This document shows, in pieces, positions 1 to 64,000 of a stretch of DNA of 64,000 nucleotides. This DNA is from Cephalotus follicularis (taxonomy: Eukaryota; Streptophyta; Magnoliopsida; Oxalidales; Cephalotaceae): the NCBI GenBank assembly GCA_001972305.1, contig BDDD01002234.1:1-64000 (forward strand), given 5' to 3'. The position numbers and the translations under genes were made by a program. Numbering within the stretch: position 1 is the stretch's first letter; the number at the start of each line of letters is the position of its first letter. The notes under the pieces were generated by a model. It ran no database searches. It was not told where the DNA came from and was given only the letters and a program-made list of their open reading frames with translations.

Positions 1-220
1 TATTTCGCGCTCCGTTTTGGGCGATCAACAGTTATGTTTGTTTTTGTGGGCATCACGTAGTATGGGATGCGTGATGTGTTTTAATTCGGCTTATATTCGT
101 ATGCTTCCGCAAGTGATTGTTGGATACTGAAAGTTTTAAATTTATGGTAATTTTGCATAAGCCGGATTTATTTGTTGATTGCTTTACCACTTTTATGTTG
201 TGGGAAGACGGGGTGTGACA

Positions 221-652
221 CCTTTAACCTTCGACGTTGGTGATCATGTGTTCCTGAAGGTTTCACCGTGGAACGGCGTACAGAGGTTTGGGAAAAAGGG
301 CAAGTTAGCTCCGCGCTACATTGGTCCCTTTGAGGTTCTAGAAAGAGTTGGGGAGGTGGCTTATCAGCTTGCTTTACCTCCTGCACTATCAAATGTTCAT
401 GACTTCTTTCATGTGTCAATGCTGAGGGGATATGTCTGAGATCCTTCGCATGTTTTGGACTTTGATTCAGTTCCCGTGCGAGATGCCCTTTCTTCTGAGG
501 AACTACCAGTGCGGATTATGGATTGGAAGACGCAAGTATTGAGGAACCGAACCATTCCTATGGTGAAGGTCCAGTGGAAGTTTCACCGTCCTGATGAAGC
601 GACTTGGGAACGTGAAGAGGATATGAGGGAGCGTTACTCTCACTTGTTCTAG
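221..652 (+). pseudogene. pol: pol C-terminus of G1: integrase C-terminal domain plus chromodomain-like end
   Basis: The reading frame begins at the LTR/pol deletion junction. It encodes the conserved [10 protein letters not shown] block, then [19 protein letters not shown], then FHVSMLR, and ends with the chromodomain-like segment VKVQWKFHRPDEATWE. These mark the C-terminal end of Tekay/Del chromovirus integrases, which binds DNA and is thought to help target heterochromatin. One TGA interrupts the frame at 437-439, where relatives have an arginine (CGA to TGA). The frame stops at 650-652, as in relatives. Only about 140 codons of a pol of roughly 1,300 remain, so this is a dead fragment. 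No start codon belongs to it; any upstream ATG lies in the LTR. Confidence 0.85.
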
Positions 653-843
653 TACTGTTTTAATTTCGAGGACGAAATTCCTCGAATGAGAGGTGGATGT
701 AACGCCTAGGATTTTCATTAAAGTGTAATATTGTATTTCCAATGTAATTTACACTCTGAATTAATGAGAACCATGATTTTCCTCTTTTGTGTGTTGAAAA
801 GTTGCAAGAAAAGATGTGTTGGTGTGTTGAAAACAGGCGGGCA

Positions 844-980
844 GCCGACTGCCATAAGAAGGAAGTCGACTGGACCCTAAGGGAAGGAACCAGCCAGCTG
901 CTGGGAGGAACAGTCGACAAAAAATTGTCGGCAGAGACACCCGACTTCCAAGTTGGGGGAGTCAACTGCCAGGCGTCAGA
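844..980 (+). repeat. TCGA-core palindromic box array, promoter-proximal (G1 LTR)
   Basis: Imperfect copies of CAGTCGACTG have cores (GTCGAC or variant) at about 844, 865, 893, 913, 940, 961 and 975-981. Spacings are 21, 28, 20, 27 and 21. The array lies about 150 bp after the LTR start and 85 bp before the TATA-like site. Confidence 0.75.
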
Positions 981-1059
981 CTACATAACGTGCTGCCAAG
1001 CCCGGCATGACAGAAAGGGGAGTGTTTTTGGGTTTATGCGGGCAGAAGAGAGAGAGATG

Positions 1060-1200
1060 TTCTCTCCATAAAAACACACATTTTCCTCTCCAATCTTCAC
1101 CATTTCACTGAGAAAGAAAAGAGAAAATCACAGAGCAAAGAGAGAAAAGAGGTAGAAGGTTTGTAAGGGAGAGGGAGAGGAAGAAAGAGAGAGAGAAGTT
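1060..1200 (+). promoter_or_regulatory. Putative LTR promoter and purine-rich leader (G1)
   Basis: A TATA-like CCATAAAAAC at about 1066-1075 is followed by a long GA-rich run (about 1110-1200), as expected for the transcribed R/U5 leader of a plant LTR. The transcription start is inferred from this arrangement only. Confidence 0.5.
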
Positions 1201-1522
1201 GGGCTGTGTTTTTGGGAGCTCAAACCCGTGGCAAGAACCGAGTTCGTGGGAGCTGCTGGACGGATTTTGAGAGTGCAAAGGACATGGATTTGGACTTAAA
1301 GAGGTGGATTGCAATTCCTAACTTGGAGTTCTAAGGTAGGGGAAGTTTTATATTTGTGATTTAAGTTTAGTTATAATATTGTCCATAAGAGGAAATGCAT
1401 GCAATATGTTGTGTTATGAGCATGAATGTGATATTGTGGTGATAATGCTCTGTGTTGTAATGTATTATAGCGAGTTTTGGCTTTGTATTTTGCTACTGTT
1501 TTTGTACACTACCGTAGGACCA

Positions 1523-1829
1523 GATGACTGTCCAAAAGGGACAGCCGATTGCTCGAGATCGCCAGCCGATTGTTCTGTGTGAACAGCCGACTACTCAATG
1601 GATCCAACCGACTGCGCTTGGGAGCCAGTCGACTGTCCATGTATGTTACTGAGAAATGCCTGCAGAGGCTTGAGTAGCCAACTATTGTAGGCTAGCAGCC
1701 GACTGTTGGGTATGAACAGTCGACTGTCAAGAGTGACAGCCGACTGTCGAGTGAGGGCAACTGATTGCCAGTACGGGGCAGCTGACTGCCAAAGGGGGGA
1801 CAACCAACTGCCAGTAGAAACCAGCCGAC
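1523..1829 (+). repeat. TCGA-core palindromic box array, 21-bp phased (G1 LTR)
   Basis: Fourteen copies of the decamer CAGTCGACTG and variants (CAGCCGACTG, CAGCCGATTG, CAACTGATTG). Six-base core starts are 1523, 1544, 1565, 1586, 1607, 1628, 1677, 1698, 1719, 1739, 1760, 1781, 1803 and 1824. Steps are 21 bp with one 20, one 22 and one gap of 49. The spacer bases do not repeat. This is the clearest array in the window. Confidence 0.9.
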
Positions 1830-2971
1830 TGTCAAGCACTGTTTTGCATTGTGAGCATGTGCGTGCATCGTGAACTGTGATAAACTGATTTGTCCATTGT
1901 GATAGCTGATTGTGAACTGTTATATCTTTTTTTGGAAGTGCATACATGATTTTTACGAATCATTACTTTGCACGAAATGTATGTTTTGAGAAAATATATA
2001 TTTTTGAAAGATCGTGAAAATGGCTTCCAAAACACCGTGAACTGAATTTTGTAACATCGTGAACCGAGAACCGTGACATCATGAAAATGAGTTTGTTTTC
2101 AAGTATTTTGTTTTATAAATTACTTGGAAAAATGATTTGAGCATCGAGATTATTGTGATTGTGTTACGCTGTGATGCTGATTTTGATTGTGATTGTGACC
2201 GTACTAGTTGCGTGGCGGAGATGCCAGCAATGACTAGTGGTCGGGTTGACTCAGGGGTCAGGAGTTGGCTGGGTGACTCACTGACATGCCTGATTGAGTA
2301 TAGTGTTGTCCTTTGGGACGTGACTGATCGTTATTGTGGAGTGATGGGTCCTTAGAGACCTGAGAAATAGTTGGCCATTTGTGTTGTTGTGATATTGTGA
2401 ACCGTGTAGTGTGATGATGTGCTCTGGTGACATCGTGGACTGTGACGTTGTGGTCGTGATATATATATATATGTATGCATTGAGATATAGTATGTACTGC
2501 ATCATGATGCATTCGTGTCATGGCTTTGTTTATTGTTGACCCTAAGTTACACTTATGACTTTAGCCGAGTGAGGACAAAGGCTAACCCCCTACTGTTGTT
2601 AATTGATACAGCATTTTGGATATCGCCGGGCATGGTCGTATCGGATGTGATAGGATTTTATTTACTTAAACAAATGTAAAACAGTGTACTTGAGACATAT
2701 TGTACTTTGGATTTTTGTACTAATGTTTTAAATGTTGTTGATTGACTTTTGGATCACGCTCCGTTTGTGGGCTTTTTAACAATGACTTAATGATGATGTT
2801 GTGGGAATCATGTGGTATAGGATGCATGGTTCTGTTTACCTTTATCTTATTGTTAAAGGCTTTCGCAAATTATTGTTTAAAGCAAAGTTTTAAGTTTTAT
2901 TGCACTTCTCATAAGCTGAATTTATGTTAAATTGCCATGATATATGTTGTTAATACAAGCGGGGTGTGACA

Positions 2972-3978
2972 GTTGGCGACTTCTTCGTTTTCTTCATCGT
3001 CGGAGCTAGAATCATTGCTATCGCTCCAAGTTGCGATCATTGCCTTGTTTTTTAGATTGCCTTTCTTTTTCTTCAATTTCGGACAATCTGGCCTTATGTG
3101 ACCTGGTTTGTTACATTCATAACAAATAACTTCTTTCTCATCTTTCTCGTTTTTGCTTGTATCTCCTTTGTTGGATTGAAACTTCTTTAATTTCTTTTTG
3201 GTGAAGTTTTTCTTGTCCATGAGGATTTTTCTAATTCTTTTTGTAAGCAATGCCATTTCTTCATCACATTCCTCTTCTTTTGAAGCTTTCAAGCCTATCG
3301 TTTTCTTCTTTGGATCGTTCCTTGTTCGATCAATCATTCGAAGTTCGTGAGTCATCAATGACCCCAACAAGTCTTCTAATGAAAGAGTTGATAGATTCTT
3401 TGCCTCTTCAATAGCTGTAACTTTAGGTTCCCATGACTTTGGAAGGCACCTGAGAATCTTACTTACAAGCTCATGATTAGTATATACCTTTCCAAGGCCT
3501 TTTAGAGCATTTATGATATCATTGAATCTTGTATACGGCTAGATATATTTTCATTTTCAAGCATTGTAAATAGTTCATAATCATGAACAAGCCTATTAAT
3601 TTTTGTGTCTTTTACCTAGTTGGTTCCTTCATAGGTAACCATGAGTCTATCCCACATCTCTTTTGCTGAATCAAGAGATGAGACTCTATTGAATTCACTA
3701 GGACTTAACGCACAGAAAATTACATGCTTGACCGTAGCATTCAATTGAAGCAACTTATAGTCAAGTTCATTGTATTCACTATCAAGTTTACTAACTTTTT
3801 GACCGTTGACAATTTTCATAGGAATTTCACGACCATTTGTTATGATATTCCATACTTGATAATCTAGGGACTGAATAAAAATGGTTATCCTAGTTTTCCA
3901 ATAACTATAATTGTTTCCATCAAAACTATGGGGTTTGTTAATGGATTGACTAATGTTATCATTAAAGAAGGTTTCCAT
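2972..3978 (-). pseudogene. gag: Sirevirus-like gag (S1), interrupted
   Basis: The ATG is at 3978-3976, 39 bases inside the primer site. The N-terminal ~120 residues show FDGNNYSYWKTRI and a KEMWDRL...TYEGTN block, typical of the copia gag (UBN2/DUF4219-type) domain that forms the capsid. A TAG follows TYEGTN at about 3615, where relatives have Q (CAG to TAG). A frameshift near 3540 separates this from the second part, which carries LGSLMTHE, a lysine-rich stretch and one zinc knuckle CYECNKPGHIRPDC (CX2CX4HX4C) that binds RNA, followed by an acidic serine-rich run. The frame is then cut at 2971 by G1. Similar to the S2 gag on the other strand. Not functional. Confidence 0.85.
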
Positions 3979-4016
3979 GGATCAATCTATCTCAATTAAG
4001 ATTAATGATAAATATC

Positions 4017-4028
4017 GCTCTGATACCA
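4017..4028 (-). promoter_or_regulatory. Primer binding site of S1
   Basis: The minus strand reads TGGTATCAGAGC, the standard plant initiator-Met tRNA 3' complement, two bases inside the LTR end at 4031. Confidence 0.9.
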
Positions 4029-4030
4029 AA

Positions 4031-4986
4031 TGTAGGTCCACTAATAGCAACCTAGAGGGGGGGTGAATAAGTTATGCGTGAATAGGTTATGCGGAATAAA
4101 TAACCCTTTTTCGATTTTAAAGATTAAGACAAAAAACGATGAATAATCAAGCAATCAAATTACTCTAATAAGCACAAATAAATTGCAATAAGTAAAAGAG
4201 TAAGAGAATAGATATTGCAAACAATATATAGTGGTTCGGCCAAATATGCCTACGTCCACTCTTCCAAGCAGCACTTGAGGTTCCACTATGTTCGTAATCC
4301 CCCTATCACAATCCTAACCAAATCTGGATGTTTACAAGATCAAACATAACTTGGATTTTTACGAGCTAAATCCTAACTCGGGTTTTATAGCTAAATCATA
4401 ACTCTGATTCAGGCATTAACAACCTAGTGTTTACACAATTGATTTTCAAAAGGTGATTGTGTTTTCTGTAACCTCTAGAAAGCTTGGATGATGAAACAAT
4501 ATAGCTCAAAACAAATACTCCAAGTAAGAGTAACACAAATAAAGCTTAGACATAAATTTCAATGGAAAAGTAATATAGATTTTGATGCTGTTGATTTCTT
4601 GTTCTTTTCTTTTCTTTTTCCATTGAATCAGACCTCTATTTATAGTCTTCTTGTTATCATATAGCCGTTGGAATCATCAACGAGTCATTGGAATTATCTA
4701 TGGAAAGTTTTCTCCATTTCAGCATCTCCAAATCTTGCAGATTTTATGTGTCTTGCTGTCTTGGGCGTCGACGTTTACGCATGGCATTAACGTCTATGTC
4801 CTTCTTTGTTCACTCATTTGGTTCTTCGTGTTGACTCCATTTGCTACTGTCTGATTTTTGTATTATTTGCGTTAATGTGTACTAATGGCGTTGACACAAA
4901 TATCATTTGTGTTGACTCCATCTGCTTTATGCGTTAACGTCTAAGTCACTGTCTTATTTTTGCACCTTTTGGCATTGACGTCCGCC
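4031..4986 (-). repeat. S1 5' LTR, inner part
   Basis: The LTR end (minus strand ...ACA) is at 4031. A run of seven G at about 4056-4062 corresponds to the poly-C-rich tract near the Sirevirus LTR end. A TATA box, CTATAAATAG on the minus strand, is at 4636-4645. Upstream of it (4767-4980) lie TCGA/TTGA boxes with cores at 4767, 4786, 4830, 4871, 4890, 4911, 4933 and 4974. Steps are 19, 44, 41, 19, 21, 22 and 41, close to multiples of 21. The LTR continues beyond G2 at 14515. Confidence 0.8.
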
Positions 4987-6172
4987 TGTCACACCCTGTT
5001 CTCAATTTCCATTTATTAAATATGGTCATCAGTTAATCCAACATTTATAAAAATCCAATAAAATTAAAACTTTAGCGGAAGCCTTCTATAATACAGGATT
5101 ACATAAAGTATTCGCATGCACACGCAGCCCATAGTACGTGTTTAAGCTCATTACAATACAAGTTACATAATACATGTTGAGAACGTAAAATATAACAACG
5201 GAGTATGACTTATTACAATACACTCACTTAACAACCTTAGATAAGAACCCTCAAAGTGTAGCTTCAGCAGCTCATGGAACCCTTCACTTTAATCTGTAAT
5301 TGTAGGTATTAACCATTGTCCTCACTTGGCTAAGTAGGAAAATATGCATGACAATGAACATATGAATGTAATCATGCATGACAATTATATCATTAAACAC
5401 TAGGTATATATATATATATAAGCAACCATGCCAAATGGCTACAATCAATCACTTTATGAAGATTACCGCAAAAGGGTACAATCAATCACTACACTGGGTG
5501 AGTGTCATCTCGTGCTACCTCCTAGCTCAATCGATACACCACCTGACTACCACCATGCACTCCGATGTGATGGACTAGGTAAACACTTATTGCCGACACT
5601 TGGCGGGCAATGTAACATTCACTGTCTGCAAGGCAGATAACTTTGGTGAATAAGCTAGAGCCAACTCCTGGCACATCCGCTTATCGCCATAGTCAGTGAT
5701 ACACTTTATTCACCAAACCATCGACATCACTTCAATCACTGAAATTACATAAATATAATATGTAAAATAACACTGGTTTTCTTTTGAGAAAACGGTAAAC
5801 ACTTCAATAAAATCTCTTTTGAGAAACTATAAAACACTTGATAAGATCCCATTTGGGAAATGATAAAACACTTCACTAACTGTACCTCACTTGGAGGGAA
5901 CAACAAAACAGTTCACTAAGTTCCCTTTTGACGAAACAAAACAATACACTTAGTTTTCTTTTAAATGCAGTAATAGAAAACCTTTGATTATGCATATAGC
6001 ATCAACAATAAATCCCTTGAAATATCTTGATGGATATATAATATCTATAACAATATATCACTTTCAATAATGTGCAATCACTCAATCATTACGATCCTTG
6101 GATGATTCTAGGAATAAAACCAGCAAAATGCAAGCAACCATGTGCTCAGAATGTAAAACAGCCAATATTGGC

Positions 6173-6575
6173 GTCGACGTGTATATTAGGCGTCAACGTG
6201 TACTTATGCGTCAACGTGTATCTTAGGCGTCAACGTCTTTTATGTGTCAATATTTAACAAAGGGCGTTAACACATTAAGGAAGGACCTTAGGCATCAACG
6301 TTCAATATTGGCGTCGACCCATTAAGGTAGGAACCTTAGGCGTGAACATCATCCCTTTAGGCATTGATGTCCTGGTAACCAGTAGGTTTACGCGTCAACG
6401 TCATCCTTTTAGGCGTCAATGTAAATCATCCTACCAGTACGAAACACCAACTATTTCCCCTAAGGAGTTAACGTCAATCACTTAGCCATCGACGTAAATC
6501 ATCCTAACAGTACGAATCATCGACTATTTTCAGTTATGGCGTTAACGTCAATCACTTAGGCGTCGACGTAAATCA
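6173..6575 (-). repeat. TCGA/TCAA box array (G2 3' LTR, mid-LTR)
   Basis: Repeats of GGCGTCRACGT; cores at 6173, 6192, 6210, 6229, 6246, 6266, 6294, 6313, 6342, 6363, 6394, 6415 and further. Steps are mainly 17-21, with others at 28-31. Many cores are GTCAAC, so most CpG sites in the box have decayed to CpA on this strand. Confidence 0.75.
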
Positions 6576-7091
6576 AGCGCAGTAAGACATTCAATCAACA
6601 ATCACTTCAAGCAAGCATGGATTCAACACTTAGGGTCAACATGCAAGCATTCACAATTACCATAACACAATATACATGCCATATTTTCAAAAACATGTCA
6701 TAAACCCTACCTTTGATTCCATGTTAGGAATCGAAAGTCCACTTCTTTAAGCTTTAAACCAATCCTCATCTTCTCCAAGCTTCAAGATCCGATTCGATCA
6801 CTCCAACTCCAGGTTCTAAAATCTAGTTGTCAAGCTCCTTCTCTCAGTTCAACAATTGCGGGACAACATCTCCCTCACTCTATCCTTCTTTCAACGGTGT
6901 GAGGTTTGGAGAAGATGCGAGGAGTTTTAATGGAGTCTTCACCTCTCTCTCTCCTTCCTCACGGCATGGCAGGTTGACATGACCTCCATCAATCACTCTT
7001 CCCTCAATTTTCGTCAACGCAGAGCATGGGGGATGAGAAGTGTCATACTTTTTGTCCCTCACACATCTTCTGTCCTTGTTTAACTTGCTTT

Positions 7092-7306
7092 GCCGACAAT
7101 TTAGGCGTCACCGTCCACGCTGGGCGTCGACGCGTGGACTTCATGCCTTGGCATTAACAAGCTCCCCTTAGTCGCGTTAACGCCTATCCCCTTCAGTTCA
7201 CCAGCAATGGACGTTAACGTCCTCGCATGGCGTTAACACCTTAAGGCAAGAAGCCTTAAGAGCTTTTCAGTGTTACTTGGCGTCGACGTCAATGCATGGC
7301 ATTGAC
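7092..7306 (-). repeat. TCGA box array near the LTR start (G2 3' LTR)
   Basis: Cores at about 7092, 7107, 7126, 7153, 7176, 7213, 7232, 7282 and 7301, including the complete GCGTCGACGCG (7124-7134) and GCGTCGACGTC (7280-7290). Spacing is looser than in G1 or G3 (15-50), with 19-bp pairs recurring. Confidence 0.65.
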
Positions 7307-7475
7307 GCGCAAGTGCCCTGATTGCTTATGATTTCCAACACTTTGACTTATCTTCCTTCAATCCACAATAACAATAGCCAAATAAAAGGACACTTAGCAA
7401 ATAGATCTCAGATCAATGTATAATTTTATTCATGAATTATACATTATACATCTGATTGAAATTGTGGTCATTACA

Positions 7476-7490
7476 TTCCCCCCTCCTTAT
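7476..7490 (-). promoter_or_regulatory. Polypurine tract of G2
   Basis: The minus strand reads ATAAGGAGGGGGGAA directly before the 3' LTR; it primes plus-strand DNA synthesis in LTR elements. Confidence 0.85.
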
Positions 7491-7499
7491 AGAAAATTC

Positions 7500-9060
7500 G
7501 TCCTCGAATTTAGCTTTACATTACAAACAAGGGAGGAAATGTCTCTATCATATCAGCTTCACGCTCCCAAGTAGCTTCTTCAGCCTCGTCAAACTACCAC
7601 AATACCTTCACAATAGGAATAGTCTTATCCCTCAAAACTTTCCCCTTCTTGTCCAGAATCTGTACTGGCTCTTCTTCGTACGATAGGTAATCACTAATAA
7701 AACCAGGGTCAAAGCTCAATATATGAGAAGGGCCAGGTACGTATTTTCGTAGCATGGAAACATGGAATACATTGTGTACATTCGAAGTTGGGCGGCAGTT
7801 CTATCTGGTATGCAACTTCCCCAACTCTGGCCAGTATCTCATACGGTCCAATATACCGTGGAGCTGGCTTCTCTCTCATGCCAAACCTGCGTATACCTTT
7901 CAATGGCGAGATTCTCAAAAACACATGATCTCCCTTCTCAAACTCCAACTTCCTTCTCCTTTTGTCAGCATAGCTCTTATGCCGATCTTGTGCAGAAACC
8001 AATCTCTTCCTGATAATTTTGACCTTATCAGTAGTTTCTTGGACAAGATCCGGTCCCAACACTTGTTTTTCACCCACTTCATCCCAGCATATTTGTGTTC
8101 TACACTCCCTTCCATACAAGGCCTCATAAGGAGCCATTCCAATGCTAGAATTATATTTGTTGTTGTAAGAGAATTCAATAAGTGAAATATGATCCTCCCA
8201 ACTCCCAACAAAATCAAAAACACAAGCTCGGAGCATATCCTCAAGAGTCTGAATAGTGCACTCCGACTGTCCATCAGTCTGGGAGTGAAATGCAGTACTG
8301 AAACTCAAAGTTGTTCCCATCGCTGCTTGAAACTTCTTCCAAAACTTGGAAGTAAACCTTGCGTCACGGTCACAAACGAGGCTGACCGGCACTCCATGCC
8401 ACTTCATGGCACTCCATGCAACTTCACGATCTCCCTTATATATAATCGAGCCAACTTCTCGATGGAGTATATCATGTTCATCAGAAGAAAGTGAGCAGAC
8501 TTGGTGAGTCTGTCCACGGTAACCCACACTGCTTAATGTCTATCCTGTGACCTCGGTAGACCCGACACAAAGTCCATGGTCACATGCTCCCACTTCCACT
8601 CAACCACTGGTAAGGACTGTAACAATCCGACAGTCTCTGATGCTCAGCCTTCACTCTCTAACAAGTCAGACACTATGCCACATACTCGGCAATGTCTCTT
8701 TTCATACCGCTCCACCAGTAGTTCCTCTTCATGTCATGCCACATCTTAGAACTCCCTGGATGAACACTATAATGTGATTTATGAGCTTACTGCAGTAGCT
8801 CATTCCTTATGCCCTCATCATCCGGGACACTTACTCTCCCTCAGAACCTCAGTATGCCATCTGAATGTACGGAGAAATCAGAATCTAAATCTAGGTTCTC
8901 CCAAACATTCCACAATTCGGTATAGCTATACTAGGTAGTCAGAATATAATCCAGAAGTTTCGGTTGTGCTCTATGATTAGCCACAATAACCCCTTTGGAA
9001 ACCATGAACGGATTCCATCTCTGAAAATCCTCCAATAGCTTCCACTATGAAACCATCACA
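7500..9060 (-). pseudogene. pol: Integrase region of G2 pol
   Basis: Read 9060 to 7500. The N-terminal zinc-binding part is recognisable ([12 protein letters not shown]...; the CLTC block contains stops). The catalytic core follows: TMDFVSG near 8560, VCDRDARFTSKFW, then TDGQSECTIQTLEDML, giving the D, D, E residues. The longest open stretch (8527-7709) runs from the core into the C-terminal domain ([29 protein letters not shown]). The frame shifts near 7780, and the chromodomain-like end (VKVLW, EATWERE) lies in other frames to about 7510. Integrase inserts the cDNA into the genome; this copy is broken by many stops and shifts. Unlike G3, the core has not been deleted. Confidence 0.85.
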
Positions 9061-10452
9061 CCAGCAACCATCGCCTTGTGACTCAGCGCATCAGCAACTA
9101 CATTAGCCTTCCTTGCGTGGTATTGAATATTACAGTTGTAGTCATTAAAGAACTCCACCCACCTTCCCTGTCTCATGTTCAGTTCCTTCTGAGAGAATAA
9201 ATACTTTAAACTCTTATGGTCAGTAAATATCTCGAATTACGCACCATAGAGATAATGTAGTCATTTCTGTAAAGCAAACACTATGGCAGCCAACTCAAGA
9301 TCATGTATGGGATAATTCTCCTCATACGGTTTCAGTTTCCTTGATGCATATGCAATCACTCAACCACGTTTTATGAGAACACATCCCAAGCCCTTCCCAG
9401 AAGCATCACTATAAATAGAAAAACCCTCATTACCCTCAGGTAATGCCAGCACTGGAGCAAAAATCAATCGACTCTTCAACTCTTGTAAGCTTGCCTCGCA
9501 AGTGTCATCCCATACAAAACTCGACTCCTTCTTAGTCAAACGAGTCAATGGTACAGCAATCCTCGAGAACCCTTCGATAGTAGCTAGCCAATCCCAAGAA
9601 GCTACGAACTTCAGTAACATTCTTCGGTTGAGGCCAATCCACAATGCTCTCTATCTTTGAAGGATCTACAAATAATCCTTGTCCCGATACAATCTGACCA
9701 AGAAAAGTCACATGATCCAGCCGAAATTCACACTTACTGAATTTGGCGAACAACCTTTCCTTCCGTAGAGTCTGTGACACAATCCGTAGATGCTGCATGT
9801 GATCTTCAATACTCTTCGAATAAATCAGAATGTCGTCTAAGAAGACAACAACAAACTGATCAAGGTAACGTTGAAACACTATGTTCATTAGACACATAAA
9901 AGCTGCAGGGGCGTTTGTCAAACCAAACGGTAGTATCAGAAATTCATAGTGCCCATATATAGTTCAAAAAGCAGTTTTCTCAGTATCACCTTCATGGATC
10001 CTCAACTAATGATAACCAGTCCTCAAGTCAAGCTTAAATAACACAGTTGAGCCTTGCAATTGATCAAACAACTCCTCGATGCGTGGAAGAGGACACTTGT
10101 TCTTCACTGTCACTTGATTCAACAACCTATAGTCAATGCACAGCCGCATCAACCCATCCTTCTTTTTCACAAACAAGACCGGCACTCCCTATGGTGATAC
10201 ACTCGGTCTGATAAACCCCTTGTCAAGATAGTCTTGTAACTGCACCTTCAATTCCTTCAATTCAGCAAGAGCCATACGATATGGAGCCTTAGAAATAGGA
10301 GCCATTCCCGGTAGCAACTCAATGCTGAACTCCATATCTCTCTCTGGCGGTAATGAAACAAGATCATCTGGAAATACATCAGGAAAATCGTAAGCAACGG
10401 GAACCTGTTCCAGACTTGGCGTACCTTTCGTATGATCAATCACATACGCCAA
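9061..10452 (-). pseudogene. pol: Reverse transcriptase and RNase H region of G2 pol
   Basis: Read 10452 to 9061. RT opens with [11 protein letters not shown] and [10 protein letters not shown] (stop at 10189-10191), passes [13 protein letters not shown], and has the catalytic FLDDILIYS in the open stretch 9921-9532. RNase H follows with [12 protein letters not shown], then [13 protein letters not shown] and [13 protein letters not shown] in broken frames. These are the polymerase and RNA-degrading domains that make the cDNA. At least six stops or frameshifts break the region, several at codons where G3 has Q or W. G3 is the best guide for alignment. Confidence 0.85.
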
Positions 10453-10482
10453 ATAACCTTCACATCCTTTCTCGAGATATTT

Positions 10483-10900
10483 CTATGCTCGAGTATAAGA
10501 AATAACTGGAGTAGAAGTCATCTTCTCTCCCATGAACTTGAACACAACTCCATTCAATAGATGAAAGGTCACTTCCTTGTTGTAGCAATGAACACAAGAT
10601 TGATGGGCATAGAGCCAGTCCATTCCAAAGATAATATCAAAATCTTGGATCGGCAATACAATCAGAGCAGCGACTAACTGAACCCTAGCTATCGTGATCT
10701 CGCAATCCTTCACTATAGTATCAGCCATCAAACAACCACCAGTTGGAGTACTCACCTCCAGTACATAGGGCAAACAGTCAGTCACACAATGCAAATTGCA
10801 CAAAAATATGATGCAATAAATGAGTGTGTAGCGCCCAGATCAATTAAGACACGAGCTGATATACTAGATATGAAAATGGTACCTGACACAACAGAAGTAG
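10483..10900 (-). pseudogene. pol: Protease region of G2 pol
   Basis: The active-site block reads LIDLGATHSF near 10,830-10,860 (minus strand), with L where active aspartic proteases of this family usually have S or T (D-S/T-G). A stop follows about 15 residues later, then the typical downstream segment [10 protein letters not shown]...[14 protein letters not shown] (10803-10483). The retropepsin cuts the gag-pol polyprotein. G3 also departs from the motif at the same residue (DPG). Confidence 0.8.
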
Positions 10901-10989
10901 ATTATGGCACATCATCCTTAGATAAGGTATAGACCCTACCTTTCACAATCCCTTTTCCGGTATCCCTTCGCGAAGGACCAACCGCACCA

Positions 10990-11959
10990 CTACCACTAGC
11001 TCTAGCACCCCTTTGCATTTGCTCTTTCACTATCGGACAATCCTTCAGTATATTCTCTTTGATAACCCAGCATGATTATTACTTCCCTGCCCTTGTGAAT
11101 AAGCGAATGTCAATTGAGAATTACGAGAACTTTCCATCTTTCTCTCATTCGCATCTGCCTCCAGAATCCTTGCTTTCCCTATAACATCTACAAAAGAAGT
11201 CAACTATAGTACCACCAGCTTAGACCTAATGTCTTGCCTCAAACCCTTCAAGAATATCCTTATCTTCCTTGATTCTCCCTCCACTAGGTAAGGCATGTGT
11301 CTAGCCAGCTCAATGAATCTGGTCTGATATTGAGCTAGCATCATGTCTCATTGACGTAGCTCCAACAATTCAGTCTCCCTCTGATCACGCTCCATCTGTG
11401 GGACATAAGCGTCACTGAATTCAGACTAAAATCTGTCCCAAGTTTTGCCCAGATCAAGAGATTCCCACTTCGCTTCAGTCATCTCCCACCAACGGGTAGC
11501 CTCTCCCCATAGTCGATACACTGCAAAGTTTAGCTTTTGCTTATCGATACACTCAAGAGCAACGAAGATTTTTGTCATGTCCTTCATCCACTGTTCTGCT
11601 ATGGTGGCATCAAGTTCACCCTTAAATATCGGAGGATTCTACCTCATGAACCTCTCCAGATCTCTCCCAAATACACCAGCTTGATTAACTTCAGGGGCAT
11701 TCCGATACCCTTGATTCACTTCATACATTTGTCGCAACTGTTCCACATTCGCCGCATTAGCCTGTATCTGCTGTTTAAAAAGATCGGTCATACGGTCAAA
11801 AATACTCCTTTCATCGTGCACTGGTGGAACATTTACTCCTTCATTCATTTGTGGAATATTCCCTCCTTCATTCATTTGCGAAAAAATTTCGTGCACTGGC
11901 GGGGCATTTATCCCTTCTTCCACTCTTTGCTTTCCCCGCCTACCCCTTCGATGATCCAT
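10990..11959 (-). pseudogene. gag: gag of G2, zinc knuckles missing
   Basis: The ATG is at 11959-11957, chosen because the same MDxRRGRRG start is found in G3. The first ~107 codons are open (to 11639) and carry the repeated QMNEG..N.PPVH motif and a DLFKQQ helix. The capsid part continues through 11,640-11,100 with stops (FKGELDATIAEQW, WGEATRWWE, TWDRF, ELLELRQ, QYQTRFIELA). Where G3 has two CX2CX4HX4C knuckles, G2 passes from QGQGSNNHAG almost straight to CPIVKEQ, so about 60-70 codons with the RNA-binding knuckles are gone. Gag forms the particle; this copy cannot. Confidence 0.8.
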
Positions 11960-12051
11960 TTTTGTCCCTATAAGGAATGAGCTAATCATCAGGAACAATT
12001 CATCAAATCACCGAGGATAATATCCTAGCGATAGCTTATAATTTAATCTAA

Positions 12052-12063
12052 GCTCTGAAACCA
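12052..12063 (-). promoter_or_regulatory. Primer binding site of G2
   Basis: The minus strand reads TGGTTTCAGAGC, one mismatch from the Met-tRNA site TGGTATCAGAGC, four bases inside the 5' LTR. Confidence 0.85.
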
Positions 12064-12067
12064 TGTC

Positions 12068-14514
12068 TGTCATACCCCATTCTCAATTTCAATTTATTAA
12101 ACATGGTTATTAGTTAATCCAGCATTTATAAAAATACAATAAAATTAAAACTTTAGTGGAAGCCTTCTATAATACTGGATTACATAAAGTATTCGCATGC
12201 ACATGCAGCCCATACTACGTGTTTAAGCTCACTACAATACAAGTTACATAATACATGTTGAGAATGTAAAATATAACAATAGAGTATGACTTATTACAAT
12301 ACACTCACTTAACAACCTTAGATAAGAAGCCTCCAAGTGTAGCTTCAGCAGCTCGTGGAACCCTTCACTTCAATCTGTAATTGTAGGTATTAGCCGTTGT
12401 CCTCATTTGGCTAAGTAGGAAAACATGCATGACAATGAACATATGAATATATATATATATATATATGAGACCATGCCAAATGGCTATAATCAATGATTTT
12501 ATCAAGAATACCGCACAAGGGTAAAATCAATCACTACATTGGGTGGGTGTCATCTTGTGCTACCTCCTAGCACAATCGATGCACCACCTGACTACCACCA
12601 TGCACTCTGATGTTATAGACTAGGTAAACACTTATTGTTGGCACTTGGCGGGCAATGTAACACTCACTGTCTGTGAGGCAGATAAATTTGGTGAATAAGC
12701 TAGAGCCAACTCCTAGCACATCTGCTCACCGCCGTAGTCAGTGATACACTCCGTTCACTAAACCATCAGCATCACTTCAATCACTGAAATTACATATATA
12801 TAATATGTAAAATAACACTGGTTTTCTTTTGAGAAAACGGTAAACACTTCAATAAAATCTCTTTTGAGAAACTATAAAACACTTGATAAGATCCCATTTG
12901 GGAAACGGTAAAACACTTCACTAACTGTACCTCACTTGGAGGGAACAACAAAACACTTGACTAAGTTCCCTTTTGAGGAAACAAAACAATACACTTAGTT
13001 TTCTTTTAAAAGCCGTAATAGAAAACCTTTGATTATGCATATAGCATCAATAATAAATCCCTTGAAATCTCTTGATAGATATATAATATCTATAACAATA
13101 TATCACTTTCAATAACGTGGAATCACTCAATCATTACAATCATTGGATGATTCTAGGAATCAAACCAGCAAAATACAAGCAACCATATGCTCCTAATGTA
13201 AAACAATCACTATTGGCGTCGACATGTATATTAGGCGTCGACATGTACTTATGCGTCAACGTGTATCTTAGGCGTCAACATCATTTACGCGTCAATATTC
13301 AACAATGGGCGTTAACGCATTAAGGAAGGACCTTAGGCGTCAACGTTCGATATTGGCATCGACGCATTAAGGTAGGAACCTTAGGCGTCAACGTCGTCCC
13401 TTTAGGCGTTGATGTCCTGGAAACCAGTAGGTTTACGCATCAACGTCATCCTTTTAGGCGTCAATGTAAATCATCCTAACAGTACGAAACACCAACTGTT
13501 TCCACTAAGGTGTTAATGTCAATCACTTAGGCATCGACGTAAATCATCCTAACAGTACTAATCATCAACTATTTCCAGTTATGGCGTTAACGTCAATCAC
13601 TCAGGTGTCAACGTAAATCAAACGCAGTAAGACATTCAATCAACAATCACTTCAAGCAAGCATGGATTCAATACTTAGGATCAACATGCAAGCATTCAGA
13701 ATCACCATAACACAATATACATGCCATATTTTCAAAAACATGTCATAAACCCTTCCTATGATTCCACGTTAGGAATCGAAAGTCCACTTCTTTAAGCTTT
13801 AAACCGATCCTCAGCTTCTCCAAGCTTCAAGATCCGATTCGATCACTCTAACTCCAGGTTATAATCTCTGGTTCTCAAGCTCTCGGTTCAACAATAGCGG
13901 GACAACATCTCCCCCACTCTCTCCTTCTTTCAATGGTGTAAGGTTTGGAGAAGATGCGTGGCGTTTTAATGGAGTCTTCACCTCTCTCTGTCCTTCCTCA
14001 CAGCATGGCAGGTCGACATGACCTCCATTAATCACTCTTCCCTCACTTTTCGTTAGTGCAGAGCATTAGGGATGAGAAGTGTCATACTTTTTGTCTCTCA
14101 CGCGTCTTCTGTCCTTGTTTAACTCGCTCTGCTAACAATTTAGGCGTCAACGTCAACGCTGGGCGTCGACACGTTGACTTCATGCCTTGGCATTAACAAG
14201 CTCCCCTTAGTCGTGTTGACGCCTATCCCCTTCAGTTCACCAGCAATGGACGTTAACGTCCTTGCATGGTGTCAACGCCTTATGGCAAGAAGCCTTAAGG
14301 GCGTTTCAGTGTTACTTAGCGTCGACGTCAATGCTTGGAGTTAACGCGCAAGTGCCCTAATTCATTGTGATTTCCAAAACTTTAACTCATCTTCCTTCAA
14401 TCCACAATAAAAATAGCCAAATAAAAGGACACTTAGCAAATAGATCTCAGATCAATGTATAATTTTATTCATGAATTATACATTATACATCTAATTGAAA
14501 TTGCGGTCATTACA
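12068..14514 (-). repeat. 5' LTR of G2 (2,447 bp)
   Basis: Nearly the same sequence as 4987-7475, starting TGTCATACCCC and ending GGTCATTACA. Box arrays lie at 13216-13620 and 14140-14345. Differences from the 3' LTR are mostly transitions, many within box CpGs. Confidence 0.9.
13216..13620 (-). repeat. TCGA/TCAA box array (G2 5' LTR, mid-LTR)
   Basis: Same array as 6173-6575 in the other LTR, with separate decay at individual boxes: for example GGCGTCGACATG at 13236 where the other LTR has GGCGTCAACGTG at 6190. Confidence 0.75.
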
Positions 14515-14769
14515 CCACCAATATTACAAAACCCAGCACGTTGACGAGAATAATCTACACATTGACGAAAATCATATTCGAAAACCGAGAACACATGCTT
14601 AAGCCAGGCACGTTGACGCCAATGGTCTAGGCATTGACGCCAATAGGTATGTTCTGCATATTTTGCTTCTTTTTCTCTTGCAACTTTATTTGTTTGTTTC
14701 ATTTAAACAAACCTTCACATCAACAAACAAGTTAGGTATTTTGTTATCATGAAAACCAAGATTGTATCA
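14515..14769 (-). repeat. S1 5' LTR, outer part
   Basis: Resumes after the CCACC copy of the G2 target site. Boxes with GTTGAC/ATTGAC cores at 14540, 14561, 14611 and 14632 (steps 21, 50, 21) continue the S1 array. The LTR start (minus strand TGATACAATCTTGGTTTTC) is placed at 14769, by resemblance to the S2 LTR start and because pol of T1 begins next. Confidence 0.65.
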
Positions 14770-15962
14770 TAGAAGCTAACAGTTTTGATATGCTGAGAAA
14801 GCATCAGTTGAAGCTCAACCCTATCAAGTGTGCCTTCAAGGCCACCTTGGGAAAATTCCTTGGTTATATGGTGACGCAAAGAGGAATTGAGATGAATGTC
14901 TAGAAGATCAAGGCGGTTGTTGAGATGAAGGCCACCATCAAATGTGAAAGAAACCCAAAGTCTTAATGGTCATTTGGAGGCATTAAGTCGATTCATTTCG
15001 AATTCATTGGATCGTTGTTTGCCAGTCTTTAAGAAACACAAGGTAGGAAAGGTCTTTGAATAAACACCAGATTGTCAGAAGGAGTCGAGGAATTGAAATC
15101 GTACCTAATGTCAGCCCTGTTGATCATGAAGCTTAACCAAGGGGAAGTTCTGCTACTACACCTGTCAGCCTCGAACCCCGTCGCCAGCTCAGCGCTTGTC
15201 CAAGAAGAAGAGAAAGTACAGAAGCCTGTGTATTTTGTAAGCTAAGTATTGGGCAAGCATGAGGCCCGATATCCACCAATCTAAAAATTAGCTTTTGCTT
15301 TGGTAGTTTCAACAAGAAAATTGAGACCCTATTTTCAAGCCCACATTGTCAATGTAATGGCAAACCAACCCCTCTTGTGAGTCTGTCAAATGTCGGATAC
15401 CTTGGGAAGATTGGTCAAATGGGAGATCAAACTGGGAGAATTCAATATTCACTGCAAACCCCGACCAGTGATGAAATCACCAGTCATCGCAGACTTTCTG
15501 GTGAAGTGTACTACTCTGATCAAAATAGAAGAGGAAGAAGAGTTGATCCTGGAGACCACTTCGGGATATACCCTATATGTGGATGGATCCTAGTGCCAGC
15601 AAGTGGTCGAGGCAAGGTTAATATTGATAAGCTAAGATGGATGTACCTTGGAGTATGCCCTGATATTTGAATTTACAGCAATGAACAATGAGACAGAGTA
15701 AGAATCCCTGATTTCAGGTCTCAAACTAGTGAAGCACTTACAAGTGCAAAGCTTTGTGGCATACACAGACTCTCAATTGGTGGCAAATCAGATTAATGGG
15801 TCCTTTGAAGCCAAAGATCCGATCATGGCATCCTACCTAGAGGAAGTTAACCTACTCAGAGAGAGGTTCAAAATTTTGAAGTAATACAGATCAAGAGGGC
15901 AAAGAATAGAAAGGCAGATGCGCTTTTCAAGTTGGCAACCTTGGATGATTGGAAGGACAGCC
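14770..15962 (+). pseudogene. pol: T1: Tat/Ogre-like Ty3/gypsy RT-RNase H remnant, left part
   Basis: Degenerate coding sequence. Near 14800-14890 it reads RKHQLKLNPIKCAF, GKFLGYMVTQRGIE: the end of an RT palm of Tat type. RNase H-like sequence follows (ASNPVASSALVQEEE, PVYF) with a second RNase H-like block near 15690-15860 (TAMNNETE, YTDSQLVANQINGSFEAKDPIMASYLEEV). Two RNase H domains are characteristic of the Tat branch. Many stops are present. Ends at DWKDS, where G3 enters; the frame resumes at 25486. It is the host of both S1 and G3, so probably the oldest element in this part of the window. Confidence 0.75.
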
Positions 15963-16123
15963 TGTAATAACCGCAAATTCAATTCGTGTACATTGTAATA
16001 ATAATTAATAAAATATGCACTCATTTGAATTTACTGTCCAGTTGTTATAATTCGTGTGTTTGATAAATGCTTGGAATAGAAATTTAAATGGAAATTTAAA
16101 GAATTGATTTTTGGTGTTAAACC

Positions 16124-16280
16124 GCCGACGCCTGGAATCACACCGTCGACGCTTTAAGACCTGGCATGTGTCAATACGCACCGTTGAAGACTGGGTTGGG
16201 CACCAACCATCGACTTTAAAACGCTCCGTATAAACGCCTGAGGGCGCATTAAGCGTCGACGCCCAAGTCTAACAGTCGAC
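16124..16280 (+). repeat. TCGA box array near the LTR start (G3 5' LTR)
   Basis: Cores GCCGAC 16124, GTCGAC 16145, ATCGAC 16209, GTCGAC 16255 and GTCGAC 16275; steps 21, 64, 46, 20. The flanking arms are CGC/GCG, often extended to AAGCG or CGCTT. Confidence 0.8.
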
Positions 16281-17197
16281 GCTTTGGTCGTGTTCTGGCG
16301 CAGAACACTTGTCTGTTGGCATGGAATTTAAGAGTTAAATGAGGGGAGCCAAGGCACGCGTCCTTAGACCTGTGAACCATGCAAAGAGGTCTTTACCAGC
16401 TGTTGGTAACACCAGAACGAAGGCCTTGCGTGCCTTCCTTCAACCTGCAAAACCTGCACAATCTGCAAAGAACAAAATGAGTGCATGCATGTGAAGTGAG
16501 AGAGTGTGCATGGGGGTAAAGGGGAAACTGACGAAAATCGAAGGCACAAGTTGAACTCTTATATCAGCTGGTGTTTGAACTATTTGAGTGTTAGAAACAC
16601 TGGGAGAATTGTGAGACCAACTGGACAATTATTGGAGGATTGCTAGAGGAGGAAGGAGCTTGAAACAAAGAGGGGAAAGCTTGGAACATCACCTGGATTT
16701 GGTAAGTAACCGAAATTCATTGTTGTTGTTATGGTTAGCAATTATGGAGGCAGATTAAATTAGATATGCATTGTTGACAAACGTTTAGGGAGAGAATCTA
16801 GGATTTAGAACTCGAACTTGTTATGTTGTTCAAAGAGATGGAGCTTAGTGATTATAAGCTTTGGTTCAATTCCTTGATGCTTTCATGGTTAGATGACTAT
16901 TTAACCTACTGAATTCGTATCTAAAACCTGTAAACATGCATGATATAGATTAATCTTGCTGGATTTGGAAGCTTTGTTGGTGAAAAGCTTGGATAACACA
17001 AAGTGAAAGATCACTTCCAAATTGATCTTGGGATAGCGTTTGAGGTAGGGGATTTAGACATGTTTTTGAACATATAACATGTGTAGTATGTTATGATAGT
17101 TGATACTTGGTTGCATGATGAATTGTATTGAGTTTAAATTGATTTCCATGCATCCCCTGTTTCGAAACCGCTCCTGGGATTCGTATGAAACCCAGAA

Positions 17198-17333
17198 GCG
17201 TCGACGCTTATAATGTAACTGTCGACGCTTTAATGCGAAAATGGCATAGTAATGCTTAGAATGTCGACGCTCAAACTGTGTAATGTCGACGCCTGGTGTT
17301 TAACCGTCGACGCTTAAATACTAACTGTCGACG
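17198..17333 (+). repeat. TCGA box array, 21-bp phased (G3 5' LTR)
   Basis: GTCGAC cores at 17200, 17221, 17263, 17285, 17306 and 17327. Steps are 21, 42, 22, 21, 21, so one slot at 17242 is empty. The first box is the complete palindrome AAGCGTCGACGCTT (17196-17209). Confidence 0.9.
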
Positions 17334-18521
17334 CTTTAGACCAGAAGATGTAGAAAATTGTAAATTGATCAAATGAATTGATTGTGGTTGCAAGCATCCC
17401 TGATATGTTATATTGTAATCATTATTACTGTTATTGGGTGAAATTCTACTGATATACATACATAATCACGGATTTACCAACTTAATGCTTAAAGCATAAA
17501 CAATGGTTTTGTTGAGGTTTTCTATTTGAAAATCTTGTTATACCAACTGATATTTTCCTCTCACTAGAGCCACTGTTACTGTTTTGTTCTCCAATCGCGA
17601 ACCACCACTGTACTGATATCGTTTCCCTCATATGAGATGTACGATCACTGAAATGTTTTATGTTTCTAAAGAAACCATTGATATTGCATATTATTTATAT
17701 ATGTAGTATTATTATTACTGAATTGCACTGAATGAATTGATTGTCTATGCCTGCCGTAGTTTAGTGATGGAGGATATCACTGACTACGGATGTGATTCTG
17801 GGTGCCAGTAGTTGGCCAGAGCATCACCCTTACTGTCTGCATTGCAAATTTTAATTGTTAAACTACCTGCCAACGCCGGTAGTAAATGTTACCTACCTGT
17901 CATCTTTGGAGTAAAGGTGATAGTTAGGTGGTGCACAGTTGGTGCTAGGAGTTAGCGACAGGTGACACCCAAACCACTGTATGAATTGATTGTACCCTTG
18001 TGCGGTATTCTTGCATATGTACTGTCTATGGCCACTTGGCATGATTGCATATCTATTGGAAATAATTACATATGCCATTTCATTATATGCCTTACATATT
18101 TACATGTATAGTTTCTTCTACATGCTTTATCTACCTAGTTATCCAAGTGAGGACAACGACTACCACCCTACAATTTCAGATTGAGCAAAGACTTGGGGAT
18201 TGCTGCTGAAGCTTGGAGAGCTTCTTATTTTTTTTCGATATTAAGGTTGTTATTTCCGTATGTTGTACTGTAGTTGTACTGAACGGATCACACTCCGTGT
18301 ACTGTTGTATTTTCTTCCTGGGGTTAAGGATAATATTTGACTTGTACCCGCACGTAGTATGGGATGCGTGCGGACGGTTGTATTTATATTCTGGCTTATT
18401 GACTACTTCCGCATATGGTTTATATACTGTTGAATGAAATGCTGGAATGTATGTTTAATACTGATATCACCATATATGCTTGTCGTAATGATATGGAGCC
18501 GAATAACGGGGTGTGACAGCA

Positions 18522-18533
18522 TGGTATCAGAGC
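18522..18533 (+). promoter_or_regulatory. Primer binding site of G3
   Basis: TGGTATCAGAGC, three bases after the 5' LTR; matches the initiator-Met tRNA 3' end used by Tekay/Del elements. Confidence 0.95.
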
Positions 18534-18624
18534 ATATTCCATATATGCTAAGCTGGGATAAGTTTCTCAGAATTTGAGTGAAATGTTTCCTAATGAATTT
18601 TTGTCATTCCATATAGGAAACAAA

Positions 18625-19790
18625 ATGGATCTAAGAAGAGGTAGACGAGGAAGGCATAGAGCCGACGAAGGATTCAATGCTCCGCCAGTACCGGAAAATG
18701 TTCCGCAGATGAATGAAGGAGTGAATGTTCCTCCAGTCCATGATGAGAGGAGTAATTTTGACAACCTGGCTGATCTTTTCCGACAGTAGATGCAAGCAAA
18801 TGCAGCAAACATGGAACAGATCTGGCAAATGTATGAGACTAACCAGGCATATTAGCCAGCACTGGATGCTTGACATGCAGGTGGTTTTGGCCGAGATCTA
18901 AAGCGGTTCATGCGACAGAATCCTCCGACTTTCAACGGTGAACTGAACGCTACTGTTGCCGAGCGGTGGATAAGAGACATGGAAAACATATTTGCTGCTC
19001 TAGAATGTACTGATGAGCAGAAGCTCAGTTTTGCTGTATACCGCTTGTCGGGCGAAGCTACGTACTGGTGGGAGAGAACTGAAGCGAAATGGGAAGCCTG
19101 TAGACTTGACAGAACTTGGGACAGATTCCAGTCCGAGTTTTTGGTTGCTTATGTACCGCATATAGAGCGTGATAGATGGGAGACAGAGTTGCTGGAGTTA
19201 CGTCAAGGAGACATGACGGTAGCTCAGTACCAGACCAGATTTGTGGAACTGGCCAAACACACGCCTTATCTTGTGGAGGGAGAGTCACGGATGATCCGAA
19301 GGTTTCTGAAAGGCCTTCGACCAGATATCATATCTAAATTGTTATTATTGCAGCTGAACACTTTTGTTGATGTTGCTGAGAGAGCCATGATCTTGGAGGC
19401 TGACGCGAATGAGAGAAGGGCAGAACGGACTCGTACTAATCAATCGAGGGTCGTACAGTCACAAGGGCAGGGAAGCAATAACCCTGCTAAGTCAACCCTA
19501 TCTGACAACAGAGGGCAAGGTGGTTCTAGACGCACACGATCAAGGACATCTGGCCGAAACAGTCAGCAGAATGCTAGTGGATGTACGTTTTGCGGTCGTC
19601 CAAACCATGATAAGACTGATTGTTGGAAGAAGATGGGAAAATGCTTGAGGTGTGGTTCACAGGATCACATGGTGATTAATTGCCCGATGATGAGGGATCA
19701 AGCACGCAGCCAACAGGGGAGTGCTGGTGCTAGTGGTAGTGTTGCGGCAGCTCAACCGCGGAAGGACACTAGAAAGGGGATTGTGAAAGG
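18625..19790 (+). pseudogene. gag: gag of G3 with two zinc knuckles
   Basis: The ATG at 18625 gives MDLRRGRRGRHR, the same start as G2. A TAG at 18787-18789 replaces Q (CAG), and two more stops lie before 18910; from there the frame is open. The capsid core has [52 protein letters not shown] and [16 protein letters not shown]. Two zinc knuckles of type CX2CX4HX4C are at 19582-19623 and 19642-19683; they would bind genomic RNA during packaging. A basic, serine- and glycine-rich linker precedes them. Gag runs without a break into protease, so a single gag-pol polyprotein is likely, as is common in chromoviruses. Nonfunctional because of the early stops. Confidence 0.9.
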
Positions 19791-20320
19791 TAGGGTCTAC
19801 ACCTTATCTAAAGATGATGTGCCAGAATCTACTACTGTTGTAGGAGGTACTATTTACATATCTGGCATATTAGCTCATGTGTTGATTGACCCTGGTGCGA
19901 CGCATTCATTTATTGCATCTAGTTTTGCTCGCAAGTTGCATGGTGTTACTTCTAGATTACCGTATGTTTTGGAGGTGAGTACTCCTACGGGTACTTATCT
20001 TTTATCTGATACTGTTATGAAGGACTGTGAAATAGTGATAGTTGGGATTGAATTGTCCGCTGACTCGATAGTGTTACCTATCCAAGAGTTTGATATAATC
20101 TTGGGGATGGACTGGCTATATGCTCATCATGCTTGTGTTGATTGCTACAACAAGATGATGACCTTTTATCTTCAAGATGGGACTGAGTGCAGGTTTATTG
20201 GAGAGAAGAATGTTACTGCTCTGATCATTTCCTATACACGAGCACGGAAATATCTCAAGCAAGGATGCGAGGGCTATTTGGCGTATGTGATTGATCATAC
20301 GAAAGGTACGCCTAGTATTG
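19791..20320 (+). pseudogene. pol: Aspartic protease region of G3 pol
   Basis: In frame with gag. The active-site block is [19 protein letters not shown], with the expected catalytic D at 19888-19890 but P in place of S or T after it (family pattern D-S/T-G). The second half of the retropepsin fold follows ([36 protein letters not shown]). This enzyme frees gag and pol products. The P substitution probably reduces activity; G2 has L here, so the site seems relaxed in these copies. Confidence 0.85.
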
Positions 20321-21200
20321 ATCAAGTGCCTGTTGTATGTGATTTTCCTGATGTGTTTCCCGATGAACTCACTTCATTGCCACCGGAGAGGGACATAGAG
20401 TTCAACATTGAATTATTGCCTGGAACTGCTCCGATATCCAGAGCACCATACCGAAAGGCTCCTGCCGAACTGAAGGAGTTGAAAGTTCAATTACAGGATT
20501 ATCTTGATAAGGGTTTTATCAGACCGAGTGTGTCACCGTGGGGAGAACTGGTTCTATTTGTGAAGAAGAAGGATGGATCGATGCGGCTATGCATTGATTA
20601 CAGGCTGCTGAATCAAGTGACGGTGAAGAACAAGTATCCTCTGCCACATATCGAGGAATTGTTCGACCAATTTCAAGGCTCAACTGTATTCTCCAAACTT
20701 GACCTGAGGACAGGTTATCATCAGTTGAGGATCCGAGAGGGTGATGTGGAGAAGACTGTATTTTGAACCAGATATGGGCACTACGAATTTCTGATACTGC
20801 CGTTTGGTTTGACTAATGCTCCTGCAGCCTTTATGTGTCTGATGAACCGAGTGTTTCAACCTTATCTTGATTAGTTTGTTGTGATATTCTTAGATGACAT
20901 CCTGATCTACTCAGAGAGCGTTGAGGAACACATGCAGCACTTGAAGATTGTATTGCAGATACTACGGACGGAACAGCTGTACGCCAAATTCAGCAAGTGC
21001 GAATTTTGGCTGGATCATGTGACTTTCTAAGGTCACATAGTGTCAAGTGAAGGATTGTCAGTGGATCCTTCGAAGATTGAGAGCATTGTTGATTGGCCCC
21101 AACCGAGGAATGTTACGGAGGTACGTAGTTTCTTGGGATTGGCTGGCTATTACCGCAGATTCATCGAGGGATTCTCGAAACTTGCTGCACCACTGACACA
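20321..21200 (+). pseudogene. pol: Reverse transcriptase of G3 pol
   Basis: Continuous with protease up to a TGA at 20764-20766 ([12 protein letters not shown]; relatives have R, so CGA to TGA). Fingers and palm blocks: [59 protein letters not shown]. The catalytic FLDDILIYS is at 20887-20910. Further stops lie at 20872-20874 (TAG for Q) and near 21028 (TAA). Thumb/connection: [39 protein letters not shown]. It copies element RNA into DNA. The catalytic residues are still present; only point stops break it. Confidence 0.9.
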
Positions 21201-21668
21201 GTTGACTCAGAAGAAGTCCAACTTTGTGTGGGATGATTCTTGTGAGGCAAGCTTTCAGGAATTGAAGAGTCGGTTGGTTTCGACTCCAGTGTTGGCATTA
21301 CCAGAGGGTAATGAGGGATTTACTGTCTACACTGATGCTTCTGGGAAAGGATTGGGATGCATTCTTATGCAACATGGCAGGGCGATTGCATACGCATCGA
21401 GGAAGTTGAAGCCGTACGAGGAAAACTATCCCGTACACGATCTTGAGTTGGCAGCCATAGTATTTTCCTTGCAGAAATGGAGGCACTATCTCTATGGAGC
21501 TTAGTTTGAAATCTTTACTGACCACAAGAGCTTGAAATATTTGTTTTCCCAGAAGGAACTCAACATGAGACAGAGGCGATGGGTGGAGTTCTTCAATGAC
21601 TACAACTGCAATATTCAGTACCACCCGGGAAAGGCATATGTAGTGGCTGATGCACTGAGTGGAAGGCG
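21201..21668 (+). pseudogene. pol: RNase H of G3 pol
   Basis: The frame 21040-21504 carries [20 protein letters not shown] (first acidic residue), [21 protein letters not shown] (glutamate), then a TAG at 21502-21504 (Q in relatives) and [26 protein letters not shown] (third), [13 protein letters not shown] (fourth). RNase H degrades the RNA strand of the RNA/DNA hybrid. A frameshift occurs at about 21655-21665, where ADALSRK is expected, moving integrase to another frame. Confidence 0.9.
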
Positions 21669-22137
21669 ATGATTGCTGGAGCAATAGTGTCACAGTGGAA
21701 TCTATTGGAGGAATTTCAGAGATGGAATCCGTTCATGGTTTCCCATGGAGTGATTGTGGCGAGTATGAGAGCACAACCGGAACTTCTCGAGCGTATTTTG
21801 ACTACTCAGTATAGTGATGCTGACTTGTGGAGTATTCATGAGAACCTAGACGTTGATTCTGAGTTCTCCGTTCATACTGATGGCATACTGAGGTTTCGAG
21901 GGAGGATATGTGTTCCGGATGACGAGACCATCAAAAGTGAGCTGTTGCAGCAAGCTCACAAATCGAGGTATAGTGTTCACCCAGGGAGTTCCAAGATGTG
22001 GCACGACCTGAAAAAGAACTACTGGTGGAGCGGTATGAAGAGAGAGATTGCTGAATATGTAGCAAGATGTTTGACCTGTCAGAGAGTGAAGGCTGAACAT
22101 CAGAAACCTGCGGGACTGCTACAATCGCTACCAGTGG
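21669..22137 (+). pseudogene. pol: Integrase N-terminal zinc-binding domain of G3, truncated
   Basis: Frame open from 21669. It carries the connection [13 protein letters not shown] and the HHCC zinc domain ([28 protein letters not shown]...CLTCQRVKAEH). The frame then reads AGLLQSLPV and jumps, at about 22134-22138, to sequence that in relatives comes well downstream (TDGQSERTIQ). The missing part is the integrase core from PEWKWEHITMDFVSG through VCDRD to AFHPQ, roughly 120-140 codons judged against G12. Two of three catalytic acidic residues are therefore absent. Reading resumes in a different frame. Confidence 0.9.
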
Positions 22138-22138
22138 G

Positions 22139-22903
22139 ACTGACGGACAGTCCGAGCGTACGATCCAGACTCTAGAGGATATGTTACGGGCTTGCATGAT
22201 TGATTTTGCTGGGAGTTGGGAGGATCATCTGGCATTGATTGAGTTCTCCTACAACAACAGTTTCCACACCAGCATTGGAATGGCTCCCTATGAAGCTTTA
22301 TACGGGAGGAAATGCAGGTCACCTATTTGTTGGAATGAAGTAGGTGAGAGACAAGTGCTGGGACCGGACTTGGTGCAAGAGACCACTGATAAAGTGGAGA
22401 TGATCAAGAAGAGACTGCTAGCTGCACAGAGTCGGCAGAAGAGTTACGCCGACAGCAAGAAGAGAAAGCTTGAGTTTGAGAAGGGAGATCATGTTTTCTT
22501 GAAGATCTCACCTTCGAAGGGGATATACCATTTTGGCCTTAAAGGGAAGTTAGCTCGGAGGTACATTGGACCTTACGAGATACTGGAGAGAGTGGGGGAG
22601 GTAGCATACCAGATTGCACTACCGCCTAGCTTGTCGGTCGTGCATAACGTATTTCATGTTTCCATGTTACGGAAATACGTACCCGACCCATCTCACATTC
22701 TGAGCTACGACCCTGGATTCATCAGTCCAAGATTGACATATGAAGAAAGGCCAACGAGGATAGTGGATCGCACAGAAAAGGTTCCAAGGAACAAGACCAT
22801 CCCTATGGTCAAAGTGTTGTGGCGTTTTCACGGAGCGAAGGAGGCTACGTGGGAACGTGAGGAAGAGATGAAGGAGCCATTTCCCCACCTTTTTGAAATG
22901 TAA
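22139..22903 (+). pseudogene. pol: Integrase C-terminal and chromodomain-like part of G3
   Basis: Starts in TDGQSERTIQTLEDMLRACMIDF just after the core deletion. It continues with the open stretch FSYNNSFHTSIGMAPYEALYGRKCRSPICW, the GPY/F-type module ([32 protein letters not shown]), FHVSMLRKYVPDPSHIL and the chromodomain-like end VKVLWRFHGAKEATWEREEEM. Stop at 22901-22903. The C-terminal module contacts DNA and chromatin. This stretch alone cannot catalyse integration, so any mobility of G3 after the deletion would need integrase supplied in trans. Confidence 0.9.
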
Positions 22904-22936
22904 TGTAAGGGCTAAATTCGAGGACGAATTTTCTTT

Positions 22937-22949
22937 AAGGAGGGAGGAA
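22937..22949 (+). promoter_or_regulatory. Polypurine tract of G3
   Basis: AAGGAGGGAGGAA immediately before the 3' LTR; preceded by the TTCGAGGACGAATTTT stretch (22918-22933) shared by all gypsy elements here. Confidence 0.9.
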
Positions 22950-25485
22950 TGTAATAACCGCAAATTCATTTCGTGTACATTGTAATAATAATTAATAAAA
23001 TGTGCACTCATTTGAATTTAATGTCCAGTTGTTATAATTCTTGTGTTTGATAAATTCTTGGAATAGAAATTTAATTGGAAATTTAAAGAATTGATTTTTG
23101 GTGTTAAACCGCTAACGCCTGGAATCACACCGTCGACGCTTTAAGACCTGGCATGTGTCAAAACGCACCATTGAAGACTGGGTTGGGCGCCAACCGTCGA
23201 CTTTAAAACGCTCCGTATAAATGCCTGAGGGCGCATTAAGCGCCGACGCCCAAGTCTAACAGTCGACGCTTTGGTCGTGATCTGGCGCAGAACACTTGTC
23301 TGTTGGCATGGAATTTAAGAGTTAAATAAGGGGACGTGTTAACCATGCAAAGAGGTCTTTACCAGCTGTTGGTAACACCAGAACTAAGGCCTTGCATGCC
23401 TTCCTTCAACCTGCAAAACCTGCACAATCTACAAAGAACAAAATGAGTGCATGCATGTGAAGTGAGAGAGTGTGCAAGGGAGTAAAGGGGAAACTGACGA
23501 AAATCGAAGGCACGAGTTGAACTCTTATATCAGCTGGTGTTTGAACTATTTGAGTGGTAGAAACACTGGGAGAATTGTGTGACCAACTGGACAATTATTG
23601 GAGGATTGCTAGAGGAGGAAGGAGCTTGAAACAAAGAGGGGAAAGTTTGGAACATCACCTGGATTTGGTAAGTAACCGAAATTCATTGTTGTTGTTATGG
23701 TTAACAATTATGGAGGCAGATTAAATTAGATATGCATTGTTGACAAACGTTTAGGGAGAGAATCTAGGATTTAGAACTTGAACTTGTTATGTTGTTCAAA
23801 GAGATGGGGCTTAGTGATTATAAGATTTTGTTCAATTCCTTGATGCTTTCATGGTTAGATGACTATTTAATCTACTGAATTCGTATCTAAAACCTGTAAA
23901 CATGCATGATATAGATTAATCTTGCTGGATTTGGAAGCTTTGTTGGTGAAAAGCTTGTATAACACAAAGTGAAAGATCACTTCCAAATTGATCTTGGGAT
24001 AGCATTTGAGGTAGGGGATTTAGACATGTTTTTGAACATATAACATGTGTAGTATGTTATGATAGTTGATACTTGGTTGCATGATGAATTGTACTGAGTT
24101 TAAATTGATTTCCATGCATCCCCTGTTTTGAAACCGCTCCTGGGATTCGTATGAAACCCAGAAGCGTTGACGCTTATAATGTAACTGTCGACGCTTTAAT
24201 ACGAAAATGGAATAGTAATGCTTAGAATGTCGACGCTCAAACTGTGTAATGTCGACGCCTAGTGTTTAACCGTCGACGCTTAAATACTAACTGTCGACGC
24301 TTTAGACCAGAAGATATAGAAAATTATAAATTGATCAGATGAATTGATTGTGGTTGCAAACATCCCTGATATGTTATATTGTAATCATTATTACTGTTAT
24401 TGGGTGAAATTCTACAGATATACATACATAATCACGGATTTACCAACTTAATGCTTAAAGCATAAACAATGGTTTTGTAAGCGGTTTTCTATTTGAAAAT
24501 CTTCTTATACCAACTGATATTTTCCTCTCACTAGAGCCACTGTTACTGTTTTGTTCTCCAATCGAGAACCACAACTGTAATGATATCGTTTCCCTCATAT
24601 GAGATGTACGATCACTGAAATGTTTTATGTTTCTAAAGAAACCATTGATATTGCATATTATTTATATATGTAGTATTATTATTACTGAATTGCACTGAAT
24701 GAATTGATTGTCTATGCCTGTCGTAGTTTAGTGATGGAGGATATCACTGACTACGGATGTGATTCTGGGTGCCAGGAGTTGGCCAGAGCATCACCCTTAC
24801 TGTCTGCATTGCAGATTTTAATTGTTAAACTACCCGCCAACGCCAGTAGTAAATGTTACCTACCTGTCATCTTTGGAGTAAAGGTGATAGTTAGGTGGTG
24901 CACAGTTGGTGCTAGGAGTTAGCGACAGGTGACACCCAAACCACTGTATGAATTGATTGTACCCTTGTGCGGTATTCTTGCATATGTACTATCTATGGCC
25001 ACTTGGCATGATTGCGTATCTATTAGAAATAATTACATATGCCATTTCATTATCTGTCTTACATATTTACATGTATAGTTTCTTCTACATGCTTTATCTA
25101 CCTACTTAGCCAAGTGAGGACAATGACTAACACCCTACAATTTCAGATTGAGCAAAGACTTGGGGATTGCTGCTGAAGCTTGGAGAGCTTCTTATTTTTT
25201 TTCGATACTAAGGTTGTTATTTCCGTATGTTGTACTGTAGTTGTACTGAACGGATCACACTCCGTGTACTGTTGTATTTTCTTCCTTCTGTTAAGGATAA
25301 TATTTGACTTGTACCCGCACGTAGTATGGGATGCGTGCGGACGGTTGTATTTATATTCCGGCTTATTGACTGCTTCCGCATATGGTTTATATACTGTTGA
25401 ATGAAATGCTGGAATGTATGTTTAATACTGATATCACCATATATGCTTGTCGTAATGATATGGAACCGAATAACGGGGTGTGACA
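22950..25485 (+). repeat. 3' LTR of G3 (2,536 bp)
   Basis: Begins TGTAATAACCGC, ends GGGGTGTGACA, followed by CAGCC. Box cores at 23111, 23132, 23196, 23242 and 23262, then 24166, 24187, 24229, 24251, 24272 and 24293: the same spacing as in the 5' LTR. Four boxes differ between the two LTRs, all by transitions. Confidence 0.95.
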
Positions 25486-25490
25486 CAGCC

Positions 25491-25592
25491 AAACAATCTT
25501 CCTAGAGACATTGTCTAGACCCAGCATCTTGGAAGCGAAACGGATCAATAATGTTGCAGTCAAAGCAAGTTCGATGGACTCTGTACATAAAT
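25491..25592 (+). pseudogene. pol: T1 pol, right part
   Basis: After the second CAGCC copy, the frame of T1 resumes. Removing G3 and one CAGCC joins WKDS to QTIFLETLSRPSI, and the frame ends near SSMDSVHK followed by TAA. Tat-type elements have similar sequence after the second RNase H. This supports T1 as the insertion target of G3. Confidence 0.7.
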
Positions 25593-26433
25593 AATTATTA
25601 TAATGTATAATATTGCATGGTGGTACTGTTCACTATTATAAGGCCTATATGGTTGTCCAATTCAATAATTGGTTCAATGGAGGCCCGAGGTAATAATGAC
25701 TCATTGTCTTATAAGGCCCAATTGATTATTGAAGCCTAATGAATGTCCAATTCAATAAAGGCCCAATATGCTTATGGACGCCAGAGTTTTAACGCATTGC
25801 TGAAATAGACTAAGGAACGTTCTTTTCTTTTCTTCTAGAGAGTTCGACTCTCATTGATATGCTCCTCGCCTCCTGAGTTGAAGAGAAAGAACAGGGAGAA
25901 GACAAAGAAGAAAGAAGACGCAGAAGAATAGAGAAATGGTGAAAGAAAAGGAAGAAAAGAAAGAGAAAAAGAGAGAGGGAGATACGGGGGCATTTTTATG
26001 CCAGGCGCATTTTTTCACGATGCCAGGCGAAAGGAGAGAGAGAGATGCCAGGCATGCGAGCTACCGTTCGCCATTGTCGCCAGCCGGTTATAGCAAGAGT
26101 GAGACACGGCGATCTCATCACCGTTGCTACCTTTCCTCTCTCCGTCATCTTCACTTCTTCTCCCTGCATACCAAAGCTTGCTGGCACAAGAGGAAGCTTG
26201 AGGAAGCTCTGTTGACGCGAGAAGCAAAGAAGATAAGCTCTGTTGGTGATTGAAGCAGAGAAAGGGAAACCCAGTGGCAGAAGAAAAGTAGCAGTCGATG
26301 GCGCCGCTACAACAAGTCCTTCCAATTTTGCAAGCTGCTGTTAACAAGTACAATATCCATATTACATGTTCTTTGAAATGGATTGAATTTGATTTTTTTC
26401 CTTTGTTCGTCGAACCCTTGTTTTGGTCAATCC

Positions 26434-26888
26434 ATTGACGCTTGGCTAATAGCGTCAATGCCTAGCATTGTCCAGTCAACGCTTATGGGTGGCCAGCCGA
26501 CACTTTGTACGCTTTAAGCGTCGACTCCTTCAGTAAACCATTAAATTTGCATTGATCACAACGGATGACGCTTTGCTCTTGGTTCAGCACTTTGGGCATG
26601 AAATGCGCATAGCGGCGACGCTTTCGTAAAGTGTTGACACTTTGCAAGAAAACCGTCTACGCTCTAAGAGTGCTCTGTCATCGCTTTGTTTTGAGCTGTT
26701 GACACCCAATCCTAGCTGCCATGCCTTGGCTCATGAAGTTGACCTTTGTAGCGACCAGTTGCCGGTTTACCTTAGTTGTCAACGCCTTGAGGGCAACCAG
26801 CTGACGCTTAAGACTAGCTGTCAATGTCCTGGCTAAGTGAAATCAACGCTTTGAGAGAGAGCTGTCGATGCCAAGGTAACCAGTAGAC
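26434..26888 (+). repeat. TCGA-type box array in L4
   Basis: Cores (GTCGAC, GTCAAC, ATTGAC, GCCGAC and similar) at 26434, 26454, 26475, 26496, 26520, 26551, 26564, 26614, 26633, 26655, 26678, 26698, 26738, 26778, 26800, 26820, 26842, 26864 and 26883. Most steps are 19-24, with two of 40. Downstream, 27046-27085 has more (GTCGACGCG, ATCGACGC, GTCGACGC). Confidence 0.8.
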
Positions 26889-27289
26889 GTGCAATGTTTT
26901 TCTTTATGTTTATGCGCTAATTAGCATAATGCATTAATGCGAGCTTAGAATCTGTCGACACCCAAGTTAAGATGTAGATGCCTTGGGGTTGAATCAGTCA
27001 ATGTGTAAGTGTTCCCTTACCTTTTGTGCGCTAAGCAGTCCAACATGTCGACGCGAACCATCGACGCACATATAGTACGTCGACGCTAAACATTGCAATA
27101 CAGCGCCGACTATTGAATGCCGAGCAGACCTGTCCTTAAGGCTGCCAAGCAGACTTGTCCTTAAGGCTATCGAGCAGACTTGCATTATTGAATGCAGAGC
27201 AGGTGAATCTATGGTGAATTCTACTCAGCGAGGGATTGTTATGGAATGGATCATTATGGAACATCTTGTTATGGAATGGATTGTTATCG

Positions 27290-27520
27290 ATTGTATCGTT
27301 ATCGGACTAGGACCTACGATGGACTAGTCTATCGGACCAGGACCTTCGAGGGACTGGGATTATATTGTTATCAGACTAGGGCCTACAAGGGACTAGTATA
27401 TCGGACCAGGACCTTCGAGGGACTTGGATTGTATCGTTATCGGACTAGGACCTACGAAGGACTAGTATATCGGACAAGGACCTTCGAGGCACTGGGATTG
27501 TATCGTTATCAAACTTATCG
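27290..27520 (+). repeat. 69-bp tandem repeat in L4
   Basis: Three copies of a unit containing GACTAGGACCTAC and GGACCAGGACCTTCGAGG. GACTAGG starts at 27305, 27374 and 27443, a 69-base period (23 codons), which keeps a spurious frame open (27246-27686). Confidence 0.85.
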
Positions 27521-27539
27521 GCTAAGATCTTTGGGAACT

Positions 27540-27715
27540 AGTAATCGTATCATATCTTTATGGATTGTATCGTTATCGAATCGTATCGTATCGGTATCAT
27601 ATCGTTATGGATCGCATCATTATGGATTGTATCGATATCGTATCGTTATGGATCGTATCGATACCGTATCGTTATGGATCGTATAGTTATCGTATCGTTA
27701 TGGATGGTATGGTTA
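27540..27715 (+). repeat. TATCGTTATGGATCG short tandem repeats
   Basis: Degenerate repeats of TATCGTTATGGATCG/TATCGATATCG directly after the 69-bp repeat. Confidence 0.8.
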
Positions 27716-27734
27716 TGAAATGATGTGATATGTG

Positions 27735-27853
27735 CTTAACTACTTATATCTGTTGGTATGGGATAGTATATATATTTAGTTAGCCTCTAGATGGTTAACT
27801 GCTTATATATGCTAGAATGGGACAGTATATATATTTAGTTAACCTCTAGATCG
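27735..27853 (+). repeat. 59-bp tandem duplication
   Basis: Two copies of a unit starting near CTTAAC/GTTAAC and containing GTATATATATTTAGTTA; TTAAC at 27736 and 27795. Confidence 0.8.
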
Positions 27854-28530
27854 TTATCAGATGAATGAGTTAGCATGTTATGAATGTGAATTGCTAATAT
27901 TATGGCTTATGAACATGTATGCATCTCGTGGCATCATATGTATATTTGATTCATTCTTATTATGTGCAGCACATGTATATCTACTGCATTTCTATACATT
28001 CCTTGCATATGTATATTGTACACAACCTTCGGGTTCCTGACCCATTCATTGTAATGGATGGGGTCAGGTACAGGTAATGCTTGAAGGTAAACAAATGGGT
28101 CAAAACACAACAAGGATCAAATGACAATGTATCTCCTCCGACCTACCTTGTATAAAAGTGGTTATTGTGAATGAACAGATGTATAGGATTTCCTATTAAA
28201 TATTTATTTGACCTGCCGGCTTGTGGCAGTGCTTAAGATATATATGTGTGTTGATGTATTGGTTATAGATGGATTCATCATTTGAGGTATTTAGATGATT
28301 AGCTCCGCATGTGTATTGTATAATTCTGGATTTCCTCCTACGGGTGTGTGGTTTGCTGAGGGTTGAGCCCAATATATGAACTGTGTTTTCTTTACAGGGG
28401 GCATAGATCTGATAAACGGATACTACATGCCCGATTTTTGTAAAATTATAAGAGTTAGATTATATATATGATTGATTATTCTGCTTGTATGACTTTGATT
28501 TAAAGTTTTAAATTTATACCCACCACTAAT

Positions 28531-31513
28531 ATCCTGTGCATAGGATGCTATGCTTTAATAATGCTTACATATGTCTCCTAACCACGGGGAATATACAGGC
28601 ATTGATTGGGTATGACAGGTTTATGGTAGAGATAGGTGAGTGTGCAAGATTGAATCCACCACTCCAAGTAAAAGGGAAAGATGCTCATATTGATTGGTCA
28701 TTGGATGAAATCCCTAACCAGGTTAAAAGCAGTAATATGCAGTAAGTGTCCAGATATCACTGGTTCATATTAGAGGGGCACTTCTAATATGACGGGGCTA
28801 ATGATATTATATCATGGTACCTATCAATTAATCTATTATGGTTTGACTATATCCATGCCCTAGATTTAATTAGAGCATTGGCGATGGAAGGATTAAACAT
28901 AAACCTACTTGTATTTTATGGTTCAAAGTAAATTCATATTACCTGGGGTTAGTATGCATTGCTAGAAGTCGATGCTGATTAGTAAAATGCCTGAGACAAT
29001 TTGATAACCTATCCGGAGGAAAAAGAATTAAAAGCGTTTTAATCTAGAATTCCAATTAGAATGATTTTCATGTGATGAAAACTACCTAATTGATGGATTG
29101 TAGGATTCACAATTTAATTCTACAGCTAGAATAATAATGAACCTATAGGGTCGCACACAATACAAGTGTCGATCTCTAATACCGGGTATGAAGGAAATGA
29201 ATTAGGGTTACACACTAATTAAATCATGAGATGATTTAATTAAAGGAAAATTTCGGCCATGACTTGGTCTTTTGACTTAGTCCATTTCTTAAAGGTTAAG
29301 ATATTTAGATATTTCCTTGAGCTTATCTTCTCATTTATATAACTTACTAGCATAAGTGAAAAGGAGATACTAGTCCCTTCTTTTTGTGTACTTTCGGTTG
29401 AAATAGAGAGAGAGTAAGAAAGAGTTCTTCTTTCATCGTTTGGCTTGGAAAACTTGAGAAGAAAAGAAGGAGAGACCTTGGAGATCACTTGGTGTGCAAC
29501 ACCTTGAAGTCTTTCCTACACCTTGAAGCTTAACTTGAATCAAAAGGAACTTGAAGGAATGAGTGGCTCCTTGATGTGAGTTCTAGTCTTCCTTTAATGT
29601 TAGATTTGATTTCCTTTGTGTAAGGCTCATAAGGGGTTATGGTCCAATTTAGGTCATAGGTACATTAGGGGTTCAATTTTAATTTTTTGTCCAATATCTC
29701 CAAAGTCAAGGAACATCCTAAGAATCTATGTCCATAATTGTCCATACCAAGGCCAAGGATCACTAATTAAACATTCAATTGAACCATATAAACACCAAGC
29801 ATGCCATATAAAGTCACAGGTGGGCTAGGGTTTCCCCAACCCTAGTTTTGGCCCCAAGGTAAAATTAGCCTAGGGTTTGCACACCAAAACCCTAAACTGT
29901 TGGAATGGCTCTATGCAGAAGAAAGTTATTGGAACAATTTAGGGTTACATTTTAAAAAATTTCATCTAACAAGTCTCAAGTCAATGAGACATTCTAAACC
30001 CCTAAACCCATATTTGTCCCAATAGGCTCATGGATCACTAATTAAGCTTTCAAATGAACCATACTAATATTCCAAGAATCTAGGTTTCGTCCATGGAGGG
30101 ATAGGAATTCCCTAACCCTTCATACACACTCAATTACATGGATTAGGGACACAAAACCCTTAAACCACAACCTCCAAAATCTGAACCCTAGGAATGAAAA
30201 CCATTTGGATTTTCTAGGGTTTATACAAAGAAACATTAGGGATTGTATAGGGTATACAAACCTTAGCCCAAACCCGAAATTCCAATTGCACAATACACAT
30301 ATATACAAATCCTAAATTAGAAGGATTAGAAACCATTACCCATGGTCTTCCACTCCTTCCATCAAGTGCTCCCTCTACACTTTGATCCAAGCATCCATCT
30401 CCTCCATATTGCTCCATGAATATGCTTACTCAAACATGTAGAAAGGATGTAGGCTCAAGTGTTTAAATCCTATACTAAAATCACTCAAGATAAAGGTTGG
30501 ATGCAAAGCACAAACAACTTCCACCTACAGTGATCATGAAGGGTGAAAGGAAATTGGTTTGTTCTTCACTCTTCATGAGCACCAAGCTCACATATTTTCT
30601 TCTTCAAGAAGAGAAGAAAGAAGGCAAGAGAAGGAATAGAGAAAGAGAGAGCATCCCGTGGGTTTCTTGGAGAGAGCCAAAAAATATGTGGTGTGTGTTA
30701 TTGTGAGATATTTTTATAAGACTTGACTTTACCAAGTCAAGTCTTTACTTAGCCACCAAGCTAAGTCTTTACTTAGCCATTAAGCAAATGAATGAAAACA
30801 TTTTCTCTCTCTCTTTTAAACACCACATGGGTGTCCAAAAGGATCATTAAAAATGCCTCAAAAAATTCGGCCAAAAGGAACATTACACATGCACCTTTGA
30901 AAAGTCTACAAAAGTGGGCTTAGCATATTTACAATAATGCCATAAATGAAATCACTTTGGGTCAACCATGATCTAAGTCATATCAAGGCATAAATTCAGC
31001 CCAAATGGGATGGTGAATCCCTAGCCCAATATTATATAAGACCATAAGCTCTCTCCCCAAACTAATTCCCAAGTGCATTTGTTAGTGGAAACAAACAACT
31101 CTTTGCTTGGAACATTTCATTATGGTGATGCTTGAACTCATTTCAGTGAAATGATATGTTCAACAAATAAAATGCTCACTAGCAAAGTAACATCTTCCTC
31201 AGATGTTATCCTTTCACTAAATGATATGCCACTCGACATATCAACCTATTCTAAAATCAGGCGGGATCCGAAAGCCAGATTGGTTCCCAGTACAAATGAT
31301 ATATTCCCAGAAATCCTAGAATTCTGGTACGACTATCCTGATAGTCCAAAACTATCCTATAGCCCCTCTGTGATCACCAGTCACCCCCGGATACACGTAT
31401 ACCACGTCTATCATTTGTTAACCAGTTAAACCTGTACTTTATCACCGTCATCGGCATATGTGTCGCATATCCCTCATCATCTCGACTCCGACCGCGACTA
31501 GGGTTTGGATTAA
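28531..31513. other. Unclassified repeat-like sequence, no supported gene
   Basis: A/T-rich, with short frames only. 28530-28745 holds a small frame (GYDRFMVEIGECARL...) I do not recognise. 28990-29600 resembles a copia LTR end in style (GGGTCGCACACAA, leader-like purine runs), which is a guess. 29820-30480 is rich in AACCCTA words. 30330-30640 resembles 32580-32760 (both have the AGTGCTCCCTC...ACACTTT and CACCTA..GTGATCA segments), so one family contributed to both. Confidence 0.4.
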
Positions 31514-32992
31514 TGTCACGCCTATCTAAAATGCGATAACTATAATTCTACGAACACATTGAGACTATCGGGAGACATCATAGGAAACCTTGTTTCCATC
31601 TCCCAAGTGCTTGGCCAAGACTTTCAAGTCTTTGATGGTCACAGATGCTATAGAGCTTATAACCTTCAACACAGGTGTGATGATCCCATCTTGCGCACTC
31701 GCCCATACATCTCAATGTAGCTCCCACAAGACCCAGAGACAACCCTTTTGCCAGCACGTGGCTAGTGCTGGGGAAGGTGGAAACCAAAGCCAAGCGGTTA
31801 CTACACAATGCATGCCAGCCGCTCAGGTCTAAGGATACAACACGAGTCTTAAAGTACCCACTAGTCTCCTTTGACTAAACACTACCGAGACAAATAGGAG
31901 TCCTAATGACAGAGGTGTTGACTTTCCAAATAGGTAACCTATGGTGGGTCGGTTCAGTGATGCTCTCTAGCACGCACCCCGCATCAGGTTTAGGGTAAAC
32001 CCAAATGGCAATGAGATGATCCATCCTCCCCAACATCGGGAGCAAGCATAATATGGCAAGTATTTACGATTCATCAATTGCCCTAAGAAAGTGAACCTAT
32101 GACTTGGAACTTTTGTCAGAAGGGAGTAAGGATCTCATTCTCATAACCTCTCAAGCATGAGATCCAACCCCTCGAACGACAGGGCACTATATGTGTATTC
32201 AGTTGACATGGTAATCAACTGATCCGATTCAACGGTTTAGCATTGTACATATAGCTAAGATGCCAATCTTTCATAAATATGCACTATTTAACATGAATGA
32301 AACTAAGAATGTATTGACTAAGAGTGTATCATATGTTAAGAACATATGTCTGCAATCATCTCTTTGCTTACGGGGACACCCCTATCTAACATAAACTAGA
32401 AAATGCTTAAAGTCTCTATACCAAGACCTAAGCTACCCATGACAACAACATACACAAACCTTAAAGGTTTGTTAGGGTTTCTTATTGAAACCACAAGGGT
32501 TTGGCTAGGGTTACATAAAACCCTAGCAACCTAAAACAAAAAGGCCAAAAGAAAGGGAGAAGAAAAGAAGAGTTAAGATGCCATTACCAATGTCTTCAAC
32601 TCATTCATTCTAGTGCTCCCTCAACACTTTAGCTCCAAGATCCTTGTCCTCCAAACAAACTCCAAAAGCCACAATGTGTGAGTTATCTCCACCTATTGTG
32701 ATCAATGGAGGGTGAGAGGAGATTATGTGTTGTGTTATTTCAAAAAACCTTAACATTTTTATGTCTTTTAATGGTGGACTTTAGAGAAGAAAGGAGAAGG
32801 AAGAAAAAGATAGCAAAAACCACGGGTGAGAAAGGAGAGAGAGAGAGAGGTTTGTAAGATTAAGTTAAGTATGTAATGAGACTCATGTCTATTATTCTCT
32901 CTTTCCCCAAAATGGTCGGCGCATGACACAAGGAATGGCCCTCCTTTCCTTCACCCATAACAAGCCATACTTGTGTCATTAGTGGCCCATAA
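31514..32992 (-). repeat. L5: LTR-like repeat (minus strand)
   Basis: Starts TGTCACGCC, the usual reversed gypsy LTR end. 31640-32400 is clearly related to 46860-47607 in the same orientation (both include CTCGCCCATACATC, ACAATGCATGCCAGCCGCTCA and AATTGCCCTAAGAAAGTGAA). Its right part is purine-rich (32780-32860), as in LTR leaders. S2 begins at 32993, so S2 may have inserted here; bases before it are CATAA. Confidence 0.55.
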
Positions 32993-33113
32993 TGTTGACG
33001 TTTTAGTCTCAATCCTAGTTTTGATGATAACATATTTGCTTTTTAACAAGTTTATTTTATGTGCAAGATACTTTCAATCTCACAAAAGGCAAAAAGACAT
33101 TTTTACATAAAAG

Positions 33114-33720
33114 ACATCGACGCTATTGAAGGAAGACATCGACGCCTTTGAAGAACCAGGAGTTACAGGTGGTTATTCATGAAAGACAAAGACATCGATC
33201 CTTCTCTCCAAAGACATCGACGTCCTTAGCACCTAAAGTTATAGGTCATTTTTCACTAAAGACTTCGATCCCTTTCAGAGAAGACATCAACGTCTTTAGC
33301 TCAGAAAGTTACAGGCAATTTTCATTCAAAGGCATCGATCTATTTCAGAGAAGGCATCGACTATTTAACTCAAAGACATCGATCCCTTTACAAAGACATC
33401 GATCCCTTTATGCCAAAAAGTTACAGGTCATTTTTGAAGAAAAGCATCGATCAGTTTCTATGAAGATATCGACGTCTAATCAAAAGACATCGATCCCTTT
33501 ACAAAGACATCGATGTGTTTCTCATAACTTTTATGTTTCCAGAACAGACATCGACGCCCATTAAAGGCATCGATGTGTTGCTCATATCTTCAAAGACTGG
33601 CGACAACTCCAGAAAAGACATCGACGCCATTTATAGACATCGACGTCTTTCAACAAAAATTACGCCCTGGATGCTCGCAACGGCTAGTTAACTGGTAAAG
33701 ACATCGACTGCTTTGCTCCA
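33114..33720 (+). repeat. ACATCGATGT box array in S2 LTR
   Basis: Cores ATCGAC/ATCGAT at 33116, 33138, 33194, 33216, 33264, 33286, 33334, 33356, 33378, 33398, 33446, 33468, 33489, 33509, 33550, 33569, 33620, 33639 and 33713. Adjacent steps are 19-22; pairs recur every 70 bp in the first part because the 48-bp spacer (with AGTTACAGG) is itself repeated. Complete palindromes include ACATCGATGT (33507-33516). Confidence 0.9.
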
Positions 33721-33808
33721 ACGGCTACATAACAGAGTTTACAGCAAATCATCAGTTTTTCAAATCTAAATCTCCATGATTTAAGCAACGGATACATGGA
33801 TTGTTTGG

Positions 33809-33820
33809 CTATATAAAGGA
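33809..33820 (+). promoter_or_regulatory. TATA box of S2 LTR
   Basis: CTATATAAAGGA, about 95 bp after the last box; a typical plant TATA element. Transcription would start about 30 bp downstream. Confidence 0.75.
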
Positions 33821-34266
33821 GGGTCCAAGTCTTCAGAAATCACCAAGAAACAAAGAAATCAAGCAATCAAGCAAAGTTACATTATACAAAGTTCAAAGTG
33901 CTCTTAGCTTCAAAGCTTTATTTTTTCTGAAGTTCTTTCTGTAATTATCTCTTGTTCTTTATTGTAAGCCAAACCTACTGAGAGGTTACATTGTAAACAC
34001 CTTACAAACACTTGTAAAAGAGGAGAGTGAATCCTCTAAAGGTATTGAGGTCAAGGTCTAGTGATTGAGGTCAATCATAAAACTGTGAGGTGTAACGAAT
34101 TGCTTCCTTAATCAATTCGAGCTAGTGGAAACTCAAGGAGCTCCCTTGGGAAAAGTGGACGTAGGCAAGAGTTAGCCGAACAACTCTAAAAACAGAGAAT
34201 CTTTCTACCCCTACTCTCTTTACTTTAATTTTTTATTTGTTTTTTATTGCTCTATTATTCAATTCA

Positions 34267-34286
34267 CCCCCCCCCCCCCCCCCCCC
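34267..34286 (+). repeat. Poly-C tract near the S2 LTR end
   Basis: Twenty consecutive C, 35 bases from the LTR end. Sireviruses are reported to have a poly-C-rich integrase signal here; the S1 LTR has only seven, so this tract is either expanded or an assembly uncertainty. Confidence 0.85.
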
Positions 34287-34323
34287 GCCTTGTATTTTTC
34301 AAGAGCAATTATTTTATTTCAAT

Positions 34324-34335
34324 TGGTATCAGAGC
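34324..34335 (+). promoter_or_regulatory. Primer binding site of S2
   Basis: TGGTATCAGAGC, two bases after the LTR. Confidence 0.9.
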
Positions 34336-34379
34336 GGTTAAGCTTATTTCTTAATTGTTAGAGGTTACAAAGATCCGCA

Positions 34380-34642
34380 ATGGAATTGAATATGACAAAT
34401 AAAGAGAGCATGTCTATCTCAAAGCCTCCTTTCTTCGACAGTAACAACTACAGTCACTGGAAAGCAAAGATGACTAATTTCATTCAAGCACTTGACTTCA
34501 ACTTATGGGACATCATCATTGACAGCCCGGAACTTCCTCAAACTATATCAAAAGAAGGTGTCAAATCTCTTAAACCCAGAAGTCTATATACAGATGAGGA
34601 TAGAAAGAAGGTACAACTTAATGCTAAAGCTAAACATGTAAT
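34380..34642 (+). pseudogene. gag: gag of S2, N-terminal part
   Basis: The ATG at 34380 lies 45 bases after the primer site. It encodes MELNMTNKES, then FFDSNNYSHWKAKMTNFIQALDFNLWDIII, matching the S1 gag start and the copia gag family. The frame is broken at 34643 by a minus-strand solo LTR and picks up after 37224, once one GTAAT copy is removed. Confidence 0.9.
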
Positions 34643-37224
34643 TGTCACACCCCGTTATTTCCATTTACGTTAAGACAAGCATATGTGGCGATATCAGAAA
34701 TAAGCATAATAATATTCCAGCAACAATTCATAAATAAATTTGCGGAAGCATTCGATAAGCCGGAATATAAATACAAGTCGTCCGCACGCATCCCATACTG
34801 CGTGCGGGTAAACCAACAATTATCCTTACATAAGGAAATACAACAGTACACGGAGTGTGATCCGTTCGGTACAATACAATACAACTTCATAAGGGAAATA
34901 ACAACCTTAAAACGAAAGTAGAAGCTCTCCAAGCTTCAGCGGCAATCTCCACACGTCTTCGCTTAATCTGTAATTGTAGGGGTTAGTCGTTGTCCTCACT
35001 TGGCTAAGTAGGTAGATAAAGCATGTAGATGAATCTATAAATGTAAATATGCATGACAGATAATGAAATGGCATATATATGTATTCCAATAGGTACGCAA
35101 TCATGCCAAGTGGCCATAGACAATACATATGCAAGAATACCGCACAAGGGTACAATCAATCAGTCCAGTAGTTTGTCTGAAGACTAGTATTGGGCTCAAG
35201 ACGTCGCTAACCCCTAGCCTACGTCGAGCCACCTAGCTATCACCCCAACTCTGCTGATGATAGGAGGTAAACAGTGCTGCCGGCATTTAGCGGGCAGATA
35301 ACAGTGCACGGTCTGCAATGCAGATCAGTATGGTGAATGAGCACTAGCCAACTCCTGGCACGTAGGCTCACCGCCGTAATCAGTGATATCTTCCCATCAC
35401 TTGACCACGGTATGCATAGACAATCAATCAATCAATTCAGTTCAATAATATTACATATATAAATATGATATGCAATATAAAATGTTTTCTTTAGACACAT
35501 ATAACATTTCAGTGATCGTACATCTCATATGAGGAAAACGATATCAGTACAGTAGTGGTTCTCAATTGCAGAACAAAACAGTGCCTCTATTAAGAGGAAA
35601 ATAACAGTTGGTATGATAATAAGATTTTCTATTAGAAAACCGTTTACAAATCATTGTTTATGCTTTAAGCATTAGGTTGGTAAAATTCTTGAATATGTAT
35701 TCATAACAGTAGAGATTTTACCCAATAACAGTAATAATGGTTACAATACAACATATCAGGGATATTTACAACCACAAACAATTCAATTGATCAACTTACA
35801 AATTTCTACACCTACTGGTCTAAAGCGTCGACAGTTACTATATAAGCGTCGACGGTTAATGACTAGGCGTCGACATTACACAGTTTGAGCGTCGACATTC
35901 TAAGCATTACTATGCCATTTTCGTATCAAAGCGTCGACAGTTACCCTGTAAGCGTCGACGCTTCTGGGTTTCATACGAATTCCAGGAGCAGTTTCAAAAC
36001 AGGGGATGCACAAATTCATTCTAAACTCAATCCAATCCGACATGCAATCAAGTATCAACCATCATAACATATCATACATGTTATATGTTCAAAAACATGT
36101 CAAAATCCCCTACCTCAATTTCTATCCCAAAGCCAAATTGGGTTGGCCTATCTCTTTATGTCCAAATTCTTCACCCTCCTTCCAATCCTTCAATCCCAGT
36201 AGCTTTCAGTCTATAATTTACGTTTTCAACAGAAGATATATACAAGAATTTAGTAGGTATATACAAGCCAGTTACTATAATTGTTATCTAGTCGAATCAA
36301 GGGATTACTAGGACCTCTAATGTCACTAATCCCATTTAACTCACTTCTCCATCCTTCAATTAACTTTTACAATCCACTACTGATTTGCATGTTCCACAGT
36401 AGGTATACCATGGTTATCAACATGCTTTCATAACTATCTTAACCCTAGTAAGTGAGTTTCGAATTGTAACTTACCTTGAATCAAAGCTTAACCACTTGCA
36501 CTCTTCAACCATTAACATGCAATCCTCTAGCAATTCCCAGCAGCTGTACAGTTAGTTCTCCTCTTCCTCAGTGTTTTTCAACACTCAATCAGCTCAATTA
36601 TCAGTTGATATAAGTTCCCAACTTCGTGTTTTTCATTCCCACAGTTGGTTTAGCTTTCAATGTCTTCCTCTCTCTCTCACATGCATGCACCCTGTTTTGT
36701 TCTTTCTCTAAGTTTTGCAAATTGTGCAGGTTGTGCAGGTTGAAGGGAGGCATGCAAGGCTCTTAGTCTGGGGTTAACAATAGCTGGCAAGGTCCCCTTT
36801 GCATGGCCAACACGTCTAAGGACGCATGCCTTGGTTCCCATCATGTCCAGCTATGCCATTTCCTTCCAGCTGACACCTATTTTCTGCCAGAGCACGACTA
36901 AAGCGTCGTCGGTTACCTCATGGGCGTCGGCGCTTAGACGCCTTTAAGTGTTGATACGGGACGTTTAAAGGTCGACGGTGGGCGCCAGATCTCAGTCTTC
37001 AACTGTGCGTTTTGACACATGCCAGGTCTTAAAGCGTCGACGGTGTGATTCCAGGCGTCGGCGGTTGAATACCAAAAATCAATTCTTTAATTTTCCATTT
37101 AAGAATTCAATTTCAAGCATCTACCAATCATAAGAATTATTATAATTGGACATTAAATTCAAATGAGTGCACATTTTATTAATCAATATTACAATGTATA
37201 CGAATTGAATTTGCGGTTATTACA
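34643..37224 (-). mobile_element. Solo LTR of the G3 family (2,582 bp)
   Basis: Plus strand TGTCACACCCCG to GCGGTTATTACA, the exact reverse of a G3-type LTR (TGTAATAACCGC to GGGGTGTGACA). Flanked by perfect 5-bp duplications GTAAT (34638-34642 and 37225-37229). No internal sequence remains, so it arose by recombination between the two LTRs of an inserted element. It contains both box arrays. Confidence 0.95.
35825..35961 (-). repeat. TCGA box array, 21-bp phased (solo LTR 1)
   Basis: GTCGAC at 35827, 35848, 35869, 35891, 35933 and 35954; steps 21, 21, 22, 42, 21. This is the mirror of the G3 array, including the same empty slot. A second array lies at 36905-37065. Confidence 0.9.
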
Positions 37225-38610
37225 GTAATAATATGTGCCTTGAATTCGAATGAATTCAATAGAGTTTCCTCATGTGCTACCACAAAGGAGATATGGGATA
37301 GACTTGAGGTGACTTATGAGGGAACAAATCAGGTAAAAGATGCTAAAATAAATATGCTAGTTAGAGAATATGAAATGTTCTCAATGAAATAAAATGAAAA
37401 TATTTCTAGTATGTTTGTTCGCTTTACCAATATTATAAACTCACTGCAATCTTTAAATAAGTGCTACACTAGTAGTGACATGGTAAGAAAGATACTCAGG
37501 TGTCTACCAAAGAGTTGGATGCCTAAAGTCATTGCCATTGAGGAAGCAAAGGACCTTAACACATTACCACTTGAAGAGCTTCTTGGATCACTCATGACAC
37601 ATGAAATGACGATCAAAAATCATGAAGATGATGAAGAACACGACAAGAAGAAAAAGAAAGTCATAGCTTTCAAATCCTCAATAGTAGATTCAAGCGAAGA
37701 AGATAGTGATGATGAGATGGCCTTAGTAACAAGGAGATTCAAAAGGTTCTTAGCGAAGAAGTTTGGCAGGAAAAACCGCAAGAAGTCAACTCCTTCAAAA
37801 TCTGAGACGAAGAAAGAAGAGATCATATGCTTCTAATGCAACAAACTCGGACACTACAAAAGTGAATGTCCGAGATTAAAGAAAGCCAAGGAAACAATGA
37901 AAAAGAAGAGAGAAATGCTAGCTACATGGTCAGACAGTGATGAATCCAGCTCCGAAGAAGAGGAGAACCAAGAAGTAGCACAATTGGCGTTGATGGCAAT
38001 CGATGATCTCGATGAAGACGAAGATGAAAACGAGGTAAGTGAACTTCTTGAATTACTTGAACAGTTTAGTCTAGAAAATGCATCACTCAAAAAGACAATA
38101 AAAGCTGTCAATAAAGAGAATGTTAGTCTAAAACATGAGATAGAATGTTTATCAAACAAGTCTTTAGATGATAAGATTATATCTCTTGAAAAATAAAATG
38201 AAACACTTAAATTAGAAGTTGATGCTCTTAAGAAAACTTTTTCAAAGTTTTCAAACAATAGTGAAAAACTTGACAACCTTTTAAGTCTTCAAAGATGTGT
38301 TTTCAATAAAGCTGGCCTAGGTTATGATGAGATGAACAATGTTAAGCACTTTCAAAAATATCTTGAAAAGAAAGATATTCAAAAGACCTCATCTAGCATA
38401 ACTTGTAACTATTGCAATAAAAATGGTCACACTACACACAACTGTCATCACAGAAAAAAATGACATATATAAGAGGAATAAATTTAAACAAAACATGTTC
38501 TATAGAAATCAAATGTTTAAGATAAGAACTATATGGGTTCCAAAAGGAATGTTTATCACTAACCCCCCTGGACCCAAAGCAACTTGGGTAGCAAATTCTT
38601 CAACTTAAAC
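37225..38610 (+). pseudogene. gag: gag of S2, C-terminal part with broken zinc knuckle
   Basis: Resumes the capsid frame (EFNRVSSCATTKEIWDRLEVTYEGTNQVKDAKINMLVREYEMF). A stop lies near 37390 (TAA), then an open stretch 37411-37836 with RCLPKSWMPKV and LGSLMTHEM, and a lysine-rich run. The first zinc knuckle (37828-37869) has a TAA codon between its first two cysteines (C-F-stop-C), followed by a normal NKLGHYKSEC. Acidic and coiled-coil-like sequence follows (37897-38196), then a second knuckle CNYCNKNGHTTHNC at 38404-38445. The end (IWVPKGMF..NPPGPKATWV) is typical of Sirevirus gag-pol junctions. Not functional. Confidence 0.85.
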
Positions 38611-38625
38611 TCATTTGTTTTGTAG

Positions 38626-39223
38626 ATGTGCCTAAAGACATCATCAAAAAGGAATCGTTGGTACCTTGATAGCGGATGTTTCAAACACATGACGGGTAAC
38701 AAAAGTCAATTTGTAACCTGGGAACCAAAAGACAGAGGAAACGTAACCTTTGGAGATAACGCAAAAGGACAAATCATTGGAACTGGATCCATAGGTAACG
38801 AAAATATTACTATTACTAATGTATTGCCTGTTAAAGGACTCAAACACAATCTCTTGAGCATAAGTCAATTGTGTGACAAGAATTGTAGAGTTATTTTTGA
38901 AAATCTATCATGTAGAGTCATTGACAAATACAATAATACCACTAAGTTTATAGGACAAAGAGAAGGCAATGTTTATGTAATAGACATAGATGATCTTCAA
39001 AACCAAAACGTTAAATGCCTAGTTTCTTTAAATGAAGATAGTTGGATGTAGCATAGAAGGCTTGGACATGTTAGTATGAGAAAAATTTCAAAGATTTTAA
39101 AACATGACTTAGTTAAAGGTCTTCCCAAATTAAATTTTCAAAGAGATGAGATTTGTGACACTTGTCGACAAGGAAAACAAACTAGAACAAGTTTTAAATC
39201 TATTAACATTGTCTCAACTACTA
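38626..39223 (+). pseudogene. pol: Protease and gag-pre-integrase region of S2
   Basis: The open frame 38626-39051 carries the aspartic protease active site WYLDSGCFKHMTGN (D-S-G intact), then NVTFGDNAKGQIIGTGSIG and LLSISQLCDK. A TAG at 39049-39051 falls where relatives have W before H (TGG to TAG). The integrase zinc domain follows (HRRLGHVSMRKISK ... CDTCRQGKQTRTSF; HHCC). The frame is broken at 39224 by solo LTR 2. Confidence 0.9.
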
Positions 39224-40568
39224 TGTCAAACCCCGTTCTTCGGTTCCATACCATAAGACAACATATATGGTGATATCAGTATTTAAACATACATTACAGC
39301 ATTTCATTCAATAATTAATTAAACAATATGCGGAAGCAGTCAATAAGCCGGAATATAAAAATTTCAAGCCATCCGCACGCATCCCATACTACGTGCGGGT
39401 ACAATTCAAACATTATCCTTAACATAAGGAAAACAACATAAACGAGGTATGATTCGTTCATTACATTACAAAGTACAATTCCATCAAAAGAAATATAACA
39501 ACCTTAAAACGACAAAAGTAGAAGCTCTCCAAGCTTCAGCCGTAACTCCCAGTCTTCGCTTAATCTGAAACTGTAGGGGGGTTAGCCGTTGTCCTCACTT
39601 GGCTAACTAGAAAGATAAAGTATGCTGAGGAACATATGAATGCAGTATGTATGACAGTTTACATAAAATAATATTTCAGTGTGCCAATGTATAAGCAATC
39701 ATTCCAAGTGGCCATAAACAGTACATATGCAAAGATACCGCACAAGGGTACAATCAATTCATACAGTGGTTGGGTGTCACCGTAGCTAACTCCTAGCACC
39801 AACGGTTCACCACCTAACTATCACCTTCGCTCCGAAGATGACAGGCAGGTAACATTTACTACCGGCGTTAGCGGGTAGTTTAACAGTGAATTCTGCAAGG
39901 CAGACATTGGGGGGGATCGTTGGCCAACTCCTGGCACCCAAGATCCTACCGTAGTCAATGACCGCAGCCATCACTCGACTACCGGCAATAATCATAGACA
40001 AAAAATTCAAGCATTTCAATAACAGTATTACATATATCATCAACATGCAATATGACAGTGGTTTCTTTTTAAAAACATATAACATTTCAGTGATCGTACA
40101 TCTCATATGAGGAGACGATATCAGTACAGTGGTGGTTTCCAAATCGGAAACAAACAGTAGGTACCTCTCATGTAGGAGGAAAATCAGTAGTTCCTTTAAC
40201 AATAAGTGTTCATTTTGAAAATGGTAGTAATATCATAATTTTTGGGTTCAAGTCCCATAAATGGTTTCGATCTTTAAACGATCAGTAGTAGTGGTGTTAA
40301 TAGCACCAAACAGTATATGTACTAACATAGGTAGCATATGCAGTAACATTAATCAATAGTAGTTTTGTAAATCATAGTTTTCACTTGAATGATGTTTAAG
40401 TCATAAATTTGTGCATATAGCACATAATTCGTTCGATCAGTGAAATATCAGTAGTAACGATGTTAAATAACATCAACAGTGCATACTATATGATGGTAGC
40501 ATATACAAATCAATAGCAATGCAAAACAGTAGTAATTCAATCAATCATTATGCAATTCCAGACCAGAA

Positions 40569-40680
40569 CAGTCGACTGCCTTCAGAACCAGTCGGCTGTT
40601 TGGTTGAATAGTCTACCGATGGGTGTTGCCAGTCGACTGTATCAATCGAGTAGTCAACTGTTTTCAATAACAGTCGACTA
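40569..40680 (-). repeat. CAGTCGACTG box array (solo LTR 2, mid-LTR)
   Basis: Cores at 40571, 40591, 40611, 40632, 40653 and 40673; steps 20, 20, 21, 21, 20. The complete palindrome CAGTCGACTG occurs, with variants CAGTCGGCTG, TAGTCTACCG and TAGTCAACTG. Confidence 0.9.
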
Positions 40681-41854
40681 TTTTTGCCCAGAAATGCAGG
40701 CAGAACAGTTTATGTGTAGTGCAATTCCAATGCCAATCAGTTCAATGCAAGTAGAAATTAACATACATGTAATGCATGAACATATCTTCCAAAACATAAC
40801 ACTACCCCTACCTCAATTTGCTATCCCAAGATCAATTGAGTGATCTATCTCTTTAAGCTTCCAAGTCACTTTTACACCAACAATCTTCAATCCAGCAGGT
40901 TCAATCAATGCATGCATGTTTAGTGATACATGCATTAGCACAGGGAGTTCAACTAGATTACACAGCTAGAATTACCACTTTTATAGTAGCTTATTACCAA
41001 TCCTTTAAGTCTTAACATCCATTTTACAGCTTCCTTTGCATTCTATGTCAACCATTAGTCAATCTCGGATTCAGTGATGTTTATGTTGACAGAAGAAGTA
41101 TGTGTATATTTAGTAGAATCTGTAGGCATAACCACTAACAACCTCAATTTGAAATGGAATCATTTAACTCTCTAACCTTCATTGTTCCTTTCCTTTACCA
41201 TTTCAAATCAATTCTCAAGTTGTTACCTTAACCATGTTTGACAGAGGTATATGCATAATTAAGAAGCATATATCAAGTCATAACAACAACTTATAGATCA
41301 AATAGGGTTGTTAAGATTCTCTAAGCTTGTCCATATTCTTACTTCCATTTACCAAATCAATTCCATAATTCTAGAAGATGTTAAACATAACCGTGTTAAC
41401 AGAAGATTAACATCCTTATAGTTACCTTATCAACACATATCAGGGGGTTCGGATTTGGAACTTACCAGGAGAAGTCCAAGATCCCAAGTTATTTCTTCCT
41501 TGAGTTCTACACCAATTCTCTATGCAAGCTCCTTCAACAATCCAGCAACACTCCACAATGTTCAGTGTTTCTAACACTCCTTCACACCACTCAATAGTTG
41601 ATATAAGCCATGAATTCGCCAGAGTTCATTTGCTCTAACATTTTCTCTATTTTCCTCTCACTCACATGCACCTCTTTCTCACCTTTGTTTTTTCTCTTTT
41701 CAAAGTTGCAGGTGCAGGTCTGTCATTGCAGAGCACATGCAAGCATGTCTTTGCATGTCATGGAAGCTTGTGTCGCCTCCCAACACTTGTCCCTTCATGC
41801 AAAGCCCCATCATTCAGCTTACAGGCATGCACAGACACCTGTTCTGTCGCAATT

Positions 41855-41935
41855 CCAGTCGACTGGTTGCATGGGCCAGTCGACTGTCCACAACACGCAT
41901 CAGGCAGTCGACTGTTCCCCTGTGACAGTCGACTG
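41855..41935 (-). repeat. CAGTCGACTG box array near the LTR start (solo LTR 2)
   Basis: Cores at 41858, 41879, 41907 and 41928 (steps 21, 28, 21). All four boxes are the perfect palindrome CAGTCGACTG. Confidence 0.9.
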
Positions 41936-42107
41936 TCAAGGGTTAAATTAGGGTTTCTTAAGCTGATTTCCACCAAATTGTATCTCCATTCATCTCAACA
42001 ATTATCAATCACAAAATTATGATAATTGGGCAGATAATTCAATTAAAATGTATATTTATTTTAAACATGGAAATCAATATACATTAATTGAATTTGCGGT
42101 CATTACA

Positions 42108-42858
42108 TACTAGGCCACTCAAACTACTTCATATGGATCTTTTTGGACCTATAAACATAAGAAGCTTAGGTAGTAAGTCGTATGCTTATGTTATTGTTGA
42201 TGACTACAGTAGGTACACATGGGTTTTCTTTTTAGCACATAAAAGTGAAGTCTTTACATTCTTTACAAATTTTTCTAAACAAGTTCAAAAAGAAAAAGGA
42301 TTTCCTATTTTGAAAGTAAGAAGCGATCATGGTAAAGAGTTCGAAAATCACATTTTTGATAACTTTTGCATAGAAAATGGTTTTAAACATGAATTTTCAA
42401 CTCCTAGAACTCCTCAACAAAATGGTGTTGTTGAGAGGAGAAATAGAATTTTAGAAGAAATGACTAGAACCATGCTTTGCGAAAATAACCTTCCAAAATA
42501 TTTTTGGGCCGAAACCACAAACACTGCATGTTACATTTTAAATAGAACATCAATAAGGCCAATTCTCAAAAAGACTCCATACGAGTTATGGAGAGAAAGA
42601 AAGCCTAACATCAGTCACTTTCGTGCCTTCGGATGCAAGTGCTTCATTCACAACAATGGAAAGGATCAACTTGGTAAGTTCGACTCAAAAGCGGATGAAG
42701 GTATATTTCTTGGATACTCTCTTACTAGTAGAGCTTATAGATGTTTTAATAAACGTACTTTACTAGTCGAAGAGTCTATGCATATTGTCTTTGATGAGTC
42801 AATTGATGTAAGTGCATGTATGCAAGATAGAATAGAATTTCATGAACCTTCTGAGAAC
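42108..42858 (+). pseudogene. pol: Integrase core of S2
   Basis: After removing solo LTR 2 and one TACTA copy, the frame continues as RPLKLLHMDLFGPINIRSLG. The three catalytic acidic residues are in place: D in LHMDLFGP, D in VRSDHGKEFEN, E in PQQNGVVERRNRILEE. The C-terminal part runs on through FWAETTNTACYILNR, KTPYELWRERKPNISHFRAFGCKCF and GIFLGYSLTSRAYR to VVFDE-like sequence, ending at a TAG near 42859. This is the best-kept part of S2. Integrase inserts the cDNA; here the upstream domains are disrupted. Confidence 0.9.
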
Positions 42859-42962
42859 TAGAATCTAAGAATAGCTACCAATAAGATCTTGTAGAAAAGA
42901 CCTATAAAGTAGTTGAAGATCACCCACATGAATCCATAATTGGTAATATTCAACATGGTGTT

Positions 42963-44003
42963 ATGACTAGGTCTAATGCTAATACTTGTAACTATGTTGC
43001 TTTTCGTTCTCACTTTGAGCCTAAGAACTTTATAGAAGCTGAAAAAGATGAAAATTGGATAGTAGCTATGCAAGAGGATTCAAACCAATTTGAACGTAAT
43101 AAGGTTTGGTTTCTAGTGCCTAGACCTAAGGATCATTCCGTGATAGGGACTAAATGGATCTTTAGAAATAAGTTGGATAATCAAGGAGTAATAGTTAGAA
43201 ATAAAGCTAGACTAGTAGTTCAAGGTTATTCACAAGAACAAGGTATAGATTATGATGAAACATATGTACTTGTTGCTAGATTAGAATCTATACGTTTGTT
43301 ACTTGCATTTGCTTGTTTTAAAGATTTTAAATTATATCAAATGGATGTAAAAAGTGCCTTTTTGAATGGTTTTATAAAAGAAGTAGTATATGTGGAATAA
43401 CCTCAAGGTTTTGAGGATCCTCACTTTCCAAACCATGTTTTTAAACTCAACAAGGATTTGTATGGTCTTAACCAAGCTCCTCGAGCTTGGTATGAGAGGT
43501 TAACAAATTTTTTGGTTGAAAATGATTTTAAACGTGGAAATGTTGATATAACACTTTTTACAAAATCAAAAGAAAATGATTTACTAGTAGTACAAATATA
43601 TGTGATAAAATTATTTTCGGGAGTTTTCTAACATTATGAAGTCAGAGTTTGAAATGAGCATGATGGGAGAACTCAACTTCTTCCTTGGGCTTCAAGTTAA
43701 GCAAACCAAAGAGGGAATCTTCATCAACCAAGCTAAGTACGTAAAGGAAATACTCAAAAAGTTTGGAATGGAGAACTCAAAAACAAGTAAGACTCCTATA
43801 AGCACTTCTACAAAGCTTGACAATGATGAACAAGGTAAAAATTTTGATCAAAAGCTTTATAGAAGTATGATAGTTTCATTATTATATTTAACTGCTAGTA
43901 GACCCGATATTTTGTTTAGTGTTTGTTTGTGTGCACATTTTCAATCAAACCCTAAAGAATCACACTTGTTTGCGGTTAAACGTATTCTGAAATACCTTGC
44001 ATA
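42963..44003 (+). pseudogene. pol: Reverse transcriptase of S2, catalytic YVDD lost
   Basis: The open frame 42963-43400 holds EAEKDENWIVAMQED, VIGTKWIFRNKLDNQG, KARLVVQGYSQEQGIDYDETY and QMDVKSAFLNG. A TAA near 43398 is followed by PQGFEDP and LYGLNQAPRAWYERL. At about 43597-43612 the expected QIYVDDIIFG is shortened: the sequence passes from QIYV to DKIIFG-like codons in another frame, removing the double aspartate needed for catalysis. The frame is regained at MKSEFEMSMMGELNFFLGLQVKQ (43636-44004) with the copia thumb region TASRPDILFSVCLCAHFQ. Dead enzyme. Confidence 0.85.
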
Positions 44004-44517
44004 AACACCTACTCTAGGTTTATGGTATTCTTGAGACTCTAGTTTTGACCTACATTCATACTCGGATGCTGACTTTGGTGGTTATAAGGTTGATCGCAAT
44101 AGCACTAGTGGCTCATGCCAATACCTAGGGAGTATGCTTGTATCGTGGTTTCGTAAAAAGCAAAATTCTATTGCTCTTTCTACCACCGAGGCAGAATATA
44201 TTGTTGCAGGTAGTTGGTGTGCACATATTTTATGACAAAAACAACAGTTGATAGATTATGGTGTTTTTGTGAAACATGTACCTATAAAATGTGATAACAC
44301 TAGTAGTATTTGTCTTGCTAAAAACCCTGTTCCTCATTCGAAGACAAAACACATTGACATTAGGTATCACTTTTTGAGAGAACATGTTGAAAATGGAGAT
44401 ATTGAGTTAGAATATATCTCTACGGAAAAACAAGTAGCTGACATTTTTACCAAACATTTAGATGAAAATACCTTTTCTAAGTTTAGAAGAGAATTAGGTT
44501 TATATGAGTTTGAATGA
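44004..44517 (+). pseudogene. pol: RNase H of S2
   Basis: Follows a TAA at 44002-44004. It carries HSYSDADFGG, STSGSCQYLGSMLVSWFRKKQNSIALSTTEAEYIVA, a TGA near 44235 (W in relatives), then CDNTSSICLAKNPVPHSKTKHIDIRYHFLREHVENGDIELEYISTEKQVADIFTKHL, the conserved end of copia pol. It stops at 44515-44517. Confidence 0.9.
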
Positions 44518-44624
44518 ATGTTTATTTGTTTTCAATTGAATGTTTGCTTGATTGATTATTTGTTTGAATTTGATTATTTGTTTTTGAATATTTTTCGGTT
44601 AGTTGTTCTGTTTTTTGTCAAAAC

Positions 44625-44882
44625 ACATCGACTTCTTTTCAATCACTTTGATGCAGTTTTACAAAACACGTCGACCTCTTTGTAAAACGTCGATGTTCTT
44701 TAGTTTTTACAAAACACATCAATCTCTTTAAAAATATGTCGATGTTTTTCAAAATGCATCGTTTTCTCTTATTCCACATCGATGATTTTCATTAAGTTTT
44801 TTAAAGAACACGTCGACGCTTTTTAAATCACATCGAAGTCTTTCTATCAGTCATCGACTTACTCATAAAAACACATCGACTA
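44625..44882 (+). repeat. ATCGA box cluster upstream of the env-like frame (S2)
   Basis: Cores at 44627, 44647, 44670, 44689, 44718, 44738, 44758, 44778, 44812, 44832, 44853 and 44875. Steps are 20, 23, 19, 29, 20, 20, 20, 34, 20, 21, 22. The boxes read ACATCGACTT, ACGTCGACCT, ATGTCGATGT and similar. They lie outside the LTR, between pol and the next frame. Confidence 0.85.
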
Positions 44883-45074
44883 CTTTTATATCTCACCTTT
44901 ACACTTCTAGGACGATTTCTCTGCAATTTTTTTTCTTCTAAAAAATCTTTCTAGTCTTTAAAATACATACTCTACTCTTTCTTCTCTGGTCATCTAAGTT
45001 CAGTGTCTGTCCTCCAATCTCTGTTTTCTTCTAGTTTCAATATTTTGTGTTGTGCACTCCTACAGTTCGATAAA

Positions 45075-45160
45075 ATGACTAAGACAAAACGTGCTAGTAA
45101 AAAGAGCGCTGCTAGCTCCTCCAAACATGAGAAACCTGCTTCAAAACGGAAGCTTAATAC
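45075..45160 (+). pseudogene. Start of a putative env-like ORF of S2, truncated
   Basis: The ATG at 45075 opens MTKTKRASKKSAASSSKHEKPASKRK, a basic serine/lysine-rich start. It lies about 560 bp after the end of pol and directly after the box cluster, where env-bearing Sireviruses carry an extra gene. The rest is lost: the sequence changes to another repeat near 45160-45175. The assignment rests on position and composition, not on a recognised domain. No signal peptide or membrane segment is visible in what remains. Confidence 0.45.
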
Positions 45161-45170
45161 ACTACTTTGG

Positions 45171-46860
45171 TTGTGCTGCATTGATTTTCAGATACAAAGC
45201 CAAAATGATCAAAGTGTATGAATACTAGTCAAATTGGTGCGAATTGAAGACAAGAAGATCAAAGCTTGAAGAATTGGTAGTTTTCTACAGAAAACAGGGC
45301 AAAGCGTCGACGGGTTCCACTTAAGCGTCAACGCCTATCTTCAAAGCGCTGTCGGATTCATTAAAAGCGTCGACACTTTACGCTTGCATTCTCTGCTCTG
45401 TTCTTGACACTTCATATAAAGCGTCAACATCAATATTTATGGTGTCAACGTGTTGGAAATTTAATGTTTTGGCGTTAACACCATATGTAGTTGTCAACAA
45501 CAAGAATTGCACAATTCAGACAGTAGCCATAATCGTTAACGTGTAATAAGGAAGATGTAAACGCAATGTTAAGCATCGATGCCTTGCTTGTAAACGTCGA
45601 CACTTAACACTCAATTCTGCTCAATAACGCGAAGTTCAAATTGACGCATAGCGCACCAATCACATATCAAAGCGTCAACGCCCAGAGACTACACGTCGAC
45701 GCGCCAGGCAACAAAAAATGGAAAGTTTTTGCTGATTGTAATATTTTTCTTAAGTGGATTATTTAGGTTAGAGTCATTTTCCATTTTGATGCAGTTTTGT
45801 GAATATAAAAACAAAGGGAGGCCGTCCATAGGTAGAGAGTAGTAGCCGCCTCCCTCTTTCTCCTTTGTTCAGTTTTTATTCTAAATGTTTTGTAGCTAAG
45901 CTTTCAAGGTTTTTAGGGTTAAAATAAGCCATTAGATGCACTGAAATTCTCCATCAATAAAATCCTTGAATATTTGATTTGTTCTTCAATTTTCTGCCTT
46001 CACACACACTTTGTATGTCTTATTAAAATCCATATACACTTTGTCGATGAAGAAGAAATTTGCTGAATGAATTGTGTTTAATGAAATCAATGGAGTCTAC
46101 TCATATGGTTTGTCACGCCAAACACACTCCGTATAGACCTAGCATGACTACTCATACGATTTTTTGCCGCTGCCACACTCCGTATAGACCTAGCATGACT
46201 ACTCATACGATTTTTCATCACAGTCGCTATAGACCTAGCATGACTACTCATACGATTTGTCATCATAGTCGTACTCCGTATTGACCTAGCTACCATTGGT
46301 TATCAAGGTTTGAGCAATCAAGTAAGTGAGTTTATCAATATAATCTATGGTGAGTTTCTATACCCTAAAACCGATTTTAATTTACATATTTTATTCAGCT
46401 TATTCTCTGCTTTGATTAGTTCATAATTTTGCATGCTTTATTTTTGTTAAGTTTCACATAAATACCCATAACCGTCGACGCCTACCCTGTAAGCGTTGAC
46501 GCTTTAAGTGTTTTTCTTCAATTTTCGCAGATGCCGTCTGTCGACACTTTCTGTGCTTTTGTTTATTCACGTCAATGCTTAGTGACAAAGCATCGATGCC
46601 TTTGTTATCTGTTTCAATTCAGTAGTTTATTTTGCATGTTTAGGAGTATAAATAGATAATTACCCTCAATTTTGCATACTTTGCCTAGGTTAAATAGATT
46701 ATAACTAATTTAGCTTGTTTCATAGCGTTCGACCCGTTACTCACAACCGTGCACTTGCAGTATAAATTTAAAACATTCAAAATTCATGAATAGCAGACCT
46801 CCCTAGAAACCCCCTTTCTAGTCTATCGGCACCTGGCCAGGTTTTTTCGAGTTTGCAATG
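45171..46860 (+). repeat. L8: LTR-like repeat with two box arrays
   Basis: Box cores at 45306, 45327, 45351, 45369 and on to about 45695, then a TATA-like ATATAAAAAC at 45804-45813, then a leader. A later pair is at 46474 and 46495 (21 apart). A 51-bp tandem repeat lies at 46125-46290. The text near 46730-46780 (GTTCGACCCG..., CCGTGCACTTGC) resembles Tat/Athila leader sequence, but the element cannot be classified. Both ends are uncertain. Confidence 0.5.
46125..46290 (+). repeat. 51-bp tandem repeat
   Basis: Units contain ACTCCGTATAGACCTAGCAT and GACTACTCATACGATTT. TATAGACC starts at 46132, 46183 and 46228, and TATTGACC at 46279; periods 51, 45 and 51. Confidence 0.85.
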
Positions 46861-47607
46861 GACACATATATTATAGAGCCGTTCACCCTCATTACAGGTG
46901 TGACGATCCCATGTTGCACACTCGCCCATACATCAATATAGCTCCCACAAGGCCCAAAGACAACCCGTTTTCCAGCTCGTGGCTAGGGCTGAGGAAGGCG
47001 AAAATCAAAGCCAGGTGGTTACAACACAATGCATGCCAGCCGCTCAAGTCTAAGGAACAACGCAAGTCATGTATGGCCTACTAGTCACAGTTGACTATAC
47101 ACTACCAAGACCAATAGGAATCCTATGACATAGGTAACGACCATCCAAATAGGTTTCCTATGGTGGGTCAGTTCAGTGAACACGCTTCCATTGCGTGCAC
47201 CCGGCATTAGTTTTAGGGTAAACCCAAGTGGCAATGAGATTATCCACCCTCCACTAAACCTGGGAGCAAGCATAACACGGCAAGTCTATTCAGTTCATCA
47301 ATTGCCCTAAGAAAGTGAACCTATGACTTGGAACATTTTGTCAAAAGGGAGTAAGGAACTCATTCTCATAGCCTCCCCGGCATGAGATCCAACCTTTTGA
47401 ATGACAGGGTGCTATATGTGTATTCAGTTAATGTGTTAATTCAGCTGATCAATAATAATCGTATTGGGATAAACATATAGTTGTGCCATAACTTCAGGAA
47501 TATGAAAAATTAAACATAAATGGAATTAAGAATGTATTAATAAGGAGTGTGTAATACATATACATGCAACCACCTCTTGGCTTGCAAGGACACCCCTAAC
47601 CTAACAC
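46861..47607 (-). repeat. L9: fragment related to L5
   Basis: Same orientation and order as 31640-32400, over about 740 bases. Ends where the LTR of element F begins. No coding sequence recognised. Confidence 0.65.
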
Positions 47608-48375
47608 TTTGCATGTTCCCTATAACAACTGATATCCTACTGAGAACGGATATGACGTTCCACACGACAACTTCCTTTCGGAAGTCACCACATGGTTTTT
47701 ATAAAACTCACTTTAAACTTGAAAATCAAAAAGTCAAACGTTTCCAAAACTTTGAAAATTTTTCTAACTCTTAAATTTTTACGAAAATCGGGCATGTAGT
47801 ATTCGTTTATCGGACTATGCCCCCTGTAAAGAAAACGCAGTTTATATGGCTACACTCCCGAAGGAGGAATCAATTGATTTTAAATGGGCTCAGCCCTTTG
47901 AAAAACCACAATTTAAACTAATAACGTGCATGGGTTGGGCTCAGCCTCAACCATTTTATCAAAGCATGCAAAGTAAATCCATAGGGCTTGGCCCTTTTAA
48001 AAGCAAAACCATAAGAGCAAACATTTTTATAAAAACATAAGTAAATGCTTAATTAAATGTTGATGTCTTGATAATATGCATGCGTCGAAATCCTGGTAGC
48101 ATGCCCTGCCTCCGTGGTCAAACATCTACAGCAACAAGCTATCAATCATCTTGCCTCTATCTAGAAAGGAAAGAAAAAGGAGGGGGTTAATCCAAATGAC
48201 TAAGCGAGTAGAAACAATAAATACATCTCCCATAACTATATACCGAATAAAAAGAGAAATGATATAAGCTCAAGGTAGAATGCAATGTAAATCTACAGCA
48301 AGAAATGAAATCAAGATCCAAAAGGATAGTTAAAATCAACAGAAGATATCAAGATCCATAACAAATCATGATCCA

Positions 48376-48432
48376 CAAGGGATATCGAGATCACAAGAGA
48401 TATCGAGATCACAAAGGGATATCGAGATTCTC
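48376..48432. repeat. Short tandem repeat GATATCGAGATCACAA
   Basis: Three or more imperfect copies of about 17 bases. Confidence 0.75.
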
Positions 48433-49119
48433 GATGTGTAAACGAAATCCACAATATAAATGAAGTCCACAATGTAAATGAGAATCCCAAATGTAAAAGA
48501 AATCAGGAAAAGGGATCTCGATATTCGACAAATGGCTCCACAATATAACATGAGTCAGGAAAGTAAACAAGATTATCAAAAGAGATCCACAATTGTTACC
48601 ATAGACATTAACAAGGCTCCATAATTGAAACTCGGATGTCAACGATAAAAGTTTCATTGAACAAACTCAAGCTCAAGACTTTCCAAGTACAATAAAATCA
48701 GAGTATATAAAATATCAATAATCACAGATATGATCGAGAATATAAACTCATGCTGGGTAAAACCAATAAGTGACAGAAATGAAAGACCATCATGGCACCA
48801 TGAAAGAACGCTCAAGCTCATCAAATGCAATAACGCAAGAATCCATGAAACAATCTCAATGATTAAGCCAATACTCTACAATACGATAGACTCACAATGA
48901 AATAACCGGTGACCCAACAAAGAAGTCCACTGAACAAATATCATCTCAAGACAATAATCATGTATATGAGAGTCACAATAATATCAAGTATCTGGATATC
49001 AAAGCTTAAAGATACGATCATAACTCAAATGAGAGTATCAATATCAAGAATGTAATATGTGCCCAAAGAATCATAAACATATAAGAGGATGCTGGTACCA
49101 ATCATGTCACTGCCTCATA

Positions 49120-49252
49120 TCCCTGCCAAATCACATGGCGTCATATCATATCCCCGCCAAATCACATGGCGTCTTATCATACCCCATCGCCAAATCACAT
49201 GGCGTCATATCATACCCCCGCCAAATCACATGGCGTCATATCATAACCGCTG
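49120..49252. repeat. 31-bp tandem repeat, four copies
   Basis: The core GCCAAATCACATGGCGTC starts at 49125, 49156, 49189 and 49220 (steps 31, 33, 31), linked by ATATCATACCCC-like sequence. Confidence 0.9.
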
Positions 49253-51524
49253 CAGCAATAATACTAGGTAAGGCTACAGGATGTGATCATCATCCATCAT
49301 ATAGCGGTGTAGAGTGCCTACCTCTGCCTCGAATGAGGGGCCGACATGATCAGTGCACGGACCCAACCATCGTCCAAAAAACCCTCATGCATACTCAACC
49401 TCATCCGAGGGACCGTGTGCAATATATACATATCAGCAACCAACACAGTCCAATAGGACGACAATGGAGCAGCTCTGCTGCACTCACACTCAGCAAACCA
49501 TCATAGACAATAGTATGCCGCAGATCCAGGTATGGAACCTGGGGGCAGTTTCCACATAACACCCCATCATAGACCAATGGGCCTGCTAAGTATAGTTGAG
49601 CGTTGAACATATACCTCTCCTTGGACCGGTAGTACATATCAAAGAACCCTGTACCCAACATCAGAGTATATCATAGTATAACGATATAACAAGTCACGAT
49701 ATCACAAATGTGAGAAGGTGGCCAAGTCATCCAGAACATCGAGCATATACTCGCTCGGAATCATATCACAATGATGAATATAACAACAGAAGACAACCGG
49801 GATACAAATCCCCGACAATAGCATAATTACCAGACAATAGGGTACATATGGATAATATGACTCTTAAACAATGAAGAAGTGAACATCACAATGAATTAAC
49901 ATATCGAATGTGGAAATCAATACAAATCAACAAATCCGACTCTCAATAGCCATCTCATAAAAGAATCCAAAAAGGGCACCAATATCATCAAGAACAAGTA
50001 CAATGAGAGTAAGGGAAGAGAATCTCCCACTCAAAAACACATAGCTCTCACAACAACGATCTCTCAAAATGGATAAAGATTTTCCAACGATACCCATAAT
50101 AAGGTCCAACTATAACGATACGGAGATGGAAAGAATATAATAGCAATAGCAATAAAACAAAATACATCTCCGTAGGAGCCAAACAGATATACAACAGCAA
50201 CAAAAACATATATGTCCACATGAGCCAATGCGGATATAACAGCAAGGAGACAAGGTGAGTATACAATCAATCATCGTGTCATATCAACATAAACTTTCAA
50301 TCAGAATACCAATAGAGGGCTCAAAGCAAACGATTACGGAATCGATTTCAAATCATTTATCAACAAGTCATATCAATATGAACATTCAATCGAATACCAA
50401 TAAAGGGTTCAATCGAGAATTTCAATAAAGGATTTCAAGAAACCATTATGGAATCATATAACAAGCCATATCTTATGATAAAATCAAACAACGAAGGCTA
50501 TCAACAATTATAGGAATAAATTCCAAATCAGATTATCAACAAATCAAATGATAGTTAAGAATCGCAATAAAGGCACACATCAATCATCAACAAATTTCAA
50601 AATCAAATAAAATAAAGGAAGGAGATGTTCTACTCACAATATCAATGCCGATTACTACCACGGACTAACCCCTTTAAGCTTCAATATGTCATCGGTTCTC
50701 GTCCTCGTTTCGAAACTCTACCATCCTTCACGCTGCATAAACATAACATGTATCGTTACGACCTACACATAGGAAACATAATTTGTCGTAATCGGAACTC
50801 CGACAAGATTTCCGATCAACCTGTCGAAGTTTCGCCGACACCCAAAACAACCCCCAAAACTAATGGTCAACACGTTACTGATCGAAACTCACTGTGACTC
50901 GCTCGGGAATGGGTAGCCACCGTCGGTAGTGAGTTTGACTCACTGAGTCAACTCACCGGTCATCCAACAATTATGGCCACTTCACAAAAAGGTGTCCCCA
51001 AGTTCGTACTGCGCGTCTCCGCCTGTAAATCCCCAAGAATCGGTGGCTATCTCCACGGTGGACCTCCATCCGAGATGCCATTTCCCTGGTCTCGCCACCA
51101 CTGGCCTCCACTACCTCCAGGCTACTCATTGGTGGCCGAGACTCACCGGGACTCGACGTAAAATACAGCGTCCTAGGCGACAGCGAGTCAAAACGTTGAG
51201 TTGACTCAAACGGCAAAAATTCGGCCGACTCCAGCCGAATAACGCCTCAACGACCGTCAAAATGGGAAGAGCTGGTCTTCACGATGAAAACCAGCCCCAC
51301 ATGCGACAGTATTGGCGGTGGGGAAGCAATGGCAGTGGCCGTTCGACGCAGAAGAAAAGAAAAGATAAGGGAGACGAAAGAGGAAGAAGAAAAGGAAGGG
51401 TTACCTGGCAGTGGAAGTCACTATTTTTCTCTACCCAGTCGCCGGTCCAACGCATCCTGCATCTCTCTCTCTCTCTGCCGTTTGCTATTGCCTGGCACCA
51501 CTCTCATGTCTCTCATCTTTCTTC

Positions 51525-51596
51525 ACACGGGCGCTAAGCGCCCGTGTCCATTTCTTTTAATTGCCTGGCGCGTCTAGCACCTTCTAGACGCGCCCA
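51525..51596. other. Two adjacent GC-rich perfect hairpins in the F LTR
   Basis: First: 51525-51535 pairs with 51537-51547 (11 bp arms, one-base centre, arm ACACGGGCGCT). Second: 51565-51577 pairs with 51583-51596 (arm CGCGTCTAG plus flanks, one bulge, five-base loop). The surrounding sequence is A/T-rich. Confidence 0.85.
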
Positions 51597-51756
51597 GCTT
51601 GTTTCCTTTTTTTTTTAAATATATAAATATATAATAACAATAATACTAATAACATTAATAATATTAAAAAGCTCACGTCATGCACGTCACACATCTTAAA
51701 TGTGACACAGGGTGTCACAATCTCCCCCCCTTAAGAAATTTCATCCTCGAAATTTA

Positions 51757-54156
51757 CTCACATCACATTGTAAAGTAAACTTTGTATCGAATGCTCATGG
51801 ATCTGTACTGTTACTCCCTCAACAATGAGAGGTGGAAGCTATCATGAATGCATTCTAGCTCTGTAGATGAGTTGGTTATAGCCAAGTCTTGCCTGTGTCT
51901 GTGGAAATCCTACAACAAAGCTCGTTTTTAGTACTATTCTCATTAAGCATGCTTAACTTCTGAGTTTCGATGGGATCTAATGCATACGTACTAATATGAT
52001 CGCATACCCAAGTGGTCTAGGTCATAGATGAGCTGAATCGATAGATGAGAGTAGTTGGTTGGTCATCCCAATATGACTTATATCTCATCACACCTTAGTT
52101 GTGTCTGTGTTGATCATATAACGAAGTCGATCGCGACATGCTCCCACATGTCATCAAAAACTACATGAGCCACCCATTCAAGCCAACATGCAAGTTGTGG
52201 GGTCAACAAGGCATCTGAACATCATACATGTCGAGCGATAAACACTTGGACAGCGAATAAGGAACGAAGTCCCACGTGCATTTGATATTCCGTATCTAAC
52301 TATGCGAGAAAAGTCCAATAGCCCATAACAACGTTGAATGAACAACGTATACTTGGACCACAAAAACTATAACATGGTCAGCCAACACCTAAAAAGGCAT
52401 CGGGAAAAAATCTTCTGATGGACAATGGGATTCCGTTTCATAGGTATGCAGCACAAGATCTCAAACGCAATCCACCAATAGCAAGGATGTCCGAAGACAA
52501 AAGTGAAGAGGCATTCGTATTGATCGATCGATGAATCAACATGGAGTCAGCCAAGCCACGCAACCAAAATACCACTCAAGCACCCAACGTACACAAAGCA
52601 AGAGGTTGTCTAAATGAACCACAAATCAAAATGATGAATAGTCAACATCAAACATGTGGAAACATCGAGAGAACCAATGCTTGCATCGATAGCCGTGATA
52701 TAAGAATGAGTAAATACTCCTAGTGCGGATAATCAAAACTGACAATCGAAGCATCGTGTACAGAATGCACAAGCTCAAGGTACCATGAAGGCAGGTTGCA
52801 TGTACTCATGTCATTATACATACAAACGCAATCACACGCAGAAGAACATGCATATAAATACGTAGATATCTCATGCAAACACTACATTATGCACAGACAA
52901 TCGCCAAGCGCACACAATTGCATTGCTGGCACAAGGGCACAACAATCATAGCATACTCTTCTGCTTGAGAATATAAAGCAGCTGCAATTGCTCGAAGTTT
53001 CGCTATTGCTCCATATTAAGTTGCTGGTATGTTGAACATCTCATTATCAAAACTGCAATATTTCTCTTCATGTTGTTCTACCAGAAGTGCTCCCTCAAGC
53101 GACGACACACTTGGTATTTTTAGATTGTATCGCGGAAAAATGAGTTATGACTTTCACAGAAAACTTATGTATGACAGCTCCATCGTGAGACGCACATAAC
53201 CTGTCCCATACATCCATGTTCCATTGTCTCAAAGTGAGCAGTCAGTGCGGTTACAATTCTATCACCGAGCATCACTGATCCGGTCCTGCAATATCGGTCT
53301 CTCCCGAAGAGTAGACGATAGCGCTCCCATGCATAAGGCTAACAGGTTCACGTGCAATGATTTGAAAACTCATCCGAAGATAAGCAATAGAAGTATAAAA
53401 CTTCTTACTCAAATCATTAATAATCACGTTTACCTTGGGTATTCGTTAACTTAAGCGTACTCCTTAATCATCTATGCGTAGCACTGCTCGAGGTTTGAAT
53501 CTCTATCGATAAAGATCTACATGCGGCCGACATTCATCCACAATAGATGATGTCATCTCGACATAACCCTTATAGACTAAAACCTTCACTATACTCCGCT
53601 TACGGTTCCACTAAATACTCAAGCAGAAACGTACCATACCGGTTGCCTGACTCTCTTCTGACAATTCATCACTGTCAACGATTCATCACTGCGAAGCAGT
53701 ACTGGAACATATACAAAAACCATAGAGTAGTTTCGCTAATGCATTTGAGGTGCTCTGTCATGCACATCGTGCCTTAATAGCTTACAAAGTCTAGAGTAGC
53801 TAGGCTATAGCCCACTAGAACTCTGACTCAGACATATCGATTAATAAAGGGCTATAGAAAAGATAACGTCCTCGTGGCTAACTTGACCGCTAGCCAAAAC
53901 AGAGATAACGTCCTAAAATATCTCCGGCCTTAGAATCCTCATTCTTACATCTTACTCTAATTCTACATAAGCCGCCTATCTAGTAACCATAAAAGGTCTT
54001 ACTATTTATATCCACAGCGAGACCATCTTACCGACCACGGAGCATGCTACCGAACACATGACACTGATGCAATGCATGATATGCAATAGTTTGTAAAACT
54101 TAAAACCACTTTTGGAAAACAGTTTACGATACAAGTCTAGAGAATCTAAAACCAAA
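51757..54156 (-). other. Internal region of F, no gene recognised
   Basis: Only short frames on either strand. I see no zinc knuckle, protease, RT or integrase motif. The composition is mixed, with many isolated CpG sites. At the position next to the PPT, where gypsy elements have the chromodomain end, nothing similar is seen. Confidence 0.6.
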
Positions 54157-54168
54157 AGCTCTGATACC
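54157..54168 (-). promoter_or_regulatory. Primer binding site of F
   Basis: The minus strand reads TGGTATCAGAGC, four bases inside the LTR end at 54173. Confidence 0.85.
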
Positions 54169-54172
54169 AAAA

Positions 54173-54484
54173 TGTCACACCCGTTCCCTACAACAACCGA
54201 TATCCTACTGAGAACGGATATGATGTTCCACATGACAACTTCCTTTCGGAAGTCACCACATGGTTTTTATAGAACTCACTTTAAACTTGAAAATCAAAAA
54301 GTCAAACCTTTCCAAAACTTAGAAAAATTTTCAAGTTTTTAGAAAAGTCCAACTTTATGAAGCTTAACTTATGTTTTGATGAAATTGTTTTAAAGAAATT
54401 TGAAGTTTAAAGTGAGTTTTATAAAAATCATGTCATATCCGTTCTCGGTAGGATATCGGTTGTTGTCGGGAACGGCTGTGACAT
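54173..54484. repeat. Foldback of two LTR ends
   Basis: The left arm begins TGTCACACCCGTTCCC and the right arm ends GGGAACGGCTGTGACA. The arms pair over about 55 bases (54173-54226 with 54430-54484) and again over about 25 bases further in (ACTCACTTTAAACTT). The left arm has an extra ~30 bases between two CCACATG copies. The middle ~100 bases do not pair. The arms are the F LTR end in both orientations. Confidence 0.8.
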
Positions 54485-57287
54485 TGCATGTTAACAACTT
54501 ATTTAAGCATCAAAGGTCCTTGAGATGGATTGGTTTTGTAGAGAAAATTTTTGAAACCTACTTTCTTCTCTAGGCCGATATTTTTCAAGCTTAGGGTTTC
54601 TTTACAAAACAGATTCAACAAATGGTATCAGGGCTTAATTGATGCTTGTAAGTTATTTTAGTGATTGTGTTTGCTTGAATTGATTGAGCTCTTATGATAA
54701 TTGTGGCTTGAATTGGAAGCTAGGGTTACAAACTCACCATGGCAAAAATTTTCTTTTAAAGTTGTTTGAAAATGAATTTTATGGCCAAGGTTGTAATGAG
54801 GAGGATTTGGTGATCATTTTACTTTCTTGTATCTTGAACTACAAACCACCACATCTCCTCCTTAAGATCTCTTTTCATTTCAGGTTTGGTGGTGAAGAAA
54901 GTGGTGTTATGGTTGTTTTTATAAAAATTGGTTTCATTAAAAGTGATTAGAAGGTGAAAAGCATTATTTTTTGTGTTGGTCATTTTCACCTCCACCACCA
55001 ACCACCAACCACCATCAGCACCACCACCTCTCCTCCTTGGCCGACTCCATTAATAGAGACTTTAAAGTCTCTTGGTTGGTCAAACAAGATGATATGTTCA
55101 TCATGCCCTTTAAAATGATATGTAAACTATAAAGTGAGATATTTTGGCATTACAATTTGGATAAGATGAGTTGAAATTTTTTACTTCAAAATATCTAATT
55201 TTGTAAGGCTTAATCCTAGCCATTAGATGAGATCTTGATGGAGGGTTTGGATTAAGTTGGAGGTGAAAATGTCATGTGATGACATGGTCATTGGTTTATG
55301 AAATAGGGTTTAAACCCTTAGGGTTTTTCCCAACCCTTATGGTTTCCCAAACCCTAAATTATAAACCCTTAGGGTTCCCTTTGGGTTTCCCAAACCCTAA
55401 CCCTAGGTGCCATATTATAGTTTAGGATTTTAGAAACCCTAAAAATTGAATTCCAACCCTCAGGGTTTTCTAACCCTTAGTGTATAATTTTGGACTTCCA
55501 TAGTTACTCAATCAATTTACCATAGTAATAGTGGCAAATATATCACATTTTATATTACTTCATGAGATTGAATTAATATATATATATATACTTACTTCAT
55601 GGACTTGACCTAGTTTAGGGTTTTATATTCAGGTATTGAATAGTGTGATTATTGATGGGAATGTTTGTAATATTTTTTAATTGGGGCTTGTATACCTCTT
55701 CTCCCTCTTTATTCTATACTCATTAATTCTTTCTCCCTCCTTGTAACTCCCCTCGATTTAATTATCGAGGCTTCTATAGTTTAAAGTAGGAATTTGTATT
55801 TAATGATCAGAGAGTCGCAGCAGAAGCAAGGTTAAGAACAATCAAGACATTAAGAAGTATTACAAGACCCATGGAATGTATGGGGATAAAATTGCATGAT
55901 TGTAATAATCACACCTAGGGATAAGACCAGTGGCTTGCATAGAGCTCAAGCAAGTCATTGTAGTAAGAGTCTGTGATTTATCATTAGGGTGTTAGGATGT
56001 ATGAGATGCATGCCTAAATTTCTGCTAGAGGTTCCAACGACCTCTCCATATTATGCCATGTACCTGCAATATGATTAATAAATGTTTGGCCTAATAATTA
56101 AAATGTGACCTTACAATCCCTCAAACAACAAATATCAAGCATATGATGAAACCAATACTAAACAGTATTAGGTCACCGCCTTCCTCCATTACAATTAATG
56201 TGAATGATTCTGGGAGTGTAAACTTGTTGAGCACACTCAAGGTTTGCATTCTGGCAGGGTGTTCACATCAATAGAACATGAGATGTAGATACTAATGAAT
56301 TAGTGATCGGATTCGGTTTGGGCCACACCCAAGGTTCTTATCACTTATTCACATGTATGTTAATCCCCCACTCGGAATTACGGCCCATGAGATGGATTGC
56401 TAATTCTAGTCCCCATAATTTAAGGGTTATGGGATTCTCGAAAAACAATGGGAGGTATCAAAAAGTTTAAAGACCAAAACTTTATGTCTATACTTTTATT
56501 GAATTGAATTTCTGCTTTATTAATTATTTTCCTGTTTTATATCTATAGATCTCGCAATGACAAACCCACTTGTGCTCATTCTTGAGAAAAATGCACTTGG
56601 TCCAAATTATGTGGACTGACTCAGGAACTTGATAATCATTCTCAGTTCTGAAAGGATAGATTATATCCTTGAGGCCCCTATGCCTGCACAGCTCGCTGCT
56701 AATGCCTCTCCAGAGGATAGAGCTGTCTATAAGCAGTGGCTGGAGGATGACAATAAGGTTAGATGCTATATGATGGCATCTATGTCCAACACTCTCCAAG
56801 TACTACATGATTCTATGCGTGATGCTATAGCTATCCTGCTTCATCTCCGTGAGCTATACGGGGAAAATAGCAAGAATGCTCGTTTTCAGCTTACCGTCGA
56901 ATTGTTCGGCGCTAAGATGGCTGAAGGGACATCAATGAATGATCATGTGCTGAAGATGATCAATGCAATTGAGAGTCTTGCAGCTCTTGGCATCATCCAG
57001 GATGCAGAGCTAAGCACTGATCTCATTCTACATTCACTTCCTCCCTAATTTTCTAGTTTCATATCAAATTTTAACATGAACAGGATTGAGGCCACATTGG
57101 CTGATCTCCTGAACATGTTAAGGGAGGCGGAAGTGAATATGCAGAAGGATAAAATGCTCGTTCTTGTGGTGGGACAGTCCTCTAGGCCCAAGGGAATGGG
57201 CAAGTCTACCCTTGATAAGGGTAAGGCTAAACAGGGGGCACTGCCAACTAAGCCGCAAACTTTTAAAATAAAAAGAGCCAGACCAGC
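54485..57287 (+). mobile_element. C3: Ty1/copia fragment, leader and gag
   Basis: A copia-style primer site TGGTATCAGGGC at about 54621-54632 (one mismatch from the usual) is followed by a leader with GAATTGGAAGCTAGGGTTAC, then 55000-56540 of A/T-rich non-coding sequence, then gag from 56557. The long gap means an unrecognised insertion may lie between the primer site and gag, or they may belong to different copies. 55300-55480 has AACCCT-rich words but no telomere array. 55750-56540 shows no gene. The element is cut at 57288 by L10. Confidence 0.55.
56557..57287 (+). pseudogene. gag: gag of C3 (Ty1/copia)
   Basis: The ATG at 56557 gives MTNPLVLILEKNALGPNYVD, then a TGA where relatives have W (TGG to TGA). 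It continues LRNLIIILSSERIDYILEAPMP, AVYKQWLEDDNKVRCYMMASMSNTLQ, FGAKMAEGTSMNDHVLKMINAIESLAALG and LILHSLPP, a TAA in frame, then FISNFNMNRIEATLADLLNMLREAE and a basic tail. These are the blocks of the copia gag family with UBN2-type capsid, distinct from the Sirevirus gags here. No zinc knuckle is reached before the break at 57288. Two nonsense codons make it nonfunctional. Confidence 0.85.
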
Positions 57288-58434
57288 TGTAATGACCGGA
57301 AATTATGTTCAAGTTATTGTTTATGGAAATAGGTTTGCTTTAGAGTATTGGGTTGTATGCCATGGAGTAAGAAGTTTTGCATTGTAGGATGTTTACGCGT
57401 CACGTGTGCGTTACATGGTGATGAAAGCGTCGACTATCTAATGTAAAAGCATCGACGGTTAGTCTTCAGTATATACAAAGCGTTGACTAATTTCGTACCC
57501 TAAAACACACCAAATTTATTAACTAAAGCGTCGATGGTTTGTTATAGTGTAATGGAGAAAGCGGCGATGCTTCTAAGCATTATTTTCTTTGTAAAATGCG
57601 TTAACCGGTGACGCTTAGTGGGTAAAGCGGCAGCGCTTTGAGGCTAAAGCGGCGACGCTTTACGCTTAACCTCTGACGCTTTAAAAAAAAACTTTGAAAT
57701 GCCGGCGTTTTTTGTTGTTTTGTATATAAATTATATTATTAAAGGATGAGTGTCGATAAACGGGTGAAGGAATTGGGATATTTTACCGAGCGTTATTATT
57801 TTAAGGTAAGAACATGACACTTGTCGTTAAACTGGGGGTGAAGAAAAGAATCACGTGGGCGGCATCAATGTAGGCGGCTTGACGTGGTGACTGGCGAGTG
57901 CAAAGAAGTCTGTTTTTACTCCCCTATAAATACTTGGGTGGTAAAACGTCTTCTGCCAAGAATTTACTGAGAGAGAGAAGAAAGAGAGAAAGAAGGAGAG
58001 AAAGAAGAAGAGAGAAGTGGAGAGAAGAGAAAAGAAAGAGAATTTTGCTAAAATTTCGGTGTAGAAATTACTTCAGTGTAGAAAAGGAGAGAAGGTGATT
58101 AAAGCAATGTAAGGATTATTTTTACTCACTTTTCCAAAGTATTTTACTCTATATTTTTATGCCAAATTACTTTATGTTATTTTTGGATATTTTTATGCCA
58201 AAGTAATTTAAGTTATTTCTGGAAATTATGCAGAAATTGTTATGTTTTACGTATTTCGAATTTCTTGATGAAATTCTATGTTTAAAATTATTGTTCATAT
58301 TCTGCTGTTATTCTCACTGAAAATTATAATTTTATCATTTTAATATTATTGAAATATCTGTTATAATTTTATTGTTCTTTCAGTTTTTACAAATGTTGTA
58401 CGAATTTATTTTTACAAATACCTTGAGCTGATCA
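57288..58434 (+). repeat. L10: LTR-like sequence inserted in C3 gag
   Basis: Starts TGTAATGACCGG inside gag. Boxes at 57429, 57451, 57482, 57530 and 57563 and more near 57600-57670 (GCGACGCTTT, GGCAGCGC). A TATA box CTATAAATA at 57924-57932 is followed by a strong GA-rich leader (57965-58045). The A/T-rich rest runs to 58434, where L11 begins. Its far end is not visible. Confidence 0.65.
57924..57932 (+). promoter_or_regulatory. TATA box of L10
   Basis: CTATAAATA, about 40 bp before the GA-rich leader. Confidence 0.7.
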
Positions 58435-58876
58435 TGTAACGCTTGGGTTTTTTCACAAAATGTAATATTACAATTTTAATGTAATCTTATTATGGAATTA
58501 ATGAGAATAGTACAATTCCCGACTTTGATAATGTTTTCCCTTTTATAACGTCGAGTTTTGAAAGAGGAATGATAAGGAAATGTTTAAGGCATTGCGCATT
58601 GAAGCCGCAATTATGTTGCCCAAAACGGTAAATAAAGCCTTTTTATAATGCGCGCTTGTAAGGCCCAGTATTGGCATTATTATTACGATTATTTTAGTGG
58701 CGGCAGGATTAATTAATATCGCAATTCACGAAATAAACGAGACCCAGTCCTTAATGTTTTGTTGGTAAATACTAATAAAGAAAGGGGAAAATCAAATAAC
58801 GGGAGGAAGAAAGAGAGACGGGGGCATAATACGCCCGTGCAAGAAAGAAAGAGATAGAGGCGAGAGAGAGCGCGGG
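58435..58876 (+). repeat. L11: 5' piece of a G1-family LTR
   Basis: TGTAACGCTTGGG... with AATATTACAATTTTAATGTAA and AATTAATGAGAA, matching the first ~80 bases of the G1 LTR (698-775). Continues to a purine-rich stretch (58800-58875) and is then replaced by G12. Preceded by GATCA, the likely target site in L10. Confidence 0.65.
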
Positions 58877-60197
58877 TGCCGCGCCCCGGTTTAAGTTAAA
58901 CACACATAAGGTGGTAAAGGAAATTAACATTAAGATTCAGCTCATGCAAAACCATAAAACCTAAACTTTTCAAATAGAATATCAGTTGCGGAAGCATTAA
59001 AACTCATAAGCTGAAAACACGTAATGTGCGTCCCATACTGCACGCTACTCAATACAAATCTGTCATTGTTAAAAGCCCACAAAACGGAGCATGATCGCAA
59101 TACATTAACCCAAAAATAAAGCACAAAAAATAACCATCAGTACAGTACATCAGTATCCTTAAAACAAAACAGCTTATTACAACCCGGAAGAACATAAAGC
59201 CAACAACAACTAAGATAAGGCTTGTTCTTCGTCCATGCTAGTCCAACACCGGTCCACTGCATCAATCTGTAAAGTAGGAGTTAGCCTTTGTCCTCACTCG
59301 GCTAAGTCATAAGGGTACTTTGGGATCAACATTACATGCATGTCATGAAATGTATGCATAGATGATGCAGTTCAGTAGAAAATACCAGTTTATACGTATA
59401 TCTGAAAATATATATAGTTTAGCAGTACAGTAAAATATCAGTAAGGACATATATATGAAAATATATGTATGCAATAACAGTACAGTAGTAACCCGGCCAG
59501 GGCTGCATCAACAGGCACAGTAATGTCCGAGAAGAACTAGCAGGCAGTACAGTAAGTCCACAAAGGGACCACAAACAGGCAGGCAGTATGTGCAACGCCG
59601 CCAACTCCTGGCCCCACGTTACACTCCCACTTCGGTCCCTTCTCAAGGCAACCAAGCAAGACAATAGTGCAGTACAGTGAGTTACCCAGCCAACTCCTGG
59701 CTCCTAGGTCAACCCTACCACTAGCCAACGCAGGCAGCCTCCGCTATGCAACTAGTGGCTCAAGCACAAACACATAAAATTGACAGAGCAAACAGTCAAT
59801 AGTCACATTAAACAGTGCAACAAACAGTATAGTAATGATCGTTAGATCAACAACAGGCAGTTTATTTCCAAATATTTTCAAAGGTGATAACATTTGAAAT
59901 ATGTATTTCTAATAGATAGAAAATACTTTAAACAGTTCAGTAGTGGAAATCGCTTTCCAAATATGTTCGAAAATATAACAATATTCATTTTATATTTTCG
60001 TACTCAACATAGTAGTTTTCAACTCGTATATGCACTTCTAATATAACAATACTTAGAAATCATAATCAAGTTATAACCAGTCAATAACAAGCAGTGAACA
60101 GTACATATGCAATCATACAAATGCTTAAATGCATCCTAACAGGAATCGGGATCGTTTCGTATCGTTAAATAAGAAAACTCCCAAACAGTTCAAGAAG

Positions 60198-60460
60198 GCG
60201 TCGATGTCTATTATTTGGCGTCGATGTCTTTGTCCCTCAGCATTGACGTTCAAGTCCTTAGTGTCAGCGCTTTCCACTGTTTGAAGACACCGATGTCCAT
60301 CTTTATACGCATCGATGCTCAAGGTATGGAACCTTAAACGTCAGCGTATTGCTTAAGGCGTCGACGCGTTAGGGTAGGAACCTTAGGCGTCGATGTACAA
60401 TACGTCCATATCCAAGCAGATAGCCCAAAGGCGTCGATGTTCTTCAAAGACATCGATGTG
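60198..60460 (-). repeat. GCGTCGATGT box array (G12 LTR, mid-LTR)
   Basis: Cores at 60200, 60220, 60242, 60263, 60289, 60311, 60340, 60360, 60389, 60433 and 60452. Steps are 20, 22, 21, 26, 22, 29, 20, 29, 44, 19. The cores mix GTCGAT, ATTGAC, ATCGAT, GTCAGC and GTCGAC. Confidence 0.85.
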
Positions 60461-61351
60461 TTTCAAGCACCAGTCGTCTTCTTCCTCACGACATGACAAA
60501 CAGTGACCATCAAAATCCACATACATGCCAGACAACATGTAATAAAGGCAGGAAACTAACATGCAGATACATATCATATACTCAACATAACATGGCATTG
60601 ACTCAGTGATCCAAAAACAGTTCAAAAATCATGTAATCTATGCACAAAAACTATAGTCCAGGCATGAACATTAATCTCAAGAATACGATTATGGCTTCCC
60701 ATACCTTTTTGTTCCAAGTTAGGAACTAGAAAGTCCACCCCTTTTAGTATCCAGACGGTCACTTTGAACTCCCAGCTGTCCAGCTCCAAGCTTCCACTTG
60801 CTCAACAATGGTGGTTTGAGCTTTCCTTCTCTCACTGGTTTCTCTATAAACTCACAGGTTTCACACCATTTTCTTTTCACAAGCGTTTAGCAAGAGAGAG
60901 GTGAAGGAGAAGGTGTTTTTAAGCTGATGGTTCCCTTCTCTTTCTTCCTCTCTGCCTTGAATGCACTCTCACACTCACACCCCTATTCTCTTCCCTTTCC
61001 GTTTTTTGTTCTTTTCTTCCTCTGCGTTTTTGCAGGTCACATGTGTCTAGGACACTTCCCAACCTTGCATGCAATAGCTGAGCTCGTTTCTCAGCCCTTT
61101 GTCTCAACTCTAAAGTCAGGCAATGGCATACTCCCTCTAACCATCAACTGCATGCACACATGGCCCTCCCTTCTTTTCACTTGTTGCATGCTCACACATG
61201 TCTCACACTTGCCCTTACAACTTCAGTCATGCAAGTTAGGGAGACATATGCATGCTCAACACATCCCATTTCGTGCTTCAAGGCGCCTGCAAAAGGCCCT
61301 AAATCGTTTCCCTTTGTACGTTATTCTATCAACAGAATAACGTGTCTGACA

Positions 61352-61510
61352 TTCGATGTTACGCATCGACGTCTTCTTTAGACATCGACATCCTTCCCCT
61401 TTTTACACGAGGGCGTCGATGTTCTCGCCTGCATCAACGTGCATGTGCATGCAGTTACGTGCGCCTCTTTGTTTCAAAGGCATCGATGCGTTCAAAAGGG
61501 CGTCGACGCG
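61352..61510 (-). repeat. TCGA box array near the LTR start (G12 LTR)
   Basis: Cores at 61352, 61365, 61384, 61415, 61433, 61482 and 61502; steps 13, 19, 31, 18, 49, 20. Confidence 0.7.
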
Positions 61511-61701
61511 TTTCTCCCAAAACAATGCCATTTTACCTCAAATGGCCCTTTTAACATTTCTTTAACATTTTATTCCAATATCAATATTATTAGAGTTTGA
61601 GAAACATCATCAAAGTTGGAAAATCCATCATTTTATTAATTCCACAATAAAAGTACATTTACATCGTGAAATTATAACGTATGAAAATCTTGGGCGTTAC
61701 A

Positions 61702-61718
61702 TCCACCCCTCCTTCAAG
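61702..61718 (-). promoter_or_regulatory. Polypurine tract of G12
   Basis: The minus strand reads CTTGAAGGAGGGGTGGA before the LTR. Confidence 0.8.
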
Positions 61719-61747
61719 GAATTTCGTCCTCGAAATTAAAAACAATA

Positions 61748-62956
61748 CTATAACAAATGCGGGTAATGCTCTCGGATATCCTCCTCAGGTTCCCAAGTGG
61801 CCTCATCCGATCGGTGGAACTGCCATTGAACCTTGATCATGGAGATGGTTCGGTTCCTCAAAGTCTGCGTCTTCCAATCTAGAATCTGCGCAGGCAACTC
61901 CACGCAAGATAAGTCATCTCGTACAGGAACAGTATCATAATCCAGGACATGTGACAGGTCCGGGATATATCTCCTCAGCATAGATACATGAAAGACGTTG
62001 TGCACGTTTGACAGTGCAGGAGGTAAGACAAGCTGGTAGGCTACCTCCCCAACTCTTTCCAAAATCTCAAAAGGACCAATGTAGCGTGGAGCTAATTTGA
62101 CCTTTTTCCCAAACCTTTCCACGCCCTTCCATGGTGATACCTTTAAGAACACATGATCACCCACATTGAAGGTCAAAGGCCTCCTTTTGACACTGTCCAC
62201 ATAGCTCTTCAGTCGGCTCTGAGCAGCAAGCAGCTTCTCTTTGATCACCTTGATCTTTTCTGAAGTTTCTTCTACCAACTCAGTCCCGAGTAAAGGTCGC
62301 TCCCCGACCTCATCCCAACAAATAGGAGATCTACGCTTCCTCCCATACAGTGCTTCAAACGGTGCCATGCCGATACTGGAATGATAGCTGTTATTGTAAG
62401 AGAACTCTATCAAAGGAATGTGATCCTCCCATGTACCAACAAAGTCAATAACGCAAGCCCATAACATATCCTCCAAGGTCTGGATGGTACGCTCAGACTG
62501 CCCATCGGTCTGAGGGTGGAAGGCAGTACTCAGGTTCAGCTTCGTTCCGAAAGCTGTCTGGAACCTCTTCCAAAAGTTGGAAGTGAAGATGGAATCTCTA
62601 TCACATACGATGCTGACTGGAACACCGTGTAACCTCACTATCTCTGTCACATACAAACGAGCTAGCTTGCTCGCATAATCAGTAACGTGTGTAGGTAGAA
62701 AGTGCGCTGATTTGGTGAGTCTATCCACGATAACCCACACGGCATTGTGACGGTTCCAATTCAGAGGAAAACCTGAAACAAAATCCATCGTAATATGTTC
62801 CCACTTCCATTCTGGAATTGGTAAAGGTTGTAGCAACCCTGCTGGTCTCTGGTGCTCGGCCTTAACTGTCTGGAAAGTCAAACACCTTGCCACATACTCG
62901 ACCATCTGTCGTTTCATACCAGGCCACCAGTAATACCCCTTCATGTCTTGGTACAT
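61748..62956 (-). pseudogene. pol: Integrase of G12 (402-codon open frame)
   Basis: The longest intact integrase here. The zinc domain is partial (WWPGMKRQMVEYVARCLTFQ; the second cysteine of CxxC is F). The catalytic core is complete: D in HITMDFVSG, D in VSIVCDRDSIFTSNFW, E in HPQTDGQSERTIQTLED. Then FSYNNSYHSSIGMAPFEALYGRK, the GPY/F-type module ([32 protein letters not shown]), FHVSMLRRYIPDLSHVL and the chromodomain-like end VKVQWQFHRSDEATWEPEED. It integrates element cDNA; the end probably contacts chromatin. The open frame starts after a stop upstream, so it is not a separate gene. The lost cysteine and upstream stops argue against activity. Confidence 0.9.
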
Positions 62957-63226
62957 TTTTGTACTACCTGGGTGAATGCTGTATTAAGATCTACGAGCCC
63001 CGTAAAGCAACTCACTCTTAAACCCATGCTCATTCAGAAGACACACCAGTCCCCAAAATCTTAAGACACCATCGGTATGTATTCAAAAATCAGACTCCGG
63101 GTCCAGATTCTCTCAAATCCTTTGCAATTCAGGATCGTGTGCTTGAGCGTTCTTTATTTTTTCAAGCAAAACAGGCTATACTCTCATGCTATCCATAAAG
63201 ACTCCAAGTGACTGATTAAACGGAAA

Positions 63227-63661
63227 TCACTCTTGGAAATCTTCTAACATTTTCCATTGCGACACCATCGCACTGGCGACCATAGCCTTGCGACTCAAGG
63301 CATCAGTAACCACATTCGCTTTCCCCGGGTGGTACTGAACACTGCAATCATAATCGTTAAAGAATTCTACCCATCTTCCTGTCTTCATGCCCAGTGTATC
63401 TTGACAAAATAGGTACCTCAAACTCGTATGATCTGTAAAGATCTCAAACTGTGCCCCATAAAGATAATGCCTCCACTTCTGAAGGGCGAAGATAATAGCT
63501 GCGAGTTCAAGGTCATGTGTCGGACAGTTTTCTTCATACGGCTTTAGCTTCCTGGAAGCATAAGAGATGACTCTTCCTCGCTGCATCAGCACGCAGCCCA
63601 AGCCCTTACCCGATGCATCACTGTAGACTACAAATCCCTCATTACCATCAGGTAATGCCAA
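63227..63661 (-). pseudogene. pol: RNase H of G12
   Basis: The open stretch has all four acidic positions: [38 protein letters not shown] and [15 protein letters not shown]. It ends at a stop at 63227-63229. The frame then continues, broken, into integrase through 62957-63226, where stops and shifts are frequent. Confidence 0.85.
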
Positions 63662-63721
63662 GATAGGAGCAGAAACTAACCGATCCTTCAGTTCACGGAA
63701 ACTAGCTTCACAATCTTCATC

Positions 63722-64000
63722 CTAGACAAATAAGGTCTTCTTCTGGGTCAGTCTAGTCAAGGGCACAACTATCCTTGAAAAGTTCTGGATAAACCTCCTG
63801 TAATACCCCGCCAAGCCAAGAAAACTACATACCTCCGTCACATTCTTTGGCTGTGGCCAGTGTCGCACCACTTTAGTCTTTGACGGATCCACCATCAAGC
63901 CTTCCCCAGATGCGATGTGACCGAGAAAGATCACATGATCAAGTCAGAATTCACACTTGCCGAACTTGGCGTACAACCAGTGCTCTCTGAGAACCTGCAA
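63722..64000 (-). pseudogene. pol: Reverse transcriptase of G12, C-terminal part
   Basis: The open stretch 63934-63722 reads [51 protein letters not shown] and PLTRLTQKK: the end of the RT and its connection. A TAG at 63722-63724 is a W in relatives. Before it, LYAKFGKCEF is in frame with a stop (63941-63945 region). The catalytic FLDD would be beyond 64000. Confidence 0.85.

Follow-up and report, generated by a model that had tools for sequence, protein, structure and literature searches.

Phased arrays of short boxes in the LTRs of Ty3/gypsy and Ty1/copia retrotransposons of Cephalotus follicularis

The window, the whole 64,000-nucleotide stretch of Cephalotus follicularis DNA analysed here, contains LTR retrotransposons whose LTRs carry arrays of short boxes. 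Gypsy element B lies on the plus strand. Its 5' LTR (15963-18518) contains box cluster I (16122-16282) and cluster II (17198-17334), the latter built of NNGTCGACGC boxes with spacings of 21, 42, 22, 21 and 21 bp, and TATATATGTA occurs near 17696. A primer binding site (PBS) of the initiator tRNA-Met type (TGGTATCAGAGC, 18522-18533) is followed by the interior (18874-22903), in which a gag/protease/RT ORF precedes an integrase C-terminal ORF and boxes are at background level. RVP_2 and RVT_1 were found at 18874-20766, and SH3_Tf2-1 of the integrase with a chromodomain-like stretch at 22097-22903; this protease-RT-integrase order identifies element B as Ty3/gypsy. Its lineage may be Tekay/Del; matches of the integrase C-terminus to chromodomain PF00385 (E 2.5e-4 and 1.6e-4; 21.4 and 21.9 bits) fall under the 25.1 cut-off. 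The 3' LTR (22950-25485) again has cluster I (23130-23269) and cluster II (24164-24300). On the minus strand, solo gypsy LTR 1 (34643-37225; cluster II 35825-35961, cluster I 36924-37064) shares all 6 cluster II boxes with element B. Solo gypsy LTR 2 (39221-42107, minus strand) has three segments homologous to the element B LTR, yet bears CAG boxes at both cluster sites (41856-41935 and 40569-40680). Despite their different box types, element B and solo LTR 2 have in common a conserved TATA-like region, with the clusters upstream of it.

Gypsy element A, on the minus strand, has a 3' LTR at 4986-7475 (cluster II boxes 6171-6569, cluster I about 7120-7310) and a 5' LTR at 12067-14514 (cluster II 13216-13614, cluster I 14144-14334), which are 90.8% identical over 2490 columns. 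In element sense, the 5' LTR boxes are of the ACG type with TTGA, TCGA or TCAA cores. Element A appears to split a minus-strand copia LTR: five permissive GCG-type boxes at 4765-4981, mostly TTGA when read on the plus strand and reduced to two at the 8/10 threshold, belong to one presumed part, and four boxes directly outside element A (14538-14640, minus strand; spacings 21, 51 and 21) to the presumed rest. The split copia element has gag at 2927-3981 and a PBS near 4017-4028.

A plus-strand copia element with its PBS at 34324 carries an ACATCGA-type array of 19 permissive boxes (33114-33710) in its 5' LTR. The LTR/PBS junction CA-ATTGG-TATCAGAGC at 34320-34335 is an exact match to the published Sirevirus signature (PMC2829016), and by this junction the element is a Sirevirus. 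Some 20 consecutive C, read as a G run on the opposite strand, end near 34286 and are a candidate for the polyC-rich integrase signal that Sireviruses have near the 3' end of the LTR. Further plus-strand arrays include 11 permissive ACATCGA-type boxes past copia RT ORFs (44625-44882), five CAG-type boxes at 842-968 (spacings 21, 48, 27 and 21), and ten CAG-type boxes at 1542-1831 with CCGA and TCGA cores and five adjacent gaps of 21. Arrays without assigned strand are three short GCG-type arrays within 45304-46599 (45304-45451, 45573-45702 and 46472-46599), a GCG-type array at 57427-57537 (spacings 22, 31 and 48), and GCG/ACA-type arrays within 60198-61616 (60198-60459 and 61275-61616), adjoining a gypsy integrase ORF at 61748-62983.

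Comparison with controls confirmed that the arrays in LTRs are real and more extensive than a first-pass annotation of this DNA had stated; they occur at the places it had named and, as it had proposed, in both Ty3/gypsy and Ty1/copia LTRs. The window holds 256 TCGA sites against 169.2 expected (sd 11.2) and 25 perfect NNNTCGANNN palindromes against 3.0 (max 7), each over 100 shuffles, dinucleotide-preserving for TCGA. Relative to sequence shuffled in 500-bp blocks, TCGA pairs were in excess at distances of 19-22 (38 vs 1.9, max 7), 41-44 (21 vs 1.9) and 61-66 bp (26 vs 2.9). Boxes matching at least 9/10 positions are enriched in LTRs, reaching 2.77/kb in the six gypsy LTRs of the window and 2.15/kb in the presumed copia LTR pieces. 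The interiors have 0.09/kb (gypsy) and 0 (copia), a dimer shuffle gives 0.098/kb, and the unannotated remainder of the window has 1.16/kb. An independent sample of the same assembly (20 x 10 kb, 10.6 kb masked) contained 18 CAGTCGACTG (0.09 expected) and 6 GCGTCGACGC (0.01 expected), while bare TCGA was not enriched there (519 vs 544 expected), so that enrichment is confined to boxes. In a 6-mer scan that made no assumption of TCGA, the highest-ranking words recurring at 19-22 bp included CGTCGA, GTCGAC, AGTCGA and AGCCGA, outranked by AAACGA and AACGAT. Across the 1.58-Gb assembly, box pairs counted in forward orientation exceeded reversed-pattern controls 56- to 293-fold: 57839 vs 743 for GTCGACN{0,30}GTCGACG, 51384 vs 913 for GTCGAC pairs with an N{31,61} gap, 48687 vs 166 for CAG pairs and 54808 vs 239 for ACATCGAY pairs. 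The arrays are not universal, since among 13 PBS-like sites (at most one mismatch; window and fetched loci) six have at least 10 boxes within 2.6 kb upstream and the other seven have 0 to 5; the window sites at 54169 (minus strand) and 54623 have zero within that distance.

All 20 fetched gypsy-type LTRs contain boxes, and in 24 gypsy LTRs the number at 8/10 ranges from 4 to 29, falling below 8 in L047 (7), L064 (6), L050 and L063 (4 each). The proposal that box arms are family-specific is borne out by GCG, CAG and ACA types, with one type per gypsy LTR: both clusters share a single type in all 22 LTRs having both. LTR heads that are 94% identical can differ in type (L057 CAG vs B5 and L061 GCG). 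The common TCGA core that had been claimed does not hold, as every box of the L005 and L006 (7978-8094) arrays has TTGA, and both TCGA and CCGA occur within CAG arrays. The GCG type is constant chiefly in its right arm, with NNGTCGACGC as the form in element sense. Neighbouring asymmetric boxes point the same way in 71/104 GCG, 20/28 ACA and 18/25 CAG cases, compared with 24/48 for mixed pairs, and of the three box types found in gypsy LTRs two are directional. Because of this directionality and the variable core, the idea of a palindrome serving a dimeric protein is too narrow, and the part of it that we retain is putative protein binding.

Most boxes are set whole turns of the DNA helix apart. 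Among the matches listed on contig C1, 150 GTCGAC distances, which include repeat copies of the same LTRs (as do the other distance lists), fall into classes at 20.6, 30.6, 42.7, 51.2 and 63.1 bp that step by 10.56 bp (slope). Counts within classes are 55 at 19-23, 13 at 29-33, 32 at 40-45, 26 at 48-54 and 17 at 61-66 bp; the low bins hold 2 at 24-28, 2 at 46-47, 1 at 67 and 2 at 12, none lies at 34-39 or 55-60, and 4/150 fall between classes. The 100 listed ACATCGA distances similarly lie near 21, 31 and 42 bp (69 at 19-22, 8 at 29-32, 19 at 40-42, 4 at 13), with none at 23-28 or 33-39. CAG distances are stricter, with all 69 among the matches listed at 19-22 or 27-28 bp; the second spacing corresponds to 2.6 turns, not a whole number, and same-face placement is therefore not general. 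Phasing past 24 bp was not significant in the window alone, where 166/300 jittered controls reached it, and was significant in the independent sample (0/300); the period in the random sample was 10.1 bp (bootstrap 9.8-10.4). The spacing first described, 19-22 bp with gaps near 42, is correct for the main peak and incomplete in that distances of 27-33, 40-45, 48-54 and 61-66 bp also occur; likewise, two helical turns describe the main peak, and 3, 4, 5 and 6 turns occur besides the non-integral CAG spacing.

Boxes are more conserved than spacers within families, in line with the earlier remark that spacers are poorly conserved. Anchor-based identities of box and spacer were 0.920 and 0.681 for CAG (12/12 anchors), 0.934 and 0.806 for GCG (5/5), and 0.786 and 0.697 for ACG (4/4). 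CpG dinucleotides, with box columns selected by match, were also better retained in boxes (GCG 0.86, CAG 0.71, ACG 0.61) than in the surrounding sequence (GCG 0.57, CAG 0.55, ACG 0.46). Spacing itself is conserved in the CAG type only: 0/357 CAG box distances were altered by 2-18 bp vs 355/2829 control pairs, where common ancestry links the pairs and control windows overlap one another, leaving neither set independent. The ACG group showed no spacing constraint (2-3 bp changes in 6/39 vs control changes of at least 2 bp in 27/380), and the 24 GCG pairs are too few for the comparison. A version of the refutation test set out in the first-pass annotation (absence of a 20-22 bp peak, or spacers no less conserved than boxes), covering the window, the sample, the listed places and 24 LTRs, left its claim unrefuted; the interpretation in that annotation is overall partly supported.

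The greater conservation of boxes, together with the retained CAG spacing, argues that the arrays are not a plain minisatellite, in which slippage of a 21-bp unit would have built them without selection. Some arrays do have identical adjacent units (C1:1678358-1678406), and 11-bp spacers are slightly more alike within an array (0.436) than between arrays (0.320). However, boxes are 0.848 alike while identical 7-bp spacer cores occur in 1/64 within-array comparisons, distances of 29-33 and 48-54 bp are not multiples of 21, CAG box spacing is retained while other LTR spacing drifts, and one type is common to two separate clusters; we regard slippage as very improbable. Hardly more credible is nucleosome positioning, in which GC-rich boxes and AT-rich spacers would set the rotation of DNA on the histone octamer: the period near 10 bp (10.1 in the random sample) suits it, but specific arm sequences are conserved beyond composition, and the 10.56 bp from the listed places is nearer free DNA.

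An RNA role, in which the U3 transcript folds on self-complementary boxes and provides siRNA hot spots or another RNA function, seems unlikely to us. Folding was far better than in shuffles for 5/8 arrays (z -3.7 to -4.9; the other three -1.3 to -2.0), and in maize Sireviruses the parts of the LTR rich in palindromes are described as highly variable small-RNA hot spots (PMC5311732, PMC10760457). Such z-scores are no test of function, because any palindromic box folds somewhat; moreover, RNA pairing does not need 10.5-bp phasing, and entire LTR families have directional, imperfectly palindromic boxes (NNGTCGACGC, ACGTTGACGC). We are similarly sceptical of a co-evolving anti-silencing factor or repressor resembling VANC, a fast-evolving protein that would remove or impose silencing while boxes are re-tuned in each LTR lineage. 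It would fit the use of one box type in two clusters separated by about 1 kb and the differing types of the 94% identical heads, and VANC targets are dense tandem motif arrays in one orientation that vary among related elements (PMC5735166). On the other hand, helical spacing is not given for VANC targets in the portion of PMC5735166 drawn on here, and CAG pairs also adjoin one Sirevirus junction in pattern matches, which speaks against an element-specific protein.

Taken together, we consider it probable, at roughly two chances in three, that the arrays are regulatory strips in the LTR U3 bound by a sequence-specific protein. One such DNA-binding protein, or a small family, would sit on successive boxes, and adjacent molecules would need defined rotational positions on the helix for joint action. 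Selection during retrotransposition would retain boxes and spacing and let spacer letters drift. The likeliest output, as an enhancer, would be element transcription starting at the conserved TATA-like region, which lies some hundreds of bp downstream of the clusters. Arms differ from family to family, and all boxes of an LTR, in both clusters, switch jointly, as expected if an array tracks change in the protein that recognises it. More tentatively, and we rather doubt it, a single diversifying factor or family may control a large share of the genome's Ty3/gypsy and Ty1/copia LTR retrotransposons, with unrelated elements having acquired one common phased strip by convergence or exchange, and with all boxes of a strip being renewed jointly whenever recognition changes.

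The present arrays resemble the Tnt1/Tto1-type enhancers, repeated boxes in U3 through which transcription of the LTR is activated; those comprise few copies in a single family. Among the closest published counterparts are the repeated motifs (RMs) of Sirevirus LTRs, short palindromic and mostly CpG-rich boxes that differ between elements, number 8-32 per element and cluster in the upper LTR half upstream of the TATA box (Bousios et al. 2010, PMC2829016). The arrays here are likewise short boxes clustered in LTRs, one of them inside a Sirevirus by its junction; that array has 19 permissive boxes, and a TATA-like region was seen downstream in gypsy LTRs only. TCGA-core boxes had been thought new, but two of the 13 RMs in Table 3 of PMC2829016 have a TCGA centre (CGGTCGACCG from Vitis and ACAATCGATTGT from Tnd-1). 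That paper gives the RM set a CGG-CCG core, with Tnd-1 as the one exception, and calls RMs specific to Sireviruses, with classic (Ty1/copia) elements lacking them. In contrast, gypsy-type LTRs carry boxes here, and GCG, CAG and ACA types surround TCGA, TTGA or CCGA; these arrays are set apart by their Ty3/gypsy hosts, by spacing in helical turns, by boxes with a direction and by the single type used in each LTR, and the portion of PMC2829016 drawn on here mentions neither gypsy elements nor a spacing rule. Maize Sirevirus palindrome clusters, also fast-evolving arrays in LTR cis-regions, are tied to small RNAs (PMC5311732, PMC10760457), whereas the present arrays bear a helical spacing signature in the DNA. 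VANC targets in Arabidopsis VANDAL elements, dense one-orientation arrays of a ~9-bp motif, switch jointly between related elements as the boxes do here; they differ in that VANDALs are DNA transposons and that the protein in question, VANC, is known and encoded by the element itself (PMC5735166). Target arrays of that type are defined by VANC binding together with DNA demethylation.

Since the array-bearing plus-strand copia element is a Sirevirus by its junction, the copia half of these observations extends a published phenomenon, and the gypsy half shows that repeated motifs resembling those of Sireviruses also occur outside that group. The arrays touch two open questions, what switches plant LTR retrotransposons on and why U3 evolves fast. 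They offer a readable grammar, made up of the box, its rotational spacing and the single type used in each LTR; it is written in tens of thousands of pairs within one genome and across two superfamilies, so that a single probe set (two boxes, 21 bp vs 26 bp) could retrieve the putative protein and box-type switches could be dated on LTR pairs. If the single-factor reading were true, it would represent a cross-superfamily arms race or a shared regulon, encoded by box arms and phased spacing.

The arrays of boxes, ten-letter near-symmetric motifs with a core that is mostly TCGA, are real, as the first-pass annotation had held. In the window, 38 TCGA pairs lie 19-22 bp apart versus 1.9 in shuffles, which bears out the predicted peak near 21 bp over shuffled controls, and more peaks occur at 41-44 and 61-66 bp. 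Boxes matching at no fewer than nine of ten positions occurred at 2.77 (gypsy) and 2.15 (copia) per kb in annotated window LTRs, at 0.09 (gypsy) and 0 (copia) per kb, the shuffled level, in element interiors, and at 1.16 per kb in the unannotated parts. Across the whole assembly, forward counts of box pairs, with any gap in the given range, far exceeded those of the same pattern read backwards: 57839 versus 743 for GTCGACN{0,30}GTCGACG, 51384 versus 913 for GTCGACN{31,61}GTCGACG, 48687 versus 166 for CAGTCGACTGN{0,30}CAGTCGACTG and 54808 versus 239 for ACATCGAYN{4,34}ACATCGAY. Chance clustering of TCGA is ruled out by these shuffles and reversed-pattern controls. We also drew a random sample of 200 kb (10.6 kb masked) from 20 further contigs of this assembly. 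Its top over-represented palindromic decamers, AT repeats aside, were CAGTCGACTG and GCGTCGACGC, and a word scan free of the TCGA assumption again returned box words at 19-22 bp, ranked under AAACGA/AACGAT. The latter words, with 36 and 33 pairs at 19-22 bp in the sampled loci (L005-L024), outnumber the boxes there and apparently form a separate short tandem repeat. General TCGA enrichment is likewise ruled out, TCGA in the random sample being at expectation. Decay of CpG is insufficient as the full source of the arm families, because the change from CAG to GCG requires transversions and the arrays of two sampled loci, L005 and L006, are uniformly TTGA on one strand.

Nested retrotransposon DNA makes up most of the window, which lies on contig 2234 of the 1.577-Gb assembly. 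Gypsy element B (15963-25485) has two LTRs of 2.5 kb that are 96% identical, a PBS of tRNA-Met type at 18522 and the coding order gag-protease-RT, then integrase, with a weak chromodomain match. Gypsy element A occupies 4986-14514 on the minus strand, and its insertion site is apparently a minus-strand copia LTR; within 4030-15962, a copia LTR box array appears to be split by element A into 4765-4981 and 14538-14640. Solo gypsy LTR 1 (34643-37225) and solo gypsy LTR 2 (39221-42107) both lie inside a plus-strand copia element, the 5' LTR of which ends at an exact Sirevirus junction (34320-34335). The window also holds nested minisatellites with 69-bp and 15/26-bp units (ATCGTATCGTTATGG) at 27289-27717, which are CpG-rich as well, and a tandem repeat at 49115-49245 with a 31-bp unit, 4.2 copies and 92% matches.

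To describe the spacing, we used the first listed places of each pair search, all of which fall on one contig, C1. Among the matches listed, 150 distinct places gave GTCGAC box distances of 12 bp (2 cases), 19-23 (55), 24-28 (2), 29-33 (13), 34-39 (0), 40-45 (32), 46-47 (2), 48-54 (26), 55-60 (0), 61-66 (17) and 67 bp (1), with class means of 20.6, 30.6, 42.7, 51.2 and 63.1 and a fitted step of 10.56 bp. Distances above 36 bp alone (n=78) had a best period of 10.6, and thinning to one per 20-kb block left 44 of these 78, distributed as 19 at 40-45, 2 at 46-47, 14 at 48-54, none at 55-60, 8 at 61-66 and 1 at 67. The ACATCGA boxes, in 100 rows among the matches listed that include repeated LTR copies, were 13 bp apart in 4, 19-22 in 69, 29-32 in 8 and 40-42 in 19, with no distance at 23-28 or 33-39. 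Helix-following spacing holds for these two box types. The CAG boxes, among 69 matches listed, lay 19-22 bp (57) or 27-28 bp (12) apart and at no other distance; they are grouped in twos whose members sit two helical turns apart, and the 27-28 bp from one such pair to the next is a fractional number of turns. The original description of the spacing as two turns is therefore right for the main 19-22-bp peak but too narrow for the longer GTCGAC classes and for the CAG interval. A permissive box set showed its strongest periodicity at 10.1 (bootstrap 9.8-10.4) in the random sample, where 0 of 300 jittered sets equalled it in strength; the window by itself gives no significant helical phase past 24 bp (166 of 300 jittered sets). 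Separately, a ATGCGTGTTGTG-like motif matched at 10 or more of 12 positions, on either strand, in 5 of the 11 spacers checked among the 17-18-bp stretches between CAG pairs on C1; derived from the very spacers on which it was scored, it is perhaps a second binding site.

Each gypsy LTR carries essentially one box type. Boxes were present in all 20 fetched gypsy-type LTRs, whose starts were hand-picked among the first 100 places out of 8097, 3 of them for a variant start. Together with the four window LTRs, and with types assigned by eye from box lists, 13 were CAG, 6 GCG (NNGTCGACGC) and 5 ACG, the last having the right arm GACGC and a TTGA core in about half of the boxes. The boxes fall into two clusters separated by about 1 kb, cluster I near LTR positions 150-450 and cluster II near 900-1540, and the types of the two clusters match in 22 of 22 LTRs boxed at both, isolated single off-type matches aside; two fetched LTRs, L050 and L063, have boxes in cluster I only. 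The box-free LTR segments of the CAG-type solo LTR 2 and the GCG-type element B are homologous, and the first 110 bp of L057 (CAG) are 94% identical to those of B5 and L061 (both GCG). The GCG type does not come out as a single clade when a tree is built from the first 110 bp, where many nodes are weak; the middle segment (17 LTRs) gives an unrooted tree that unites it (support 0.91) in a clade lying among the CAG types. Heads 94% identical on LTRs of different box type are a sign that element lineages have recombined at the LTR 5' end. The heads thus appear to have been exchanged, with both clusters staying matched.

The spacers had been described as unconserved apart from length, and we indeed observed that they are poorly conserved relative to the boxes. 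In pooled arrays, information content reaches about 1-2 bits in core columns and about 0-0.1 at mid-spacer, and the 2-3 bases beside the box are also somewhat informative. Box columns in this profile are ascertained, and a fairer comparison anchors on the boxes of one LTR and scores the other LTRs of its group (L050, L060 and L063 excluded). Identity at boxes, spacers and the rest was then 0.920, 0.681 and 0.683 in the CAG group, 0.934, 0.806 and 0.764 in the GCG group and 0.786, 0.697 and 0.738 in the ACG group, boxes exceeding spacers in 12/12, 5/5 and 4/4 anchors, respectively. Between element B and solo LTR 1, 6 of 6 cluster II boxes are identical, with 0 to 3 differences in each 11-12-base spacer. 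Box conservation rests on such within-family comparisons, because in cross-family gypsy alignments the boxes were no better kept than the rest for B versus A (0.50 vs 0.54; by boxes of A, 0.51 vs 0.54) and somewhat better for solo LTR 1 versus A (0.65 vs 0.53; by boxes of A, 0.55 vs 0.53). When an element's own two LTRs are compared, boxes have no clear advantage over the rest, either in B (0.967 vs 0.971 by the boxes of one LTR, 0.981 vs 0.970 by those of the other) or in A (likewise 0.889 vs 0.928 and 0.886 vs 0.928). In the CAG type the spacing itself is conserved: among 357 distances between homologous neighbouring boxes in pairwise LTR alignments, 291 were unchanged, 49 shifted by 1 bp, 14 by +19 or +20 and 3 by +42 to +49, leaving no shift of 2-18 bp. 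As controls we took ten-base pairs separated by 21 bp in other parts of those LTRs, and of these 355 of 2829 shifted by 2-18 bp; events in both sets are non-independent. The +20 shifts may reflect slipped register, the next box having been aligned instead. The GCG group, too small a set at 24 pairs, changed by +1 only, and the ACG group revealed no spacing constraint (6 of 39 shifted by 2-3 bp vs 27 of 380 controls by 2 or more).

Box arrays are common to both superfamilies, as first claimed, firmly so for the fetched gypsy LTRs and on thinner evidence for copia. The window Sirevirus LTR is of ACATCGA type, and the presumed minus-strand copia LTR in the window carries TTGA boxes. A count of Sirevirus junctions gave 3357. 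Of the four exact ones on C1, a single junction is flanked by CAG pairs among the matches listed; judged by position only, these pairs lie towards the LTR at a distance of 0.8-1.0 kb. No CAG or GTCGAC pairs were listed for the remaining three. In the 2.6 kb upstream of 13 PBS-like sites we counted at least 10 boxes at 6 sites and between 0 and 5 at the other 7; the minus-strand copia site scores 14, a figure that includes boxes of the nested element A. An ACATCGA array also follows the copia RT ORFs at 44625-44882, a region in which, according to PMC2829016, Sireviruses have additional repeated motifs ahead of env. The same paper describes repeated motifs of Sirevirus LTRs, two with TCGA centres, so the notion that known Sirevirus boxes lack this core does not survive. 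Those motifs are called Sirevirus-specific there, whereas here the same kind of strip occurs in Ty3/gypsy LTRs. Among the matches listed in the open-licence PMC literature, we found no report of such gypsy-LTR boxes or of helical LTR-box spacing. As far as the literature searched shows, the gypsy strip, the whole-turn spacing rule for LTR boxes, the directional boxes and the sharing of one box type by two distant clusters are new.

Because of the helical spacing, the kept boxes, the drifting spacers and the location of the clusters within U3, with a conserved TATA-like region downstream of them, the arrays fit what a protein-binding strip with interacting neighbours would show. The strip would then be a putative docking array for a DNA-binding protein, neighbouring molecules of which interact. 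The initial reading, a palindrome for a dimeric protein, is too narrow: GCG and ACG boxes are directional, and strict dimer symmetry is thus not required. We weighed the transcription factors DREB/CBF (GTCGAC), WRKY (TTGAC), ARF and bZIP, and propose no factor. An RNA hairpin role may coexist with the proposed protein strip, as 5 of 8 arrays fold strongly as RNA and the palindromes published for Sireviruses are described, in excerpts of PMC5311732 and PMC10760457, as siRNA hot spots, but whole-turn spacing is not predicted by such a role. For the putative protein-binding strip, activation and escape from silencing would both be compatible with the array sequence.
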